Shown piece after piece: positions 1-64,000 of a stretch of DNA of 64,000 bases. The position numbers and the translations under genes are program-made. The DNA is from Marasmius tenuissimus (Eukaryota; Basidiomycota; Agaricomycetes; Agaricales; Marasmiaceae). The number at the start of each line of letters is the position of its first letter. Within the stretch, counting starts at the first letter, position 1. The notes below the pieces were generated by a model, which saw only the letters and a list, made by a program, of their open reading frames with translations, did no database searches and was not told the DNA's origin. Location: NCBI GenBank assembly GCA_029532415.1, contig JAQOTA010000054.1:744001-808000 (forward strand). The letters are read 5' to 3'.

Positions 1-346
1 AGTCAAACTTTCGGTCGCGTTTATTGTCGCGCCTATGTTCTATTAGGCTTGCATGGTATCGATATCGACCTCCTACCCCTCTCACAACCTACCTCGGACT
101 TCAAGCCAGTCTCAAGGCCTGCAAAATTGTTCAACGTCCTGATGAAAATTTAATAGGACAACAACTTTGACCAGCAATCGTATTCTCGCGTGTTTCGAAT
201 TGGAATAACCAACTTAATTGCCTGTTTGCTTTCTTCTGCAGCTACCACAGGCATGTGGAAGAGCCATCCGTCTCTGGGTATTCACTTACCCACCATTGGA
301 TTGGGATCCCGAGTTCACCGCTCGGATGCTGACACTTCCACCATGA
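1..346 (+). CDS. 3' end of an unidentified gene (partial)
   Basis: Two coding-like exons are visible. After an acceptor ending near base 45, a frame reads HGIDIDLLPLSQPTSDF and so on to a possible GTCCTG donor near 140. A second exon starts after TTCTGCAG near 240 and reads LPQACGRAIRLWVF, ending at a TGA at 344-346. The tail is rich in aromatic residues and proline (VFTYPPLDWDPEF). I do not recognise the protein and cannot see its start, which lies left of the window. It converges on minus-strand copy 1, whose stop is at 581. The exon junction is tentative. About 230 bases between the two genes hold nothing I can name. Confidence 0.35.
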
Positions 347-580
347 AGATAGACTAGTTGAATCAATCTCAACGCCTACTTACTAGTTTCATGCACTGAA
401 TTGCACCTGACGATGCTATGGCCCTCAGCGACCTTGTTTGAGCTGTTCCGCCCACCTTAGCGGCCTTTGAATTATCCTACATTGGGTTCTTCCCTCGAGA
501 ACATAAAAAAATTACCACTAGTTGGTACTGATATGAAATTACATGGAAGAGCAACGTCCTGGTACTTGTACATACATCAA

Positions 581-2908
581 TCATCCGTCCACATCCATGT
601 CCACCTCTGACGACGGAGAATCATGATGGTCTCCCGTGTTCCCAATGTTAGAGTCTACATCCATCAAGTCGTCCATAAGAACATCTGGTAGATCCCAGAT
701 GAAGAAGCCACGTCAGTACTCTCGCTACAAGTGAGCGGCAAGGAAGATGCTATACCTTCGGAATGAGCCCTGATCAGATCCTCAAAGCGGAGTTCATCTT
801 CGGGGATCGCTTCGACAATCGAAAAACCCAACGACTCTGCATAATCTGCTGTGGAGTAATCGAACCCTTTGGCTTTCTGCCATTGTTCCATGAAATTGTA
901 CGCGTCGGCCTCCCAATAGACATAGTCCAAGCAAGCTTCGCTGGTATAGGAAGGCAGTCCGAGTGCGATACACTCTTGTTCGGTGATGGCCGACCCTCCT
1001 TCAGGATCACGGGAATAGTAGTAGAGGTTTTCTCCGTGAAGCCAAGTCTCGATGTCGGGAGTACCATTGGGGAGTTCAGGGACTGGTGGGATGAATAGAT
1101 AGCACGGCAAGCCCATTGGGTCCACAGTCCAGTCATTCTGTTCTGTTTCAAATGATCTTATGGTGTCGGAAGAGAGTTGTAACGTAAACCCATTGACAAT
1201 AGCTGTTTGGTAGGTCAAAATTCAATCCCCACACAATAAGGTAAAAGGGAGAGATATGTACCGGAAGATGACCATTTCTCTCGAGGAACTCCCAAACGGC
1301 CGAAGATCCATCCGGCTTGCGCTAGCCATTCTTCTTGGCAAATATGATATTGACTCTCGTGGATGAAGAACGGTGTGAAATCAATTGGATGTGTGATCAA
1401 GAGGCTAGGTTGGAAACCGTCAGTATCGCAGAAAGGGAATACATTTGGGTTCCAAAGCAACACACCGCAGCCCTGCTCCCTCCATGAATATTTCAATGTA
1501 CAAGTCCCGTACGCCCGAATAAGGGGGGTACACGTATTCGCCTGGGTTCCACTGACAGGACGATGGCGATTTCAAAACAAGTCGTGTAAAGTCCTTTGAG
1601 TCCCAAGTTCTGGTCCATGATCTGTTGGCCATGAAGTGTTGTTCCCAGTCGCATACTCCACGATGGTCTGGCCCACTTGTGTCATTTGCAGCGGCGGAAG
1701 ACATGGCTCGTACTGCCAACCGTTCCGGGACATTGTGCATTACATGGTCAAGGAAGGTGGTATCAGTGCATATGTTGAGCGGTACAGGAGGAAGCTCAAA
1801 CGGATCATATCTGCACCATGGATCTTCCATGTCCTGCCATATCCAGGTGAGTAAGCTCCTGTTGAATTCATACTCGAAGTAAGGTCCAGGCGGCCCGAAA
1901 CAGAGGACTCCTGTTTGTGGACGAAACCACAAGAGTCCGAGATTCAGGTTAACTGAGATATCATGGTCACCTGACGTTGAAAGTATCCAAGCGCGATGCT
2001 CATCAGTGGTGCCATGAAGAAGGGTGCCCTGAATATATACAAAGATTTCAATGCTACAGCCTACAGGTTTATCTTGTAGTGAGAGATGATAGATGAACGC
2101 ACCCAATTGGCTCGAAAGTAAAGGTAACATTGTGCGTGAAAAGAATAAAGGTTGTGCAATAGAAAGTGGCTGGCTGAAACGAGCTCTAAAGGGTATTGAG
2201 ATGTTGTCATCCACCCCATAATCTAAGATTGAGTGGCCCACCTTCATTAAATATGATCATGGGAATATCGGAATCGTTGAAAGCTCGGAACTGCGGTGTA
2301 GTACTAGTGCTAGTTCGGATTTCATGTTGAGCATCCCTGGCAGCTTTCAAGTGGATGTCCTACCGTTGTAGGGCAAAATGGATACAGTCCTTTTTGAAGA
2401 GCTAAAAGGGGAGTGTTCAAAACTCAGTCCCCTTTGTAACACATCTGAATGACCCAGTTTGAACGGACCTCCTTTGCATCCCGACCAGCGTATCTGATTG
2501 CCAGTAATGGAAGAGACTCTTTTCTCCCATCAACAATCGAGGCAATCTCGACTACCCGCTCTGCCTCAGGACTGTCTCCCTTCTCCAAATTTGCCAGCGA
2601 GAATCTTCTTCTTGAAGCCACTCTTGACTCGTGATAGAGGGTTTTGAGGAGCTTAATCTTTCCTAGAGAAATCCGTTCATACTATCCTCGCCACACATAA
2701 GTTATTGGCAAGTCAGATCCCCAGTGTACTAATTGCAACACACCTCCTGATACAGCATCTCCTTCCATTCTTCTCCTGGTTGATTTCGAACCAGGTTGTG
2801 TTCACTGGACTGCAAATGCAAGCAAGAGTTGTTGTTTTGATTACCCTGAACAATGTTGAAGTTTCCTCCCACGATTTTCGTGCGGCGCGCAGAGTGGAAC
2901 ATCGACAT
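581..2908 (-). CDS. PDIETWL family copy 1 (nine exons, intact)
   Basis: The start is the ATG at 2908-2906 (MSMFHSARRTKIVGG...), and the stop TGA is at 583-581. Nine exons can be traced with the donors and acceptors of copy 3: exon 1 ends MLYQE before GTGTGT, exon 2 begins YERISLGKIKLLKTL, and exon 6 carries LLWFRPQTGVLCFGPPGP. Exon 8 carries PDIETWLHGENLYYYS. An apparent stop after MFLWTT is not a mutation: it lies downstream of the last acceptor in the wrong frame, because intron 8 (71 nt, GTATAG...CTACCAG) is removed. The joined frame then ends VDMDVDG. Function is unknown; no enzyme motif was recognised. This is the inverted partner of copy 6. Exon edges other than the gene ends are by analogy. 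Confidence 0.8.
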
Positions 2909-3693
2909 GGCCGGTGCGTCAGGTTAAGAGATGGCGGTTTGGGTGAAAGTATTCGAGAATCAGATTGCTGTTCATCACTTGTGTTGGGCAGTGCGTCGGA
3001 CGGGGATCCCCGAGTTTGGTAGCCACGTAATCTCCATGTGAATTCGTCCCTCATACGCTGCTGTACATATAGATGGCAGGTTGTATTTATGTACAGCAAG
3101 CCCCTGAATCCTGCGGGATCCAAAGGGGATGTACTTCCAAATAAATAAACAAATATTGACTTTGAGGGAAAGCTGAAGTTTCAGCTTGAGCGGCACTTCT
3201 AACTTCCTCCGTCAAGTTGTACTCTGAAGGCAAGGCGACTAGAGATGTAAACTCTAGAGAGAAGAAACGTGCGTAAATACACTTACCAGTAACAGAAACC
3301 ACTCCTGCCAACAGTTTGATGCTTCACAATTGTAACTTGATGCGTATGAGATGGAAATATAGTTGCAACCATAGTGGTTGGAAGTAAAAGGAATCGAATT
3401 GAGACCCATACACATCTTCGGTTGCACCCGGCCCGATGCAGCTATCCTTCGAACGTTCACGATTGAGACAATCAGCGCATAGTGATATGCAGTGATGCAA
3501 TCTGAGCTCTCTCAAGCTTGCGGTGCCGCGTTGGTTGCTACAAGTTTGCTCTTTTCTACCTCCGTGTATACAATTGATTATTCTCTACTGATGTAGGTCC
3601 AAGATTACATGTGCAAAACTCGAGAAAGACTTTCCGCATCGACCAACGTCCATGTCGAACGGCAAACGATCACAAAGTTCAAACCCTCCTGTA
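2909..3693. other. Intergenic DNA between copies 1 and 2
   Basis: No gene seen. In reverse complement, about 3010-3340 matches 35745-36073 upstream of copy 6, including a conserved CGGGGATCCCCG block near 3000 and a GTTTCTTCTC...CTAGAG block near 3250. This makes it the shared promoter region of copies 1 and 6. The left arm carries about 100 extra bases containing an inverted repeat, GCTGTACATA at 3060-3069 and TATGTACAGC at 3088-3097. The region 3330-3690 matches 27230-27644 downstream of copy 5. Confidence 0.55.
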
Positions 3694-6049
3694 TCAGTCT
3701 AAATCCATTCGGTCGTCCTCAACCGCCTCTGGTAGACCTGAAGATGAACTAATTTCCCTTATGTGGGCGACATCATCGGAGTCGACATCCATTGGGTCTG
3801 CCTCAAGTACGTCCGGCGAGTCTGTGAACAAATTTCAGAAGTACCCCGTGTTGGTGTTTTGGTTTTGAAGGAATGACTAGGAAAAACCTACCCGTCAAGT
3901 CCTCAAAAAATCTTTCCTCCTGAGGGTTTGCTGAGAGGTCCGGGATACCCAAGGACTTTGCATAATCCGCGGTGGTATAATCAAACCCCTTGGCTTTCTG
4001 CCACTTTTCCATGAACTCATATACGTTGTCATCCCATTGAAGATAGTCTACCCATATGTCACTGGTCAAGAAAGGCAGTCCAAGCGAGATACACTCTTCT
4101 TCGGCGATTGTTGACCCTCCTTCGGGGTTATATGAATAGTAATAGAGGTTTTCTCCACGAAGCCAAGTCTCGATGTCGGGAGTGCTATCAGGACATTGAG
4201 GTAGCGGCAAGATGAATAGGTAGCACGGGGGTTCGAGCTCCTTAGGGTTGTTACTCCATTGTTGCCATGACTGGTATGACTGTTCGCTCCATAAAGGATC
4301 AAGAATAAATCTGATTTCTGTAATAAATCCTGTCGAGTGAAGATCAATATTCCGCTGTAGGTGGCACAACCTTCCATCAAGGAAAGGCACGGACTGCAAG
4401 ATTCCCATTCTCTTCTAGGTATTCCAAAATGAGTGAAAATCCGCCCGGCTTGTGCTAACCAATCCTCCCCCCGCTCACAATTAGTTGAACACTCCTCGTA
4501 CTGTTTGAAGGAAAACCATTCTGGGGTTTGATCAGCTGCTCTATCGATCGGAAAGCTAGACGAGAAACCATCAGTGACACAAGGAAGGATGGCAATTGAC
4601 GATTCGCTTCCCAGAAGAACGTACCGCATCTCTCTGTTCTCCATCGCTCTGTATATACCATGATATTCTCTGGCACTTAAGTTTTCCCACCGATGAAATG
4701 GAAGAGCCAAAATATGATCGGAGAATAATCCACCGTCGATGAGACTCATTGTGCGGGTCCGTGCATCCTCATCTTGGAGTCCAAAAGTGATGAACCAGCC
4801 GTCCCAACACACGGCACTTAGGACCATACGCTCTGGAAAGTTGTAAATGAGGTAGTCGAACAAAGCGCGACTGCCCGCATCTCGTGGTGAAGGAGGAAAT
4901 TGGAAGTGATTTCCGGGTAGATCATGATGGTCCAAACCTCCAGCATTGAGCATTGGATGCCAGTAATTAGCATGGAAAAAGTTCAGGGAACGGTGACCGT
5001 AAACCAATTTGTAGTCTTTGTGATACATGAGCCAGCCGGGCTCGGAGATGAGCTCAGGCTGGGGCGGCCCGAGACATAGTGCCCCTGTTTGTGGGCGGAA
5101 CCACATAAGTTGCACGAACTCCGGAAAGGGGTGCGAAGAAAACCAAGAATTGAGCAAGCCTTGACGAAGGTAATCCTAATTTACAATTGCTATCAACGCG
5201 GTGTAACAAGTAGTGAATGACATTGGACGCAGTGACGCACGTCAAATATATCGTGCCAAAGGCGAACGTAGCACAGGGCCTCCGCGGAAGACTTATTATA
5301 CTTGAGGAAGTGCTCGAGCGAGATCAGTTCTAGCGGGGGTTACAATCAATGTGACTGCAGTGGGTAAGTCTGAGGTTGAGTGGCCCACCTTTGTTGAATA
5401 TGATAATGGGAATATCAGAATCATTGTAAGCTCGGAGCTGCGCAAGATTGGTAGTTCTATCGCGAGTTTAATGAGGAGTATTTCTGGGGGCCTTCTGAGG
5501 TACGCGACATACCTCTGTCGAGAAAATAACATACAATCCCCAGCGAAAAGCTGTACGAGAGTCCTTAGCGATAACCGTTCCGACGTCCTAGCCTAATCGC
5601 ACCTTCTTTGCACCGCGCCCGGTATACTTGACAGCTAATAGTGGCTTGGACTCATTTCTCCCGTCACGATCCACAATCGAGGCAATCTCAACGACCCGGT
5701 TCGCCTCAGGGTAATCAACTTTATGAAAAGTCCCCATGTGCCATCGCCATGCCTGCAGTCCTGGCCTATACTCTGCACGATGGAGCGTTCTAAGGAGATT
5801 TATCCTCCAGATATGGATCCGTTCGTACTGCAGGTAAGAGTTATGAGATGGTTGGGGTCTGTACCGACACATCACTCAACGCACCTCCTGGTACAGCATC
5901 TCCTTCCATTCCTCTCCTGGTTGGATTCGGACCATCCTGCGTTCTGAACTGGACTGCGAGTCTGGATAATAGTGATTGTTGTTTTGAGTACCGTGAATGA
6001 TGTTGAAGCTTCCTCCTGTGATATTTATGTGGCTCGCAGAGTGGAACAT
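3694..6049 (-). CDS. PDIETWL family copy 2 (nine exons, intact)
   Basis: The usual first ATG is changed to ATT here, so the start is the next Met codon at 6049-6047 (MFHSASHINITGG...). The stop TGA is at 3696-3694. Exon 1 is 5885-6049. Later exons follow the family plan; intron 8 is GTAGGT...TTCACAG, after which the frame reads DSPDVLEADPMDVDS and ends DRMDLD. With copy 5 this copy forms a distinct subtype: it has IWRI in place of SLGKI, an extra exon-2 insertion, FPEFVQLMWFRPQTG, and CERGEDWLAQAGRIF. It is the inverted partner of copy 5. All joins examined keep the frame. Function unknown. Confidence 0.78.
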
Positions 6050-7389
6050 CAAAATGGCTACTGTGTCAGGTCAAAAGATGGTCGTGGTGGTTCGGGTTCA
6101 AGTCGTTGGAAATGCTGTTGGTGAGACGCCCAATCCGTGTATTTGATCATCCAAGTTCAGGACCCTATCGCGACCATCAGTGGCAGGTTCTCCCCCCAAA
6201 ACGAATGCTCAATTGCTTCTCCCGGCCCTCATGTGAATATTATATATAATTTTATCAGCTTAGGGGACATTTGATTGATGGGGTCTCGGCGAGCATTCGT
6301 AACACTGGCAACAGGGCGGGATCTCGTTTAAGTGAAACGAGTAAGGGCACGAATATACAGCAGTCGGCATACGTGGGCTATCCGTCTGGCTGGTCGAATT
6401 TGGGGAGAGTATCGGCGATATGTGCCTCAGTTCAAACGGGCTTTGGTGATAATAGGAAGAACCGTAGAGACAGAAATATTACATTACCTTCTCATTTGAG
6501 ACACTCTTTACCAGAACCTTAGTCCTATCCTTTTGTTTATTTTTCCTTGCTTGGGTTCTCTATTGTCTTTCTTATTCAACATCGAGACGAGCTGGCGAGG
6601 TAGTTTACTTTGATTGCATGAATCGAGTGGTGCTCGTGAGTGCACAAATTGTGCTGAATGAATATTGGGTGTCGAAACTTTGAGGTCTTTTTCGCCAGTA
6701 CCGGACGAAACGAGGATATAGAGGATAACGTCGTAGGGGGTTTTTCAGATAGTGCTATGCTGCGTAAACCCCGCTTGTTGATGTTCTCGAAGTGCGGTTG
6801 ACAGTCAAGCTGAAAAAGAAGCGAGGCTGGTCCTCCTTTAGTAACCCACCGTAAAAACAAGCACGGCTACGCCCGCCGTGTACAGGTGTTCCGGTATCCT
6901 GGCAGCGTTTTGACTGAGATACCAGTACAAGTCACGATCGAAACCTGAACGAAGGTACTTGTTGAACATTTGGATATTGGAGACGACACGGACTGCCTCC
7001 GAGAAGCTTGGGGGGGCCGAATGGGGCTGATCAGCGAACGCTAGATAAATCTCACTTGCGGCTCAATCTAGGTGGTCGGTAGTATAAGCGGAAACATGAT
7101 AGTCGAGGTCGTTCTTGTGTTGTGGTTTTCGCAGACACGGAAAGTTGGGAGCGGGAAAGTAACAATCGAGTCTAGTAGCTCATACTTTGGGATAAGCTCG
7201 AGAGCTGCCAGATGAATTATAATGCTGTCTCTAGCCCCAGTTACAGGAGCTGTAGAGACGATCAGAAGTCTGTCGATTGGAGCTTCGAGAGAGTATAAAG
7301 TCCAAAAAACCTGCTAGATATGACTTCCAGGAGTTACGAATTGGTGAGTAGCCTGTGGAATCGGAAAAGGTTCAGACGCGCGCCTGTCG
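6050..7389. repeat. Intergenic repeats shared with 23030-24850
   Basis: No gene recognised. In reverse complement, blocks here match the right arm: 6150-6260 with about 24600-24720, 6570-6960 with 23990-24400, 7020-7110 with about 23560-23640, and 7170-7320 with 23100-23500. Several blocks also recur inside the left arm: AGTAGCTCATACTTTGG near 7177 and again near 8783, and GAGAGAGTATAAAGTCC near 7285 with a close match near 9137. This is old repeated DNA. Short open frames here show no similarity to anything I know. Confidence 0.5.
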
Positions 7390-8080
7390 CGAATTCAAGT
7401 CAACAACTCGACAATCTTTCTGTCCTTGTACACCGATACTGCCAGATGGGGTTCCGTGCTTTGCTTGGCCAAGATCAACTCTGGAGAGGTAAAAGCAATG
7501 CGTGATCGCCAGACAATCATTGGGATGTTGGAGTCATTGAAGTAACGCATCTGACCAAATAGTGGGTTGCCGCGCCGCTCTGTGGTGAGAGGTGCAAAAG
7601 AAAAAAAGGAAATGGTTGAAGTGCACCGGATTCTCACAAAGACGTCGAGGGAGCTCCAAGCGATACAAACCGTGACAAGCAACTGAGAACCACCTTCTCT
7701 GCGTTCCGTCCGGTGTACTTGATTGATAGAGAGGGCCAAGGGTCTCAAGTTCCACTGAGGATGTATACCCGCTTTGCCCCCAACGGTACTGTCATTCTCG
7801 CACTGCGGGGGACTTCAGTCCTGGGAGAAAAAAATTGTTCTCATGAGCTTGGGATTCTTCTTGCCAAATGCTCATGGGACATCAGAGTCTTCCGCATCTC
7901 GCGATCGATACCTTCCTTTCAGAACGAAGAACGGTCTCGAGATGTGTATGCATGTGGTTGTTGGTGGTCTGATTACCCGGTAAAATGACGTTGGAGGTAA
8001 CGGTGAAGGACCGATGGTGGTGGTTACGAGTAGAATGCTGTGCGGCCGTACCGATTGCTCCCATCCTGGTTGTGTTCAAT
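7390..8080 (-). pseudogene. PDIETWL family relic A
   Basis: A decayed 5' half of the family is recognisable on the minus strand. Near 8060-7930 a frame reads HSTRNHHHRSFTVTSNVI then LPGNQTTNNH and SERKVSIAR, matching exon 1. Near 7870 FGKKNPKLMRTI matches the LGKIKLLKTL of exon 2. Near 7735-7690 SIKYTGRNAEK matches the end of exon 2. Near 7560 MRYFNDSNIPMIVW matches FRAFNDSDIPMIIFNE of exon 4, followed by an ELI... start of exon 5. There are stops and indels and no C-terminal domain. A matching relic is in the right arm at 22800-23030. Confidence 0.55.
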
Positions 8081-9690
8081 GTAGTTAAGGGATTACCGGT
8101 TCCTTTGCTTATTCGGCATTTTCTGACGCTCTTGTGAACCGAATCTTTTTGATACGGCGCTTCAACCGGGAATTTTGAGGCGTGGTTGCACCCACCTCTT
8201 GGCTCTCGCCTCGATTTTTATTCGAGTAGATGAGAGTAAAACATACTTTAGTCTTCGAAGCCTTAGACGAGCCACCAAAAAAACTTTCCACAATATTATG
8301 GGCCGTTCCGTGTACACCGTATGGTCGTGAATTTTCTGGTCACGTTGAGTCGGCTGGACATATCTAGGTCAAAAGAGTCAAAGAAACTAGCAGACTTGCA
8401 GTTGACGGTGAGAAAGGAAGTGTCTTGTGAGTAGCAAGCCCCCCCCCCCCCTTTTTTTTTGGTGTTGATTCAAGCGACTCGGTAGGGATTGCCTGGCGGA
8501 GAGATGTATTCATAGTGCCAAGGTTGGGCGTGTCGAATGTATCTCTTGATGTCACTGGTATGAGCTTTGAGGGGTTTTGTGAGTAAACGAGTAGGGAATA
8601 TTAGACCGCCACGACTCGAGCATTTTTTGAGATCTTTCTAGCTCTGATTGCAAGCTCGAAAGATCCACCGGGATTTGGAGAGTAACGCCAGAGAGGTCCA
8701 AGCTCTAGTTTTACGTGTGTAAACACAGCAGTTGACGCAACGAGCTATGGTTGACGGTCAGACTGGGAAAGAAGCGAGCTCAGTAGCTCATACTTTGGCA
8801 TAGGCCCGGTGCTTGAAGACGATGAATAGATGGACCACCGAGCTTGAGTCGTCAGATCGTTTCAACTTTAGTCTTCAGCCAAGTCAAAAGTCGTGTGTTC
8901 GATCTAACGAAAGGTCTTGAAGTGGCAGCGGGAGACAGCGTGCTGACCACTTTGATCTCGCAGGGGAAACAAAACCTGATTGTTGGCGCGGTAAGAAAGT
9001 GTGATCTGCGTCGCAAGTAGTAGTAGTAGTCCAGTAAAAGAGCCGTGAAATCTTTCAATCGACTTTATGATGTTTTTTTTTTCGTGTACTGTCTCTAGCG
9101 CTGTAGAGGATCAAAAATGCTGTTATGATTCAAACCTTGAGAGAGTACAAAGTCCAGAGAAACTACTGCCTTTGGTTCCACGAGTTGTGAATTGCAATGG
9201 GTAACAAAATTCGTTTTGAGGTTGACTTGAACGAGGTAGAAGTTGTCTGGCGGAGAGGTATAATTTACGGTAGGATGTCGAGGTCCAAACTTATTGGGCT
9301 TGTCGAATGCATCTCTTGATGTGACCGGTATGAGCTTTGAGGTACTTTTGAGTGAACGAGTAGTGAATATTGGATCGTGAGAAGTTGAACAACTTTGAGG
9401 TCCGATTTCTGGCTCTGATTGCAAACACAAACGATAACCGGGATTTGCAGAGTAACGTGTGAGGGGCCCAAACTCCAAAAGTTGACGTTCTTGAGGAGTA
9501 ACGAGCTGTAGCTGACGGTCAGACTGGAAGACAAGCACACCTTCCCGCCGTGACAACCGTGAGAACAAAGGCTGACTACGCGCGGATGACGAGGACTCCT
9601 CCCCCCCAAAAACACGCGGTACCGGTAACCCTTTAATCAATTCCATCATCGTTTCCCTTCCTCCCTCCATCGACCTTCCAACGACGAGCG
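8081..9690. repeat. Upstream region of BBC1 with internal direct repeat
   Basis: About 8600-8800 and 9345-9530 are diverged direct repeats (shared order GAGTGAACGAGTAGTGAAT, GCTCTGATTGCAA, CCGGGATTTG, AACGAGCT, GACGGTCAGACTGG). The last 350 bases before the BBC1 start match the flank of the BBC1 fragment at 22419-22760 in reverse complement, so this is the duplicated promoter/5' leader. A C/T-rich stretch (CATCGTTTCCCTTCCTCCC) immediately precedes the start codon, as is common in fungal promoters. No other gene seen. Confidence 0.5.
8439..8460 (+). repeat. Mononucleotide junction C13-T9
   Basis: Thirteen C are followed directly by nine T. It is not seen in the right arm and is a likely site of length variation or assembly error. 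Confidence 0.9.
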
Positions 9691-12600
9691 ATGTCAGATC
9701 CCCCACCCAAACCGAAACCAGGATCTCTTCGTGATCGTATCGCCGCATTCGAAAAGGCACCAAGCTCAGGCTCGTCCACATCGGGAGGAGGACCACCACC
9801 ACCGAGACCGAAACCGGGAGGGTTAACATGGAAACCCAAGCCAAAGGAGGTTACGCCGCCTTCGTCGCCTGGGAAGGATGCAGAGAAAGATAAGGAGAAA
9901 GCTGGTGGAGGGATGTCAGCTTCGGATGCACGACAGACGATTGGGATTGGTGGAGGGAGTTTGAAGGAGAGGATGGCTGCGTTGCAGGGGAGGGGTGGGT
10001 TTGGCGGTGCTGGTGGTGGTGGTGGTGCAGGTGTGGGTGCTACGCCTTCTTCGCCACCGCCTAGGCCGTCGTCGCCAAAGCCTGATAGGCCAAAGTGGAA
10101 GCCGCCTGTTCAGCCAGCGCCAGTTGCTGCTGAAGTTGAAGCTGAAGGCGATGAGAAGGACGAGAAAGAGGAAGACAAGGCTGAGAAGGAGAAGGACGAT
10201 GGCGATGAGAAAGAGGAAGCTCCAGCCGACGCCCCAACAGCGACGACGACGGAAGACACACCTGTAGAAGACGCACCTAGCGATGCTCCAGCCGATCCTG
10301 AGGACGAAGAACGACAACGGCGAGCAGCAATCGCAGCGCGCATGGCCCGATTGGGCGGTGCACGCGTTGGAATGGGCCCACCTGTCTTTGGTAGACCCAC
10401 AATCAAGAAGAGAGACTCGACGCCAACACCAAGGGAGGAGAAACCCAAACCTGAAGAGACACCAATCTCGCCCAATCCTGCTGGCGCCGAGGAAGACATC
10501 GGCGAAAGTAAGTCGTTCATTTTGGCTTGTATGATACGAACAACAACGTTGATTTGACTTGCGTAGGCAAAGATGTGTTATTCAAGGACGAAACGGCTAC
10601 GACAGAAGATAAAGAGAAAGACAAAGACAAAGATGAAGCAGACACTACGAGTACGACCAAATCACCCACACCCTCAGCCAAATCACCTTCGTTGCTCTCT
10701 CCCGACTCGCAGCCTCGCTCAACTTCCACCTCACCACGTGTCCCGAACGCGATGCCCATGTCGTCCATCCCGAGGAGAGCTGCTCCACCAAGGAAGAGGG
10801 GCAAGTCGCCCGTACCTCCTCCTCCTGAACCTGAGGAGAAGAAAGAGGAGACCACCGTACCCGAACCCGAACAGGAGAAGATTCTCGAGGAAGCTACCCA
10901 GGTCGTCGAACAATCGAAAGACGAAGCGGAGGAAAAGGTTCAACAAATCGAGCAAGCGCTTTCGGACGATCCGCAACCCCAGTTGACCTCTGAACCCGAA
11001 CCCGAGGAAGAAGAAGACGACGCTGAAGCTAGGAAACGTAGGATTGCGGAGAGGTTGGCAAAGGCTGGTGGTGTTAATCCTTTTGCTCCGCCTCCACCGA
11101 AAAGGCAAGATTCTGCTTCTTCTGGTGTTGGGAAGAGGGCTTCGGTGGACGGTGAGTTGGTTTCTACGCATCGCGGTGTATGCACCCGCTGACGATCTTT
11201 TGTGTGCAGTCCCTGAGAGGAAGGAGAGCGTTGGGTCTGCGTCTGCGTCAGTCGCATCGAGGAAGAGCTCGGTCGCTGTTGAAGGTGCCGGTGAAGGCGA
11301 GACTGCACAAGGTGAGTTTTTTACTTTGCCTCCGACTCTTTCGTTCTTCTCGATAATCAACGGGGACTGACCTTTTCTATGCATCTAGTGTCCGAGAGAA
11401 AGCAGAGCGTTGGATCTGTTTCCATCCCATCGAGGAAAAGCTCTGAAGGTGAGCTTTACAAGCTTCGAGAGTTACCTCCCTTCGTTCGGGTTTCGCCTTG
11501 TGTTTTTCTTCCTCCTTCCTTCCTCCCTGTTTTCCTCGTTCTCGTTCTCGAGACTAACGTTACATCGTTGTCTTCCTCAGTGCCAGAGAGGAAAGGAAGC
11601 ATCGGATCGGTCATCGCAGGGAAGGGTTCTGAAGAGGGTACGGAGGATTTATCGTCCTTCCTTCTTTTTTCTTTTCTCTCTCTCGAACAGGGGAAAAACT
11701 GACTACCTTTCGATTTGATTTGATAGGACCGGAGAGGAAAGGAAGTGTTGGGTCTATCGATGCGGGGTCGACGAGGAAGGGTTCTGTTGATGTTGAGGAT
11801 GAAGGTACGTTTGTAGTTCTGTTCTTTCTTCATTCGGGGGCTGACTGTGTTGATGGTTCTTAGTGCCGGAGAGGAAGACGTCTTTGTTGAGTAGTAGCGG
11901 TGGTGGGGGTGGTGGTGATGAGGAGGAGGAGAGGGATATAGGTGTCGTTGACGATGGTAAATCTCATTCTTGATCTTAGCTCCTACCCTTTTTCTTCTTT
12001 CTTCATATATCGACGGAAAACGAACGTGTTGTACTTATCCTCGTCTTGGTTGTTGTAGAAGATCAAGAACCTGCGAAACACGAACGAGAACGATCAGGTG
12101 TGGGAAAAGACTCGGAGGAACAATCAGGTGCGTTCTTCATTTCTATTCTATTTCGCACTCTCCATGGGGATTGCTGATGATGATGGGTTTTGATTACCTG
12201 GTTCTTTCCGATATGAATAGCTTTGACCGAGGATACGCCACCGCCGAAGGTTGATACTGCGAGTCGACCTCTACCTGCGAGTGTACCGCTTCCGATGTCT
12301 CCTCCTCCTCCACCTCCACCTGCTGCTGCACGACCTCCACCTCCTCCATCACTTGCGGCTTCGAGACCTCCACCCCCACCTCAACTCGCGAGTGCTCTTT
12401 CTGAGCAATCTGAACCGGAGGAATGGGCTGATGCTGAGGAGAACGATCAAGTGGAGGAAGAGGAGGAGGAAGAGGAAGAGTTACCTCCTCCACCCCCACC
12501 ACCGCCTCCGAAGAGGGTATCGGTGCCTCCACCTCCTGCACCACCTCCCGCTTCGTCTCGACCTGTACCTGTACCCGATGAAGAAGACGACGAGGGGGAG

Positions 12601-15232
12601 AGCGAGATGGTTCGATCGTCAGCCCCGTCTCCGCCTTCACATCCTCTATCCCCACCTCTCTCAGGTTCGAGGTTGGTACCACCACCTAGAGTAATTCCAC
12701 AGACGCCGGAGGAAGAGGTGTTCACCGACGCGGACGAGTCTGAAAAGTCTCCAGCGGCTGTACCTATACCTCCCCCTCCAGCACGGAGACTTCCACCGCC
12801 ACCTCGGTTGGTGGAAGATGACGATGGGAACGCGAGCGATGCGTCTGCTGCTCCGTTACCGATACCGATACCGCGTTTGGGGTTGATGAGGGGTTCGGGG
12901 GCGGAGAGTGAACGTGAGGATAGTGACTCTGAGGTGCCTGTACCGCCGAGGAGGAGAGAGGAAGCGGAGGTGCGGAAGGTGCCGTTGTCGGTTTCGCCTC
13001 CTCCGTCTGGTAGACCGAGTAGGGGTGTTCCGCCTCCGCCACCGCCTCCGCCGCCGAGTGCGGTTGAGCCTACTCCGAGTGCTGTGGAACCTCTGAATCC
13101 CACTGTTACCGGGAGTGATGTTGAGGAAGAAGAGGAGGAAGGGGAAGAAGAGGAGAGGGAAGAAGTGTTACCGACGCCTCCTCCGAGACGGTCTGGTTCG
13201 AAGGAGGAAGACCGGGAACCGTTGGTGGTTCCCCCGCCTAGACGTGGATCTCAACCTCAGGATGTGTCGTCCCCTCTTCCTCCCCCACCACCACAACGAC
13301 AAACGAAAGCTACGTCTCCGCCTCCGAGGCTTTCGATAAGCTCACATGACGAGGAAGGAGATGGGGATGAGTTTATAGACGAGGAAGAAGGGGATCCGAT
13401 TGATCCTTCGTTTCATAGTCCGAGTCGGAGGGGGTCGAGTGTTAATCTGAGGGAGGATGCTGCACAAGCTGTGTCTCCAGCTGCGGTGTCGAAGGAGAAA
13501 GAGAAGGAAGAGGAGGAGAAAGAGGAGGAGGAAGACCCGGAGCAAGCCAGGAGGAGGACGATAGCTGAGAGGATGGCTAAGCTTGGTGGGATCAGGTTTG
13601 GTGGGCCTGTTCCTGCTATGCCTGGGAGGGGACCTGTGTCGCCGCCACCCCCACCCCCACAGAGGAGGGAAGGATCTGAGGTTCAGGCTCAGGCTCAGGC
13701 TCAGGGTGACGAGGGAGAGAGCGAGCAGAGAGATGAAGAGACGAAGGAGGAGGGGATGACGGAGGAGGAAGAGGAACGAGCGAGGAAGGAGAGGATTGCT
13801 GCGAAGCTTGCTAGTATGGGTGGAATGAGGATTGGGATGATGCCTATGGGGATGGGGGTGCCTTCGAGGGCTCAACCTCCTCCTCCTTCTGCACAGCGCG
13901 CTCAAGAGACCCCTCGGTCACCTCCACCTACACGTGCGGTTCCTCCACCCAGTCGGGCGGTTCCGCCTCCACAACGACAACAGCAGGATGCTGGATCGTC
14001 GGAAGAGGACGGGGTGAAGGTTGATGTTGAAGCTGAAGGGAGTGAGAGTATGAGTGAGATGGAGGAAGTTGGGTATGAGGATGCACGTGAGCAGGAGGAG
14101 CAGGAGGAGGTACCCCCGCCACCGCCACCACCGAGAAGGTCGTCTGTTCAACAACAACAACACCCATCTACAGCTGCGTCTCCGCCTCTGCCACCCGGGA
14201 GACCCCCCGTTCCAGCGCCTATAAGGAGACCTAGTGTTCCTGTTACGACACCGACACCGACTTCACCTTCGTACCCACCACAGTCGCCACCGTCCAAGCA
14301 ACGAATCCCGATCGCGCAGTCCGAGTCATATGTGATGGTTGAATCTGAGGAACCAGAACAAGTCGAAGAAGAAGAAGAGGAAGCACCTCCACCACCGCCC
14401 CGTCCAGTTGGCCGACCACCAGGGAGAAGTGCACCTCCTCCCCCTGCGCCTGTCCTTGTCCCCACAGAGTCTGACGTCGAGAGCGTGAGCACTGGAGCGA
14501 GGGAGAGTAAAGACGGTGGTGGTGGTGGGGCGGAGACGTGGGAGATTCCAGAGTTTGGTGGTGGGAAGGAGGCTGATTTGAGTCTTTCGAGTTATGATGA
14601 TTTGGGGATTGCTGCTGGGGCTGGGGCTGTCCCGAAACCTTCTTCATCTCAACCTCAACCGCAAGCTCAACAACCCCAGACGTTGACTTCGGACGATCTG
14701 ATGGCGATATGGGGCCGTGTGGGCGTTCAAGTGTGTGAAGTCGCGACGGGGTTGTATGAGAAGAGTAAGAGGGCGCTGATTGGTGATGGGACGTATCGTG
14801 GGTTCGTCGATGCTACGTTGGCGCAGGTACCCAACGCCGTTGCTACGCCCGGTTCGTATGGGTATCTCATTTATCAGCAAACGGGATCTTCGGTACAAAA
14901 ACGCGCGAGCGAGATTCTCCCGGGTGATATCGTATGGTTGAAGGATGCGAAACTGAAGGGACACAAGGGGTTGCATACGTATACGCAGCATGTTGGGGAA
15001 GGGGACGAGGCGTGTGTGGGTGTTGTGAGCGAGTTTGAGGCGAAGAAGTTTAAGGTGAGGGTGTTCCAGGCGAATCAGCATGTTGGGCAGCAGACGGTGG
15101 AGAGTGTGAGTTATCGGATGGAGGATTTGAAGAGTGGGGTTGTCAAGGTGGGTTTTTTTGTTTCTCTTTGTGGTGTTTACTGTGCTGATTGCTTGTCGAC
15201 GTGTGTAGGTGTTCCGGGTGTTGGAAGCGTAG
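9691..15232 (+). CDS. BBC1: BBC1/MTI1-type proline-rich cortical actin regulator
   Basis: Ten exons give a 1603-residue protein: 9691-10507, 10567-11151, 11210-11311, 11389-11448, 11581-11637, 11727-11804, 11864-11956, 12059-12127, 12221-15147, 15209-15232; every junction keeps the frame. The N-terminus (KPGSLRDRIAAFEK, SLKERMAALQGRGG, RMARLGG) and the C-terminal 160 residues (from LTSDDLMAIWGRVG, about residue 1442) match what I know of BBC1/AIM3 proteins, whose C-terminal domain has a cysteine-proteinase-like fold. Between them lie acidic stretches and many polyproline tracts, suited to SH3 and profilin binding. BBC1 in yeast binds type I myosin tails and restrains Arp2/3 actin assembly at endocytic patches. 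The SH3 domain at the yeast N-terminus is absent here. Exons 3-7 are repeats of one unit (PERKxSVGS). Partial copies lie at 21990-22418 and 41085-43340. Confidence 0.88.
11210..11956 (+). repeat. Array of duplicated symmetric mini-exons in BBC1
   Basis: Exons 3-7 of BBC1 (102, 60, 57, 78 and 93 nt) are all phase 1-1, so each can be lost or gained without changing frame. Exons 3-6 each encode (V/G)PERKxS(V/I)GS followed by a serine-rich SRKSS-like tail and an acidic end; exon 7 begins VPERKTSLLSS. The family looks like repeated exon duplication. Confidence 0.85.
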
Positions 15233-16035
15233 AACGTCGATCTGAATTTGTTTCTCCCTCGTCGTTGAATGAACCTGAAGGAGACGAACTTAGTTTTTAT
15301 ATTTGGGATGGATTTGTACCCTTTTGACGATTGGATTTAGGACCGAGTCTGAGTACTACGATTGTTTCTTCCCTTTTTTGTCGTTTCATTTTTCTCGGTC
15401 TTGGTTTTTGAGCTCAATACATGTGACAACACCTACACCTACACTCTATATTCTGATACTACTGCATACTGCGAATTGTACCTACATAGATCCAGAAAGT
15501 CAGCCAGTTCTAAGCGACTGCATGATGTCGATGAGGTACCGTTGTAATCTGAATTCCTTCGTGAGCCTACATTCGGATATTCAACGCAGGCGGGTATAAC
15601 ACCGGAAATTAACTTCACCGGAACTTGCCGTGGGCCGCGATGGTGAAGGCCCCTTGGTTACCATTGCTCATCCTGCTCCCACTCACCATCATGGTCCCAA
15701 CTCTGTTCGTATCTGATGCTCAAAGCTAATACTCTATACAACTCTGGACTTCTTGCGAAAAATGACTGCTCGGTCACTGGTAAGTTTATTTTCACATGTT
15801 TTCCCTCTCCACTTCTCCAGAGACTTTTCTCGCCGGCAAAAGACTCGGAAGGCAGAACTACCGCTCGAGCTAGAGCTAACTAGCCTGCCCCCAGAATGGA
15901 AATATGGAGATCACGCGACCGTTGGACTCGGAGATCCCCAGCTCGACGCACTGCCCTACACGACGAGTGATGAACAGCATTTTGATTCTCGTAGACTTTC
16001 ACCCAAACCATCATCTCGGATCTGAAGCACCAGTC
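15233..16035. other. Intergenic region between BBC1 and copy 3
   Basis: The first 250 bases are the BBC1 3' UTR/terminator area; part of it (GGACCGAGTCTGAGTACTAC near 15340) recurs downstream of the truncated BBC1 copy near 43210. The last 100 bases before 16036 (GATGAACAGCATTTTGATTC near 15970, ACTTTCACCCAAACCA near 15995) are shared with the upstream regions of copies 1 and 6 and form the family promoter-proximal block. No gene seen. Confidence 0.5.
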
Positions 16036-18312
16036 ATGTCGATGTTCCACTCTGCGCGCCGCACGAAAATTGTAGGAGGAAACTTCAATATCGTTCAGGG
16101 TAATCAAAACAGCACCTCTTGTTCACATTCACAGGTCAGCGAACGCGGCCTGGTTCGATTCCAACCAGGGGAAGAATGGAAGAAAATGCTGTACGAGGAG
16201 GTGTGTTGGACGATACGCTGGGAATTTGTCTCGTAACTGACGCATGGATGGCGAGTGCAGTATGAACGGATCTCTTTAGGAAAGATCAAGATCCTCAAAA
16301 CCCTCTGTCACGAACCAGTAGAGGCTCCGAGGAGAAGGTGCATAACGGCGAATTATGGAGACAGGGACGGTCCAGAGGCACAGCGGATAGTTGAAATTGC
16401 CTCGATCGTGGATGGGAGAGAGGAGTCTCTTCCATTACTAGCGGTCAGATATGCCGGTCGCGATGCAAAGAAGGTGCTTCAAACTGCCTCATTCAAATGG
16501 GATTGATGGCTCAAACAAATCCTTCTCAGCTTTTTAAGAAGGACTGCGTCCGTTTTGCTCTGCGGCGGTAGGATATCTATCCGGAAGCTTTCAGAGGTGC
16601 TCATCATGAAATTCAAAATAGCTCTAGCACCATGCCTCAGTTCCGAGCTTTCAACGATTCCGATATTCCCATGATCATATTCAATGAAGGTAGATCACTC
16701 AACGTTGGAGTTATGGCGCGTATAACAGGGTCTCAATCTTTTCTAGAGCTTGTTTCGGCTGGTCACTTTCTATTGCGCAGCCTTTATTCCTTTCACGCAC
16801 AATGTTACCTTCACTTGCAAGCTCGTTCGGTGCGTCTTTCCATCATTCCTCAGCAAAACATGGACCTGTGGCATTGAAACCTTCATACAATTAGAGTGCC
16901 CTTCTTCATGCCTTCTCTGATGCCGATCCAGCTTCGGTACTTTCGCCATTCGAGCCACGCAGCTTACTCCGTCTCGCGTGGTTCCGCCCACAAACAGGAG
17001 TCCTTTGCTTCGGACCGCCTGGGCCTCATATCGAATATGAGGTCGGTAGAAGCTCATTTGACTCGCTATACTGGCATAACCTGGAAGGTCAATGGCACAG
17101 ATACAATCGGCTCGATATTCCTCCTTTACCACTCAACGTGTGTACCAATACCGCCTTACTCGAACACGTAATGCACAACGTCCCCGAACAGTTGGCAGTG
17201 CGGACCATGTCTTCTGCCGCGAACAGCACAAGTGGGCCGGTCCATCGTGAGGTATGCGACTGGAAAGAGCGTCTCATGACCGAAGAATCATGGGCTAGAA
17301 GTTGGCCCTCGAAGGACTTTTCAAGACTTGTCCTGAAATCATTGTCATTCTATCCGTGGGGTTACGGTCACATGCATTCATCTGTATCGGACAGACAAGT
17401 TCTCCCCTTCGAATTTACGGAGAAAGGGGAGATGCGGTGTGTTGCTTTGGTACTTGTATGCCTCGATAATAATGACGATTCCTAATTTAGCCTCCTGATC
17501 ACATTTATAATCAATTCAGCAGGGTTCTGCTTCAATCGATATGAACATCGACATCACACTCGCGAGCAATGGCTGGCGCAGGCCGGATGGATCTTCAGTC
17601 GTTTGAGAGTTCCCCGGGAAAAATGGTCATCTTCCGGTCCGTATCTCTCTCCCATTCATCGTGTGGAGATGAACTTTTGACCGAAACAATAGCTATTATC
17701 GAGGGGTTCACCTTGGAACTCTCTTCCGACGCCGGAAAATGGTTTGAAGCAGAACATGATGACTGGAATGAGGACCCCAATTCACCGTGCTATCTATTCC
17801 TGCCACCACCCCCCAAACTGCCCAATGGTGCCCCCGACATCGAGACTTGGCTCCGCGGAGAGAAACTATACTACTATTCTTACGATCCGGAAGGAGGGTC
17901 TGCCATCACCGAACAGGACCGTATCGCACTTGGACTGCCTTCCTATACGAGTGAAATTTACGTGGAATATGTCCACTGGAATGCCGACGCGTATGACTTC
18001 ATGGAACAGTGGCAGAAAGCTAAAGGGTTTGATTACTCTACGGCAGATTATGCAGAGTCGCTGGGTTTTACGATCCTCGAAGGGATCCCCAAAGATGAAG
18101 TCTGCTTTGAGGATCTGTTCGGGACTCATTATGAAGGTGCAGCATCTCCCTCGCCGCTCACTCGTAGGCAAGGCACTGATATAGCCCTCTTCATTTGGGA
18201 TCTGACAGAGGTGCTTCCAGACGACTTGATGAATGTAGACTCTGAGTTTGGGAACACGAGACACAATTGTAACTCTTCGTCGTTAGGGGTGGACATGGAT
18301 GTCGATGGATAA
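16036..18312 (+). CDS. PDIETWL family copy 3 (reference copy, intact, 598 aa)
   Basis: Nine exons: 16036-16200, 16261-16473, 16530-16567, 16628-16689, 16747-16829, 16895-17436, 17491-17636, 17693-18136, 18209-18312; all joins keep frame and give 598 residues. Layout: GGNFNIVQGNQ at about 14-24, WKKMLYEEYERISLGKIKIL at the exon 1/2 join, LLAVRYAGRDAKK and LFKKDC (exons 2-3), FRAFNDSDIPMIIFNEEL (exons 4-5), WFRPQTGVLCFGPPGP at about 216-231, EQWLAQAGWIF in exon 7, PDIETWL at about 464-470 and YYYSYDPEGGSAI just after. The exon 2-5 part resembles a protein-kinase N-lobe (a strand, a charged helix, then a hinge-like MIIFNEEL) without a clear ATP site; this is inference. There is no signal peptide. 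Intron 8 is 72 nt without a stop, so its retention would add 24 residues in frame. Molecular function unknown. Confidence 0.85.
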
Positions 18313-19162
18313 TCAAAGTAGTATCATCTGGACATCGGTCTTCCGTGTTATCTCGTATACATTCAACCGCTTCAACTGGTGATGATAACTACTTAGTGCC
18401 GATTTCGCCTCCTCACACCCACCATACCAATCCGTTCCGAATTCGTCAGTCAGTCGAAAATTTCACAGCTCTTTTACCGGACCAATCTCAACGCGTCGAT
18501 CGGCCAGAACCACAATCCCATCTCCCTTCCGCTTGCTTTTCTGTTTGACCGTCGATAACGTCAACAGCATTGCACCATTTGAACTCCTATGACATTATCC
18601 GTCTTGTCCGGTTATGATTCATGCTTGCAGGGCAAAAAAGACCTCGAAATTATAAGTTACCATCAAGAGATACCTTCGATATACCTAACCTCGGAGCCTC
18701 AATATCTGAATACCTCTCCTACCCGAGAGTCGAGCTCGTCATCCACGCTAAAAATAGGATTTGTTACTCACAATTTGCGCGTCATATCTGGCAGTTTTTG
18801 CTGTCATGTACAAAGCGCCAATCGTAATAGCATCGACAGCTTTTTGATTACCTGGACCTGCACTCACGGGATATCTCATCTTCAGCGCGCGTCCGTCTCC
18901 TATGACCCGGCCAGAGCGCGGTCACCAAACAGCGCTCAAGCCAGATTCATCAAGTTATTTGAAGAATTCACAGCTCTTTTACCAGACTCGTCGAACGAAC
19001 TTTGGACATATGACCATCAAGCGGGTCATTACGATCGACTTTCTGACTCACCCGTCGAGCATATGATCCTTTCACAGGCGGACAACTGTCTCACGAACAG
19101 CATCCCTTCGACACTCATACTCGTACCACCATCTTTTTGACCTCGCACACCAAGTTCCAACC
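18313..19162. other. Intergenic region between copies 3 and 4
   Basis: No gene supported. About 18760-19040 matches 43500-43770 upstream of copy 7 (GCATCGACAGCTTTTTGATTA, CCAGACTCGTCGAACGAACT), so copies 4 and 7 share a duplicated promoter. A shorter block near 18455 (TTTCACAGCTCTTTTACC) repeats again near 18965. The open frame at 18589-19140 lies in this duplicated non-coding DNA and is not conserved as protein in the match. Confidence 0.5.
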
Positions 19163-21755
19163 ATGTCGACGTTCCACTCCGCAAACGACATGAACATGTC
19201 AGGAGGAAGCATCAGTGTCGTTCAAGGCAATCAAAACCACTACTACGCACGCTCGCAATCTAGCGAACGTAGTCTGGTTCGATTCCGACCAGGAGACGAA
19301 TGGAAGGAAATGCTGTACCAAGAGGTGTGTTCGACGATATACTGAGAACTTTGACTTGCGAATAATTCATGCATGATGGCGAGGGTAGTACGAGCGGATC
19401 TCTTTGGGCAAGATCAAGCTCCTCAAAACCCTCTGTCGCGAACCGCTAGTGGCTCCAAGGGGAAGACGCATTATGGTAAATTCGGGGAAGGAAGGTTACC
19501 CTGAGGCCGAGCGGGTCGTTGAGATTGCATCGATCGTTGATGGGAGAAGGGAGTCACTTCCATTGCTGACGATTAGATATGCCGGTCGGGATGCAAAGGA
19601 GGTGCGAAACTGTCTCGTTCAAATGTGCTGGTTGGCTAAGTTTTCAACACTCCCATAGCTTTTCAAGAAGGACTGTATTCATTTTGCTCTACAACGGTAG
19701 GACATCTAGTCCACTTAGAAGCTACCAGAGAGGCTCATCACGAAATCCGAAATAGTGCTAGCACCATGCCTCAGTTCCGAGCTTTCAACGATTCCAATAT
19801 TCCCATGATCATATTCAGTGAAGGTGGGTCGCTCAACGTTTGATTTATAACACGGATAACAATGTTCCAATATCTTCCAGAGCTTGTTTCGGCTAGTCAC
19901 TCTAGTCACTTTCTACTGTACCATTTCGAGATATTCGTCAGGGGGTGTGACCTGTGACCAAAAGTTTCACTTTTTGGTTTCGACAGGAAGGTCGGTCCGC
20001 CGTGACCGACCGGAAATTTTTTCGAAATTCGTCGTTTTTGGGCAATTTCTGGGCCAAATTTGGGTCTGAACCTCGGAAAATTTTCGACAGTCAGGCCTGG
20101 GACGCGTGACAGGGTGTGACATTTCACCATTTCTAGGTCCCCTGTGACGCGTGACCTGACGATCATCTCGAAATGGTACAGTATCGCACAACCTTTATTC
20201 CTTTCACGCACAATGTTACCTTCACTTACAAGCCCGTTCGGTGCGTCCGTCTGTCGTTTCTCGGGTAAACCATTGACCTGCGGCATTGACATCTTCGCAC
20301 AACTAGAGCGCCCTTCGTCATGCCGTCTCTGATGTCCATCCAGCTTCGGTAATTTGGCCATTTGAGCCATACAGCTTAATCGATCTCGCTTGGTTTCGCC
20401 CGCTAACAGGTGTCCTCTGCTTCGGACCGCGTGGACCTTACCCCAAGTATGAGGACAACAAGAGCTCATTCTCCTCGTGTTCCTGGGGGGAGGTAAAGCT
20501 TGATTCGCAGTTTAACTATGATCGGTTCGAACTTCCTCCTTTGCCCCTCAACATATGTACCGATACCACCTTCCTCAACCATGTAATGCACAATGTTCCT
20601 GAACGGTCGGCAGTGTGCACCATGTCTTCAGCCACTATATGCCACACAACAGGTCCAGTCCATCGTGGAGTGTGTGACTGGAAAGAGCGCCTCACTGCCG
20701 AAAGTTCATGGACTAGAGAATTATGGGCTAAATCCGAGGACTTTTCAAGACTTGTTTTGAAACCGCCACCATCCTACCATTGGCTTCTACGCGGTTGCGA
20801 GTGGTTATATGGAGTGAGGGAGCATGAAGACATATTGACGGAGAAAGGAGGGATGCGGTGCGTTGCTCTGGGACGCATATGCATTTCGCTCCGCAATATT
20901 GACAGTCTCTAATTTAGCTTCATGATCACACGACGTCCAATCAATCAAGCAGCATTCCTTCTCGAACAGGTCTCGAAGAAGTCGTACCGCACCCGCGAGA
21001 GGAAATGGCTACTGCAAGCCGGTTCGATTTTTGGCCGTTTGAGAGTTCCCCGAGAAAGGTGGTCATCTGCCGGTCCGTATCTCTTCCCTTTGCTTTTATC
21101 ATGTGGAGATGAGATCTTGACCTACCCAGCAGCCATCTTCAGAGGGTTCAAGTTACAACTCTCTTCCGACGTCATAAAATCATTGGACGAAATAGAACGT
21201 GAGGACTGGAATGAGGATCTCGGGCCACCGTGCTATCTATTTCTCCCATCACCCCCTCGACTACCCAATGGCGACCCCGACATCGAAGCTTGGCTTCGCA
21301 GAGAGAACCTCTACTACTATTCTTATGATCCTGAAGGTGGGTCGGCCATCACCGAACAGGACCGTATCGCACTCGGACTCCCTTCCTACACTGGTGAAGT
21401 TTACGTGGAATATGCCTACTGGGAGGCTGACGCATATGAATTTATGGAGCAATGGCAGAAAACCAAAGGGTTTGATTACTCTACGGCAGATTATGCGGAG
21501 TCGTTAGGTTTTTCGATCCTTGAAGGGATCCCCGAAGGTGAACTCCGCTATGAGGATCTGATTGGGGCTCAATGTGAAGGTATAGCACCTCCCTTGCTGC
21601 TCACTCATGATCAAGGCGCTGACATAGGGTTCTTCATCTGGAATCTACCAGAGGTGCTTCCAGATAACTTGATGGATGTTGACTCTGAGTCTGGGAGTAC
21701 AAGAGACAATTGTGAATCTCTGTCGTCAGAGGCGAATATGGATGTGGATGGATGA
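19163..21755 (+). pseudogene. PDIETWL family copy 4, broken by a transposon in exon 5
   Basis: The start is 19163 (MSTFHSANDMNMSGG...), and the last coding exon ends at 21755. Exons 1-4 and 6-9 keep family frames and splice sites: exon 6 after CAACTAG reads SALRHAVSDVHPASV, and exon 8 has PDIEAWLRRENLYYYS. Exon 5 is split by the 266-bp element at 19916-20181. Read straight through, it meets a TGA within about 30 codons of the exon start, and the insertion plus duplicated TA (268 nt) is not a multiple of three. A 9-bp tandem duplication (TCTAGTCAC) also lies just before the insertion. Unless the element is spliced out, this copy makes a product truncated in the kinase-like segment. The rest of the gene has not decayed, so the hit looks recent. 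Confidence 0.82.
19916..20181. mobile_element. 266-bp MITE with TA target duplication, inside exon 5 of copy 4
   Basis: Ends are inverted repeats of 27 nt with two mismatches, outermost 17 nt CTGTACCATTTCGAGAT at 19916 and its complement ending at 20181. The flanking TA at 19914-19915 is repeated at 20182-20183, and other family copies show the uninterrupted site (CTTTCTATCGCAC-like). TA duplication fits the Tc1/mariner superfamily. The inside has repeated GTGTGAC / GTGACGCGTGAC words and no coding capacity. Confidence 0.88.
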
Positions 21756-21989
21756 TTGAAGTAGTATCATCTAGATGTCGGCCCTCTGTGTATATTTCAC
21801 TGCAGTAACTGGTGGCATTCACGACCTAGTGCTGATTTTGCTTCCTCAGACTCACCATGCCAATCATAACTCTCCCTGCATACCACCGACCCAAGTTAAG
21901 AGACCTAGCGAATTCTAGATCCATCCACAACCGTGATGCTAAGTAGTGAGCAGGGAAACGGGGACGGTATTAGAGCGTGCCTCTTCCTT

Positions 21990-22418
21990 TCATTTCTTCC
22001 TCTCGTCTTTGGCTTCGACAGCTACGCGTTGTTTCCACTTTGGCCTATCGAGCTTCGGCGCTGAATCATGACGCGAATGGCCTAGGCGGTGGGAAAGACT
22101 GCATTGCACCAGCACCACTATTACTACCACTGCCAAACCCACTATAACGCATCTAATCCCAATCGTCTGTCGCGCATCCAAAGCTGACATCCCTCCTACT
22201 CCACCACCAGCTTTCTCTTTCTCTCCATCCTTCCCAGGCGAAGAAGGCAGCGTAACCTTCTTTGGCTTGGGTTTCCATGTTGACCCTCCCGGTTTCGGTC
22301 TCGGTGGTGGTGCTCCTCCCGATGTGGACGAGCCTGGTGATCCTGACTGAGGCTTTTCGAATGCGGCGATACGATCACGGAGAGATCCTGGTTTCGGTTT
22401 TGGTGGGGAATCTGACAT
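21990..22418 (-). pseudogene. Truncated 5' fragment of BBC1 (inverted copy)
   Basis: On the minus strand from the ATG at 22418 the frame begins MSDSPPKPKPGSLRDRIAAF and continues through RPKPGGSTWKPKPKK and DARQTIGI, clearly BBC1 exon 1. It then changes frame (IRCVIVGLAVVVIV) where glycine-rich repeats stood in the parent and regains RPKWK before stopping at 21990. About 140 codons remain of 1603. It lies at the inner end of the right arm of the inverted duplication, so it marks the breakpoint. The 5' flank is duplicated too, so it may still be transcribed. Confidence 0.85.
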
Positions 22419-22799
22419 CGCTCGTCATGTAGATTGGAGGTCGATGGGGAGGGAGGAAGGAAACGATGGTGAATGGATTAAAGGGTTACTGGTACCGCGT
22501 GTTTTGGGGGAGTCCTCGTCATCCGCGCGTAGTCAGCCTTTGTTCTCACGGTTGTCACGGTGGGAAGGTACGCTTCTCTAAGCTCTTCCAGTCTGACCGT
22601 CAACTACCGCTCGCTACCCCTCGAGAACGTCACTCTCTACATATGCTCGTCTCGCACGGTCATCGGGCTTGCAATCAAAGCCAAAAATACCTCAAAAAAT
22701 GCTCCAGTCACGGTCCAATACTCCCTACTCGGATTACCAGTCGCTTGCAAGTTGTATTGCTCGGGAAATTTGACTGAGGTCCTCGTAAAGCCTAGGATC

Positions 22800-23030
22800 T
22801 TCTTGAATTCGGTGCGCTTCAACCAGTGTTCTTTTTGCACCTCTCACCACAGAGCGGCGGCCCACTATTTCCTCAGATGTGTTGCTTTATTGACTCCGAC
22901 ATCCCAATGATCATTGTGTATGGCACTTGGCAATCACGCTTCCCCCCTTACTTTTACAGCGCAGCGCCCCTCTGGCAGCAGTAAGATGCACAAAGACAAA
23001 TAGCATGCTACAGATCGTCGAGCTGTTTAC
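22800..23030 (+). pseudogene. PDIETWL family relic B
   Basis: The frame near 22875-22920 reads CFIDSDIPMIIVYG, matching FNDSDIPMIIFNE of exon 4, preceded by a block (GTGCGCTTCAACCA...TGCACCTCTCACCAC) also found in relic A at about 7580-7640 on the other strand. It is the right-arm counterpart of relic A with the exon 1-2 part deleted. It is not coding. Confidence 0.5.
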
Positions 23031-24851
23031 TTGAAGCGATAGGCGCGCGTTCGAATCTTTCCCCATTCCATCGATACCCACCTCCTGGAACCAAAGGCAG
23101 CCATCTCTGGCGGTTTTTTCTGGACTTTATCACACACTCTCAAAGCTCCAATTGACAGCCTTTTGTTCATCCCCTATGACTTGTGCCAGAGGCAGCGCTC
23201 AAATCATCAAGTTAAAGATTTCACAGCCTACTTGTGACACGGATTACACTTTCTCATCGCACCAATCTCCCTACGGAACTACAACGCACGCGCTATACAC
23301 ACACTCTTATCTTTCCTACCTCCTACTTACCTCCTACTGTCGAATCTTTCGTTAGATCGAGCACAAGTTCAGGAATCGTGCAACTTTTGACTGGAAACGA
23401 TCTGACGACTCAAGCTTGGTGGTCTACATATTCATCGTCCTCGATTCACCGGGCAGCTTTCGAGCTAGCTGGGACTAGCCTATCTCAAAGTATGGGTTAC
23501 TGGACTCGATTATTACTTTCCCGCCCCCCGACCTCTCGTATCTGCGAAAATTACAATACAGGAACGACTTCGACTATCATTTTTCCGCTTATACAACTGA
23601 CCACCCAGATTGAGCCGCAAGTGAGATTTATTTAGCGTTCGCTGATCAACCCCGGGCTTCTTGGAGGTACTCTGTGTCGTCTTCAAATTTCAATGTGTAC
23701 CTTCGTTCGGCCTTCAATTGTGGGAACGACCTCGACTATCACGTTTCCGCTTATACGACCGACCACCTAGATTGAGCCGCAAGTGAGTATCATTTAGCGT
23801 TCACTGATCAACCCCAAGCTCTGTGTCGTCTCTAAATGTCTAACATGTACCTTTGTTCGGGCTTCAATTGTGACTCGTACTGGTATCTCTCCGATGATAC
23901 CAGATCACCTGTACGCGGCTACTGGAAATTGGGTGTTTTGGGTTTGGGAGGGGCGGCTCGTCATCCACACGTAGCCGTGCTTGTTTGTACAGTGGGTTGA
24001 AGGAGGACCAGCCCCGCTTCTTTGCCAGCTTTACCGTCAACCGCACTTTGAGAACTAATAATCAACAACCGGGTTTACACGGCATAGCACTGTTTGATCA
24101 AACCTTCTACGGCACTCAACATGTACCTTCGTTCAGCTTCGATCGGGTCACGACTTGTACTGGTATCTCGGTCAAAACTCCACCAGGATAGCAGATCACC
24201 TGTACATGACCACCGGATACTGGGCGTTTTGGGTTTTGGGGGGTGTTTGTCATCCAAGCGAAGCCATGCTTGTTTTTACTGCGGGTTGAAGGAGGATCAG
24301 CCCCGCTTCTTTTTCACCGCAGGGTTTGCACAGCATAGCACTGTTCTCTATCCCCCTGTCTCGTCTGGTACTCATTCGACTTGTGATCAAAACCAAAAAA
24401 GACGATTCGTTCAGTCGCAAGCACCTCACAATTGATGTAATCAAAAAGACATATTTGACATCCTTAAGACCTGGACATCAACAGCTCCAGACGCCACCCG
24501 GGACGGAATCGGGCGACGACTCGGAGAGGTCTACAGAATCAAGATTCCGCCCCTTTGCCAGTGGTTCGAATGCTCACCGAGTTCCCATCGATCAACCACC
24601 CCTTCATGCCGATAGAATGATATATGAGAATTACTTGAGGGCCGGGAGGGGTGATTGAGCACTCGTTTTGGGGAGAGCACCCGCCACCGTGCGAAGTGAT
24701 GGTCACGATAGACCAAACCACCGAAACAGGACCTGCCCCCAGGCCCTAGGGTCCTAAACTTGGATGATTTCACACATGACCTGCGCCTCATGAACAGCAT
24801 TTCGAGGCTTCAACCCAAACCACCACCATCCCTCAACCTGACACAGCAGTC
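23031..24851. repeat. Tandem and inverted repeats upstream of copy 5
   Basis: Two internal tandem pairs are visible. About 23575-23725 and 23745-23880 share AGATTGAGCCGCAAGTGAG and TTAGCGTTC(G/A)CTGATCAACCCC. About 23868-24060 and 24150-24340 share ACTGGTATCTC, CAGATCACCTGTAC, TTGGGTGTTTTGGG-like words and GGTTGAAGGAGGA(C/T)CAGCCCCGCTTC. The whole stretch is the inverted copy of 6200-7320. No gene seen. Confidence 0.6.
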
Positions 24852-27229
24852 ATGTCAATGTTCCACTCTGCGAGCCACATGAATATCACAGGAGGGAGCT
24901 TCAACATCGTTCATGGTACTCAAAACAATTACTACAATCCAGACCCGCAGTCCGGTTCGGAACGCAGGTTGGATCGAATCCAACCAGGGGAGGAATGGAA
25001 GAAGATGCTGTACCAGGAGGTGCGTCGAGTGATGTGCTGGTATGGACTCCAACCGACTTATAACTCATACCTGCAGTACCAACGGATCCCTATCTGGAGG
25101 ATAGATCTCCTCAGAACCCTCCATTGCGTCGAGTCTAGGCCACAGCGAAGGTACATGGGGGCTTTTCAAGAAGATAATTACCCAAAGGCGGATCGGATGA
25201 TTGAGATTGCCTCAATTGTGGATCAGGACGGGAGAAATGAGTCCAAGCCACTATTAGCCGTCAAGTATACCGGGCGCGGTGCAAAAAAGGTGGGCTTGGG
25301 TTGGCACGTCAGAATGGTTATTGCTAAGGACCCTCATACAGCTTTTCGCCCAGGATTGTATCATGTTTTCTCGACAAAAGTAGGCCACATATCTCAGAAG
25401 AATCCCCAGAAACACTCCTCATCAACCTCGTGATAGGGCCACCAATCTTGCACAGCTCCGAGGTTTTAATGATTCTGATATCCACATCATCATATTCAAC
25501 GAAGGTGGGATGATTCAGCCTCTCATTATAATAACCATGATCCTGATTCCTAACTCTTGTTAGAGCTGGTTTCGCTCGAGCACTTCCTCGAGCATTACAA
25601 GCATTCGATGCAGGCTCAGTGCTACCTTCGCATTTGGTACGAAGAACTCAAAGTACGTCTACTGTTATAACTACTCAAATACGCCGACCCGTGGCGTTGA
25701 TAACAATTGTAAATCAGGCCTATCGTCATCCGAAAGATTTATGTAGCGCGCTCAAGTCTTGGTTATCTTCTTCACGGCCCTTTAAAACTCAAGATCAATT
25801 GTTGTGGTTTCGCCCACAAACAGGAGATCTATGCTTCGGGCCGCCCCAGCCCGAGCTCGCCTTCCGGCCCAGCTGGCGTACGTGTCGCAAACCCTTAACA
25901 AGCTTGATGAGTTGGAGTCGGCATTCCTTGAGCTTTGAACGTGGTCACTTCGAGTCCCCAGACTCTCCACCAACCGTTAGAGACTTGAACCATCACCATT
26001 TTCTCGTAAACAATCCCAATTTTCCTCCTTTACCACGGAACACAGGCAATCACGCTTTGATCGATTACCTCATCCGCAACTTCCCAGAACGGGCAGTTCT
26101 AAGTGCCGCATGTTGGAACAGTTCGTTCAGGTCCAGCGGACTCATAGGCGGGGATGTATGGACCCGCAAAATGAGTCTCATTGATGGTGGATTACTCTCC
26201 AAACGTAACTTTGCCCTCCCGTTTCATCGGTGGGCCTACTTTGATTTTAGAACCACTGGTACCGGAAAACGTGGTGGCGAATACAAAGCAATGGAGAACG
26301 GAGAGATGCGGTATGTTCCTCTGGGAAGCAAATCACCAATCGCTATCCTTACTTATGACACTGATGGTTTTCCATCTAGCTTTTTGATCCAGAGAACACC
26401 TCGTCTACACTACTCACAACTGTTTTGCTTCACACAGTACAAGGGGAGTTCAACTTATTGTGAGAGGGGGGAGGATTGGTTAGCACAAGCCGGGCGGATT
26501 TTCACTCATTTTGGAATTCCTAGAAGAGAATGGGAATCTTGCAGTTCGTGTCTTTCCTCACATGGAAAGTGTGCTAGCCGCAGTGGAATGTTGATTTTGA
26601 CTCGACAGGATTTATCACACAGATCCAGTTTTCCCTCCGTTGTAGGGAACAATCAAGACAGCAAGGGAGGAACGACCCCAAGAAGCTCAAACCCCCGTGC
26701 TACCTATTCGTCTTACCACTGCCTCAATGCCCCGATAGCACTCCCGACATCGAGACTTGGCTTCGCGGCGAAAACCTCTATTACTATTCATATAACTCTG
26801 AAGGAGGGTCAGCAATGACCGAAGAAGAGCGCATTTTGCTCGGACTGCCTTCCTTGACCAGTGACGTTAGGGCAGACTATCTTCAATGGGACGACAATGC
26901 ATACGAGTTCATGGAAAAGTGGCAGAAGGCCAAGGGGTTTGATTATACCACCGCAGACTATGCAAAGTCGTTGGGTATCCCGGACCTCTCAGCGAATCCT
27001 CAGGAGGAAAGGTGTTTCGAGGACATGACGGGTATGCTTTTCCTGATCATTCCTTCATAACCAAAATGCCGACGTGAGATAATTCTAAACTTCTTTCACA
27101 GACTCGCCGGACGTACTTAAGGAAGACCCGATGGATGTCGACTCCGATGAGGTCGCGCACACAAGGGAGATTTGTTCATCTTCAGGTTTATCGGAGGAGG
27201 TTGAGGACGACCGGATGGATTTAGACTGA
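24852..27229 (+). CDS. PDIETWL family copy 5 (nine exons, intact, 627 aa)
   Basis: Exons: 24852-25019, 25077-25289, 25342-25379, 25437-25504, 25564-25652, 25718-26310, 26380-26543, 26609-27031, 27102-27229; every junction keeps frame, giving 627 residues. Features: GGSFNIVHGTQNNYYN at the N-terminus, WRIDLLRTLH in exon 2, FNDSDIHIIIFNE in exon 4, LLWFRPQTGDLCFGPPQP in exon 6, ERGEDWLAQAGRIF in exon 7, PDIETWLRGENLYYYSYN in exon 8, and an acidic C-terminus ending DRMDLD. Same subtype as copy 2, its inverted partner. In exon 7 the ORF also runs open through intron 6, a retained-intron possibility. The gene ends 190 bases before the hairpin element. Function unknown. Confidence 0.83.
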
Positions 27230-27644
27230 TAGAAGGAGGGTTTGAACTTCGTGATTGTTTGCCGTTCGATATGGACATCGGTCGATGCGGAAAGTTCTTC
27301 TCGAGTTTTGCAGCATGTGATCTTAGGACCTACAGTATATCGGTAGAAAAGAGCGACTTGTGGCAAGCGCACTGCCAGATCGGGAGAGCTCAGATTGTGC
27401 GTCACTACATACTGATTGTTAGACCTGAAGCAGTATCCCTACCTGACGATGGCAAGCATGTATGTAGGCATGCTTGCCATCGTCACAGTCAGATCGGTTA
27501 CAGGCCTAGCTGATTGTGTTAATTGTGAACGTTCGAAGAATTGCTGCACCGGGCCGGAAGCAACCGAAGACGCATGCGGGTCGCAATCCGATTCCTCTTG
27601 CTTTCAACCACCATGGCCACAACCGTCGTGCCATCTCATATGTA
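27230..27644. other. Downstream region of copy 5
   Basis: No gene. It matches 3330-3690 in reverse complement (CGTTCGAAG...TGCACCGGGCC, CATCTCATA), which gives the empty-site reference for the hairpin element and for the Helitron. Confidence 0.55.
27420..27509. mobile_element. 90-bp hairpin MITE, hAT-like
   Basis: It is flanked by a direct repeat CTGATTGT at 27412-27419 and 27510-27517, and is absent from the left arm at the matching place (near 3480). Ends are imperfect inverted repeats (TAGACCTG... against CTAGGCCTG...). The centre is a perfect 17-bp stem, TGACGATGGCAAGCATG at 27444-27460 with its complement at 27469-27485, around an 8-nt loop. An 8-bp duplication (7 if the terminal base belongs to the element) fits hAT-type transposition. 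Confidence 0.8.
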
Positions 27645-28618
27645 TGACAATGGATTGGGCCTCTTCGAGGCGGTAGCTGAACCTTTACGTTCAAAATATG
27701 GCTTTGATTACAGACCAGGGTTTCAAACGCAGAGCCAAATACCGAGAAAGTACAGTGAAGGAAAAATAAAGGGAGAAAGATCATAAAACCTGGACCAAGT
27801 ACAATAAGGTAATGCACGAGCTTTTCCACGCCAGTATTCCATCTTTTGTTGTCCTGACATACAGATGAGTCGGTAGGTCAAACAGCGAGTTCAATTGAGA
27901 CTCACATTGTCCCCTCCCCCCACGTTGATTGACCGAGGACCACGGCTGTTTATCACTTTGCCTCGCCGGCATTCATCACCCGACCGTTGCGTAATTCGCG
28001 TTCAACTGTTGAGCGTCGTCTCATTCTCGAACCATCATGAAAGATTGACCGTTTCCTCGTACACCTTATTTTCTTTTTGTCTTTCTTATTCCTCTCGTTG
28101 TCCTGATCTTCCAATGCAGGGCAAAACTTATCGTCTTTGTTAACGATGCGACGCGAGTTCGGTAAGTCGGGCGGTTATTTTCGAGTTTTTCATCTGCAGA
28201 CTGAACTGTCGTGTCAGTGAATTTTCCTATTCGAAGATGGACGACCTACGTGCAGTAAGACCAAGGGTAGGAAAATTCTGGACACAGAGGGCTCAGAGAA
28301 TCACTTGAGAAGGGCATGATCGGCAGTTGGGAGGTTATTGGATGAAACAGCCATCTGAAGTCGGCCGTTGTGCAAACTCGGAAGGAGGTGGTACTTGTTC
28401 AAGGGAAGAAGGAATAACGGTGCGATCCGGGACGAAGAAGAGTTCAGGATCGGTAGTATGGGTGGGAGAAGGGGAATATTGGCGGTGAATGTGGACTAAG
28501 CCGGGTCACTATGGAGGGTTGGAGGCGTGTGGGTAGGCGCTGGGTCACCGAGGTCGAAATAAGATGTAGAAAGCTGAGGGGAAATGACGGGATCCGGTAC
28601 GTTTTGTGCTGTATACCC

Positions 28619-31600
28619 CTACTTTATTAACTCTGCAGACAGGTGTTCATATAAGCAAGACTGTTGCATATGAATACATGAACCACGACTTACCTGAAAT
28701 TCGCTCGGACCCGCCATCAAGATATCGGAGTTGAAACCCTCGAGTTCCAAACCCCCTTCTGTGAAAAGTGCGACTTGGCCCTCGGGGACCAAGTCATAGA
28801 ACCAGGATAGCCGTTCGCGCGAGTAAACTTTTGTCTTTTCTGCTCTTTGTTCTGTACGGCTCAGCTCTGTCCGTAGTTCCTCTGAGATGTGGTTTCGGAT
28901 CCGGCCAAGGTCGAAAGGTCGCAGGATACATAACCCCTTCAAAGAACGGACTCTCGAAAGCATAACGTAGGCACTTTGTATTGATTGGCAACCAGCAAGG
29001 TCAATACAACAAACATCCAGTGATCGTCCTTGGGCGTTGTGAGATGTGAATGCAAATGCCGGAATTAAGGGAAGTTGCCAGCGGGTGGCATGGTACGGCT
29101 CTTCAGAATCCGGGAGGTGGTACTCGATGCGATTCTTTCTGGGCTGCAGTGTCACTCGATGGGGATGTGCTGCGTTGGGATTGGAGGTTGTATACGCCTT
29201 GAAATCAACATTCGCGGAGATGGCATAACGTCGACCATCAACTTCTTCGTAGATCACGGACACCAATGTTCCCGGACTGCCATTCGATATACCCAACTCC
29301 GTTGCAATGTTCTCCGTGCAGAACACTGGCATGCCCGGAACATAAGGTACCCGCCCTCCCAGGTCATTGGCCTCCTTCACCGGCACAGACCAGGCAACTT
29401 CTGCTGCCAGGCCTGTGAGCTGTCGCTTTTTGCCACCTCGACCTATCATGTCCTTCGAGTAGTACATGTAACTGTCCTGGTCCGTGGCGGAGGCAAAAGC
29501 CACAGCCATGTCGCTATTGTGGCGATCTCGTGCTATGTTTGTGTAAACAATGAGAGGGCAGGCTTGCTCTGGGGTGGCTATCCACCTGTCAATGTCGGTA
29601 AGCGCTTTTGTTTCGCTGCTGCAATCCGCACTTGTTAACACGTATTTGTCTAGCACCTCTTTATCTGCCGTTGTACAGAGCCCTTTCCGCAGTCGTTTGA
29701 GGATATCAATCAATACGGGGTCTCCTTTTTGTCACATGTTCTCTTCGAGGACTACAATGTGCTCGATCTGCTGCCAGATTTGGATTCCTTTAACATCTTG
29801 CCGTATGTTCTCATTCAAGTCGTTCAGGTCGTGACTTCGGTGACAATTGACGAGTTCTCTTTCGAATAGAGATCTTCCTCGAGGCGGAGGTAGCTGACAT
29901 GGATCACCACAAGTCGCAAAATTCAGGCCTCCACAGATGTCCTCTGTGTTCCCTTTTGCCATGCTTAGGTATTCAGACATACGAGCTATATCCTTTGCAG
30001 CGAGAAAGTAAGCTTCGTCCAGGATCAGAGTTTCCAGAGGTGATATTCGTTCCTCGAGGCTGGTGCGAATGCTAGGAGTTGATTTCATTCTCGAAGGGGA
30101 TACCAGTAAGCTTGCTTCGGAGTGAATGGTGCAGCCTCCGATGTCGCTTGCGACTACACCAGTTGGCGCCGTTAACCGCAGTTGTTCTGGGTGGCCAATA
30201 ATTGCATAGAAGTCTTTCCAAGCACAGAATATGACAGACTTCCCTGTTCCGCCAGGGCCTGTACAGAGCAATGACATTGGTGGGTCTTTTCTGTTCTTTT
30301 CCAAGTCGCATCCAACTTTATCAGCAAGCAACAGGAAAGCCCGTGTTTGCTCGTCGTTGAGGTTGTGTTTGATCACAAGTGCAAGGCATAGCTTTTGATA
30401 CGGGTGCAACGAACTCCAGGGTAAGCGTGTTGTTGACAATTGGTCTCTATTGGCGCGGAATTTCTCATATCGGAGTTCAGCCTTCCTTGTTTCTTCAGCC
30501 AGCGTCGTGCGTAGAGCATCTGGAATTCTCTCAGAGTGTCGGTTGAGAATGGAGTTGCGTTCGTGCCTTTCCGCTGCTCGCAGGCGCGACTTGACTAATG
30601 AATCCTTCTCTTTGAGCAGCCTCTTATCTTCAATCTGGGCCTTACACTTGTCCTCTTCGCATCCGATTCTCGAACGTCCCTCGAATTGTGTACTTTGGTT
30701 TTCCGATAGTCCAACGACAGAATAGAAGCCCACTTCATTTGCCTGCTTAATGATCTCGGCAGCATCCCGAGTTGCTCTGGTGTCTTTTGCGAAGACAATG
30801 CCGTCCAAGTCATCAGGGTCAACCTCAGCCTGCATTGCATTCTCCCACACTGGGTCGTAGGCACTATCATCCTCTTCATCGAGGTTCATCCCTGCGTTCT
30901 GTGCCATTCTCTTCAATTCACTAAGTCGCTTGGACCTTCTAGCAGAGAAATCAAACTTCGCGTCTCGACTCTGATATATCAACTGCATGTTTCGAGTGAT
31001 TCGACTGTGCTCCGGCGACATCAGAGCCTTAAACTGACTAAATTCTTCCAGCCAAGTGATGTCGGCACCTTTCAATGGGGAGTTCTTATCCTCTATCCAT
31101 GGCTTGAATAAGGTCAGCATAGCAACGGCGTATTTGATCTGATCATCCTCCAGATCATTTCGCGGAATTCGGTACCCCATAAGCACAGGAATTACAGGTA
31201 CGTCAAGCTTTTTGAGGCAATGTGTTGTGTACTGAGGGTGACCCGGCTTGAATCGCAGGTAAGTCTTTCGAGGTGCTTTTGACTGTGGCTTTTTGACCTT
31301 CACGTAGTTTCTCATTATATCCCAGACACATAGATTTTGGAGCTCAGGTGGCCTGTAGAATATATCGTCGAACAGTTTCGAAAACCGCTTTTCCCGTGGC
31401 TCCTCCACGTCAGCATTAATGGGCACTCCCATGGTCTCCGCAGATAAAATGACCATTGAATCATCCTCGTCCTCTGGAATGACCAGGCGCTGCGCAGAGT
31501 CAACTGTATTTTCTCTGTCTTCACACGAATCCAAGTCCAGGTTTGAACTCATGTCCCCGACAAAGACATCACGAGCAATATCTCTCAACATCGATGACCA

Positions 31601-34600
31601 CCAATAGTCTTCATACTCGTCTGACGTATAGCGGTTTTTCCTTCCGAGCAAGTGACTGGCTGTTTGCTGTCCTGTGAGCTCACGCTTTCCGACTAGAGTG
31701 TTCGTGGCTTTGACCATCACTCGTCGACTCCTTTCAGTCTGATTGATGTCGCCATTATCATCCAAGGGATTCTTGCCTTGCAAAGCCTTGATTGAAACAC
31801 AAAGGGCAGAGAAAACCACTGAAGTGTCTAATTGCAGCTTCGCGACATAATTGCACATGTAGTGGACCATTGCCATTGCTACTGATCCAGATGCCGTTTG
31901 CTTCAAATCCGTATTACATCCCAAAGCAAGAGTCGCCGTAGGGTTATGGCCATTCAGACGCCCATTTTCGCAACATATGACCAGGTCGCCATCTTTATCG
32001 AAATGCATGATCGCTACTTCTTCTCTGGGGAGATCAAACCGACAATCTTTGTCCGGGTCAGCTAGGGATTGAATGCGGCGGGGTAGGTGCTTATAGCAGG
32101 TTGCGTTATGATCGTGAACCAGACCACAATTCTCACAAATATCACGATGATGTTGATCACGCATCTTTTCATAGTCGGGTGCATCGGGATCCAAGGGTCG
32201 GCTGAGAACAGGCTGCTGCTTTGCAGTTCCTTCGGCCGTGGAATAAGGAATTGTGTCCTGGCCAAAGCTTTGACAAATGACATCGTCGTACCAAGCAGTA
32301 AGCTTCTCTTTGAATTCTGGATCTGAATTCATTCTTTCTTTCATGTCCAAAGGTGAAGCTGGTGCACCATCAATCCAGATAAGTACATGGAGATGGAGAG
32401 AGCCGCGAACCTGTGACTCCACGACAGCATACCATCCCTTGACTTTACCAAGGATACCAATTCTCAAAACTCGTTTCACACCGAGGATGACATCAAAGAA
32501 CTTTGTAATCATTAGATGAAAGAACTCGGCGCCAGCAACAGGGTTATCAGCCAAAACCTTAGCTCGTGTACTGCCTTCTTTCTTGACGTCCTCCTCCAAT
32601 GCATGAAAGATTGTGTCTAGGTCAATGTCTCTTCCCGCGAAAACTTGAGCTATTGGATTGTGCGAGTCTGCTGGGTTCACAGTGGCAAAAAAATGAGGTA
32701 GGCCATCACACATAATTTTACTTCGGATTTGCTGCTGCATAGTATTCACGTCGCCAACAGAGCCCGGGATATGATCAGACATATAACTGAGGTACTTCAT
32801 CAGCTTGACAGCTGCTTTCTCGCCCTCCGATTCCGCTTTCGGGAAGGCAGATTCATTCCGGTTGAGTTTCGCTTGATAGGTATTTATTGATTCTTCGTCG
32901 ACCTTGTCGAGAAGTTGCTGTATGACAGGAAACCATGATCGATTCACAGCCAGCCGAGAATTGAACGAGGACTTTCGGCGCTGCATGATGTTGTTCACTA
33001 CAAACATAAACCCCTTGTGAACTTGAAACCGACGATCAGCGATGGTGAGAAGGTGTTCAACGTGAGGTGCTGTATCAACGTCGCGAAAGCCGAAGCTTCG
33101 GGAGATTCTGACATCATTATTATCAGGCATTCCAACACTGTACGGGAAAAGAACAGGCCACAACCATCCAAATGTTTTTGGGTTCTTGCTGGTGGATAAT
33201 GGCATATTCCCGGAAGGAAACTTGACAAACTCTTGCTGCTGTTGCTTCAGCTTCCTCAACGCGTCGAGTTTTCGTTGACGATAGGTGGTAGTGATATTAT
33301 CAACGTCCACTAGCATGCTCGATGTGAGCTCTGTAGGGTCGTTCGAGCCTTCAAAGAGCTCTGCATTGGCTTGGTCACTATAGGTTGTGTACGATGCGCC
33401 TTGGTTGCTGGCTGAATTTGTACGAAGGAACTCCTTCACTGGGAGCGGACAATCATACTCGGGATATTCTTCTAAGTTATTTACCACAGCGCCTTTACTT
33501 AAGTCACTGTATAGCGGATTGTGATCAATCAACCACATTAGAGCCTTCTCAATCTTTTTTCTCCGAACCAAAAGTGGAGACTTTTTCAGCATTTCATAGG
33601 TGATTTCCACTTCAGGCGATCCAACAAGAATCACGCATATCTCGTCCTGAATCCGCGACAACGGTGGAGGCATTGATTTGAGAAAAGAACTGGTATCCTG
33701 CGGCAAAACACAAACATTTCCCCGTGCTGCAAATTGACCAGCTGAGGTCAAGCTTAATTTGTACATACATTTGGTCGCACGAGCACGAGCAATGCATTGT
33801 TCTTCTAGGAATGTCAAGCCTTGAAGCTCGGTTGGGACGTCTCCAATCCATAGACCGTTAGCATAGCTGCGTACTGGTATTGATTGAAAAGCGTCTTTGC
33901 TAACGGCTAACTCACAAAGGTGGCAAAGAACATATGATTCATTGATGAGTGATGTGGCTTTGAACAACTCAATTTTAGGCTGGGAGCTCACTTCACGAAG
34001 CTTGCTCACTGCTTCATTTAACAAAGATACATCAAGTGATTTAACTGGACGCGATCTCACCTTGTCAGCCAGTTCCAGCTTTCCACAAAAAGAGCATTCG
34101 TACCGCTTCATCGCTCGGTTGTTAGTACTCTCCCGAAACTCCCGGATTATCTGATCTTTTTCACTCTGACATAAAATTACTGGAAAGCTGCTATTTACCA
34201 CCGAGTTCTCAACAGAAGTGCGAGGCTGTTTGTTTGAAGGCCTGTCTAACGGATCTAAAACCTCAGATTTTCTTTTCCCAGCTTTGGCTCTAGCGTCGGA
34301 GCGAACTCCAAGTAACAAGGTAGATTCATGATGTTCAACCTCCGAAAGAGCATCTGCCGAAGGGAAGCCCGCACTGACAGCTTCAGATCTCAAAATGAGG
34401 CAGGCTTTTGTACACACATGGGCAAGGAAATCTGAGCGTAGCGTCACGACACTCTTTCGTTTTTCGCCCGAAACTCTACTTTGGATCTTCTCGTGGCGAG
34501 CACACATACGTCGCAGTACAGCAACTGGGACCTTCTTATTGACAAGAAATCGCACGACTGCACACTTCTCTGGCAGAGCCAAGGAAACAGGGTGATCAAC

Positions 34601-34957
34601 GGCAACGTCGCTCGACATCACGGAGGGGGACGATGTTGCATCGACTCGGATAGGACCATGTGAGATAGCAATGTCATTTATAGTATCATTCATTTGTATA
34701 TCATATGTAGTCTGCTCGTGCTGCATATGCTGCGTACGGGGTACCTCCAGAGAGGCTACTACGCCGACGCCACCCCGAGACGTTGACGAGGAGGAAGATA
34801 CTACGTTAGGCCCACCCCGGGGCACAAACGAGGAGGAAGGTACATCGTAGGTGCCACCCCGGAACACCAACGAGGAATAGAAGGAAGACTGTGTGTCTAG
34901 ATACGGGTAACCAGTGTGAGTTACTGAACGAGTAAGAAGGGTCCGCGGAAAAGACAC
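28619..34957 (-). pseudogene. Helitron RepHel protein with one in-frame TGA
   Basis: The reading frame from 34957 runs 1741 codons to a TGA at 29734-29732, then continues in the same frame for about 370 codons to 28619. Rep part: HUH-type LHLHVLIWIDG near residue 858 and tyrosine motif MVHYMCNYVAK near 1034. Helicase part (Pif1-like, SF1B): Walker A GPGGTGKS near 1570, LTAPTGVVASDIGGCTIHSE, DEAYFLAAKD near 1650, GDPCQLPPPRG near 1687; after the stop, TSHNAQGRSLDV and AYVMLSRVRSLKG. The stop falls between helicase motifs III and IV, so the protein as read would lack helicase function. It acts, when intact, as the rolling-circle transposase. The N-terminal part contains (S/F)RGG repeats. The stop could equally be a sequencing error. 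Confidence 0.9.
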
Positions 34958-35502
34958 ACCGAATGAAACAAGAGCTGCAGGGACGAGATGTTGAGTGGTA
35001 ACAATGAGTAGGTAATGGCGTGGTTGTCATGTTTCTTGGAAACGCACCTGAAGCACCTGTTTCTGTAGAGCACTTCAATGTATAGCAGGGCATTGAGAAA
35101 AGAAGACAACACACTAAAAGGAGTGGTAGCAACGTTGGATGTATGTCCGGCTGGAGATTCATCTGAGTATACTGCCGCAAGTAGAGGCATATTCGTGCGA
35201 CATTTATCATAGAAATCGGCACCAAGCATGACATCGACAGTGGGTGGAAGGCCGTAATCGACGGAAAATTCGAGGAATGTAGTATATGAGGCCTGATTAT
35301 AGTTGGCATTCAGGGACAGCCAGAGGGTCGAATCACTGGGGATGGCCTGGGGTAACTGGGAGTTCAGGGCAAAGAAGAGTGGAGAGATTCGGGATCGAGC
35401 AACAGATCTGCTGAGAGAAATACTGGAGACGGGGGTGTCCTCGATAGACAAGCTGAAGTTCATGATTGTTGAACGGGTGGGGAAGGAAGAGACGGGTTGC
35501 AA
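34921..35502 (-). CDS. Helitron 5' open reading frame (193 codons)
   Basis: This lies inside the Helitron, upstream of and slightly overlapping the RepHel frame. It reads LNFSLSIED-like at the start and GLPPTVDVMLGADFYDKC in the middle, then a hydrophobic, less protein-like tail. I recall similar DVxLGxDF segments in basidiomycete transposon-associated proteins, but cannot name the domain. The tail probably belongs to an intron, and the N-terminal part may be spliced to RepHel as its first exon. The start is taken at the first Met; FSLSIED is 15 codons later. Confidence 0.4.
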   Translation of the reverse strand: MQPVSSFPTRSTIMNFSLSIEDTPVSSISLSRSVARSRISPLFFALNSQLPQAIPSDSTLWLSLNANYNQASYTTFLEFSVDYGLPPTVDVMLGADFYDKCRTNMPLLAAVYSDESPAGHTSNVATTPFSVLSSFLNALLYIEVLYRNRCFRCVSKKHDNHAITYSLLPLNISSLQLLFHSVCLFRGPFLLVQ

Positions 35503-35593
35503 TGAATCCGAAAGAAAAGGGAGGAAGAAAAGGGGCCAACGAGCACAGCTTCTCGGATCTCAGAGTCACAACGCACGGAAGCGGGCCGCGTTG

Positions 35594-35715
35594 TTGTTTG
35601 CATGTATTGTGAAAGTGTCCGAAACTCATCTCGTCCAGCCATAAAACGGGCGGGAGTCTCGGTCCGTTGCAGTTGTTTGCAGATATTGTGAAAGTGTCCG
35701 AAACGCGTCTTGTCC
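35594..35715. repeat. Subterminal direct repeats at the Helitron 5' end
   Basis: Two 43-nt copies lie at 35594-35636 and 35673-35715, each containing TATTGTGAAAGTGTCCGAAA, with a few differences. They sit 30-150 bases inside the element's 5' end and may be protein-binding sites for the transposase. Confidence 0.8.
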
Positions 35716-35744
35716 TAGGTTAGCCAAACCTAAAGGTTCAGCAA

Positions 35745-36073
35745 TCAAGTTACACTCGTGAAGCATTGAACTGCTGGCAAGAGTGGTTTTTTGGCTGCTG
35801 GTAGATATATATTTTTGCACGTTTCTTCTCCCTAGAGTCTACATTCCAGTTGCCTTGCCCTTAGAGCCCAACTTGATGGAGGAAGTCAGAAGTGCCGCTC
35901 GAGCTGGAACTCAGCCTTCCCTTCATAGATTGATAAATTCACTCGGGGATCACGTGGCTATTGAACTCGGGGATCCCCGTCCGACGCACTGCCTAGCACA
36001 AGTGATGAACAGCATTTGATTCTCGAAGACTTTCACCCAAACCACCATCTCTTGGCCGGACACACGACTGGCC
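35745..36073. promoter_or_regulatory. Upstream region of copy 6
   Basis: It matches the region between copies 1 and 2 (3010-3340 in reverse complement) and partly that before copy 3. Conserved words are CGGGGATCCCCG, GATGAACAGCATTTGATTCTC and CTTTCACCCAAACCACCATC close to the start codon. The Helitron now replaces everything further upstream. No TATA element is evident. Confidence 0.45.
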
Positions 36074-38694
36074 ATGTCGATGTTCCAGTCTGCGCGCCGC
36101 ACGAAGATCATGGGAGGAAGTTTCAATATCGTTCAGGGCAATCAAATTAACAACTCTTGTTCACATTCGCAGCCCAGCGAACGCACCCTGGTTCGAACTC
36201 AACCGGGTGAAGAATGGAAGAGAATGCTGTATGAGGAGGTGTGTTGGGTGATACGCCAGAAATTTGACTCGTGACTGACGCATGCATGGCGAGGGCAGTA
36301 CGAACGGATCTCTTTAGGAAAGATCAAGATCCTCGAAACCCTCTGTCGCGAACCGGTAGAGGCTCCGAGGAAAAGGCGCATAACGGCGAATTTGGGAAAC
36401 GGGGACAGTCCTGAGGCAGAGCGGGTAGTTGAGATTGCGTCAATCGTTGATGGGAGAGAGGAGTCTCTTCCGTTACTGGCGGTCAGATATGCCGGTCGTT
36501 ATGCAAAAGAGGTGCTTTGAACTCGCTCATTCAAATGAATTTGGTGGCTTTAACAAACCCTTCTCAGCTTTTTGAACAGGACTGCATTCATTTTGCTCTA
36601 CAGCGGTAGAACATCCCTTTCTAAGGTGCCCAAAAACGCTCGACGCTTATCTTGAAATCTGAAACAGCACCAGCACCCTGCCTCAGTTCCGAGGTTTCAA
36701 CGATTCCAATATTCCTATGATCATATTTAATGAAGGTGGGCCACTCAACGTTGGATTTATGGCGCGGATAACAATGTTTTAGTATCTTCTAGAGCTTGTT
36801 TCGGCTAGTCACTTTCTAACGCACAACCTTTATTCCTTTCACGCACAGTGCTACCTACACTTACAAGCCCGTTCGGTGTGTCCATCTATAATTCATCACT
36901 AATGTATCGACCCGTGGCATTGAAATCTTCGTACAATTAGAGCGCCCTCCATGCCTTTTCTGATGCCAATCCAGCTTCGGTACTTTCGCCATTCGAGCCG
37001 TGTAGATTGATTCATCTCGCGTGGTTTCGCCCGCAAACAGGAGTCCTTTGTTTCGGGCCACCTGGACCTTACTTCAAGTCTGAACCTAGTAGGAGCTCAT
37101 TTGCCTGGACATGGTGGTGGGATGTGGAAGATCCATGGCGCGGATACGATCGGTTCGAAATTCCTCCTGTACCTCTCGACATATGCACCGATGTCACCTT
37201 CCTTGACCACGTAATGCACAATGTCCCGGAACGGCTAGCAGTGCGGACCATGTCTTCCGCCGCTGCAAACGACACGAGTAGACCGGCTCATTGTGGGATA
37301 CATGACTGGAAAGAACGCCTCATGGCCGACAAATCGTGGACTAGAAGTTGGGACTTGAAGGACTTTTCGAGACTTGTCTTGAAATCACCATCATCTCATT
37401 GGTGGGGTTATGGTCCCACATATTCACCCGCATTTGATTTGTACGGACTCACAGAGAAAGGAGGGATCCGGTATGTCACTTCGGAATACGAATGCCCTCT
37501 GCAACGTTTACAGTTTCTAACTTAGGACCACACATTCAATCAATTTAGCAAGGTTCAGATTCGGACGAGGCCCGTATCACAACGAAGAATGGCTGGCGCA
37601 AGCCGGGTTCATTTTCAGCCGTTTGAGAATTCCTCGAGAAAAATGGTCATCTTCCGGTCCGTATCTCCCCACTTACTTTGTCGTGTAGATAGATTCTTCA
37701 CCCGCCAACAGCAATCATAGTCACAATACAGCGCAGAGAAAGAGCTCGGAGCGGGGCAAAATAAGAGAAATGTAGAAGACCTCAGTGGGTTAACAAACCG
37801 CTGAGGTAGTATGGGATTTTGTAGGTAGTTTATATACTGTACAGAAGTAGGTAGAGAATACGAGAGAACCGGAAAGAATATACTACGCATGATGTAGGTC
37901 CAACTGTGCATGATGTATGTAGGAGTAAGTACGATCACAGAGGTAAAGGGTTATGGAGCTACGTGAGTAAGACTGGGCAAAGGGGAATGATATCATACAA
38001 TGACGGAAGCACAGCAGAGTCCAGCAGGTACTACGAGTGGCCAATCCGAGGTTGCCATACTGGAATATTGACTATCATCAAAGGGTTCACGTTACTACTC
38101 TCTTCCGACACCAAAGAACTGTTTGAAACAGCGTATTACGACCAGAATGAAGACCTGGGCTTACCATGCTATCTATTCCTCTCGCCACCCCCTAAACTGC
38201 CCAATGGTGCCCCCGACATCGAGACTTGGCTTCGCGGAGAGAACTTATACTATTATTCCTATGACCCTGAAGGCGGGTCGGTCATCACCGAACAAGAGCG
38301 TGTCACACTCGGACTATCTTCCTATACCAGTGAAGTTTGCGTGAACTATGCCTACTGGGAAGCTGACGCGTACAATTTCATGGAACAATGGCAGAAAGCC
38401 AAAGGATTCGATTACTCCACAGCAGATTATGCAGAGTCATTGGGTTTTAAGATCCTCGAAGGGATCCCCGAAGGCGAACTCCGCTTTGAGGATCTGGTCG
38501 GGGCTTGTTACGAAGGTATAGTATCTCCCTTGCCGCTCACTCGTAGCCAAAGCACTGATATAGGCGTCTTCTTCTGCGATTTGCCAGAGGTTCTTCCGGA
38601 CGACGACTTGATGAATGTAGACTCTGACGGTGGGAACGCAAGTAATCATTGTGATTCTTTGCTGTTAGAGGTGGATATGGATGTGGATGAATGA
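36074..38694 (+). CDS. PDIETWL family copy 6 (insertion in intron 7)
   Basis: The start is 36074 (MSMFQSARRTKIMGG...) and the stop ends at 38694. Exons 1-7 have normal joins: exon 3 LFEQDCIHFALQ, exon 6 HLAWFRPQTGVLCFGPPGP, exon 7 NEEWLAQAGFIFSRL ending at TTCCG|GTCCGT. Intron 7 then contains about 375 extra bases and the usual acceptor is gone. The nearest acceptor that keeps the frame is CCGAG before GTTGCC at about 38051, which would add a few residues (GCHTGIL) before IIKGFTLLLSSD. Exon 8 (PDIETWLRGENLYYYSYD) and exon 9 (ending VDMDVDE) are intact. It may still be expressed if that long intron is spliced. Inverted partner of copy 1. Confidence 0.7.
37691..38065 (-). mobile_element. LTR-like insertion in intron 7 of copy 6
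   Basis: About 375 bases are absent from the same intron of all other copies. Read on the minus strand it has a TATA-like CAGTATATAAACTACC near 37830, followed by C/T-rich DNA, as in a solo LTR promoter, and a nearby repeated GCATGATGTA word. Clear TG...CA ends and a target duplication were not found, so the type is uncertain. Confidence 0.4.
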
Positions 38695-39798
38695 TTAAAG
38701 TAGTAGTAGGATTTTGATGCCGGTCCTCCATACAATTTATATCTTACTGCTAACTGGCGGTCGTCACTACTTCGTGCCGAATCCCGATTCTGCCTTCGCA
38801 GACCCACCATGCCGATCCGCCTCCCCGAGGTTCCGGTCAGTAACAGCACAATATAGAGTATGGGGTAGAACAATTCCGAGCTTGAGAGTCATCGTCATCA
38901 GGTATAATTCGATGCATGAAGATATTAGGCATCAAGATCAAACCAAATTGTACGTCTTCGTGACCGAAGCACCAGTGTCCGAATGAGGAACTCAAAGTCC
39001 CAGTGTGACGGCGGGTACGTGAACACCTCACGACGCACCTCATGACGGATGACCCTTCTAACCACCCGTAGTAGCCGTGAAAGTCGAAAGCCATTTGGGC
39101 AATAATTTATTACAAGTATAACTGCCTCGGAAACGGGTGATCTCGATTGAAGAAGCACGAGATACCACCTGCTTGCGTTCTCCAATTCGACAACCAAAAA
39201 CCAGTCGTATAGTCTGGATATGACTCGAGACACTACGAGAATACACTCGCGGGTTGAGTTGTCCATTGTAAGTCTGTCGTGACTCTGTTGAACGATTTGC
39301 AGGCCTTGAGGTTCAAGTTGAAAGTTAAGTTGTAACGTTGGAACGTGTAGGAGGCCGACATTGACACGAGACAAGCCTCTTATTAGAACGCCAGTGAATG
39401 TACAACAATGAATGCAACCGTGAGTCTGGTTCTGAATCTCACCTGGAATGGGCCCCGTTCCTTTTAATCTAATGACATGTTCAGATCAGGGTGAGAGTTT
39501 GGGTCCTGGTATCGGTAAAACCTCATCCACTGCACCAAGCCTGGCTGGCTCACGGAGGCTCGAATGAGAGATGGGCCATCGCTCGAACAGCTCGCAGAAA
39601 GCTCGCGAGATGTGAATCACGAAATTGTAGACATGCGCGTGAAGATTACGAATTTGTTTCTCCCCGCCGCAGAGCTTGAACTTTTAAGATCGTAATATGG
39701 GAGAAGGGGAAAGACGTTGGGTGAAGGGACGTGAGGCCGACTGTCCGAGTTATATATCCACCATTCTTTGTCACACTTGTCTTGAGTCTACCGGTTCA
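38695..39798. other. Downstream of copy 6; duplicated with 46143-46900
   Basis: Blocks such as CGAAGCACCAGTGTCCGA near 38965 (GAAGCGCCAGTGTCTGAG near 46402) and an AGAATACA(C/A)TCG block show that this segment is a diverged direct copy of the DNA after copy 7. A minus-strand frame at 38925-39374 (149 codons, starts MSRVNVGLLHVPTLQLNF) has a possible counterpart at 46560-46760 (VNVFYAFKTSVCALRQSQ). It may be a decayed gene, but I cannot support a coding call. Nothing else seen. Confidence 0.4.
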
Positions 39799-40340
39799 AT
39801 GTTTAACTCTGAGAATTTCACCAGAGTAACAGGGGACTTCAGTGTCATTCACGGTAATCAGAGCATCTGCGATTCTATATCAGGAGCTGCGTTTAATGAT
39901 AAGGGGCCGCGAATTCTGATCGAGTCGTAGTAAGAGCGGATAGGTTGAGTTTCCAGCCGTCGTGAAGCAGTAATAGGCCGAGTAGCGCGTAAATCATAGC
40001 GATTTCAAGGAAAGGTGATTGTCCTAAAGCCAACCGTCACTCTATCGAAATTGCTTCGATTATTGATGAGCGACAAGCCTCCTCCACACGGCGGGATTTT
40101 CAATGTCAACTCGCGCTTTGTAATGTGATGTCAACATGGTTGTCAACTCATTCTCCACTCGGAAATTGAATGGGACCAGGGTAAACCTCACCAAAAAACA
40201 AGTGGAGAACGAGTTGACAACCATGTTGACATCACACTACAAAGCACGAGTTGACATCGAAAATCCCGCCGTGCCATTGTTGAGTCGGCTCGCCTGGGTC
40301 AAGAGTTCAAATGGGCAGCTCTCCTCCTCAAGAAGAGCCT
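39799..40340 (+). pseudogene. PDIETWL family relic C, interrupted by a foldback element
   Basis: It begins at ATG 39799 (MFNSENFTRVTGDFSVIHGNQ in short: the family exon 1 motif). Near 39880 CTATATCAGGAGCTGCG matches the end of exon 1 (CTGTATCAGGAGGTGCG). Near 40040 SIEIASIIDER matches RVVEIASIVDGRE of exon 2. At 40087, exactly within the codons for the following SLPLL, the 187-bp element is inserted; similarity resumes after 40273 (PLLSRLAW). Stops and frameshifts are present and no later exons are recognisable. Confidence 0.6.
40087..40273. mobile_element. 187-bp foldback element with 74-bp terminal inverted repeats
   Basis: The ends are CACGGCGGGATTTTC... at 40087-40160 and its complement at 40200-40273. 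They differ at about five positions, all transitions. Only about 39 bases separate the arms. The flanking CCA (40084-40086 and 40274-40276) is a 3-bp target duplication, confirmed by the family sequence at that point (CTT CCA TTA CTG). Ends beginning CAC with a 3-bp duplication are compatible with the CACTA/EnSpm group; no coding capacity. Confidence 0.85.
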
Positions 40341-41084
40341 GAGAAGCCGACGCCAATTTTTTGAGGCATGAGTATTTTGCGAGTTGGAAAGCCGAATGTA
40401 TTGCCGAGAGGATCCTCTCAGGCGAGCGAGCAGTTCTCTGTCTCTGTATGTCTGCATGCTGCGTCGACGGTAGAGCGCTTTTATCACGGGAAGAAGCTTG
40501 TATGCAGCTAAATAGCGGGCAAGGGTACTGGCAGTACGCGTACGGAGGATGATGTCAACGACTGAAACCACTCTCAAGTTATATGTCGGTACCTTTGGAC
40601 AGGATGAGAAGAGCAAAAGGCAGAAGTATGACGACGTACCATATACACTGCATGGGTTGTGACCATAGCTTCCCGATATCTCAAACCCCCACCATTTAGC
40701 ATTCATATCCGCGTATCATCCCAATGTTGAACTTCAAGGCTGCTGAACGTGAATGTTGAGGCATAGACAGAAAAATCGTAGAAATTCTGATGCTGTGATA
40801 GCTTAGCAGAGTCTATCTTGAGTCCAGCAGTGTGAAGCGAGAGGCCTCTTTCGAACGAGTGAGAGGGCGACATCAATATGCTGGTCGTGGTGGTCAGGAT
40901 TTGGACGCCCCACAAGACGCCCAGCTCAACACCGGAGCATCGGCGACTTGGCACTCACGGTGCCCGGTGCCGGTGACCTTGGATGATTGGATCCGACTTC
41001 CACCCATACCGCCATCTCTCAAACGACATGTTCACTCAATTCCGCATTTCACACACATATCACAACAGAAATACTCTGAAAGGC
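40341..41084. other. Intergenic; matches 47480-47900
   Basis: No gene. Shared words with the later segment include CATATCCGCGTATC near 40706, GAACTTCAAGGCTG, GGACGCCC and GGTGCCGGTGACC. This is the distal part of the direct duplication following copies 6 and 7. Confidence 0.45.
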
Positions 41085-43340
41085 GCGGTATTGGTAGCCC
41101 CTACTCGATTCGTTGTTCTACCCCATCAATGTTGTATCGACATCCGGAGCTCAGTCTCATCTACGAGCCTCCGTGATCTTATTCAAGCCGTCAAAAGCCT
41201 CTGTTGGGAACATCGGGCTCGGGCTCGTCGATACTAGGACCAATACCATGATCAGAACTGGGAGGCCAACATGGAAACCAAGCCACGGAAGGATGCCGCG
41301 GAAGAGAAATATGAAGAGACAGCTGGGGGAGGATTGTCAACCTTGGATGTACGACAGGTGGCTAGAATTGGGGGAGAGCTCAAAGGAGAAGATGGCTGCG
41401 CTGCAAGGGAGGGGTGGGCTTGGTAGCTCTGGAGATGTGGGTGCTATGCACCTGGGCCGTTATCACCAGAGCTCATGATAGGCCAAAGTGGAGGCCGCTC
41501 GCTCAGATAGCCCTGCAATTATCGAAGCCGAAGGCCAATTGAAGGGGGAGAAGAAGGAAGAGCAGTCTCACCCTAGCTCGCTGGTGGTGAGGAAGGAATT
41601 GGTGAAAGTAAGTCTTACGGTTTGCATGATTGAATGACGATGTTCACCAGATTCTGGGCAAAGATATACTATTTGAAGATAAAAACGATCCTGACAAGAC
41701 TACGACTAAAGCACCCCCAGGCCTCAGCCAAATCACCCTCGTTACTCTCTGGCCCCGACTCTCATCTTCTACCTCACCGGGCATTCCGTTTACTATGTGG
41801 CGAGCTGCTCCGTTCAACCCTGAGAAGGTAGAAGAGGCTGTCACATTCGCCACCGAAAACGCTGAACCCGATCAGAAAAAATACTTCCAGAAGACGCTAC
41901 CCGGTCGCAAGACGAAGCAGAGGGAAAGGCACAGGAGCAACCGCTTTCGGAGGAACCCAAACACGAACCAAAGCCAACCTCTGAGCCCGAGCCTATACCT
42001 GCGGATGAAGACGAAGCTGAAGCAACCATAAACGTTGGATTGCATAGAGGTTGGCAAAGGTTGGAGGTGTCAATCCTTTCGCTCCGCCTCCACCGTGGAG
42101 GTGGGATTGGGAAGAGGTGAGTTCAAATGTGACGCGTCGAGTGTACATACTGACTAACTATCTTTCGTCACAGTACCCGAGAGGAAGGAGAGCATTGGGT
42201 CGGTGTCTATCGTATCGAGGACAAGTTCTGTTGCCATTAACCTTCGACACTGTCGTTCATTTGTATCTTACTGTACTCATTGTGCACATACACACTCATT
42301 CGTACATATGTATACCACACGCATTCATCGTACAGGCGATGGTGATAGAAACTCTATGTATTGTATTATCATTATTACCTCTTGTACACTATACGTACGG
42401 TGCGCAACGTGTATGTATTCATTGTAAGCAGATGATAATGGATAACGATCGTGGGCTGTGGGGTATCAAAAAGGTCCATCCTTGTCCTCATGTTTCTGGC
42501 GGCTCTTCTCGAGATCATCTGGATTGGGCACATCGTCATCGTCTTTCTCTAATTCTTTCTCCTTTTTCCTCCGATGATTCGAGAGCCTCCAAGGTACGTT
42601 TTCGCATTCTCCCATCTCTCCCACTATTGTGTCTCGTCCTCGCGACGACGACTCTCGTGCCCTAATTGCTAACTGTTATCTCTTTCTGTAGCGCCGGAGA
42701 AAAACCAAGCGGCGGATTCGTTTCCGTTCCGTCAAGGAGGAGATCCGAAGGTGCGCCCTACTTTTCGCTTTTCCCCTTCATTCTCCTTGGTCTAACCAAT
42801 GTCTTTCGTTCTTTGTTCAATAGTAATGGGAATTGGACCACTCGAAAGAAAAAAGGATTGTTGGACGTGTTATTGCGGGATCGGCACTGGCTTTGAGGAA
42901 GGTTTCTGTTGACGTTGAACGCGAAACAGAAGTCGAGGGTGCATACTATAAGGCAAGTTGGCGATTTTTCGTTCTCGTTGGGAGAATGCTGACTCCCGAC
43001 TCGGTCTTCAATAGGGCCGGAGAGAAAATGTTCTTGTTGATGTTGTGTGGTCCTGGCGGGGGGCGGCAAACACGAGAAGGTCGTCGCTTCATGCTCGAAG
43101 GTGTTTCCGGGTGTTGGGCTTGATTGATTTCCCCTCCCTCATTCAATGTTGGTGATCTAGGTTCTCGTAATCGGAATCAATTCGCACCCTTTTGATACTC
43201 GAATTTAGGAACGGGTCTGAGTACTACAACTATCTTTTTGACTTCCGCCTCCCTCTTTTTTTCTTACCGCTATTTCATTTCTTAATTTTGGTCTCGAGTC
43301 CACTATATGCGGCCAAACCTACATTTACTACTGGTACACT
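41085..43340 (+). pseudogene. Truncated BBC1 copy lacking the large exon
   Basis: Recognisable in order: exon 1 remnants near 41165-41420 (CGTGATCTTATTC, GGCCAACATGGAAACCAAGC, GATGGCTGCGCTGCAAGGGAGGGG split over two words); the exon 1/2 junction (GTAAGT...GGCAAAGATATACTATTTGA) near 41610-41670; the end of exon 2 near 42050 (GGTGTCAATCCTTTCGCTCC); a PERKESIGSVSI mini-exon near 42180; a second mini-exon near 42690; and the extreme 3' end plus UTR near 43105-43330. The 2.9-kb proline-rich exon and the conserved C-terminal domain are deleted. There are several frameshifts and no usable start codon. Compare the intact gene at 9691-15232. Confidence 0.8.
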
Positions 43341-43865
43341 CTAGCGAGTTTCGGTTGTAGATGGAGGAGATCGATGGGGGAAACGTCTGAGACTGGAAGC
43401 GTCCGATGTTTTGGGGTACCGGTGCACATCATCATGATCCTTTGTCCTCGCAATTTCCACGGGGTTACTCACGACTCATGACTCGCGGTATCAGTAGGTC
43501 ATATCTGGCGGTTTCTCAAACTTCATACTCCCTTGGAGCCCCAATCAAAACAGCATCGACAGCTTTTTGATTATTATGACCTGCAGTCGTGAGATAGCCT
43601 ATCTTTAGTGGGCGTCCCCGACTCCTATGACCTGGCCAGAGCGTGGTCAACAGACAGCGCTCAAGTTTGTTCCCAAATTAATCAAGTTATTTAAGGGTTT
43701 TACAGCTCTTGTACCAGACTCGTCGAACGAACTTACAGCATATGGCTATCCTGACTCACCCTGTGGAGTATAAGTATGATTATTGGAAAGACGAGTGTCC
43801 GTCTCAGAAATAGCAGCTCTTTGACTTCCGCTCACACCGCCATCCCTTGACCTGACGAAGCAACC
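43341..43865. promoter_or_regulatory. Upstream region of copy 7, shared with copy 4
   Basis: 43500-43770 matches 18760-19040 (GTCATATCTGGC, GCATCGACAGCTTTTTGATTA, CCAGACTCGTCGAACGAACT). No gene; no clear TATA element. Confidence 0.45.
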
Positions 43866-46142
43866 ATGTCAATGTTCCACTCTGCACGCCGCACGAAGAT
43901 CATAGGAGGAAACTTTAGCATTGTTCAGGGTAACCAAACCAACAACTCTTATTCACATTTGCGGTCCAGTGAACGCAGCCTGGCTCGAATCCAACCAGGA
44001 GAAGAATGGAAGGAAATGCTGTATGAGGAGGTGTGTTGGGCAATTGCACTGGGAATCTAACTTGCTAATGACTGATTATGGCGAGAGCAGTACGAACGGA
44101 TCTCTTTAGGGAAGATCAAGATCCTTGAAACCCTCTGTCACCAACCAGTAGTAGCTCCAAGGAAAAGGCACATAGGGGCGAATTTGTGGAATGAGGACAA
44201 TCTTGAGGCAGAGCGGGTAGTTGAGATCGCGTCGATTGTTGATGGGAAAGAGGAGTCTCTTCCATTACTGGCGGTCAGATACGCCGGTCGGGATGCGAAG
44301 AAAGTACGTTCAAACTGGCTTGATCAAATGAGTTCTGGTGGCCGAGTTTTTCAACACTCTTTTAGCTTTTCAAAAAGGATTGTATGAATTTTGCTCTACA
44401 ACGGTAGGACATCCACTTGGAAGTTGTCAGAGGCACTCATCATGAAATTCGAAACAGCTCTAGCACTATGCCGCAGTTCCGGGCTTTCAACGATTCTAAT
44501 ATTTCCATGATCGTATTCAATGAAGGTGGGTCACTTAAAATTGTATTGATGACGCGGATAACAACGTTCAAATACCTTCCAGAGCTCGTTTCGGCTAGTC
44601 ACTTTTTATCGCACAACCTCTATTCCTTTCACGCGCAATGTTACCTGCACTTACAAGCCCGTTCGGTGCGTCCGTCTATTGTTAGTCATCACAACATCGA
44701 CCTATAGCATTATAACCTCCGTACATTTAGGGTGCCCTTCTTCGTGGCTCCACTGATCTACATCGAGCTTGGGTATCTTCGATGTCCAGTCCCTTGGGCT
44801 TGAACTACATCCTGTGGTTTCGCCCGCAGACAGGAGTCCTCTGTTTCGGACCGCCTGGACCCCACCGCAGGTATGAGCACAACAGGAGCTTCTTTATGTT
44901 GCTGGATCGGCGGAGCATGGAAGGTCCAACGGACGGATACAGTCGGTTCGAACTTCCCCCTTTGCCACTCAACATATGCACCGATACCACCTTCCTCAAC
45001 CACCTAATGTGCAATGTCCCCGAACGGTTCACAGTGCAAACCATGTCTTCCGCCACTGTAAAGCACACAAGGGGGCCGCTTCATGGTGGTATACGTGACT
45101 AGAAAGAGCGCCTCATGGCTGAAGAATCATGGACTGATGATTGGGAGAACTTTTCAAGACTGGTTTTAAAATCGCATGAGTGGAGCTCACACGGCTTCCA
45201 GTGGCCATGTGGACCGGATGTACAGGATTGGCCCATAAAGACCGAGCAAGGAGAGGTGCGGTGTGTAACTCCAAAACACAAATGCATTTCTCCTTGCAGT
45301 ATTGACATTCTCTAATCTAGCTTCCTGGTTACAGAAACGCCCAATTCACCAGGATTCCCCTTCCAACAGAGTCAATGTCGCACGCACGAGGAAGAATGGC
45401 TGGCGCAGGCCGGATCGATCTTCGGCCGTTTCAGGATTCCTCGAGACAAGTGGTCATCTTCCGGTCCGTATCTCTCCCCTTTACTCTATTGCACAGAGAT
45501 TAAATTTTGACCTATGCGACAGTTATGATTCAAGCGTTTGTTTTACAACTCTCTTCCGACGCCAAAAAATCGCTTGAAACGGAGAATGATGACTGGAATG
45601 AGGACCTCGGCTCCCCGTGCTATCTATTCCTCCCACCACCCCCTCAACTACCCAATGGCGCCCCCGATATCGAGACCTGGCTTCGCGGAGAGTGTCTCTA
45701 CTACTATTCTTATGATCCTGAAGGAGGGTCAGCCATCACTGAGCAGGACCGTATCACACTCGGACTGCCTTCCTATACAAGTGAAATTTACGTGGAATAT
45801 GTCTATTGGAAGGCTGACGCGTATGACTTCATGGAACAGTGGCAGAAAGCCAAAGGGTTTGATTACTCTACGGCAGATTATGCAGAGTCGCTGGGTTTTA
45901 CGATCCTCGAAGGGATCCCCAAAGATGAACTCCGCTTTGAGGACCTGGTTCCAGGGGCTCATTCTGAAGGTATGGCATCTCCCTCACCACTCGCTCGTAG
46001 CCAAAGCACTGATATGGGCTTTTTCATCTGATATTCACCAGGGGTGCTTGCGGACGACCTGATGGATGTAGACTCTGATATTGGAAACACGAGCAACCAT
46101 TATGATTCTTCGTCAGAGGTGGACATGGATGTCGATGGATGA
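43866..46142 (+). pseudogene. PDIETWL family copy 7 with a nonsense codon in exon 6
   Basis: The start is 43866 (MSMFHSARRTKIIGG...) and the stop ends at 46142 (VDMDVDG). All nine exons and splice sites follow copy 3. In exon 6 the codon that is TGG (Trp, in RDWKERLM) in the relatives is TAG at 45100-45102. Downstream coding is otherwise preserved, including RTHEEEWLAQAGSIFGRF and PDIETWLRGECLYYYSYD. The TGA after MGFFI near 46030 is not a second lesion, because it lies in intron 8 (GTATGG...TTCACCAG). The product as read would stop after the WFRPQTG block, losing the C-terminal domain. A single G-to-A change explains it, so it may be a recent loss, a polymorphism or a read error. Confidence 0.8.
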
Positions 46143-46904
46143 TTGAAGTACAAGTATCAGGACGTCGATTTTCCGTGTAATCTCGTATTTCACTGCCCAC
46201 TGGCGGTAATAACTATCCCAGACCTGACACCATGTCAACCTGCCTTTCTTCACATCCTTGAACTTCTGGTCAGAGAGGGCAACGTAGGCCGATTCGACCA
46301 TCGACGAGGTGGGTGGAACAGCTCAGAGGTCGCTGAGTGCCGGGGCGTCGTTATGAAGCTAGTGGGCATTAAGATTGGTCTAAGTAGTGCTTCTTCATGG
46401 CTGAAGCGCCAGTGTCTGAGCAAGTCCCATGGCGAGTGAACACTTTAGGGCGGATTGCTCTTCTACACGCCTGTAATAGCCGCGGAAGAAAGCCAACGGG
46501 GCAATGGTGACCTCAATCCGAGGAACACGAGAATACAATCGTCGGTCAAAGTTGTCCCATTATACTTCCGTCAGGATATTGAATAATTTTTCCACGCTTT
46601 GAGATTGGCGTAAAGCACAAACCGAGGTCTTGAAGGCGTAGAAGACGTTGACATCGACCCAAGGCAAATTATGCCTGACGGAACACTGCTCCGTGAAGTC
46701 ACAGATCTGGGGCGACAATGAAAGCGACCGAAAGTTTGACCACGAGATACTTAACTTCAAAATACAAAGAATAGATCTCTTACAGCAATTTCTGAATCTC
46801 GTTTCTCTCCGATATCGTTATCCAATCTGGGTCGCGAGCTTGGCTTGTAGTCTGGCGGTGTCGGCACCTCTTTATTCGTTGTATCGATGCCTGCTGGTCC
46901 CAGG
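46143..46904. other. Downstream of copy 7; direct duplicate of 38700-39600
   Basis: A diverged copy of the segment after copy 6. The minus-strand frame at 46560-46760 is the counterpart of the one at 38925-39374. No gene supported. Confidence 0.4.
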
Positions 46905-47170
46905 AGGCCTGAATGAAAATTTGACGGCCAGCTTTAGTGTTATTTGAACTTAAGTGTTAATGGCGCGATGACCCGCTGTTATTTAGGTAACTGAGATGTT
47001 ATATCAGGAGCTACGAATTCCAAGTTATCGTGATACCAGAGGTTTCCCATCGGAGCGTTGAAACCTCCCATCACTGAGAAGCGCGGGTGCGGGGGAAAGT
47101 TGACGGTAGACGCAAATACCATATACACCGGTCAAGATGCAAACGAGGCTTGGCTGAGCCGGCCCACTGG
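46905..47170 (+). pseudogene. PDIETWL family relic D
   Basis: Very decayed. ENLTASFSVI near 46915-46945 matches NFTRVTGDFSVI of relic C and exon 1 of the family; GAGATGTTATATCAGGAGCT near 46993 matches GAAATGCTGTATCAGGAGGT; NTIYTGQDANEA near 47115 matches VKYTGRDAKK. There are stops throughout. It is the direct-duplication partner of relic C. Confidence 0.4.
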
Positions 47171-48434
47171 GACGCGTAAAACTTCCACGCCACGGTTTTT
47201 TGGGCCCTATCCCTTCAAAGGGACCTGCCAGGCTGAGGCCTAGTCTTTGGATGCGCTAGTGTTTTGAAAGCTGGAAAACTATGCGTAGAGTTGCTAATGG
47301 AATCCTTCCAGGTGTGTGCTATCTTCCTTCGCCATTTTGCCGGATTGATGATTTTGAGAATGGGCCACACGCGAGGTCGTTTGCAGCCGGACAGCGGCGA
47401 GGGGACTGGCAACATGCATATAGAAAATGATGGCGGCGAGCAAGAAGAACCGCCCTCGAGCCTGTGAGAGCTTCTTATATTTCGCTGCATGCAGAATCAG
47501 GACGGAAAGAGTACGGAAAGAGTACAATGGCGACGTACCTTCTGTATCGCATCTAATACTGACCAGAAACTCCCCATTTCTCAAGCCCCCCGTCATCCAT
47601 ATCCGCGTATCGTCAGGTATCGTCCCGATTTCTCAACTTCAACTTGAAGGCTGTTGGACGTCGAGGTATAGGCTCGGAACACCGGCAAATTTTTTATGTC
47701 ATGACCAGCAGTGTATATCCTAACCCCAGTCCCCGCAGTGCGCATTTGGAAGTGCGATGGTTCAACCTTTTGGACGAGTGAGAGTGGACATAGTTATGCT
47801 GGTCATGACTCATAGTGCATAGTGGTCAGGCCAGATTTGGACGCCCAGCTTGACACCGGAGGACCGGCCACTCATGGTGACCGGCGCCGGTGACCGGTAA
47901 CCCTAGATCCTGACCATGATGTCGTTGCGCTTCATCCTCGTATTCACTGTTGTCAAGAATCGTCTCTAGTAACATGCCCTTCGGAACGTCAATCTTGGCG
48001 CCTCGATCTCAAAATGACCCAACCATCTCAGTGTCAACGTTTTGAAGTCTTTCAACACATCGACCGCTCACAGTCCAGTGGTTTTTCGCGTCCTTTGGCC
48101 GGTATTTGCAGCGTCTCAAGGGTCAAGCGAGCTCGCGTCGGTTGTCAACTTTCAACACGGTAAAGCTGCCTACGGGAAGGAAAGAAAAAAATCACATTTT
48201 GAGGAAGAAGATCGCCCGCGCCCATGCGAAGTATCAACTCGGTGGACGGGTCCGACTCGGACACTGACAAGACTAAAGGCCGAGTTTAACCTGTGTACAG
48301 GAGTACATATCAAAGTAGACTCTTCGACGCGGCTGTGCGGCACATGGTACACTCAATGAACATATAATCTTCATCTCACGAACAGCATCTGGGTTTTGAA
48401 ACTTCCACCCACACCACCATCTCTCAGGGCAGCC
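47171..48434. other. Intergenic region before copy 8
   Basis: 47480-47900 is the partner of 40500-40980. The last 80 bases (CACGAACAGCATCTGGG, CTTCCACCCACACCACCATC) are the family start-proximal block. Open frames such as 48042-48359 show no coding features and no counterpart. Nothing else seen. Confidence 0.4.
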
Positions 48435-50763
48435 ATGTCCATGTTCAGCTCTGCAAGCCGCACGCACATCACAGGAGGGAGTTTCAATATCATTTATGGC
48501 ACTCAAAACAACAATTATCCGGACTCACAGTCCGGTGGACGCAGCCTGGTTCGAATACAGCCAGGAGAAGAGTGGAAAGAAATGCTGTATCAGGAGGTGC
48601 GTTGGAGGACACGGTAATGCAAAATGCGGCTAAGACATGTTTTGCAGTACGAACGCATCTCCCTTGGGAGGATCAAGCTCCTGAGAACGGTTCACCATGA
48701 AAAGGATGGACCACCGGTGGGCGCAAAGAGCTCGAGAAGATACATAAGGGTGGCTTCCCGAGGAGACGGTCGCCCTGAGGCAGAGCGGGTTGTTGAGATT
48801 GCCTCAATTTCGGATCCAGACGGGAGAGACGAGTCTCGTCCGTTATTAACTGTCAAATACACCGGGCGGGACGCAAAGAAGGTACGCTTGGGCCAGCCTA
48901 TTGGAGCTTTGGGATGCATTCGGTCGTCACTAACAACTCCCCTACAGCTTTTCAACAAGGATTGTATCCTATTTTGCCGACATCGGTTCGTTTGGTACCT
49001 TGAAAGCCCAGAGGTACAACTCATACTTAGCTCGATTTGAACTCGCAGGACCACTATAATGGCTCAGCTTCGAGCTTTTAACGATTCCCGACATATTCCT
49101 GTTATTATATTCAATGAAGGTGGGCCGTTTCACGACCACAGAATATTCGAGGCAACTAATACCGATTCCAACTTCTTCTAGAGCTCATTTCGGTTCAGCA
49201 TTTCCTAGAATACAACCGGTATTCCGTCCAGGCGCGATGTTACCTTCAATTACACGCTCGATGGCAGGTGCGCTGGTTCTTTATTACTACTCACCATAAC
49301 ACCGACATATGGTGTTGATATTATCGGAAACTCAGGGCCCCCTTCTTGGCGATTCCTCTGAAGAGCTTCGAGCTTGGGTACTTTCGGCGTCCAAGGAGGA
49401 CGACCTACTTCACTTCCTATGGTTCCGCCCGCAAACCGGAGCCCTCTGTTTTGGGCCACCCGGGCCGCCCCTCGACCTCAATTACTATAGGTACCTCTGC
49501 CGACCGATACTAGAAAATCCGCTGCCTCGATCTTATTACCTCGAACTCCCCCCGTCACCACTCATTGTGTGCAATGACACTGCCTTCCTCGACTACATTG
49601 CGCACAATGTCCCGGATTGGTTGCTTGTTCAAGTGGTGGCTACTTTGTGTGAAAGTCGCGTTGTTGCACCGCCCCATTCTGGAACACAATCTTGGAAAAA
49701 GTATGTTATGACCAACATATGGAAGTCCTGTACCTGTGGGGGACATCGCCTCGAGACAAGGCGGATTCTGAAAATCCCGTTTGGTTGTTGGACTCACACT
49801 CCGATAACTGGGTATTCATGTGGATTTGTACCGCCGATAGAGCATGAGCCGTACAAAGAAGCAGAGAATGGCGGGATACGGTGCGTTGCTTCGGGATGCA
49901 AACAGGTGTCTTCATTCTAACGTCGACGGTATTCTGGTCTAGCCTCCTATTTACGCGATCGCTCCGTGCCGTAGGATTCAACTTTACCTCTCGTTCGACT
50001 CGCGAGGAGTACTGGCTAACACAAGCCGGGCGAGTTTTCAGTTGTTTAGGAATTCCCCGAACAGAATGGGCATCTTGCAGTTCGTGTCTTTGTCTTTCGT
50101 TTTCGCGCTGAATGAGTATTGATTTATCCGACAGGTATCATCACAGGTTTTACGTTGCAGCTCACTATCGACGACGAGGAGTCCAACGCACCGGAAGACT
50201 TAGCGGGCGAAGAATTTAATTCGCCGTGCTATCTGTTCGTCTCGCGACCTCCTAAATCACCTGGTTGTGTCCCGGACATCGAGACCTGGCTTCGCGATGA
50301 GGACCTCTACTATTACTCTTACGACCCTGAAGGAGGGTCAGCCATCACCAAAGAGGAGCGATTATCACTTGGACTGCCCCGCTTTACCAGCGAGGTTTGT
50401 GCGAGGTATGCTTGTTGGGGCACTGAAGTATATGACTTCATGGCACGGTGGCAGAGAGCCAAAGGGTTCGATTATACCACCACCGACTACGCAGAGATGT
50501 TCGACTTGCCAATCCTCAGAGTGATCCCCCAGGACATAATCAGCTTCGAAGATCTGATGTGGGGTGGTTATGAAGATGCAGGTACGGCTGCTTCAGTTCT
50601 GTTCTTCGTAGCTCAAGCGTTGACATAAGATAAAGCTGTATCTTCGGGCTCGTTGCAGGAATATTCAGAGGACAACATGATGGAAGTAGACTCCGAGTTC
50701 GCGGATATGAGTGACGATCGTAGTTTTTCGTCCCCTGATGTCGATATGGATGCAGAAAATTAG
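48435..50763 (+). CDS. PDIETWL family copy 8 (nine exons, intact, 615 aa)
   Basis: Exons: 48435-48596, 48648-48881, 48948-48985, 49049-49119, 49183-49268, 49336-49880, 49943-50079, 50135-50581, 50636-50763; all frames join, giving 615 residues. Key strings: GGSFNIIYGTQNNN, ERISLGRIKLLRT, VKYTGRDAKK, FNDSRHIPVIIFNE (one residue longer than the relatives), LWFRPQTGALCFGPPGPP, YWLTQAGRVFSCL, PDIETWLRDEDLYYYSYD, and an acidic end VDMDAEN. The last acceptor must be GATAAAG at 50635; the nearer TTGCAG would shift frame. It groups with copy 9 and shares the NDTxFLDY and exon 7/8 wording. It lies outside the palindrome. Function unknown. Confidence 0.83.
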
Positions 50764-51291
50764 TGACCGATCTTTACTGGACAATCATCAAAAACTGTAA
50801 CGTCAGATTAGATTCTTGGCACGAGCTTTCACTCGTAAAGATAGTAAAGTCGAACGTTTCTTTCTGCACTTGTTCAATGGTTCTGGTTTCGGTATCGAGC
50901 CACTCGATCTCTTGAATCCGACTTAGTCTCACAGTTGAGCAGCCAGGACTGATTCTAATAGAGGTCAGAAATGAGAGAAACAGAATTCGTGAACACTATG
51001 GCAAGTCGCACTGAGTCGCCACTCATCCTCGCCAGCTTTGCTATCTTCTCGCGGTGTACTTTCAATCTTTTCCCGTTTGTTCGACCTCGCCCAAAGGCCT
51101 GAGCTTGAAGGACCTGCAAGTGGGGACACAGGCGTCTGGCTGTCCTCAAATCATTCACAATCCAAGAGAAAACCTCCATCAGACTCGGATACTCCCGCGG
51201 CCGTTCGCAACCATCACAATCATCTCACGAACAGCATCTCAAGAGTTTCACCAACACCACCATATCTTGATCTGTGACGGCAACTTCGTCT
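50764..51291. other. Intergenic region between copies 8 and 9
   Basis: No gene. The last 70 bases hold the family block CACGAACAGCATCTCAAGAG and ACACCACCATA. A GTG-initiated extension of copy 9 starting at 51274 is possible on paper but not needed. Confidence 0.4.
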
Positions 51292-53562
51292 ATGTTCAAC
51301 TCGTCAAGTCACGCGAAGGTTACTGGAGGAAGCTTCAGCATCGTTCATGGCAATCAACATAACTATTATATGTATCCCGAGCAGTCTGTCGAACGCGGCA
51401 TTCAATTCCAACCCGGCGAAGAATGGAAAGAATTACTGTATCGAGAGGTGCGTTAGACGATACAATGTTACACAGTTTAATCTAACCGTGGTTGAAAGTA
51501 CGAGCGCATCCCTTTAGGAAGAATTAAGCTTCTCAGGACCCTTCGACACGAAACACCTGCCTTGAGCACAAGGGGAAGGTCCATCCAAGCAGCCACTTCT
51601 CGGAGAGAGGGTGACCCTGAAGCAGAGCGGGTGGTTGAAATTTCCTCAATCATCGATGGGAGAGACGAGTCCGTACCATTTCTGACTATCAGGTATACCG
51701 GACGGGGTGCTAAGAATGTGCGCTTGAACTGTCAATTTCATATGAGTCGGGCAGTTGTTGACGGTTCCCTTCCAGCTTTTCAAAAAGGACTGCATCCATT
51801 TCTCCCGACAACGGTAAGTTATGCACTTCAACAGCTGAAGAAGATGCCCCTCACAGTACTCGAAACAGAGCCACCACCGTGCCACAACTTCGAGCTTTTA
51901 ATGATTCTGATATTCCCATTATCATATTTCATGAAGGTGAGCTACGTTACTTCGGGATGTTCGACGCAAATGACGCTTTTTAGAGCTTGTTTCGGCTCAA
52001 CACTTCTTAAAACACAACCTATACTCCGTTCAGGCGCAGTGTTACCTTCACTTGCATGCTCGACAGGTCCGTCCATCCGTTGTTAGTCCATACAACCACC
52101 CGTGGGGCTGAGACTGTTGCATACTGAGGGCTCCCTTCTGAGAAACTCCTCTGAGGAGCTTCGAGCTTGGGTGCTTTCAGCTTCAGATCTCGACGATTTG
52201 AGCCACCTCTTGTGGATCCGCCCGCAAACTGGAGAGCTATGCTTCGGACCGCCTGGGCCGACCCTGAGCAATCTTAATCACAGACTGTTTCTGAGCCGAC
52301 CAGTAGTGGAACATCCGCTCCACCGATTCAATTGCCTCGAACTTCCTCCTTCGCCCCTCACCGTCTGCAACGACACCACCTTCCTCGACTACATGTTACA
52401 CAATGTCCCGGAGTGGTTAGTTGTACAAAATGTGGCTACTTTCGGTGAACGTTGCAGGATTGGACCGCCTCATCGTGGCACACGGCTCTGGAAGGAGCAC
52501 CTTATGACCAACGGATGGACGTCCTGGAGTTCAATGGGAGTATGCCTCCCAAAACGCGTTCTGAAAATTCCGTTTGGCTGTTGGGCTCACGCTCCGATAT
52601 TACGGTATTCATATGACTCGGAGATTTCATCGTCGACAAGTCATGAGTTGTACAGAGCGACGGGGAATGGAGGGATGCGGTGTGCTTCCTCTTCAAATAG
52701 GTTTTCTCACTGTGAAGTTTACTGTGTCTTGATCTAGCCTCGTATTCACACGGTCACTCCGTACTGCAGGATTCGACTTCAGCGAAGGGTCCTATTTGAG
52801 TCGTGAGGAGCAGTGGTTAACGCAGGCTGGACGGATTTTCAGCTGTTTCGGGATTCCTCAGAGTCAATGGACACTTTGTAGTCTGTGTAACCTGTCTTTG
52901 CATTCCGATTGAGCGGTAGCAGATTCTGATTTATCCGACAGATATCATCACAGGTTTCACATTGGAGCTTGTACGGTCCAACGACGACGAATCCTTCGAG
53001 CTAGATGGCTCGAACAAGGACCGTTGTTCACCATGCTATCTATTCATCTCGCCTCCCCCTCAACTTCCCGGTGGTGCCCCAGACATTGAAACTTGGCTAC
53101 GCAGAGAGAACCTCTACTACTATTCCTACGATTCTGAAGGAGGGTCGGCCATCACCGGAGAAGAACGCTTCTCGCTCAGATTGCCTTCCTTTACCAGTGA
53201 AGTGTGCGCAAACTATGCTCACTGGGACACAGAAATATATGACTTCATGGAGCAATGGCAGAAAGCCAAAGGGTTCAATTTCGTCACGACAGACTATGCA
53301 GAGTCTTTAGGCTTCCCAATCCTCAAGGTAATCCCTCAGGATAGAATTGGCTTCGAGGATCTGATCGGGGCTCGTGAAGGCGAAGGTATATGTCCTCCCT
53401 TACCGTTCCTTCATGGCCAAGACACTGACACGATACCCTTACTTTGAAGACTCGCCAGAAGTGCTTGAAGACGAGCCAATGGATGTTGACTCGAAGTTCG
53501 CAGATACGAGCGACGACCACGATTCTTCACCAGATGCGAACATGGATATGGAAGATTGTTAA
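51292..53562 (+). CDS. PDIETWL family copy 9 (nine exons, intact, 604 aa)
   Basis: Exons: 51292-51447, 51499-51717, 51776-51813, 51869-51936, 51984-52066, 52129-52679, 52738-52880, 52942-53385, 53450-53562; all joins keep frame, giving 604 residues. The start is the ATG at 51292 (MFNSSSHAKVTGGSF...), because relatives also begin at MF and the preceding in-frame codon is only GTG. Key strings: GGSFSIVHGNQHNYY, ERIPLGRIKLLRTL, FNDSDIPIIIFHE, LLWIRPQTGELCFGPPGP (Ile for Phe), EQWLTQAGRIFSCF, PDIETWLRRENLYYYSYD, and the C-terminus DANMDMEDC. It is the last family member in the window; beyond it the sequence becomes single-copy. Function unknown. Confidence 0.83.
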
Positions 53563-53936
53563 ATAGCACATAGTATCTGGACCTCAGTTCTTCGCATTAT
53601 TCCGCATTTTAGTAGGCTAAAGCTCGCGATACTCAGCTCCAATCTGATGGACAGAGTTGCGTTGCCATTCGTGAACTAGGCTGAGCGTACAGAATACCCA
53701 ACAATGCCACACGAAAGATAGCGGACTTTGTTCACAGTTCCAATCTCGTCAATTCACTCCCACCCGCCATGATCATGAGACTCAGATTACGATCTCGTGT
53801 GCTGCGAGATAGCTCTGAAAGCGAGTCAGATCCATTCGCTCATACCGGTCGTACTGTACAATCAAGCTTCGAGCTTCGGGTGAGAGTTCTTACAAGATCC
53901 TACGAAGTCCCAAGCTCATCTGCCAAGCACCCAAAC
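53563..53936. other. Intergenic, 3' ends of copy 9 and the cupin gene
   Basis: Convergent 3' region; no gene or repeat recognised. Confidence 0.4.
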
Positions 53937-54979
53937 TCACTTCCCAACACTCCGGAGAAAAGCCAACCGAACGGGATGGTTGTCGAGAGTGGAACCCTTG
54001 CGTTCGACAAAGTCTGCTGGGCCCTATTTCGTGTAGATAGATAAGAAATGGAATCAAGAAAGAAGTAGTCCAAACACCGGATATGATGAAGCACGATCAA
54101 AGCGCCCAGTGATGCTCGACGGACAAGCAGTTTTCAAACAGTTCACTTACCTTGCATAAAAGCAACGCGTCGGCATTCTTCCCATCTACTGTCACATAGC
54201 GTTGAAAGAGACCCCCGGGAACTATGTAGAGGTGGTTGGTGAGGATGGGGACCCGGATCCATGTGTCATTGAGGTCTAGCAAAAATTCCAAGCCCACGCG
54301 ACAAATTTTTGAAGAGAATTTGATATTTGAAGGCGTGTCGTTGTTCAAGGGAGTTAGTGTCAGCGATACGCGAGAGGCTGATTGACCATACCGCGAAAAT
54401 CAAAGTAATTACCCCCTCGGAGGGTAAACCACATTACTTCATCGAGAAAGATATGCCTACATTCCGCTCGGGTTAACCCATTGACCAGATGAATAGAGTG
54501 AATAAGCACACTCGGCAGCCCAGATTTTTTGTTCTACTTCAAGCCCCTACACTCTCACGCGAGTGGCAGATGTGAGTTGGGTGAGAGAAGGGACAGAGTC
54601 ACAGGGTGTCGGCGAACGCATGTGCGTGTGAGTTGAGTGGTTACAAGTCGATCGTGTAGTACAGATTGTGACATGATAAGTGAGCACTCGAACGGAGCCA
54701 CAGGTAGTAGTGGCGGCGAAAGCAACGCACCGGTCTGCTGGGATACCTCTCCACCTTGACATCCCCCGCTCCGCGACTTCCGTACCCTCGCCCTGCACCG
54801 ACATCCTTCAACTTCGCTTCTAATTCTTTGCCTTGAAGGGCAATTGGGACGATATCAATTCCCAGGGATCGAAGAGTTGCCAGAGGTACTGGTTTCGAAT
54901 TTGAGGGTGTGTTGTGAGGGTGGTTTATTGGATCCGGGAGGTTGTCGTAGACATACCCTGGCGCTTGCGTGGAGGCCAT
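53937..54979 (-). CDS. Acireductone-dioxygenase-like cupin lacking most metal ligands (186 aa)
   Basis: Five exons (54979-54731, 54546-54512, 54456-54392, 54275-54151, 54023-53937) join in frame to 186 residues, close to the roughly 180 of acireductone dioxygenase (ARD). Matches: VYDNLPDPINHPHN at the N-terminus; GLEVEQKIWAAEHIFLDEVM against GLG...EEK...EEHLHEDEEIR; YFDFRDLNDTWIRV against YFDVRD..WIRI; and YIVPGGLFQRYVTVD against ILPAGIYHRFTLD. ARD acts in methionine salvage and binds Fe or Ni through His-x-His-x3-Glu and a later His. Here only the first His (96) remains; the others are Phe98, Val102 and Gln141. The frame is open over five exons, so this looks like an inactive or repurposed paralogue rather than debris. 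Exon 2 (35 nt) is the least certain. Confidence 0.72.
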
Positions 54980-55861
54980 GCTAATGCTGATGTCGATCCT
55001 TGACCAAGAAGCAGCGGTGGTGGTGGTAGTGGTGGTTGTGGTTTTCGTACGAGATACTTATCAGTCAGATGCCCATCGACGAGAAGTACAAGCCCAGAGT
55101 TATACTGCACCCGTAGAACGAGAATCCCAAGAATGGAAGCGCAGTCATCACGCTGAACTCGCCTTGTCAGCCTTCCCAGGTGAGCTGATTGGGGAAAAAA
55201 CCATCTAAAAGAGAAGATTTGATTGTATGAGTATGAGTCGTGACGCGTGATGCTCGAGCCAACCGTGTTGGTTGACAATGACGGTGATGGTCTTGAGAGG
55301 CTGAAGCGCCGAATAGTAGAATGCTCCGGCCCGGCCGTTGTTTAATTTTTCAACAGACGCCGCCGGCTATTTTAGGGCAGGCAATTTGAGACCCCAAAAT
55401 TCTTTTCTTGTCTTTGTTCATCAATAACCCACCATCATGCATCATGGACCACCGAAGTTCGAACACCTATTCGAGCTCCTCCTCAATTGGTTGCTGGTCA
55501 CCCAAACCTTTGCCTCAGGGTCCCACAACCTAGTATCAATAATATGGAAGCGGATGGACAACTTTCGCAAGCTTCTTGGCGAGCTCCTTTTGCCCGGCCA
55601 CCCAGCTGCCCAATGTCAAGTTGACGGCATCAAGACTCTGGATATATGAGCTATCTAGTCGTGTCAAAGACACGCAATTACGGTCGCCTCCATTCTCCGA
55701 AATCAACCGTCTGCATTTCACTACTCAAACTAGTACAGCTATGGTGAATTTCTCAGTCCCAATTCGTGGCCTTCAACAACGTATAAAGGGAATTCCGTCC
55801 GACCTTAGATTGCTCAATATTCTCTCTCCTCGTCGCCTATCTGTGCTACAACATCATAACA
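54980..55861. promoter_or_regulatory. Divergent promoter region between cupin and O-methyltransferase genes
   Basis: The two genes start 882 bases apart on opposite strands. A (GGT)n-rich stretch near 55015-55035 lies just upstream of the cupin start. A 70-codon frame at 55437-55649 (MHHGPPKFEHLFELLLNW...) has no recognisable features and may be leader sequence. No other gene seen. Confidence 0.35.
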
Positions 55862-57994
55862 ATGATTGCCATCTCAAACCCCGAAGTTCACCAACTACTC
55901 GACCTCATCACTGACGGTATCGCCGCATTCGATAAGACTGGAGCCCTATCTCCGAACTTGAATGATACCTCTGGCTATATGTCATCTGATTTTGGCAAGA
56001 ATAATGAGCAAGCGAAGCATCTCAGTGCGGTGATAGCTGCAGCTGCTCTTCAACTAGCAGCGATCTTTCAGCCTCCTCAGAACTTGCTGTTGAACCTTGC
56101 ATCTGGGGTAAGGGACAACCCCATCCAAATACGAGAACTCGCATTTGTCACTAACTGCGACTTCTCCGATGGGCTAGGCTTACAAGACCGCTGCATTGCG
56201 AGTATGCCTCGAAGGGAATGTCACCGAGATTCTCAGGGAAGCAGGGCCAAAGGTACGTATCACCCAGTATGTGCTGGCATCATTCAGCCTATATTTCGTT
56301 TGTCTATCCAGGGAGCCCATGTTCGGGAGATATCTGCGATCAATGGTTTGGACCCGAAGATACTAGGTATCGTTCTATTCATTTTTTATTTAGAGTACAT
56401 ACTGATCCCACCTTACTTTACATGTAGCTCGATTCCTTCGTTACCTCGCTACGCTCCATATCTATCGGGAGCTTTCTCCAGGCGTCTTCGCAAATAATCG
56501 TGTTTCGGCAGTGATGGACACCAGGAAGGATGTAAAAGAGCTATTCGATTCGTGAGTTCCGGTTTCATCATATCGAATGTTACCGTTTCTCAGGCTACCG
56601 TGCGGCTGACTGACACCTTTCACTTAGCCCCGAAACAAAGCACGACGGTACTAGCGGTTTCCCTGCATTCGTGAGCCATCAGTTGAGTCGGGTTTATGTC
56701 ACTTGCAACATGAGCCTCTCGCCTCGATTTATTCCTCCGTTTCCATCATTACTCATCTATCCCTACGTCACTCTACGTTTTTGTCTGACTAACTGACCCT
56801 ACCACAGAACGGACGAAGTATGCAAAGCCGCTATGCTTAGCTGGGAGACTATCACCGATCCTGCCTATCCTGCTATTACTCCTTTGAATAAGACGTTCCC
56901 GACCTCGAATAGGCGCGCATCGGAGAATCACGAACTCCACGAACAAAACCACGAGGAGGAGGATGCGGGGCCACCTGATGCGGTAACAATATTCGACCTA
57001 CTACAAAGGCCAGAGGAAGCGGCGCGTCACCGGCGGTTCGCAGTGGCGATGGAGGGCATGTCGGGGGTTCAACCACTGGAATGTCTGTCTCGCGGTAAAT
57101 CATACTCTTTCTATAACAGTTTCCGGCCCCGAATAACAGCAATCACAGCATACGAATGGGAATCCCTTCCCGAAAAGGCCGTGGTCGTGGATGTAGGCGG
57201 GGGTGTTGGGACGATATCACTCGAACTGACGAAGAGGTATCCCAAGCTGAATTTTGTGGTTCAGGATCTTTCTGGCTTCGTTGAAAAGGGCAGTGAAGTA
57301 TGTTCCCGCTCTTTCGTGATTCCTCTTAAATCGCCCATTCAAACCTTCACTATGATTCTCTAGTTGTGGAGACAACGGCTCCCAGAAGCGTTGGATACTG
57401 GGCGTGTAATCCTCGAAGGCATGTATCATACTCTCAAATTTCATGACTCCAGTTGGCATCTTACAATCGCCTCGCCGCTGCAGCACACAACTTTTTCAAA
57501 CCTCAACCGCGAAAAGACGCGTCAATTTACCTCCTTCGACACGTTGTGCACAACTGGTCCGACGAGGATTCCATCAAGATACTAACTCGCCTCCGAGAAG
57601 CCGCTCGAGAAGACACGAAGTTGATCTTATTGGAAATCATCATGCCTTACGCTTGCCGGACCTCTAACGCGGACACAGGAGCAAGTCTCGACCCAGGAAC
57701 AGTGATTCCAGGTGCGAGTGCTGGGGAGGCACCGGTACCGCTACTCGCAAATTTCGGAGCGGTGAACGAGTTCGCGTACTTGATGGACATAACGGTGAGT
57801 TTCGGAGGCTCACGATGACAATGGTTTTGACGCAGTAGTGGGGGTAGATGTTCGCACTTTGCAAAGACTCTTCCGAACGTACGATCGATCAGTTTGCTGT
57901 GCTATTCCAGAAGTCCGGGTGGAAGTTGACCCGTGTGAACCGGTTGGCGGAGGATGCGGGGATGTGGCAAGCTATCGAAGGTGTTCCTGTGTAA
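55862..57994 (+). CDS. SAM-dependent O-methyltransferase, plant COMT-like class (515 aa)
   Basis: Nine exons: 55862-56107, 56187-56252, 56312-56366, 56428-56551, 56628-56681, 56808-57297, 57364-57418, 57484-57794, 57848-57994, all in frame, 515 residues. The N-terminal part has the winged-helix dimerisation signature of this class (ALRVCLEGNVTEILREAG, ARFLRYLATLHIYREL, VFANNRVSAVM). SAM-binding motif I is VVDVGGGVGT near 307-316. The catalytic-base region is LLRHVVHNWSDED, with His386 the likely base. The C-terminus reads FQKSGWKLTRV. Such enzymes methylate hydroxyl groups of aromatic or polyketide metabolites; the substrate cannot be read from sequence. Intron 7 appears to use a GC donor (AAG|GCATGT...CTGCAG). 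No biosynthetic cluster genes are adjacent. It is divergent from the ARD-like gene. Confidence 0.87.
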
Positions 57995-58089
57995 ATCTAT
58001 ATCTCATTCGTATTCTACTGACAATTAATCGATCGTGTGTATTTGCCACTTGCCCATGCGGGCACCGTGGCCTAGCCTTCTAAGTGAGT

Positions 58090-58440
58090 CACTGGTCAAT
58101 TCCCGCTTCGGTTGAGCTAGTTTCCACGAGGTTCCCTATCTGTCCCGGGCTAGGAGCATCGGCAAAGTCCTCGAGTATTCGAGTATAGTTATCGAGCTAT
58201 CAGCGGCGATAAGCATACGGGAGTCGAGCTAAAAACAGACGTTTTGGACTTCCTGAAGACTTACTGATACCTGGAAGGCTCACCGACCGATGGTGCTTCC
58301 AACAAGTCTCCCAGCAGCCTATCAGCTTTCTGATGAGACGAGAGGAGGTCCATATACATACCTTCGCGGGTGTTGCGCCCACAGCGAGGGCCGAGACAAA
58401 GAAAAGGAAGATGCTCGTCTTTGTTTACATCCGTGGTGGT
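58090..58440 (-). pseudogene. Decayed duplicate of the small secreted peptide gene
   Basis: The minus-strand sequence near 58430-58370 reads TKTSIFLFFVSALAVG then ATPAK, a signal-peptide-like stretch parallel to the one at 59312, but the aligned start ATG is followed at once by TAA. The exon 1 donor (AAG|GTATGT), a GTCGGT donor near 58280 and an exon-3-like LDSRMLIAAD are still visible. The surrounding 58190-58690 is a diverged direct repeat of 59070-59600. Confidence 0.45.
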
Positions 58441-59600
58441 TCGAGTATGTGAAGCCAAGCTACGGGTAGCTCTGGGGCGTTTTGTAATTCATCAACTACC
58501 AGTCGTGATTGGTGCATCATATACTCATGTATCAACAGCTCGCTGAGGCTCAGCTAGCCTTGCTCAATTCGGCAAAGTACGGAGAATACTTAGCTTGAAG
58601 TCCATTAGCGTACCCCCGCCATCAGCCACAATCAAAAGGCCTGGCATGTACGACCCCATTTTAGGCCGCTAACATACTGTGTCTACGATCATGGGTGGGG
58701 AATTTCATCTCTAGTTGGCAGAGTACTAGGTTGAATTAGTCCGGTTGAGCTACGAACGGATCGCGATGATCGCATGGCAGACTTCGGGTGTTGCCCAAGC
58801 TCAACTCTCGCAACATATGTTTAACACGGATCTCATTTCGTACTGCGACCTAATAACTATTTTAAAGATCTCCACTCAAAGCTACAAGGGCATATCATAA
58901 AGAAAGGATTGCGCATGAGTTCATCAGGCATCATCGTGAGGGCGGATGAGCCCGTGACTAAAGACTAATTCTCGCCTCTCTTGAGGCAGGTTCCACAGCC
59001 GTCCCCTTCTATATCTGGCTAGAAAGGACGAGACTCGTAAGCATCGGCGAGTTGAGCATTGAGCCATAGTTACCTGGTCATCAACGGTGATGAACCCCCG
59101 AAAGTCGAGCTAGAATCAAGGGAAATTAGGGCGCGGACAATACACTGAACTAATGGTCGATAAGACTCACCGACCCGTGTTGTTGCTAAGAGGGTCTATT
59201 AGTCTCTCATGAGACCAGGGAGGATACATCAGCACACCTTCGCGGGCGCCGCACTGGTGACAACTGCCAGAGCGACGTAAAGGAAAATGACACTCGTCTT
59301 CGAGGTCCGCATCTGTGTGCTCGGCTATGATTGTGGGTCGACACGAAGTTAGAGTACGTGGAGTCGAGCTAGAGAAATACGTAGCTCTGGGGGGGCTGGT
59401 TTGTGGGGTCACTACTCTCCAGATAGTATTTGCGCATCGTATATGTACTTCTAGCTGGTTCAGTGCGGCCCTGTCGTTACCAACCTTCCTCGATACGGCA
59501 AGGTGTTGGGACTAGCAAGTACATTAGCGTACCCTCGCCAGCCACAATCAAAGGGCCTGGATGAGACCGTTTCTGAACCTCCAGGCCGCTGTTACTGCGA
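58190..59600. repeat. Direct repeat pair around the small secreted peptide genes
   Basis: 58190-58690 and about 59070-59600 share many blocks in the same order: CTTCGCGGG, CTCGTCTT, GGTAGCTCTGGGG-like words, ATTAGCGTACCC(C/T)CGCCA, CCACAATCAAA.GGCCTGG and AGGCCGCT. The unit is about 500 bp and well diverged, and includes the secreted peptide gene. Confidence 0.6.
58965..59312 (-). CDS. Small secreted protein, 61 aa, four exons
   Basis: Proposed exons 59312-59238, 59195-59175, 59109-59074, 59018-58965, all phase 0, giving 61 residues. Exon 1 encodes a classical signal peptide (MRTSKTSVIFLYVALAVV, then TSA before APAK), with likely cleavage after Ala. The mature part would be about 39 residues: a basic stretch, LDFRGFITVDDQ, then PDIEGDGCGTCLKRGEN with a CxxC. 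Splice signals are GTGTGC, GTCGGT and GTAACT donors and TAG acceptors. I know no family for it. Size, signal peptide and duplication with decay (see 58090-58440) are typical of fungal small secreted proteins, including effectors and peptide signals, but no function can be assigned. The internal exons are short, so the model needs transcript support. Confidence 0.45.
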
Positions 59601-61479
59601 TCGTGGACGAAGCCTATTCATCGTTCGCTGCCGGAGTAAGCTTGGGCGGTACAAATGACCACTGACCGATCGAGATTTCTCATCTGGCTCTGGTACGTGA
59701 AAGAACGCACGAGAGCAACATCTTGAGTCTCACGAGTTGGCGTGTGGATACCTGGTAACTACCTCGACCACTTGAGCCGAAATAGCGAGAATTTGACAGA
59801 TCTTCTTCTGCTCCGACAGTGCTCTCAGCTTACTGTCCAACTGGAAGGCACCCCGCATTGCTATCGATACACATACCAGTGGCCGTAAGAAACATTTCCC
59901 GTCCCTTCTCCTTACTGTAACTCGTGGAGTGGCAACGAGAAATCCACCCATCCTCTCCGATAATGCCTCGGTCCGGGTCCTGAGCAGAACAGCGTCAATA
60001 TTCAGGCAACCCACATGGCTCGAGACCGATTCCGTCCCTAATTGAAGCCATCAGCTCGGTCCTGGATCCCTGGCCCTAACCTGGAGGTGATGCGGCGTAG
60101 CTACTACAGAGTTGGCCCGTTAATATATTCCTCCGATTCGGATGCTAGGATTTGACAATGACATGCGACTCACGGGAGTCGGCATCGGCCTAGCTTGGGT
60201 ATGATGAAAGGGCAAAGCATGGGGCGAGGGACGAGAGGAGCCCAGTCCCAGACATAGGCATTTCGAGACACCGTATTGGTATATGTAGTAGCATTCCTTG
60301 TGACAAGCTGGCGGGGAGGTGATGAAACAATGGAATCCGGATGTATCTCACCCGTTGAGATCATGGTGTAGATTCCTCTATTTCGGGGCCATATGCCGAC
60401 AAAGGATGGCAGCGCTGAGTTAGAGCATACGACTCCGATGACAACGATATGGCTCTCAGTGCAGCCCTAGCTCCAGCATCCCCAGCAGGCCAAGTTTCCC
60501 GCGAGTACCGCCCGTAGGGACGAGCAGCGACCTAGCGGGCTATTCAACGTACTACTACTTATGCATATATGTAAGTATCCAAACCCGAGGTAGTGTTATG
60601 GCTATGTGAAAGACTCACTGACGCCAAGAGGACCTCGGTTTGACCTCGGTGAGACCGAGGAGAGGTAACTTCAGGGTTATCGAGGCTAACTTCGTGGCGT
60701 TGAATGGTTCAGAGCTTTTACTTGACTGATAATTCAACGGGTAAATTCCGACGGAGCAGAGTTACAGGAGGACAAGAGGTACCTACGCTTGTCAAGCCCC
60801 AGGGCTAGAATGCCCTGGTGCCTACATGTAAGCCTCTATACGCCCTGTCTTGTGGGTGCTTATGCACCGCCATTCGTAGATGAATTCCCTTTTGAAGTGA
60901 TTGAGGCTCCATGCCTCTCCTGACTGTCGGTGGTCATTAAATCAGGAAAAAAAGTAGATATTCAAATAGATATACCTCACACTGTCTTCGATTTCCGGGA
61001 AATGGGCAATTTATTGGAGTCGGACTCGATGGTGGTGGCAGTTGGAAAACGAGCCGTGTGACTGCGATCACGCAAGCGTCACGTTAGCAACCAAGTGTGA
61101 CGCCGTGACTGCGTAGTTGTTTTGTTGGCAGGCGCTTTTGTTCAGCCTTGCCCAGCAACGACCACCACCTGGACCTACTTCAAGTTTCCCTTACGGCTTG
61201 GACCTTCAGATGACTTTCAGAAAATCGACAAAATTGACAATCTGACGGTGTCATCGCGATAGTTCGGGAATCCCATATCATTTGCCTATCTTCGTATGGA
61301 GCGCCTATCAGGCGGGGACCGTTTTTGGACGATCCCCGTGAGCAGTTCTTGGGATACTCACGAGTTATCAACCCGTCAGAGCTAGGGAATATAAATTTCA
61401 GTTGGCACCATCCAAATGATGTCTCCAGGTGTCTCTGACCCCCCGATCTGCTCCGCTCCCTGGTTGAAGATCCTCCACA
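59313..61479. other. Long region without a supported gene
   Basis: After the direct repeat ends near 59600, I see no recognisable gene. A minus-strand frame at 59730-60014 (94 codons, LSEQKKICQILAISAQVVEV) looks somewhat protein-like but has no known motif. A CCAGGGC / GCCCTGG hairpin lies near 60809-60828. The last 300 bases before 61480 should hold the permease promoter; CTCCCTGGTTGAAGATCCTC directly precedes the start. Confidence 0.35.
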
Positions 61480-64000
61480 ATGAACCCTCCACAAGCGCAG
61501 CCCGAGTCCGCTTTTCGCCGCTTTATGAAGCGTGTCGAGGTCCCCATTGATGAGGATGCTCACTACAAGAATGATGTACGTTTTATGTAGTCTCTTTCGA
61601 CCTAAAATTTCTCACTGATCGTCGTTCGGATTGCTCGGATTAGCACTGGACAAACAGGGATCTCATCCCTATGCCCGCAGACCGTCGAACCTACAAAATA
61701 TGGTCCTACTGTGTCTATTGGTGCATCTCTGGGATGTGTATTAGTGCCTACAGCTCGGGTGCTAGCTTGCTCGCGTTCGGTCTTACTCCCCCACAAGCTA
61801 TCGGAGCCATTGTAATCGCATCTTTCTGTGTTGGACTTCTTTCGGTTGCATGCGGTTGGATGGGTGAAAGGTTCGTCCCCCGCGCGCTCTCTAAGATGAC
61901 CATGAGTACCACTAACGCGATTCCCTACAGACACCGTATTGGCTTCACAGTCTCGTGCAGGCATACGTGGGGAATGCGGTATGTCGCGCCGGTCATTTCA
62001 ACGCCTTCTCGTCAAAGATTGAACTTCAATTTTACCAGGGGAGCCTACTTCCCGGTTGTCATCGGTACATTTACGTGAGTGGCTAGGTCCCACAACTCCG
62101 TACGGTCAAAGAGCCACGAGTAACCTTTCTCTTCCGCCGCTCGGCTACAGGGCTATCTTGTGAGCACGAAACATCTGCGACCAATTCGGGATATACAAGC
62201 CTTACCTCGTTTCTGTAGCTGGGACGGTTTGCAAGCGTACTGGGGTGGTCAAGGTGTGTTCGAGTTCCTCCACATGCATGCGTGAGCTCATTAATCCTCA
62301 TGGCCGGCAGCAATGACTGTGAGCTTCCCTCATCAATGATTGATATTTGGAGTCCGAATAACTCGCTCACACTGACGTGCCTAGGTCATGCTCGGAGCTA
62401 TCTTCCCTGGTATTCATTCAATTATAGTACCTCCCTTACAAACCGAAGACTGACAAGGGCGCTCAACAGGCCTTGCCCACATGAAATCAACGTTAGCAGG
62501 CGGGATTCTAATGACGAAAGATCTAATTGGCATGTTGTACGTCCTGATATTCTTTTCATGCCCATGGGGATACCGGAAGACTAATGTTTCCGTTGAATAC
62601 TAATAGAATCTACTATATCTTCTTCCTCTCGATCATGGCAATTCCTCCTGAACGACTGCAACGACCTTTCATCGTTTCCTCGGTCCTGTTCTCCGCCACG
62701 TAAGTGCTCATGCCTCTAGTTTTAGCCTATCAGCATTAATAGGGCATTTCTAGTCTCATCGGTTTACTTGCATGGGCCGTGTCAAACGCAGACGGTGGCG
62801 GGCCAATGTGGAAGCAACCAGGAACTCCCGTAAATGGTAGCATTGGGTGGTCAATGATGTTTGGTATTACTTCGGTCTTGGGGGCTTGGTGGGTGGAGAC
62901 AAAACACTCGGAGACTGATGGTACTGAACCCAAATGATTCCAGGGGTTCCGGGACGAACAACCAGAGCGATTGGACGAGATACGCCAATCGCCCTTGTGA
63001 GCATTCCTCATCCAATTCTTCTTCTCCTGTGCTCAGCCCCCCATAGATGCGCCAACGCTATCACAAATGGTCGCTGCGTGAGTTTCGTTCGCAGCTGGGT
63101 CTTTGCTGGAGGATGGTCACTGACCAATTGATATCTCCTCTCTGCCTTCTAGTCCCCTTACGATCATCGTGACTGCCATTGTTGGGATTGTGGTCACCTC
63201 TTGCTCTCAACAAATCCTTGGCGGCCAAGTGATATGGTCCCCCGTCGTCCTCCTGGGAACCCTGCAGGACTTTTAGTGAGCGCCTTTACGTCCAATCCTC
63301 GAGTATCAAGGGACTAATCTCGATCGATCCCTTCGCAGCGGGAACTCTCCTCGAGGTAAATTAAGTCTTGTGGAGCTATACAAAACACAACGCTGACGTC
63401 AGGTTTTGTCTCCTCGTCAATGTAGTACGGGCTGCGGTGTGAGTTCAGTCAAACTTGACATCGTGTGCCCCCAACTTATCGAAAACTTTAAAATAGGTTC
63501 TTCGCCGGTCTCGGGTGCACCTGTGCCCAATTGGGTATCAGCATCGTTCTGAACTCCGTGAGCGGATCCATGAACATGGCGTATGTTGCCTTCCCCCCAC
63601 TTCTTCTGAACTCAACTCATCCTTCGCCCCTTCCCCTCGGACCTTCCCGTCGTGCAGCGGACTGTTCCCGTAAGCACCTATCCATAACTCTCTCACAGCG
63701 TTCCTTCCTCTCTAACGTCCACTCGTTCATCTCTGCAGTAAATACCTCAACATTCGCCGAGGCGCTTACTTCCTTGCCATCGTCGGTTTCGCCACCAATC
63801 CATGGGAGTACCTCGGCAGCGCCAGCATCTTCTTGACCGTTCTATCCGGATTTGGTGTATTCCGTGCGTAAAATAAGCCTCTTATCCGAGCGCCCCCTCG
63901 GCAAGCTAACTCACGCATCTTGCTATCTAGTGGCCCCCATAACAGGGATAATGCTCGCAGATTACCACGTCGTCCGACGATACAAGCTCAAGATGCAAGA
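61480..64000 (+). CDS. NCS1-family nucleobase/allantoin-type permease, 5' part, at least 20 exons
   Basis: The start is ATG 61480 (MNPPQAQPESAFRRFMKRVE...), and the gene runs off the window end. Exons: 61480-61575, 61644-61870, 61931-61978, 62039-62074, 62151-62159, 62219-62253, 62311-62318, 62385-62409, 62470-62536, 62607-62699, 62754-62888, 62944-62996, 63047-63077, 63153-63275, 63339-63355, 63426-63438, 63497-63580, 63658-63669, 63739-63863, 63931->64000; all joins keep frame. Family strings in order: NRDLIPMPADRRTYKIW, YWCISGMCISAYSSGASL, GWMGER..IGFTVSCRHTWG, RGAYFPVVIG, GLQAYWGGQ, MLGAIFPG, PPERLQRPF, SNADGGGPMW, SDWTRYANRP, RAAVFFAGLG, LNIRRGAYFLAI, NPWEYL, ADYHVV. These fit plasma-membrane NCS1 symporters for uracil, allantoin, thiamine and similar substrates; the substrate is not resolved. 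Exons of 9, 8, 17, 13 and 12 nt are notable. Confidence 0.87.

Follow-up and report, generated by a model that had tools for sequence, protein, structure and literature searches.

Which protein family does a gene belong to that a mushroom carries in nine neighbouring copies, and what could the members of such a family do? The window studied here, the whole stretch of 64,000 nucleotides at C28:744001-808000 in the 71 Mb assembly of Marasmius tenuissimus, holds one gene in nine copies. The limits of the array, placed at 581 and 53562 by the original prediction, are indeed the stop codon ends of copies 1 and 9. With roughly even confidence, we explain the nine genes as a single array within a very large family of soluble, probably intracellular, non-catalytic adaptors evolving by birth and death.

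The nine copies, their gene plan and the relics

We confirmed the presence of nine related copies and located each of them by its coordinates. They form the three subtypes that had been proposed, with identities of 64-72% among copies 1, 3, 4, 6, and 7, 68% between copies 2 and 5, and 62% between copies 8 and 9, as against 41-52% between subtypes. Copies 1 and 2 are on the minus strand and the others on the plus strand. The first subtype comprises copy 1 (581-2908), copy 3 (16036-18312; NCBI PM082_016760, P0001), copy 4 (19163-21755; PM082_016761, P0004), copy 6 (36074-38694), and copy 7 (43866-46142; PM082_016770, P0006). The second comprises copy 2 (3694-6049; PM082_016758, P0030) and copy 5 (24852-27229; PM082_016762, P0022), and the third copy 8 (48435-50763; PM082_016772, P0016), whose protein was used for folding, and copy 9 (51292-53562; PM082_016773, P0013). 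The copies are long, alignable and have introns in common, which rules out a chance repeat. Rfam and tRNA scans found nothing.

Six copies (1, 2, 3, 5, 8, and 9) are open after splicing, in agreement with the at least six intact copies expected; two (4 and 6) bear inserts, and copy 7 has one in-frame stop, a TGA in exon 6. Introns are GT-AG throughout the models of the nine copies. The claim of nine exons with identical phases stood for most copies: nine exons were found in seven of the nine, and the phases 0,0,2,1,0,2,1,1 were identical in six (1, 3, 5, 7, 8, and 9), but copies 4 and 6 require a tenth exon because of their inserts and show the same phases plus one extra, and copy 2 deviates at intron 5, the position of which is uncertain. 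The insert of copy 4 lies in exon 5, and the copy is open only with splicing of a 277 nt gap there; that of copy 6 lies around intron 7, and the model stays open only by adding at this place a tenth exon of 9 nt. In copy 2, the first ATG corresponds to codon 3 of the aligned start. NCBI gene models cover seven of the nine copies; PM082_016770 skips the TGA-containing part of copy 7, and the 3' end of PM082_016758 (copy 2), judged by eye, seems wrong. The distinctive strings said to be common to the copies were exact in some and present as near variants in the rest: PDIETWL was exact in eight of the nine copies, GGxFxIVxGNQ and WFRPQTGxLCFGPPGP in five each, and YYYSYDPEGGSAI in four.

Four relics had been announced; we found three, two of them weak. 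The only strong one (7234-7780, minus strand) comprises segments from the kinase-like region (E 1e-6) and, after them, a weaker piece. The two others, both on the plus strand, are a match at 22850-22921 (E 0.031) and the N-terminal motif (E 0.024) together with part of exon 2 (E 0.34) at 39799-40082. Their scores (E 0.02-0.03) are similar to that of a chance match inside the Helitron (E 0.033), and they rest on context, the former because it lies within the inverted duplicate of the 7.2-7.8 kb relic and the latter because it shows two family pieces in order. The inverted-duplicated block relates 3345-9948 (minus strand) to 22155-27640 by separate stretches that are 67-85% identical. Besides copies 2 and 5, it carries a relic and a fragment of the sequence upstream of AIM3/BBC1.

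Size, naming and turnover of the family

A family of nine copies was correct for the window but understated the genome, in which at least 276 places in the merged lists encode the C-terminal domain of the family, 226 of them with another at most 20 kb away. The number 276 is a lower bound; most matches of one further list, judged already present, were left out of the merged lists. Not every one of these places is established as a whole gene, and some of the few pairs that score identically may correspond to duplicated stretches of the assembly.

The family is unnamed, as had been supposed. Pfam gave no match for two proteins of the window and, for 18 members of the alignment, only two weak ones, each in a single member (E 0.16 and 0.47), NCBIfam gave only non-credible matches for four members, and a profile search of the PDB with the family returned nothing. 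Three protein searches, which require 5-residue words in common and hardly reach other genera, recovered 38 database relatives, all unnamed and all from Marasmius. Similar unnamed proteins are presumably present in other Agaricales. We found no description of the family in the literature as covered by titles and the starts of abstracts, subscription papers and preprints being mostly outside this scope.

The birth-and-death mode of evolution proposed for the family was recovered in the tandem expansion, in the coexistence of open and broken copies, and in the lineage turnover visible in a tree built without nine of the 38 proteins (P0029, P0030, and P0032-P0038) and without the NCBI models of copies 3, 4, 5, 7, 8, and 9. 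The comparison of dN/dS between copies that had been suggested gave values of 0.23-0.44, corresponding to purifying selection and no overall positive selection.

The predicted kinase-like domain

The statement that the proteins have no recognisable domain held for sequence searches but not for the predicted structure. In the model of the copy 8 protein, residues about 46-290 adopt a protein-kinase fold, with N-lobe strands and helix C, and a C-lobe, resembling solved kinases. This domain was modelled within the whole protein from an alignment of 36 sequences from one genus (P0029 and P0037 left out). Foldseek returned no match better than E 1e-3, with low TM-scores (0.14-0.19 of the query and 0.18-0.40 of the target), and many of the structural matches listed were tyrosine-kinase-type domains. 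Folding of the C-terminal region by itself, on a frame of copy 4 that retains intron 7, yielded a model of low quality (pLDDT 51).

Among the 24 members checked, none has a DFG-like motif and none has GxGxxG, the latter being a weak criterion (found in one of nine control kinases), while an HRD-like motif occurs in two, at the wrong place; the position of the VAIK lysine is occupied by K in 12 members, R in 10, and S in 2. Active kinases were rejected on the missing catalytic motifs, and because glycine loop and DFG are absent from all 24, we consider the family members as candidate pseudokinases. MLKL is also counted among the pseudokinases. The JH2 domain of JAK2 is a pseudokinase according to PMC4718504. 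The present family differs from both, in that no sequence similarity was detected, its flanking regions are different, and its copy number is far larger.

These candidate pseudokinases could alternatively be a catalytically dead offshoot of FslK whose copies spread for the most part through duplication, have little function of their own, and undergo birth and death driven by drift. FslK is a kinase lineage specific to fungi that has expanded in Agaricomycetes (PMC3937382); our family is similar to it by its Agaricomycete expansion, its predicted kinase fold, and its tyrosine-kinase-type structural matches. Such an origin would fit the kinases bearing HADLKGVN and DFG that are found on C28 in the same region, around 1.09-1.12 Mb (L075-L077), as well as the broken copies and relics. 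However, that source describes FslK members as keeping all kinase subdomains, with catalytic domains that are mostly complete, and as found by kinase profiles, whereas our family has no GxGxxG, HRD, or DFG and escapes Pfam. Comparison by hhalign with kinases of the same genome, in three sets, gave no significant link (best E 0.63, 0.5, and 0.19); the first of these sets was a poor test because it included L062, a frame without kinase, and the value of 0.19, the one bearing on homology to TK-like kinases, was obtained with eight kinases of the genome and L060, without an FslK profile. The dN/dS values and the conserved N- and C-terminal blocks moreover show selection on function, and we regard an FslK offshoot as unlikely. 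FunK1, an expanded fungal kinase family (PMC6001611), is comparable by its expansion, but neither FunK1 nor any other Pfam kinase family was matched by the members scanned (2, 18, and 5 proteins, E up to 10).

The N-terminal motif and possible functions

All nine copies open with a 15-residue motif (like GGxFxxVxGNQ). The motifs of Agaricomycete NLR05/08/22/29/44 are likewise short and N-terminal, with three hydrophobic residues followed by a G[DN] pair (PMC9815663), and 20 of 37 variants of the family motif have both features when compared with the printed description of NLR05/08/22/44, not with the published profiles. In a rival reading, to which we give only a slim chance, the motif would be homotypic and of the amyloid type, and the family would form the non-NLR side of a signalosome triggered by NLRs, working like RIPK/MLKL in necroptosis. 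The genome contains 72 NACHT-domain matches, perhaps more than one per gene. Since four of the eight motif places opened (L067, L069, L070, and L074) were without family sequence, by eye over 2.4 kb, it may be a module that can be exchanged between proteins. On the other side, it was not seen on NLRs here: the motif matrix reached p < 0.05 in none of 12 NLR starts (lowest 0.0585), which were picked by eye from frames and correspond to 12 of the 72 NACHT places, and 10 of the 12 carry a different motif, GRDQ, instead. The motif is also N-terminal in the family, while the 2022 survey sought effector-side motifs at C-termini and, among about 500 candidate effector proteins, reported only a few with fragments resembling such motifs (PMC9815663).

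Secreted or host-targeted effectors, an option raised earlier that would fit clusters with birth and death and a species that appears among the listed causes of cacao thread blight (PMC8581569), are highly improbable and were rejected on hydropathy, which, used without a dedicated predictor, detected no signal or membrane segment in any of the nine copies (the highest mean over 15 residues was 0.72 within the first 60 residues, and that over 19 residues was 1.15 at any position), and a kinase fold is predicted.

The proteins have about 600 residues and begin with the conserved motif, followed by the predicted protein-kinase-fold domain devoid of glycine loop, HRD, DFG, and APE, then a middle part that varies, a C-terminal region that is conserved, and an acidic tail. 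Most likely, and this is the reading we prefer, they are non-catalytic adaptors. The motif would gather copies or partners, the pseudokinase and C-terminal regions would bind a partner that stays the same, and specificity would be set by the fast-changing middle. Copies arise and are lost through tandem and inverted segmental duplication. We infer the adaptor function, the self-association, and any recognition role; the proteins may similarly act in immunity or self-recognition. A bolder and rather doubtful proposal is that the loci, at least 276, of pseudokinase adaptors with a self-associating start would be what RIPK/MLKL signalosomes are elsewhere, in a mushroom version that has diversified in the manner of a repertoire for immunity or allorecognition.

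If this large unnamed family does consist of pseudokinases, many nameless proteins would gain a testable fold and layout. If its N-terminal motif self-assembles, it would also open a way towards the partner side that is still missing from NLR-linked amyloid signalling in Basidiomycota.

Copy states and surroundings of the array

The window (C28:744001-808000; locus tags PM082_016758 to 016773, from protein matches) lies in an assembly of 71,056,785 bases and 70 contigs. Repeat and reading-frame comparison bore out the nine copies of a single gene, seven of them on the plus strand and the other two on the minus strand, and spliced alignment gave GT-AG introns in all models. The predicted nine-exon plan held for seven copies, but copies 4 and 6 needed a tenth exon because of inserts. 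The supposedly identical phases were recovered in six copies (0,0,2,1,0,2,1,1), whereas copies 4 and 6 had these with one extra and copy 2 differed at intron 5, the position of which is uncertain. At least six copies were expected to be intact, and copies 1, 2, 3, 5, 8 and 9 were indeed open after spliced alignment; copies 4 and 6 were open only with the insert spliced out, and copy 7 had a single in-frame stop. What looked like breaks close to the acidic tail in copies 1, 2, 5, 8 and 9, and the second stop of copy 7, were due to the last intron, evident in the deposited models. The public 3' end of copy 4 (PM082_016761, protein P0004) looks wrong, since its last 37 deposited residues derive from a fragment at 22237-22347.

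An inverted duplication carrying copies 2 and 5 joined 3345-9948 and 22155-27640. Between copies 5 and 6 lay a Helitron-type element (28619-35026, minus strand) with Helitron_like_N and PIF1 helicase domains and DUF6570 in two adjoining reading frames. An AIM3/BBC1-like gene was located at 12217-15327 (plus strand), and pieces near 22155-22632 (minus) and 41905-42095 (plus) resembled reading frames at 9.5-9.9 and 10.9-11.1 kb, immediately upstream of that gene, one such piece sitting inside the inverted duplication. O-methyltransferase and purine-cytosine-type permease pieces (56797-57815 and 61644-62075, plus strand) adjoined the array. These neighbours (AIM3/BBC1, Helitron, O-methyltransferase, permease) gave no functional hint, and the majority of 20 scanned gap reading frames had no Pfam match.

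Family size, subtypes and selection

The family member P0010 gave 101 exon matches in the genome, and four queries from remoter members gave 93 and three times at least 150, the latter being lower bounds since every one of the 150 scored matched, among 500-604 candidates. Merging these results (all places of two of the large searches, the C-terminal places of the 101- and 93-match searches and 14 of the last) yielded at least 276 places encoding the C-terminal domain, some of which may not be whole genes, while a few pairs with identical scores (e.g., C28:310358 and C55:434901) may be duplicated assembly stretches. Another such place was found within 20 kb for 226 of the 276, and 231 were on contigs C12, C23, C7, C28, C10 and C39; the window accounted for nine, and the part of C28 between 0.72 and 1.39 Mb for 35. 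Among 16 genomic stretches opened, models of L037 (with a stop), L039, L043 and L045 (with a frame-shift mark) also had nine exons, those of L032-L035 and L042 being poor and those of L044 and L046 composite.

The three proposed subtypes were recovered, with protein identities of 64-72% in 1/3/4/6/7, 68% in 2/5, 62% in 8/9 and 41-52% across subtypes. The suggested dN/dS check, run on all 36 pairs including copies 4, 6 and 7 (Nei-Gojobori counting, own script), gave 0.23-0.44, values that are rough where dS >1 (across subtypes and 8/9). Windows in the largest subtype gave values of 0.13-0.31 for the N-terminal part and 0.17-0.26 for the conserved C-terminal exon, with 0.38-0.75 for the middle and 0.56 for the final window. 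In a tree of 35 proteins, the sisters of copies 2, 4 and 8 belonged to AAF712, another M. tenuissimus assembly; copies 1, 3, 5, 6, 7 and 9 had no sister among the five AAF712 proteins included, all annotated proteins found by searches. Four proteins of Marasmius sp. AFHP31 formed a clade, having multiplied independently.

A predicted kinase-like fold

The original prediction recognised no named domain in the C-terminal two thirds, and by sequence this stood: Pfam gave no match for copies 3 and 4, and among 18 alignment members only two weak matches, each in a single member. NCBIfam matches were all non-credible, and no related sequence was found in the PDB. In the AF2 model of copy 8 (P0016, pLDDT 70.6), residues 46-290 matched protein kinases in all 50 matches listed by each structure-search program, and 38 of the 50 viral models listed were named protein kinases; with Foldseek, no E was <1e-3 and TM-scores were low. 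Among 24 chosen family members, GxGxxG and DFG-like strings were absent, an APE-like string occurred in one and HRD-like strings in two, both lying further downstream than expected. Nine control kinases of the same genome, picked with kinase profiles or queries, all had HRD-, DFG- and APE-like strings and only one had GxGxxG, so that the family's missing glycine loop carries little weight. Assigned by eye from strand order, the strand-3 lysine position was K, R or S and the helix C aspartate was invariant. Against a kinase relationship, profile-profile comparison with kinases never reached significance; we therefore consider the domain a predicted pseudokinase. Kinases bearing HADLKGVN and DFG strings (L075-L077) are found at 1.09-1.12 Mb of C28, in the region that also carries the family.

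The N-terminal motif and possible roles

A variant of GGxFxxVxGNQ started all nine copies. With E up to 10 allowed, a 44-residue blended query found 124 places in the genome, and for 103 of these a C-terminal place lay no more than 4 kb away. Eight motif places were opened and judged by eye: L068, L071, L072 and L073 were distant members of the family, and no family sequence was visible in the stretches of L067, L069, L070 and L074. In these last four, genes start with a family-like motif, which would fit an exchangeable module. According to a 2022 survey (PMC9815663), the amyloid-like motifs at the N-termini of Agaricomycete NLRs have three hydrophobic residues and a G[DN] pair; both features occurred in 20 of 37 variants of the motif examined here. 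Of these 37, seven had been selected by eye and one (L067) came from a non-family gene. The motif matrix scored none of 12 NLR starts of the same genome (from 72 NACHT places) at p <0.05, the lowest being 0.0585. Short N/Q-rich GRDQ motifs, unlike the family motif, were seen in 10 of these 12 NACHT protein starts (L047-L058). The likeness to NLR motifs counts as a lead and not as membership.

An intracellular role, adaptor or receptor-like, fits the purifying selection, the conserved ends on either side of a variable middle, the very high copy number, the predicted non-catalytic kinase fold and the lack of any visible secretion signal. We infer that this role may extend to recognition, self-association or some immune function.
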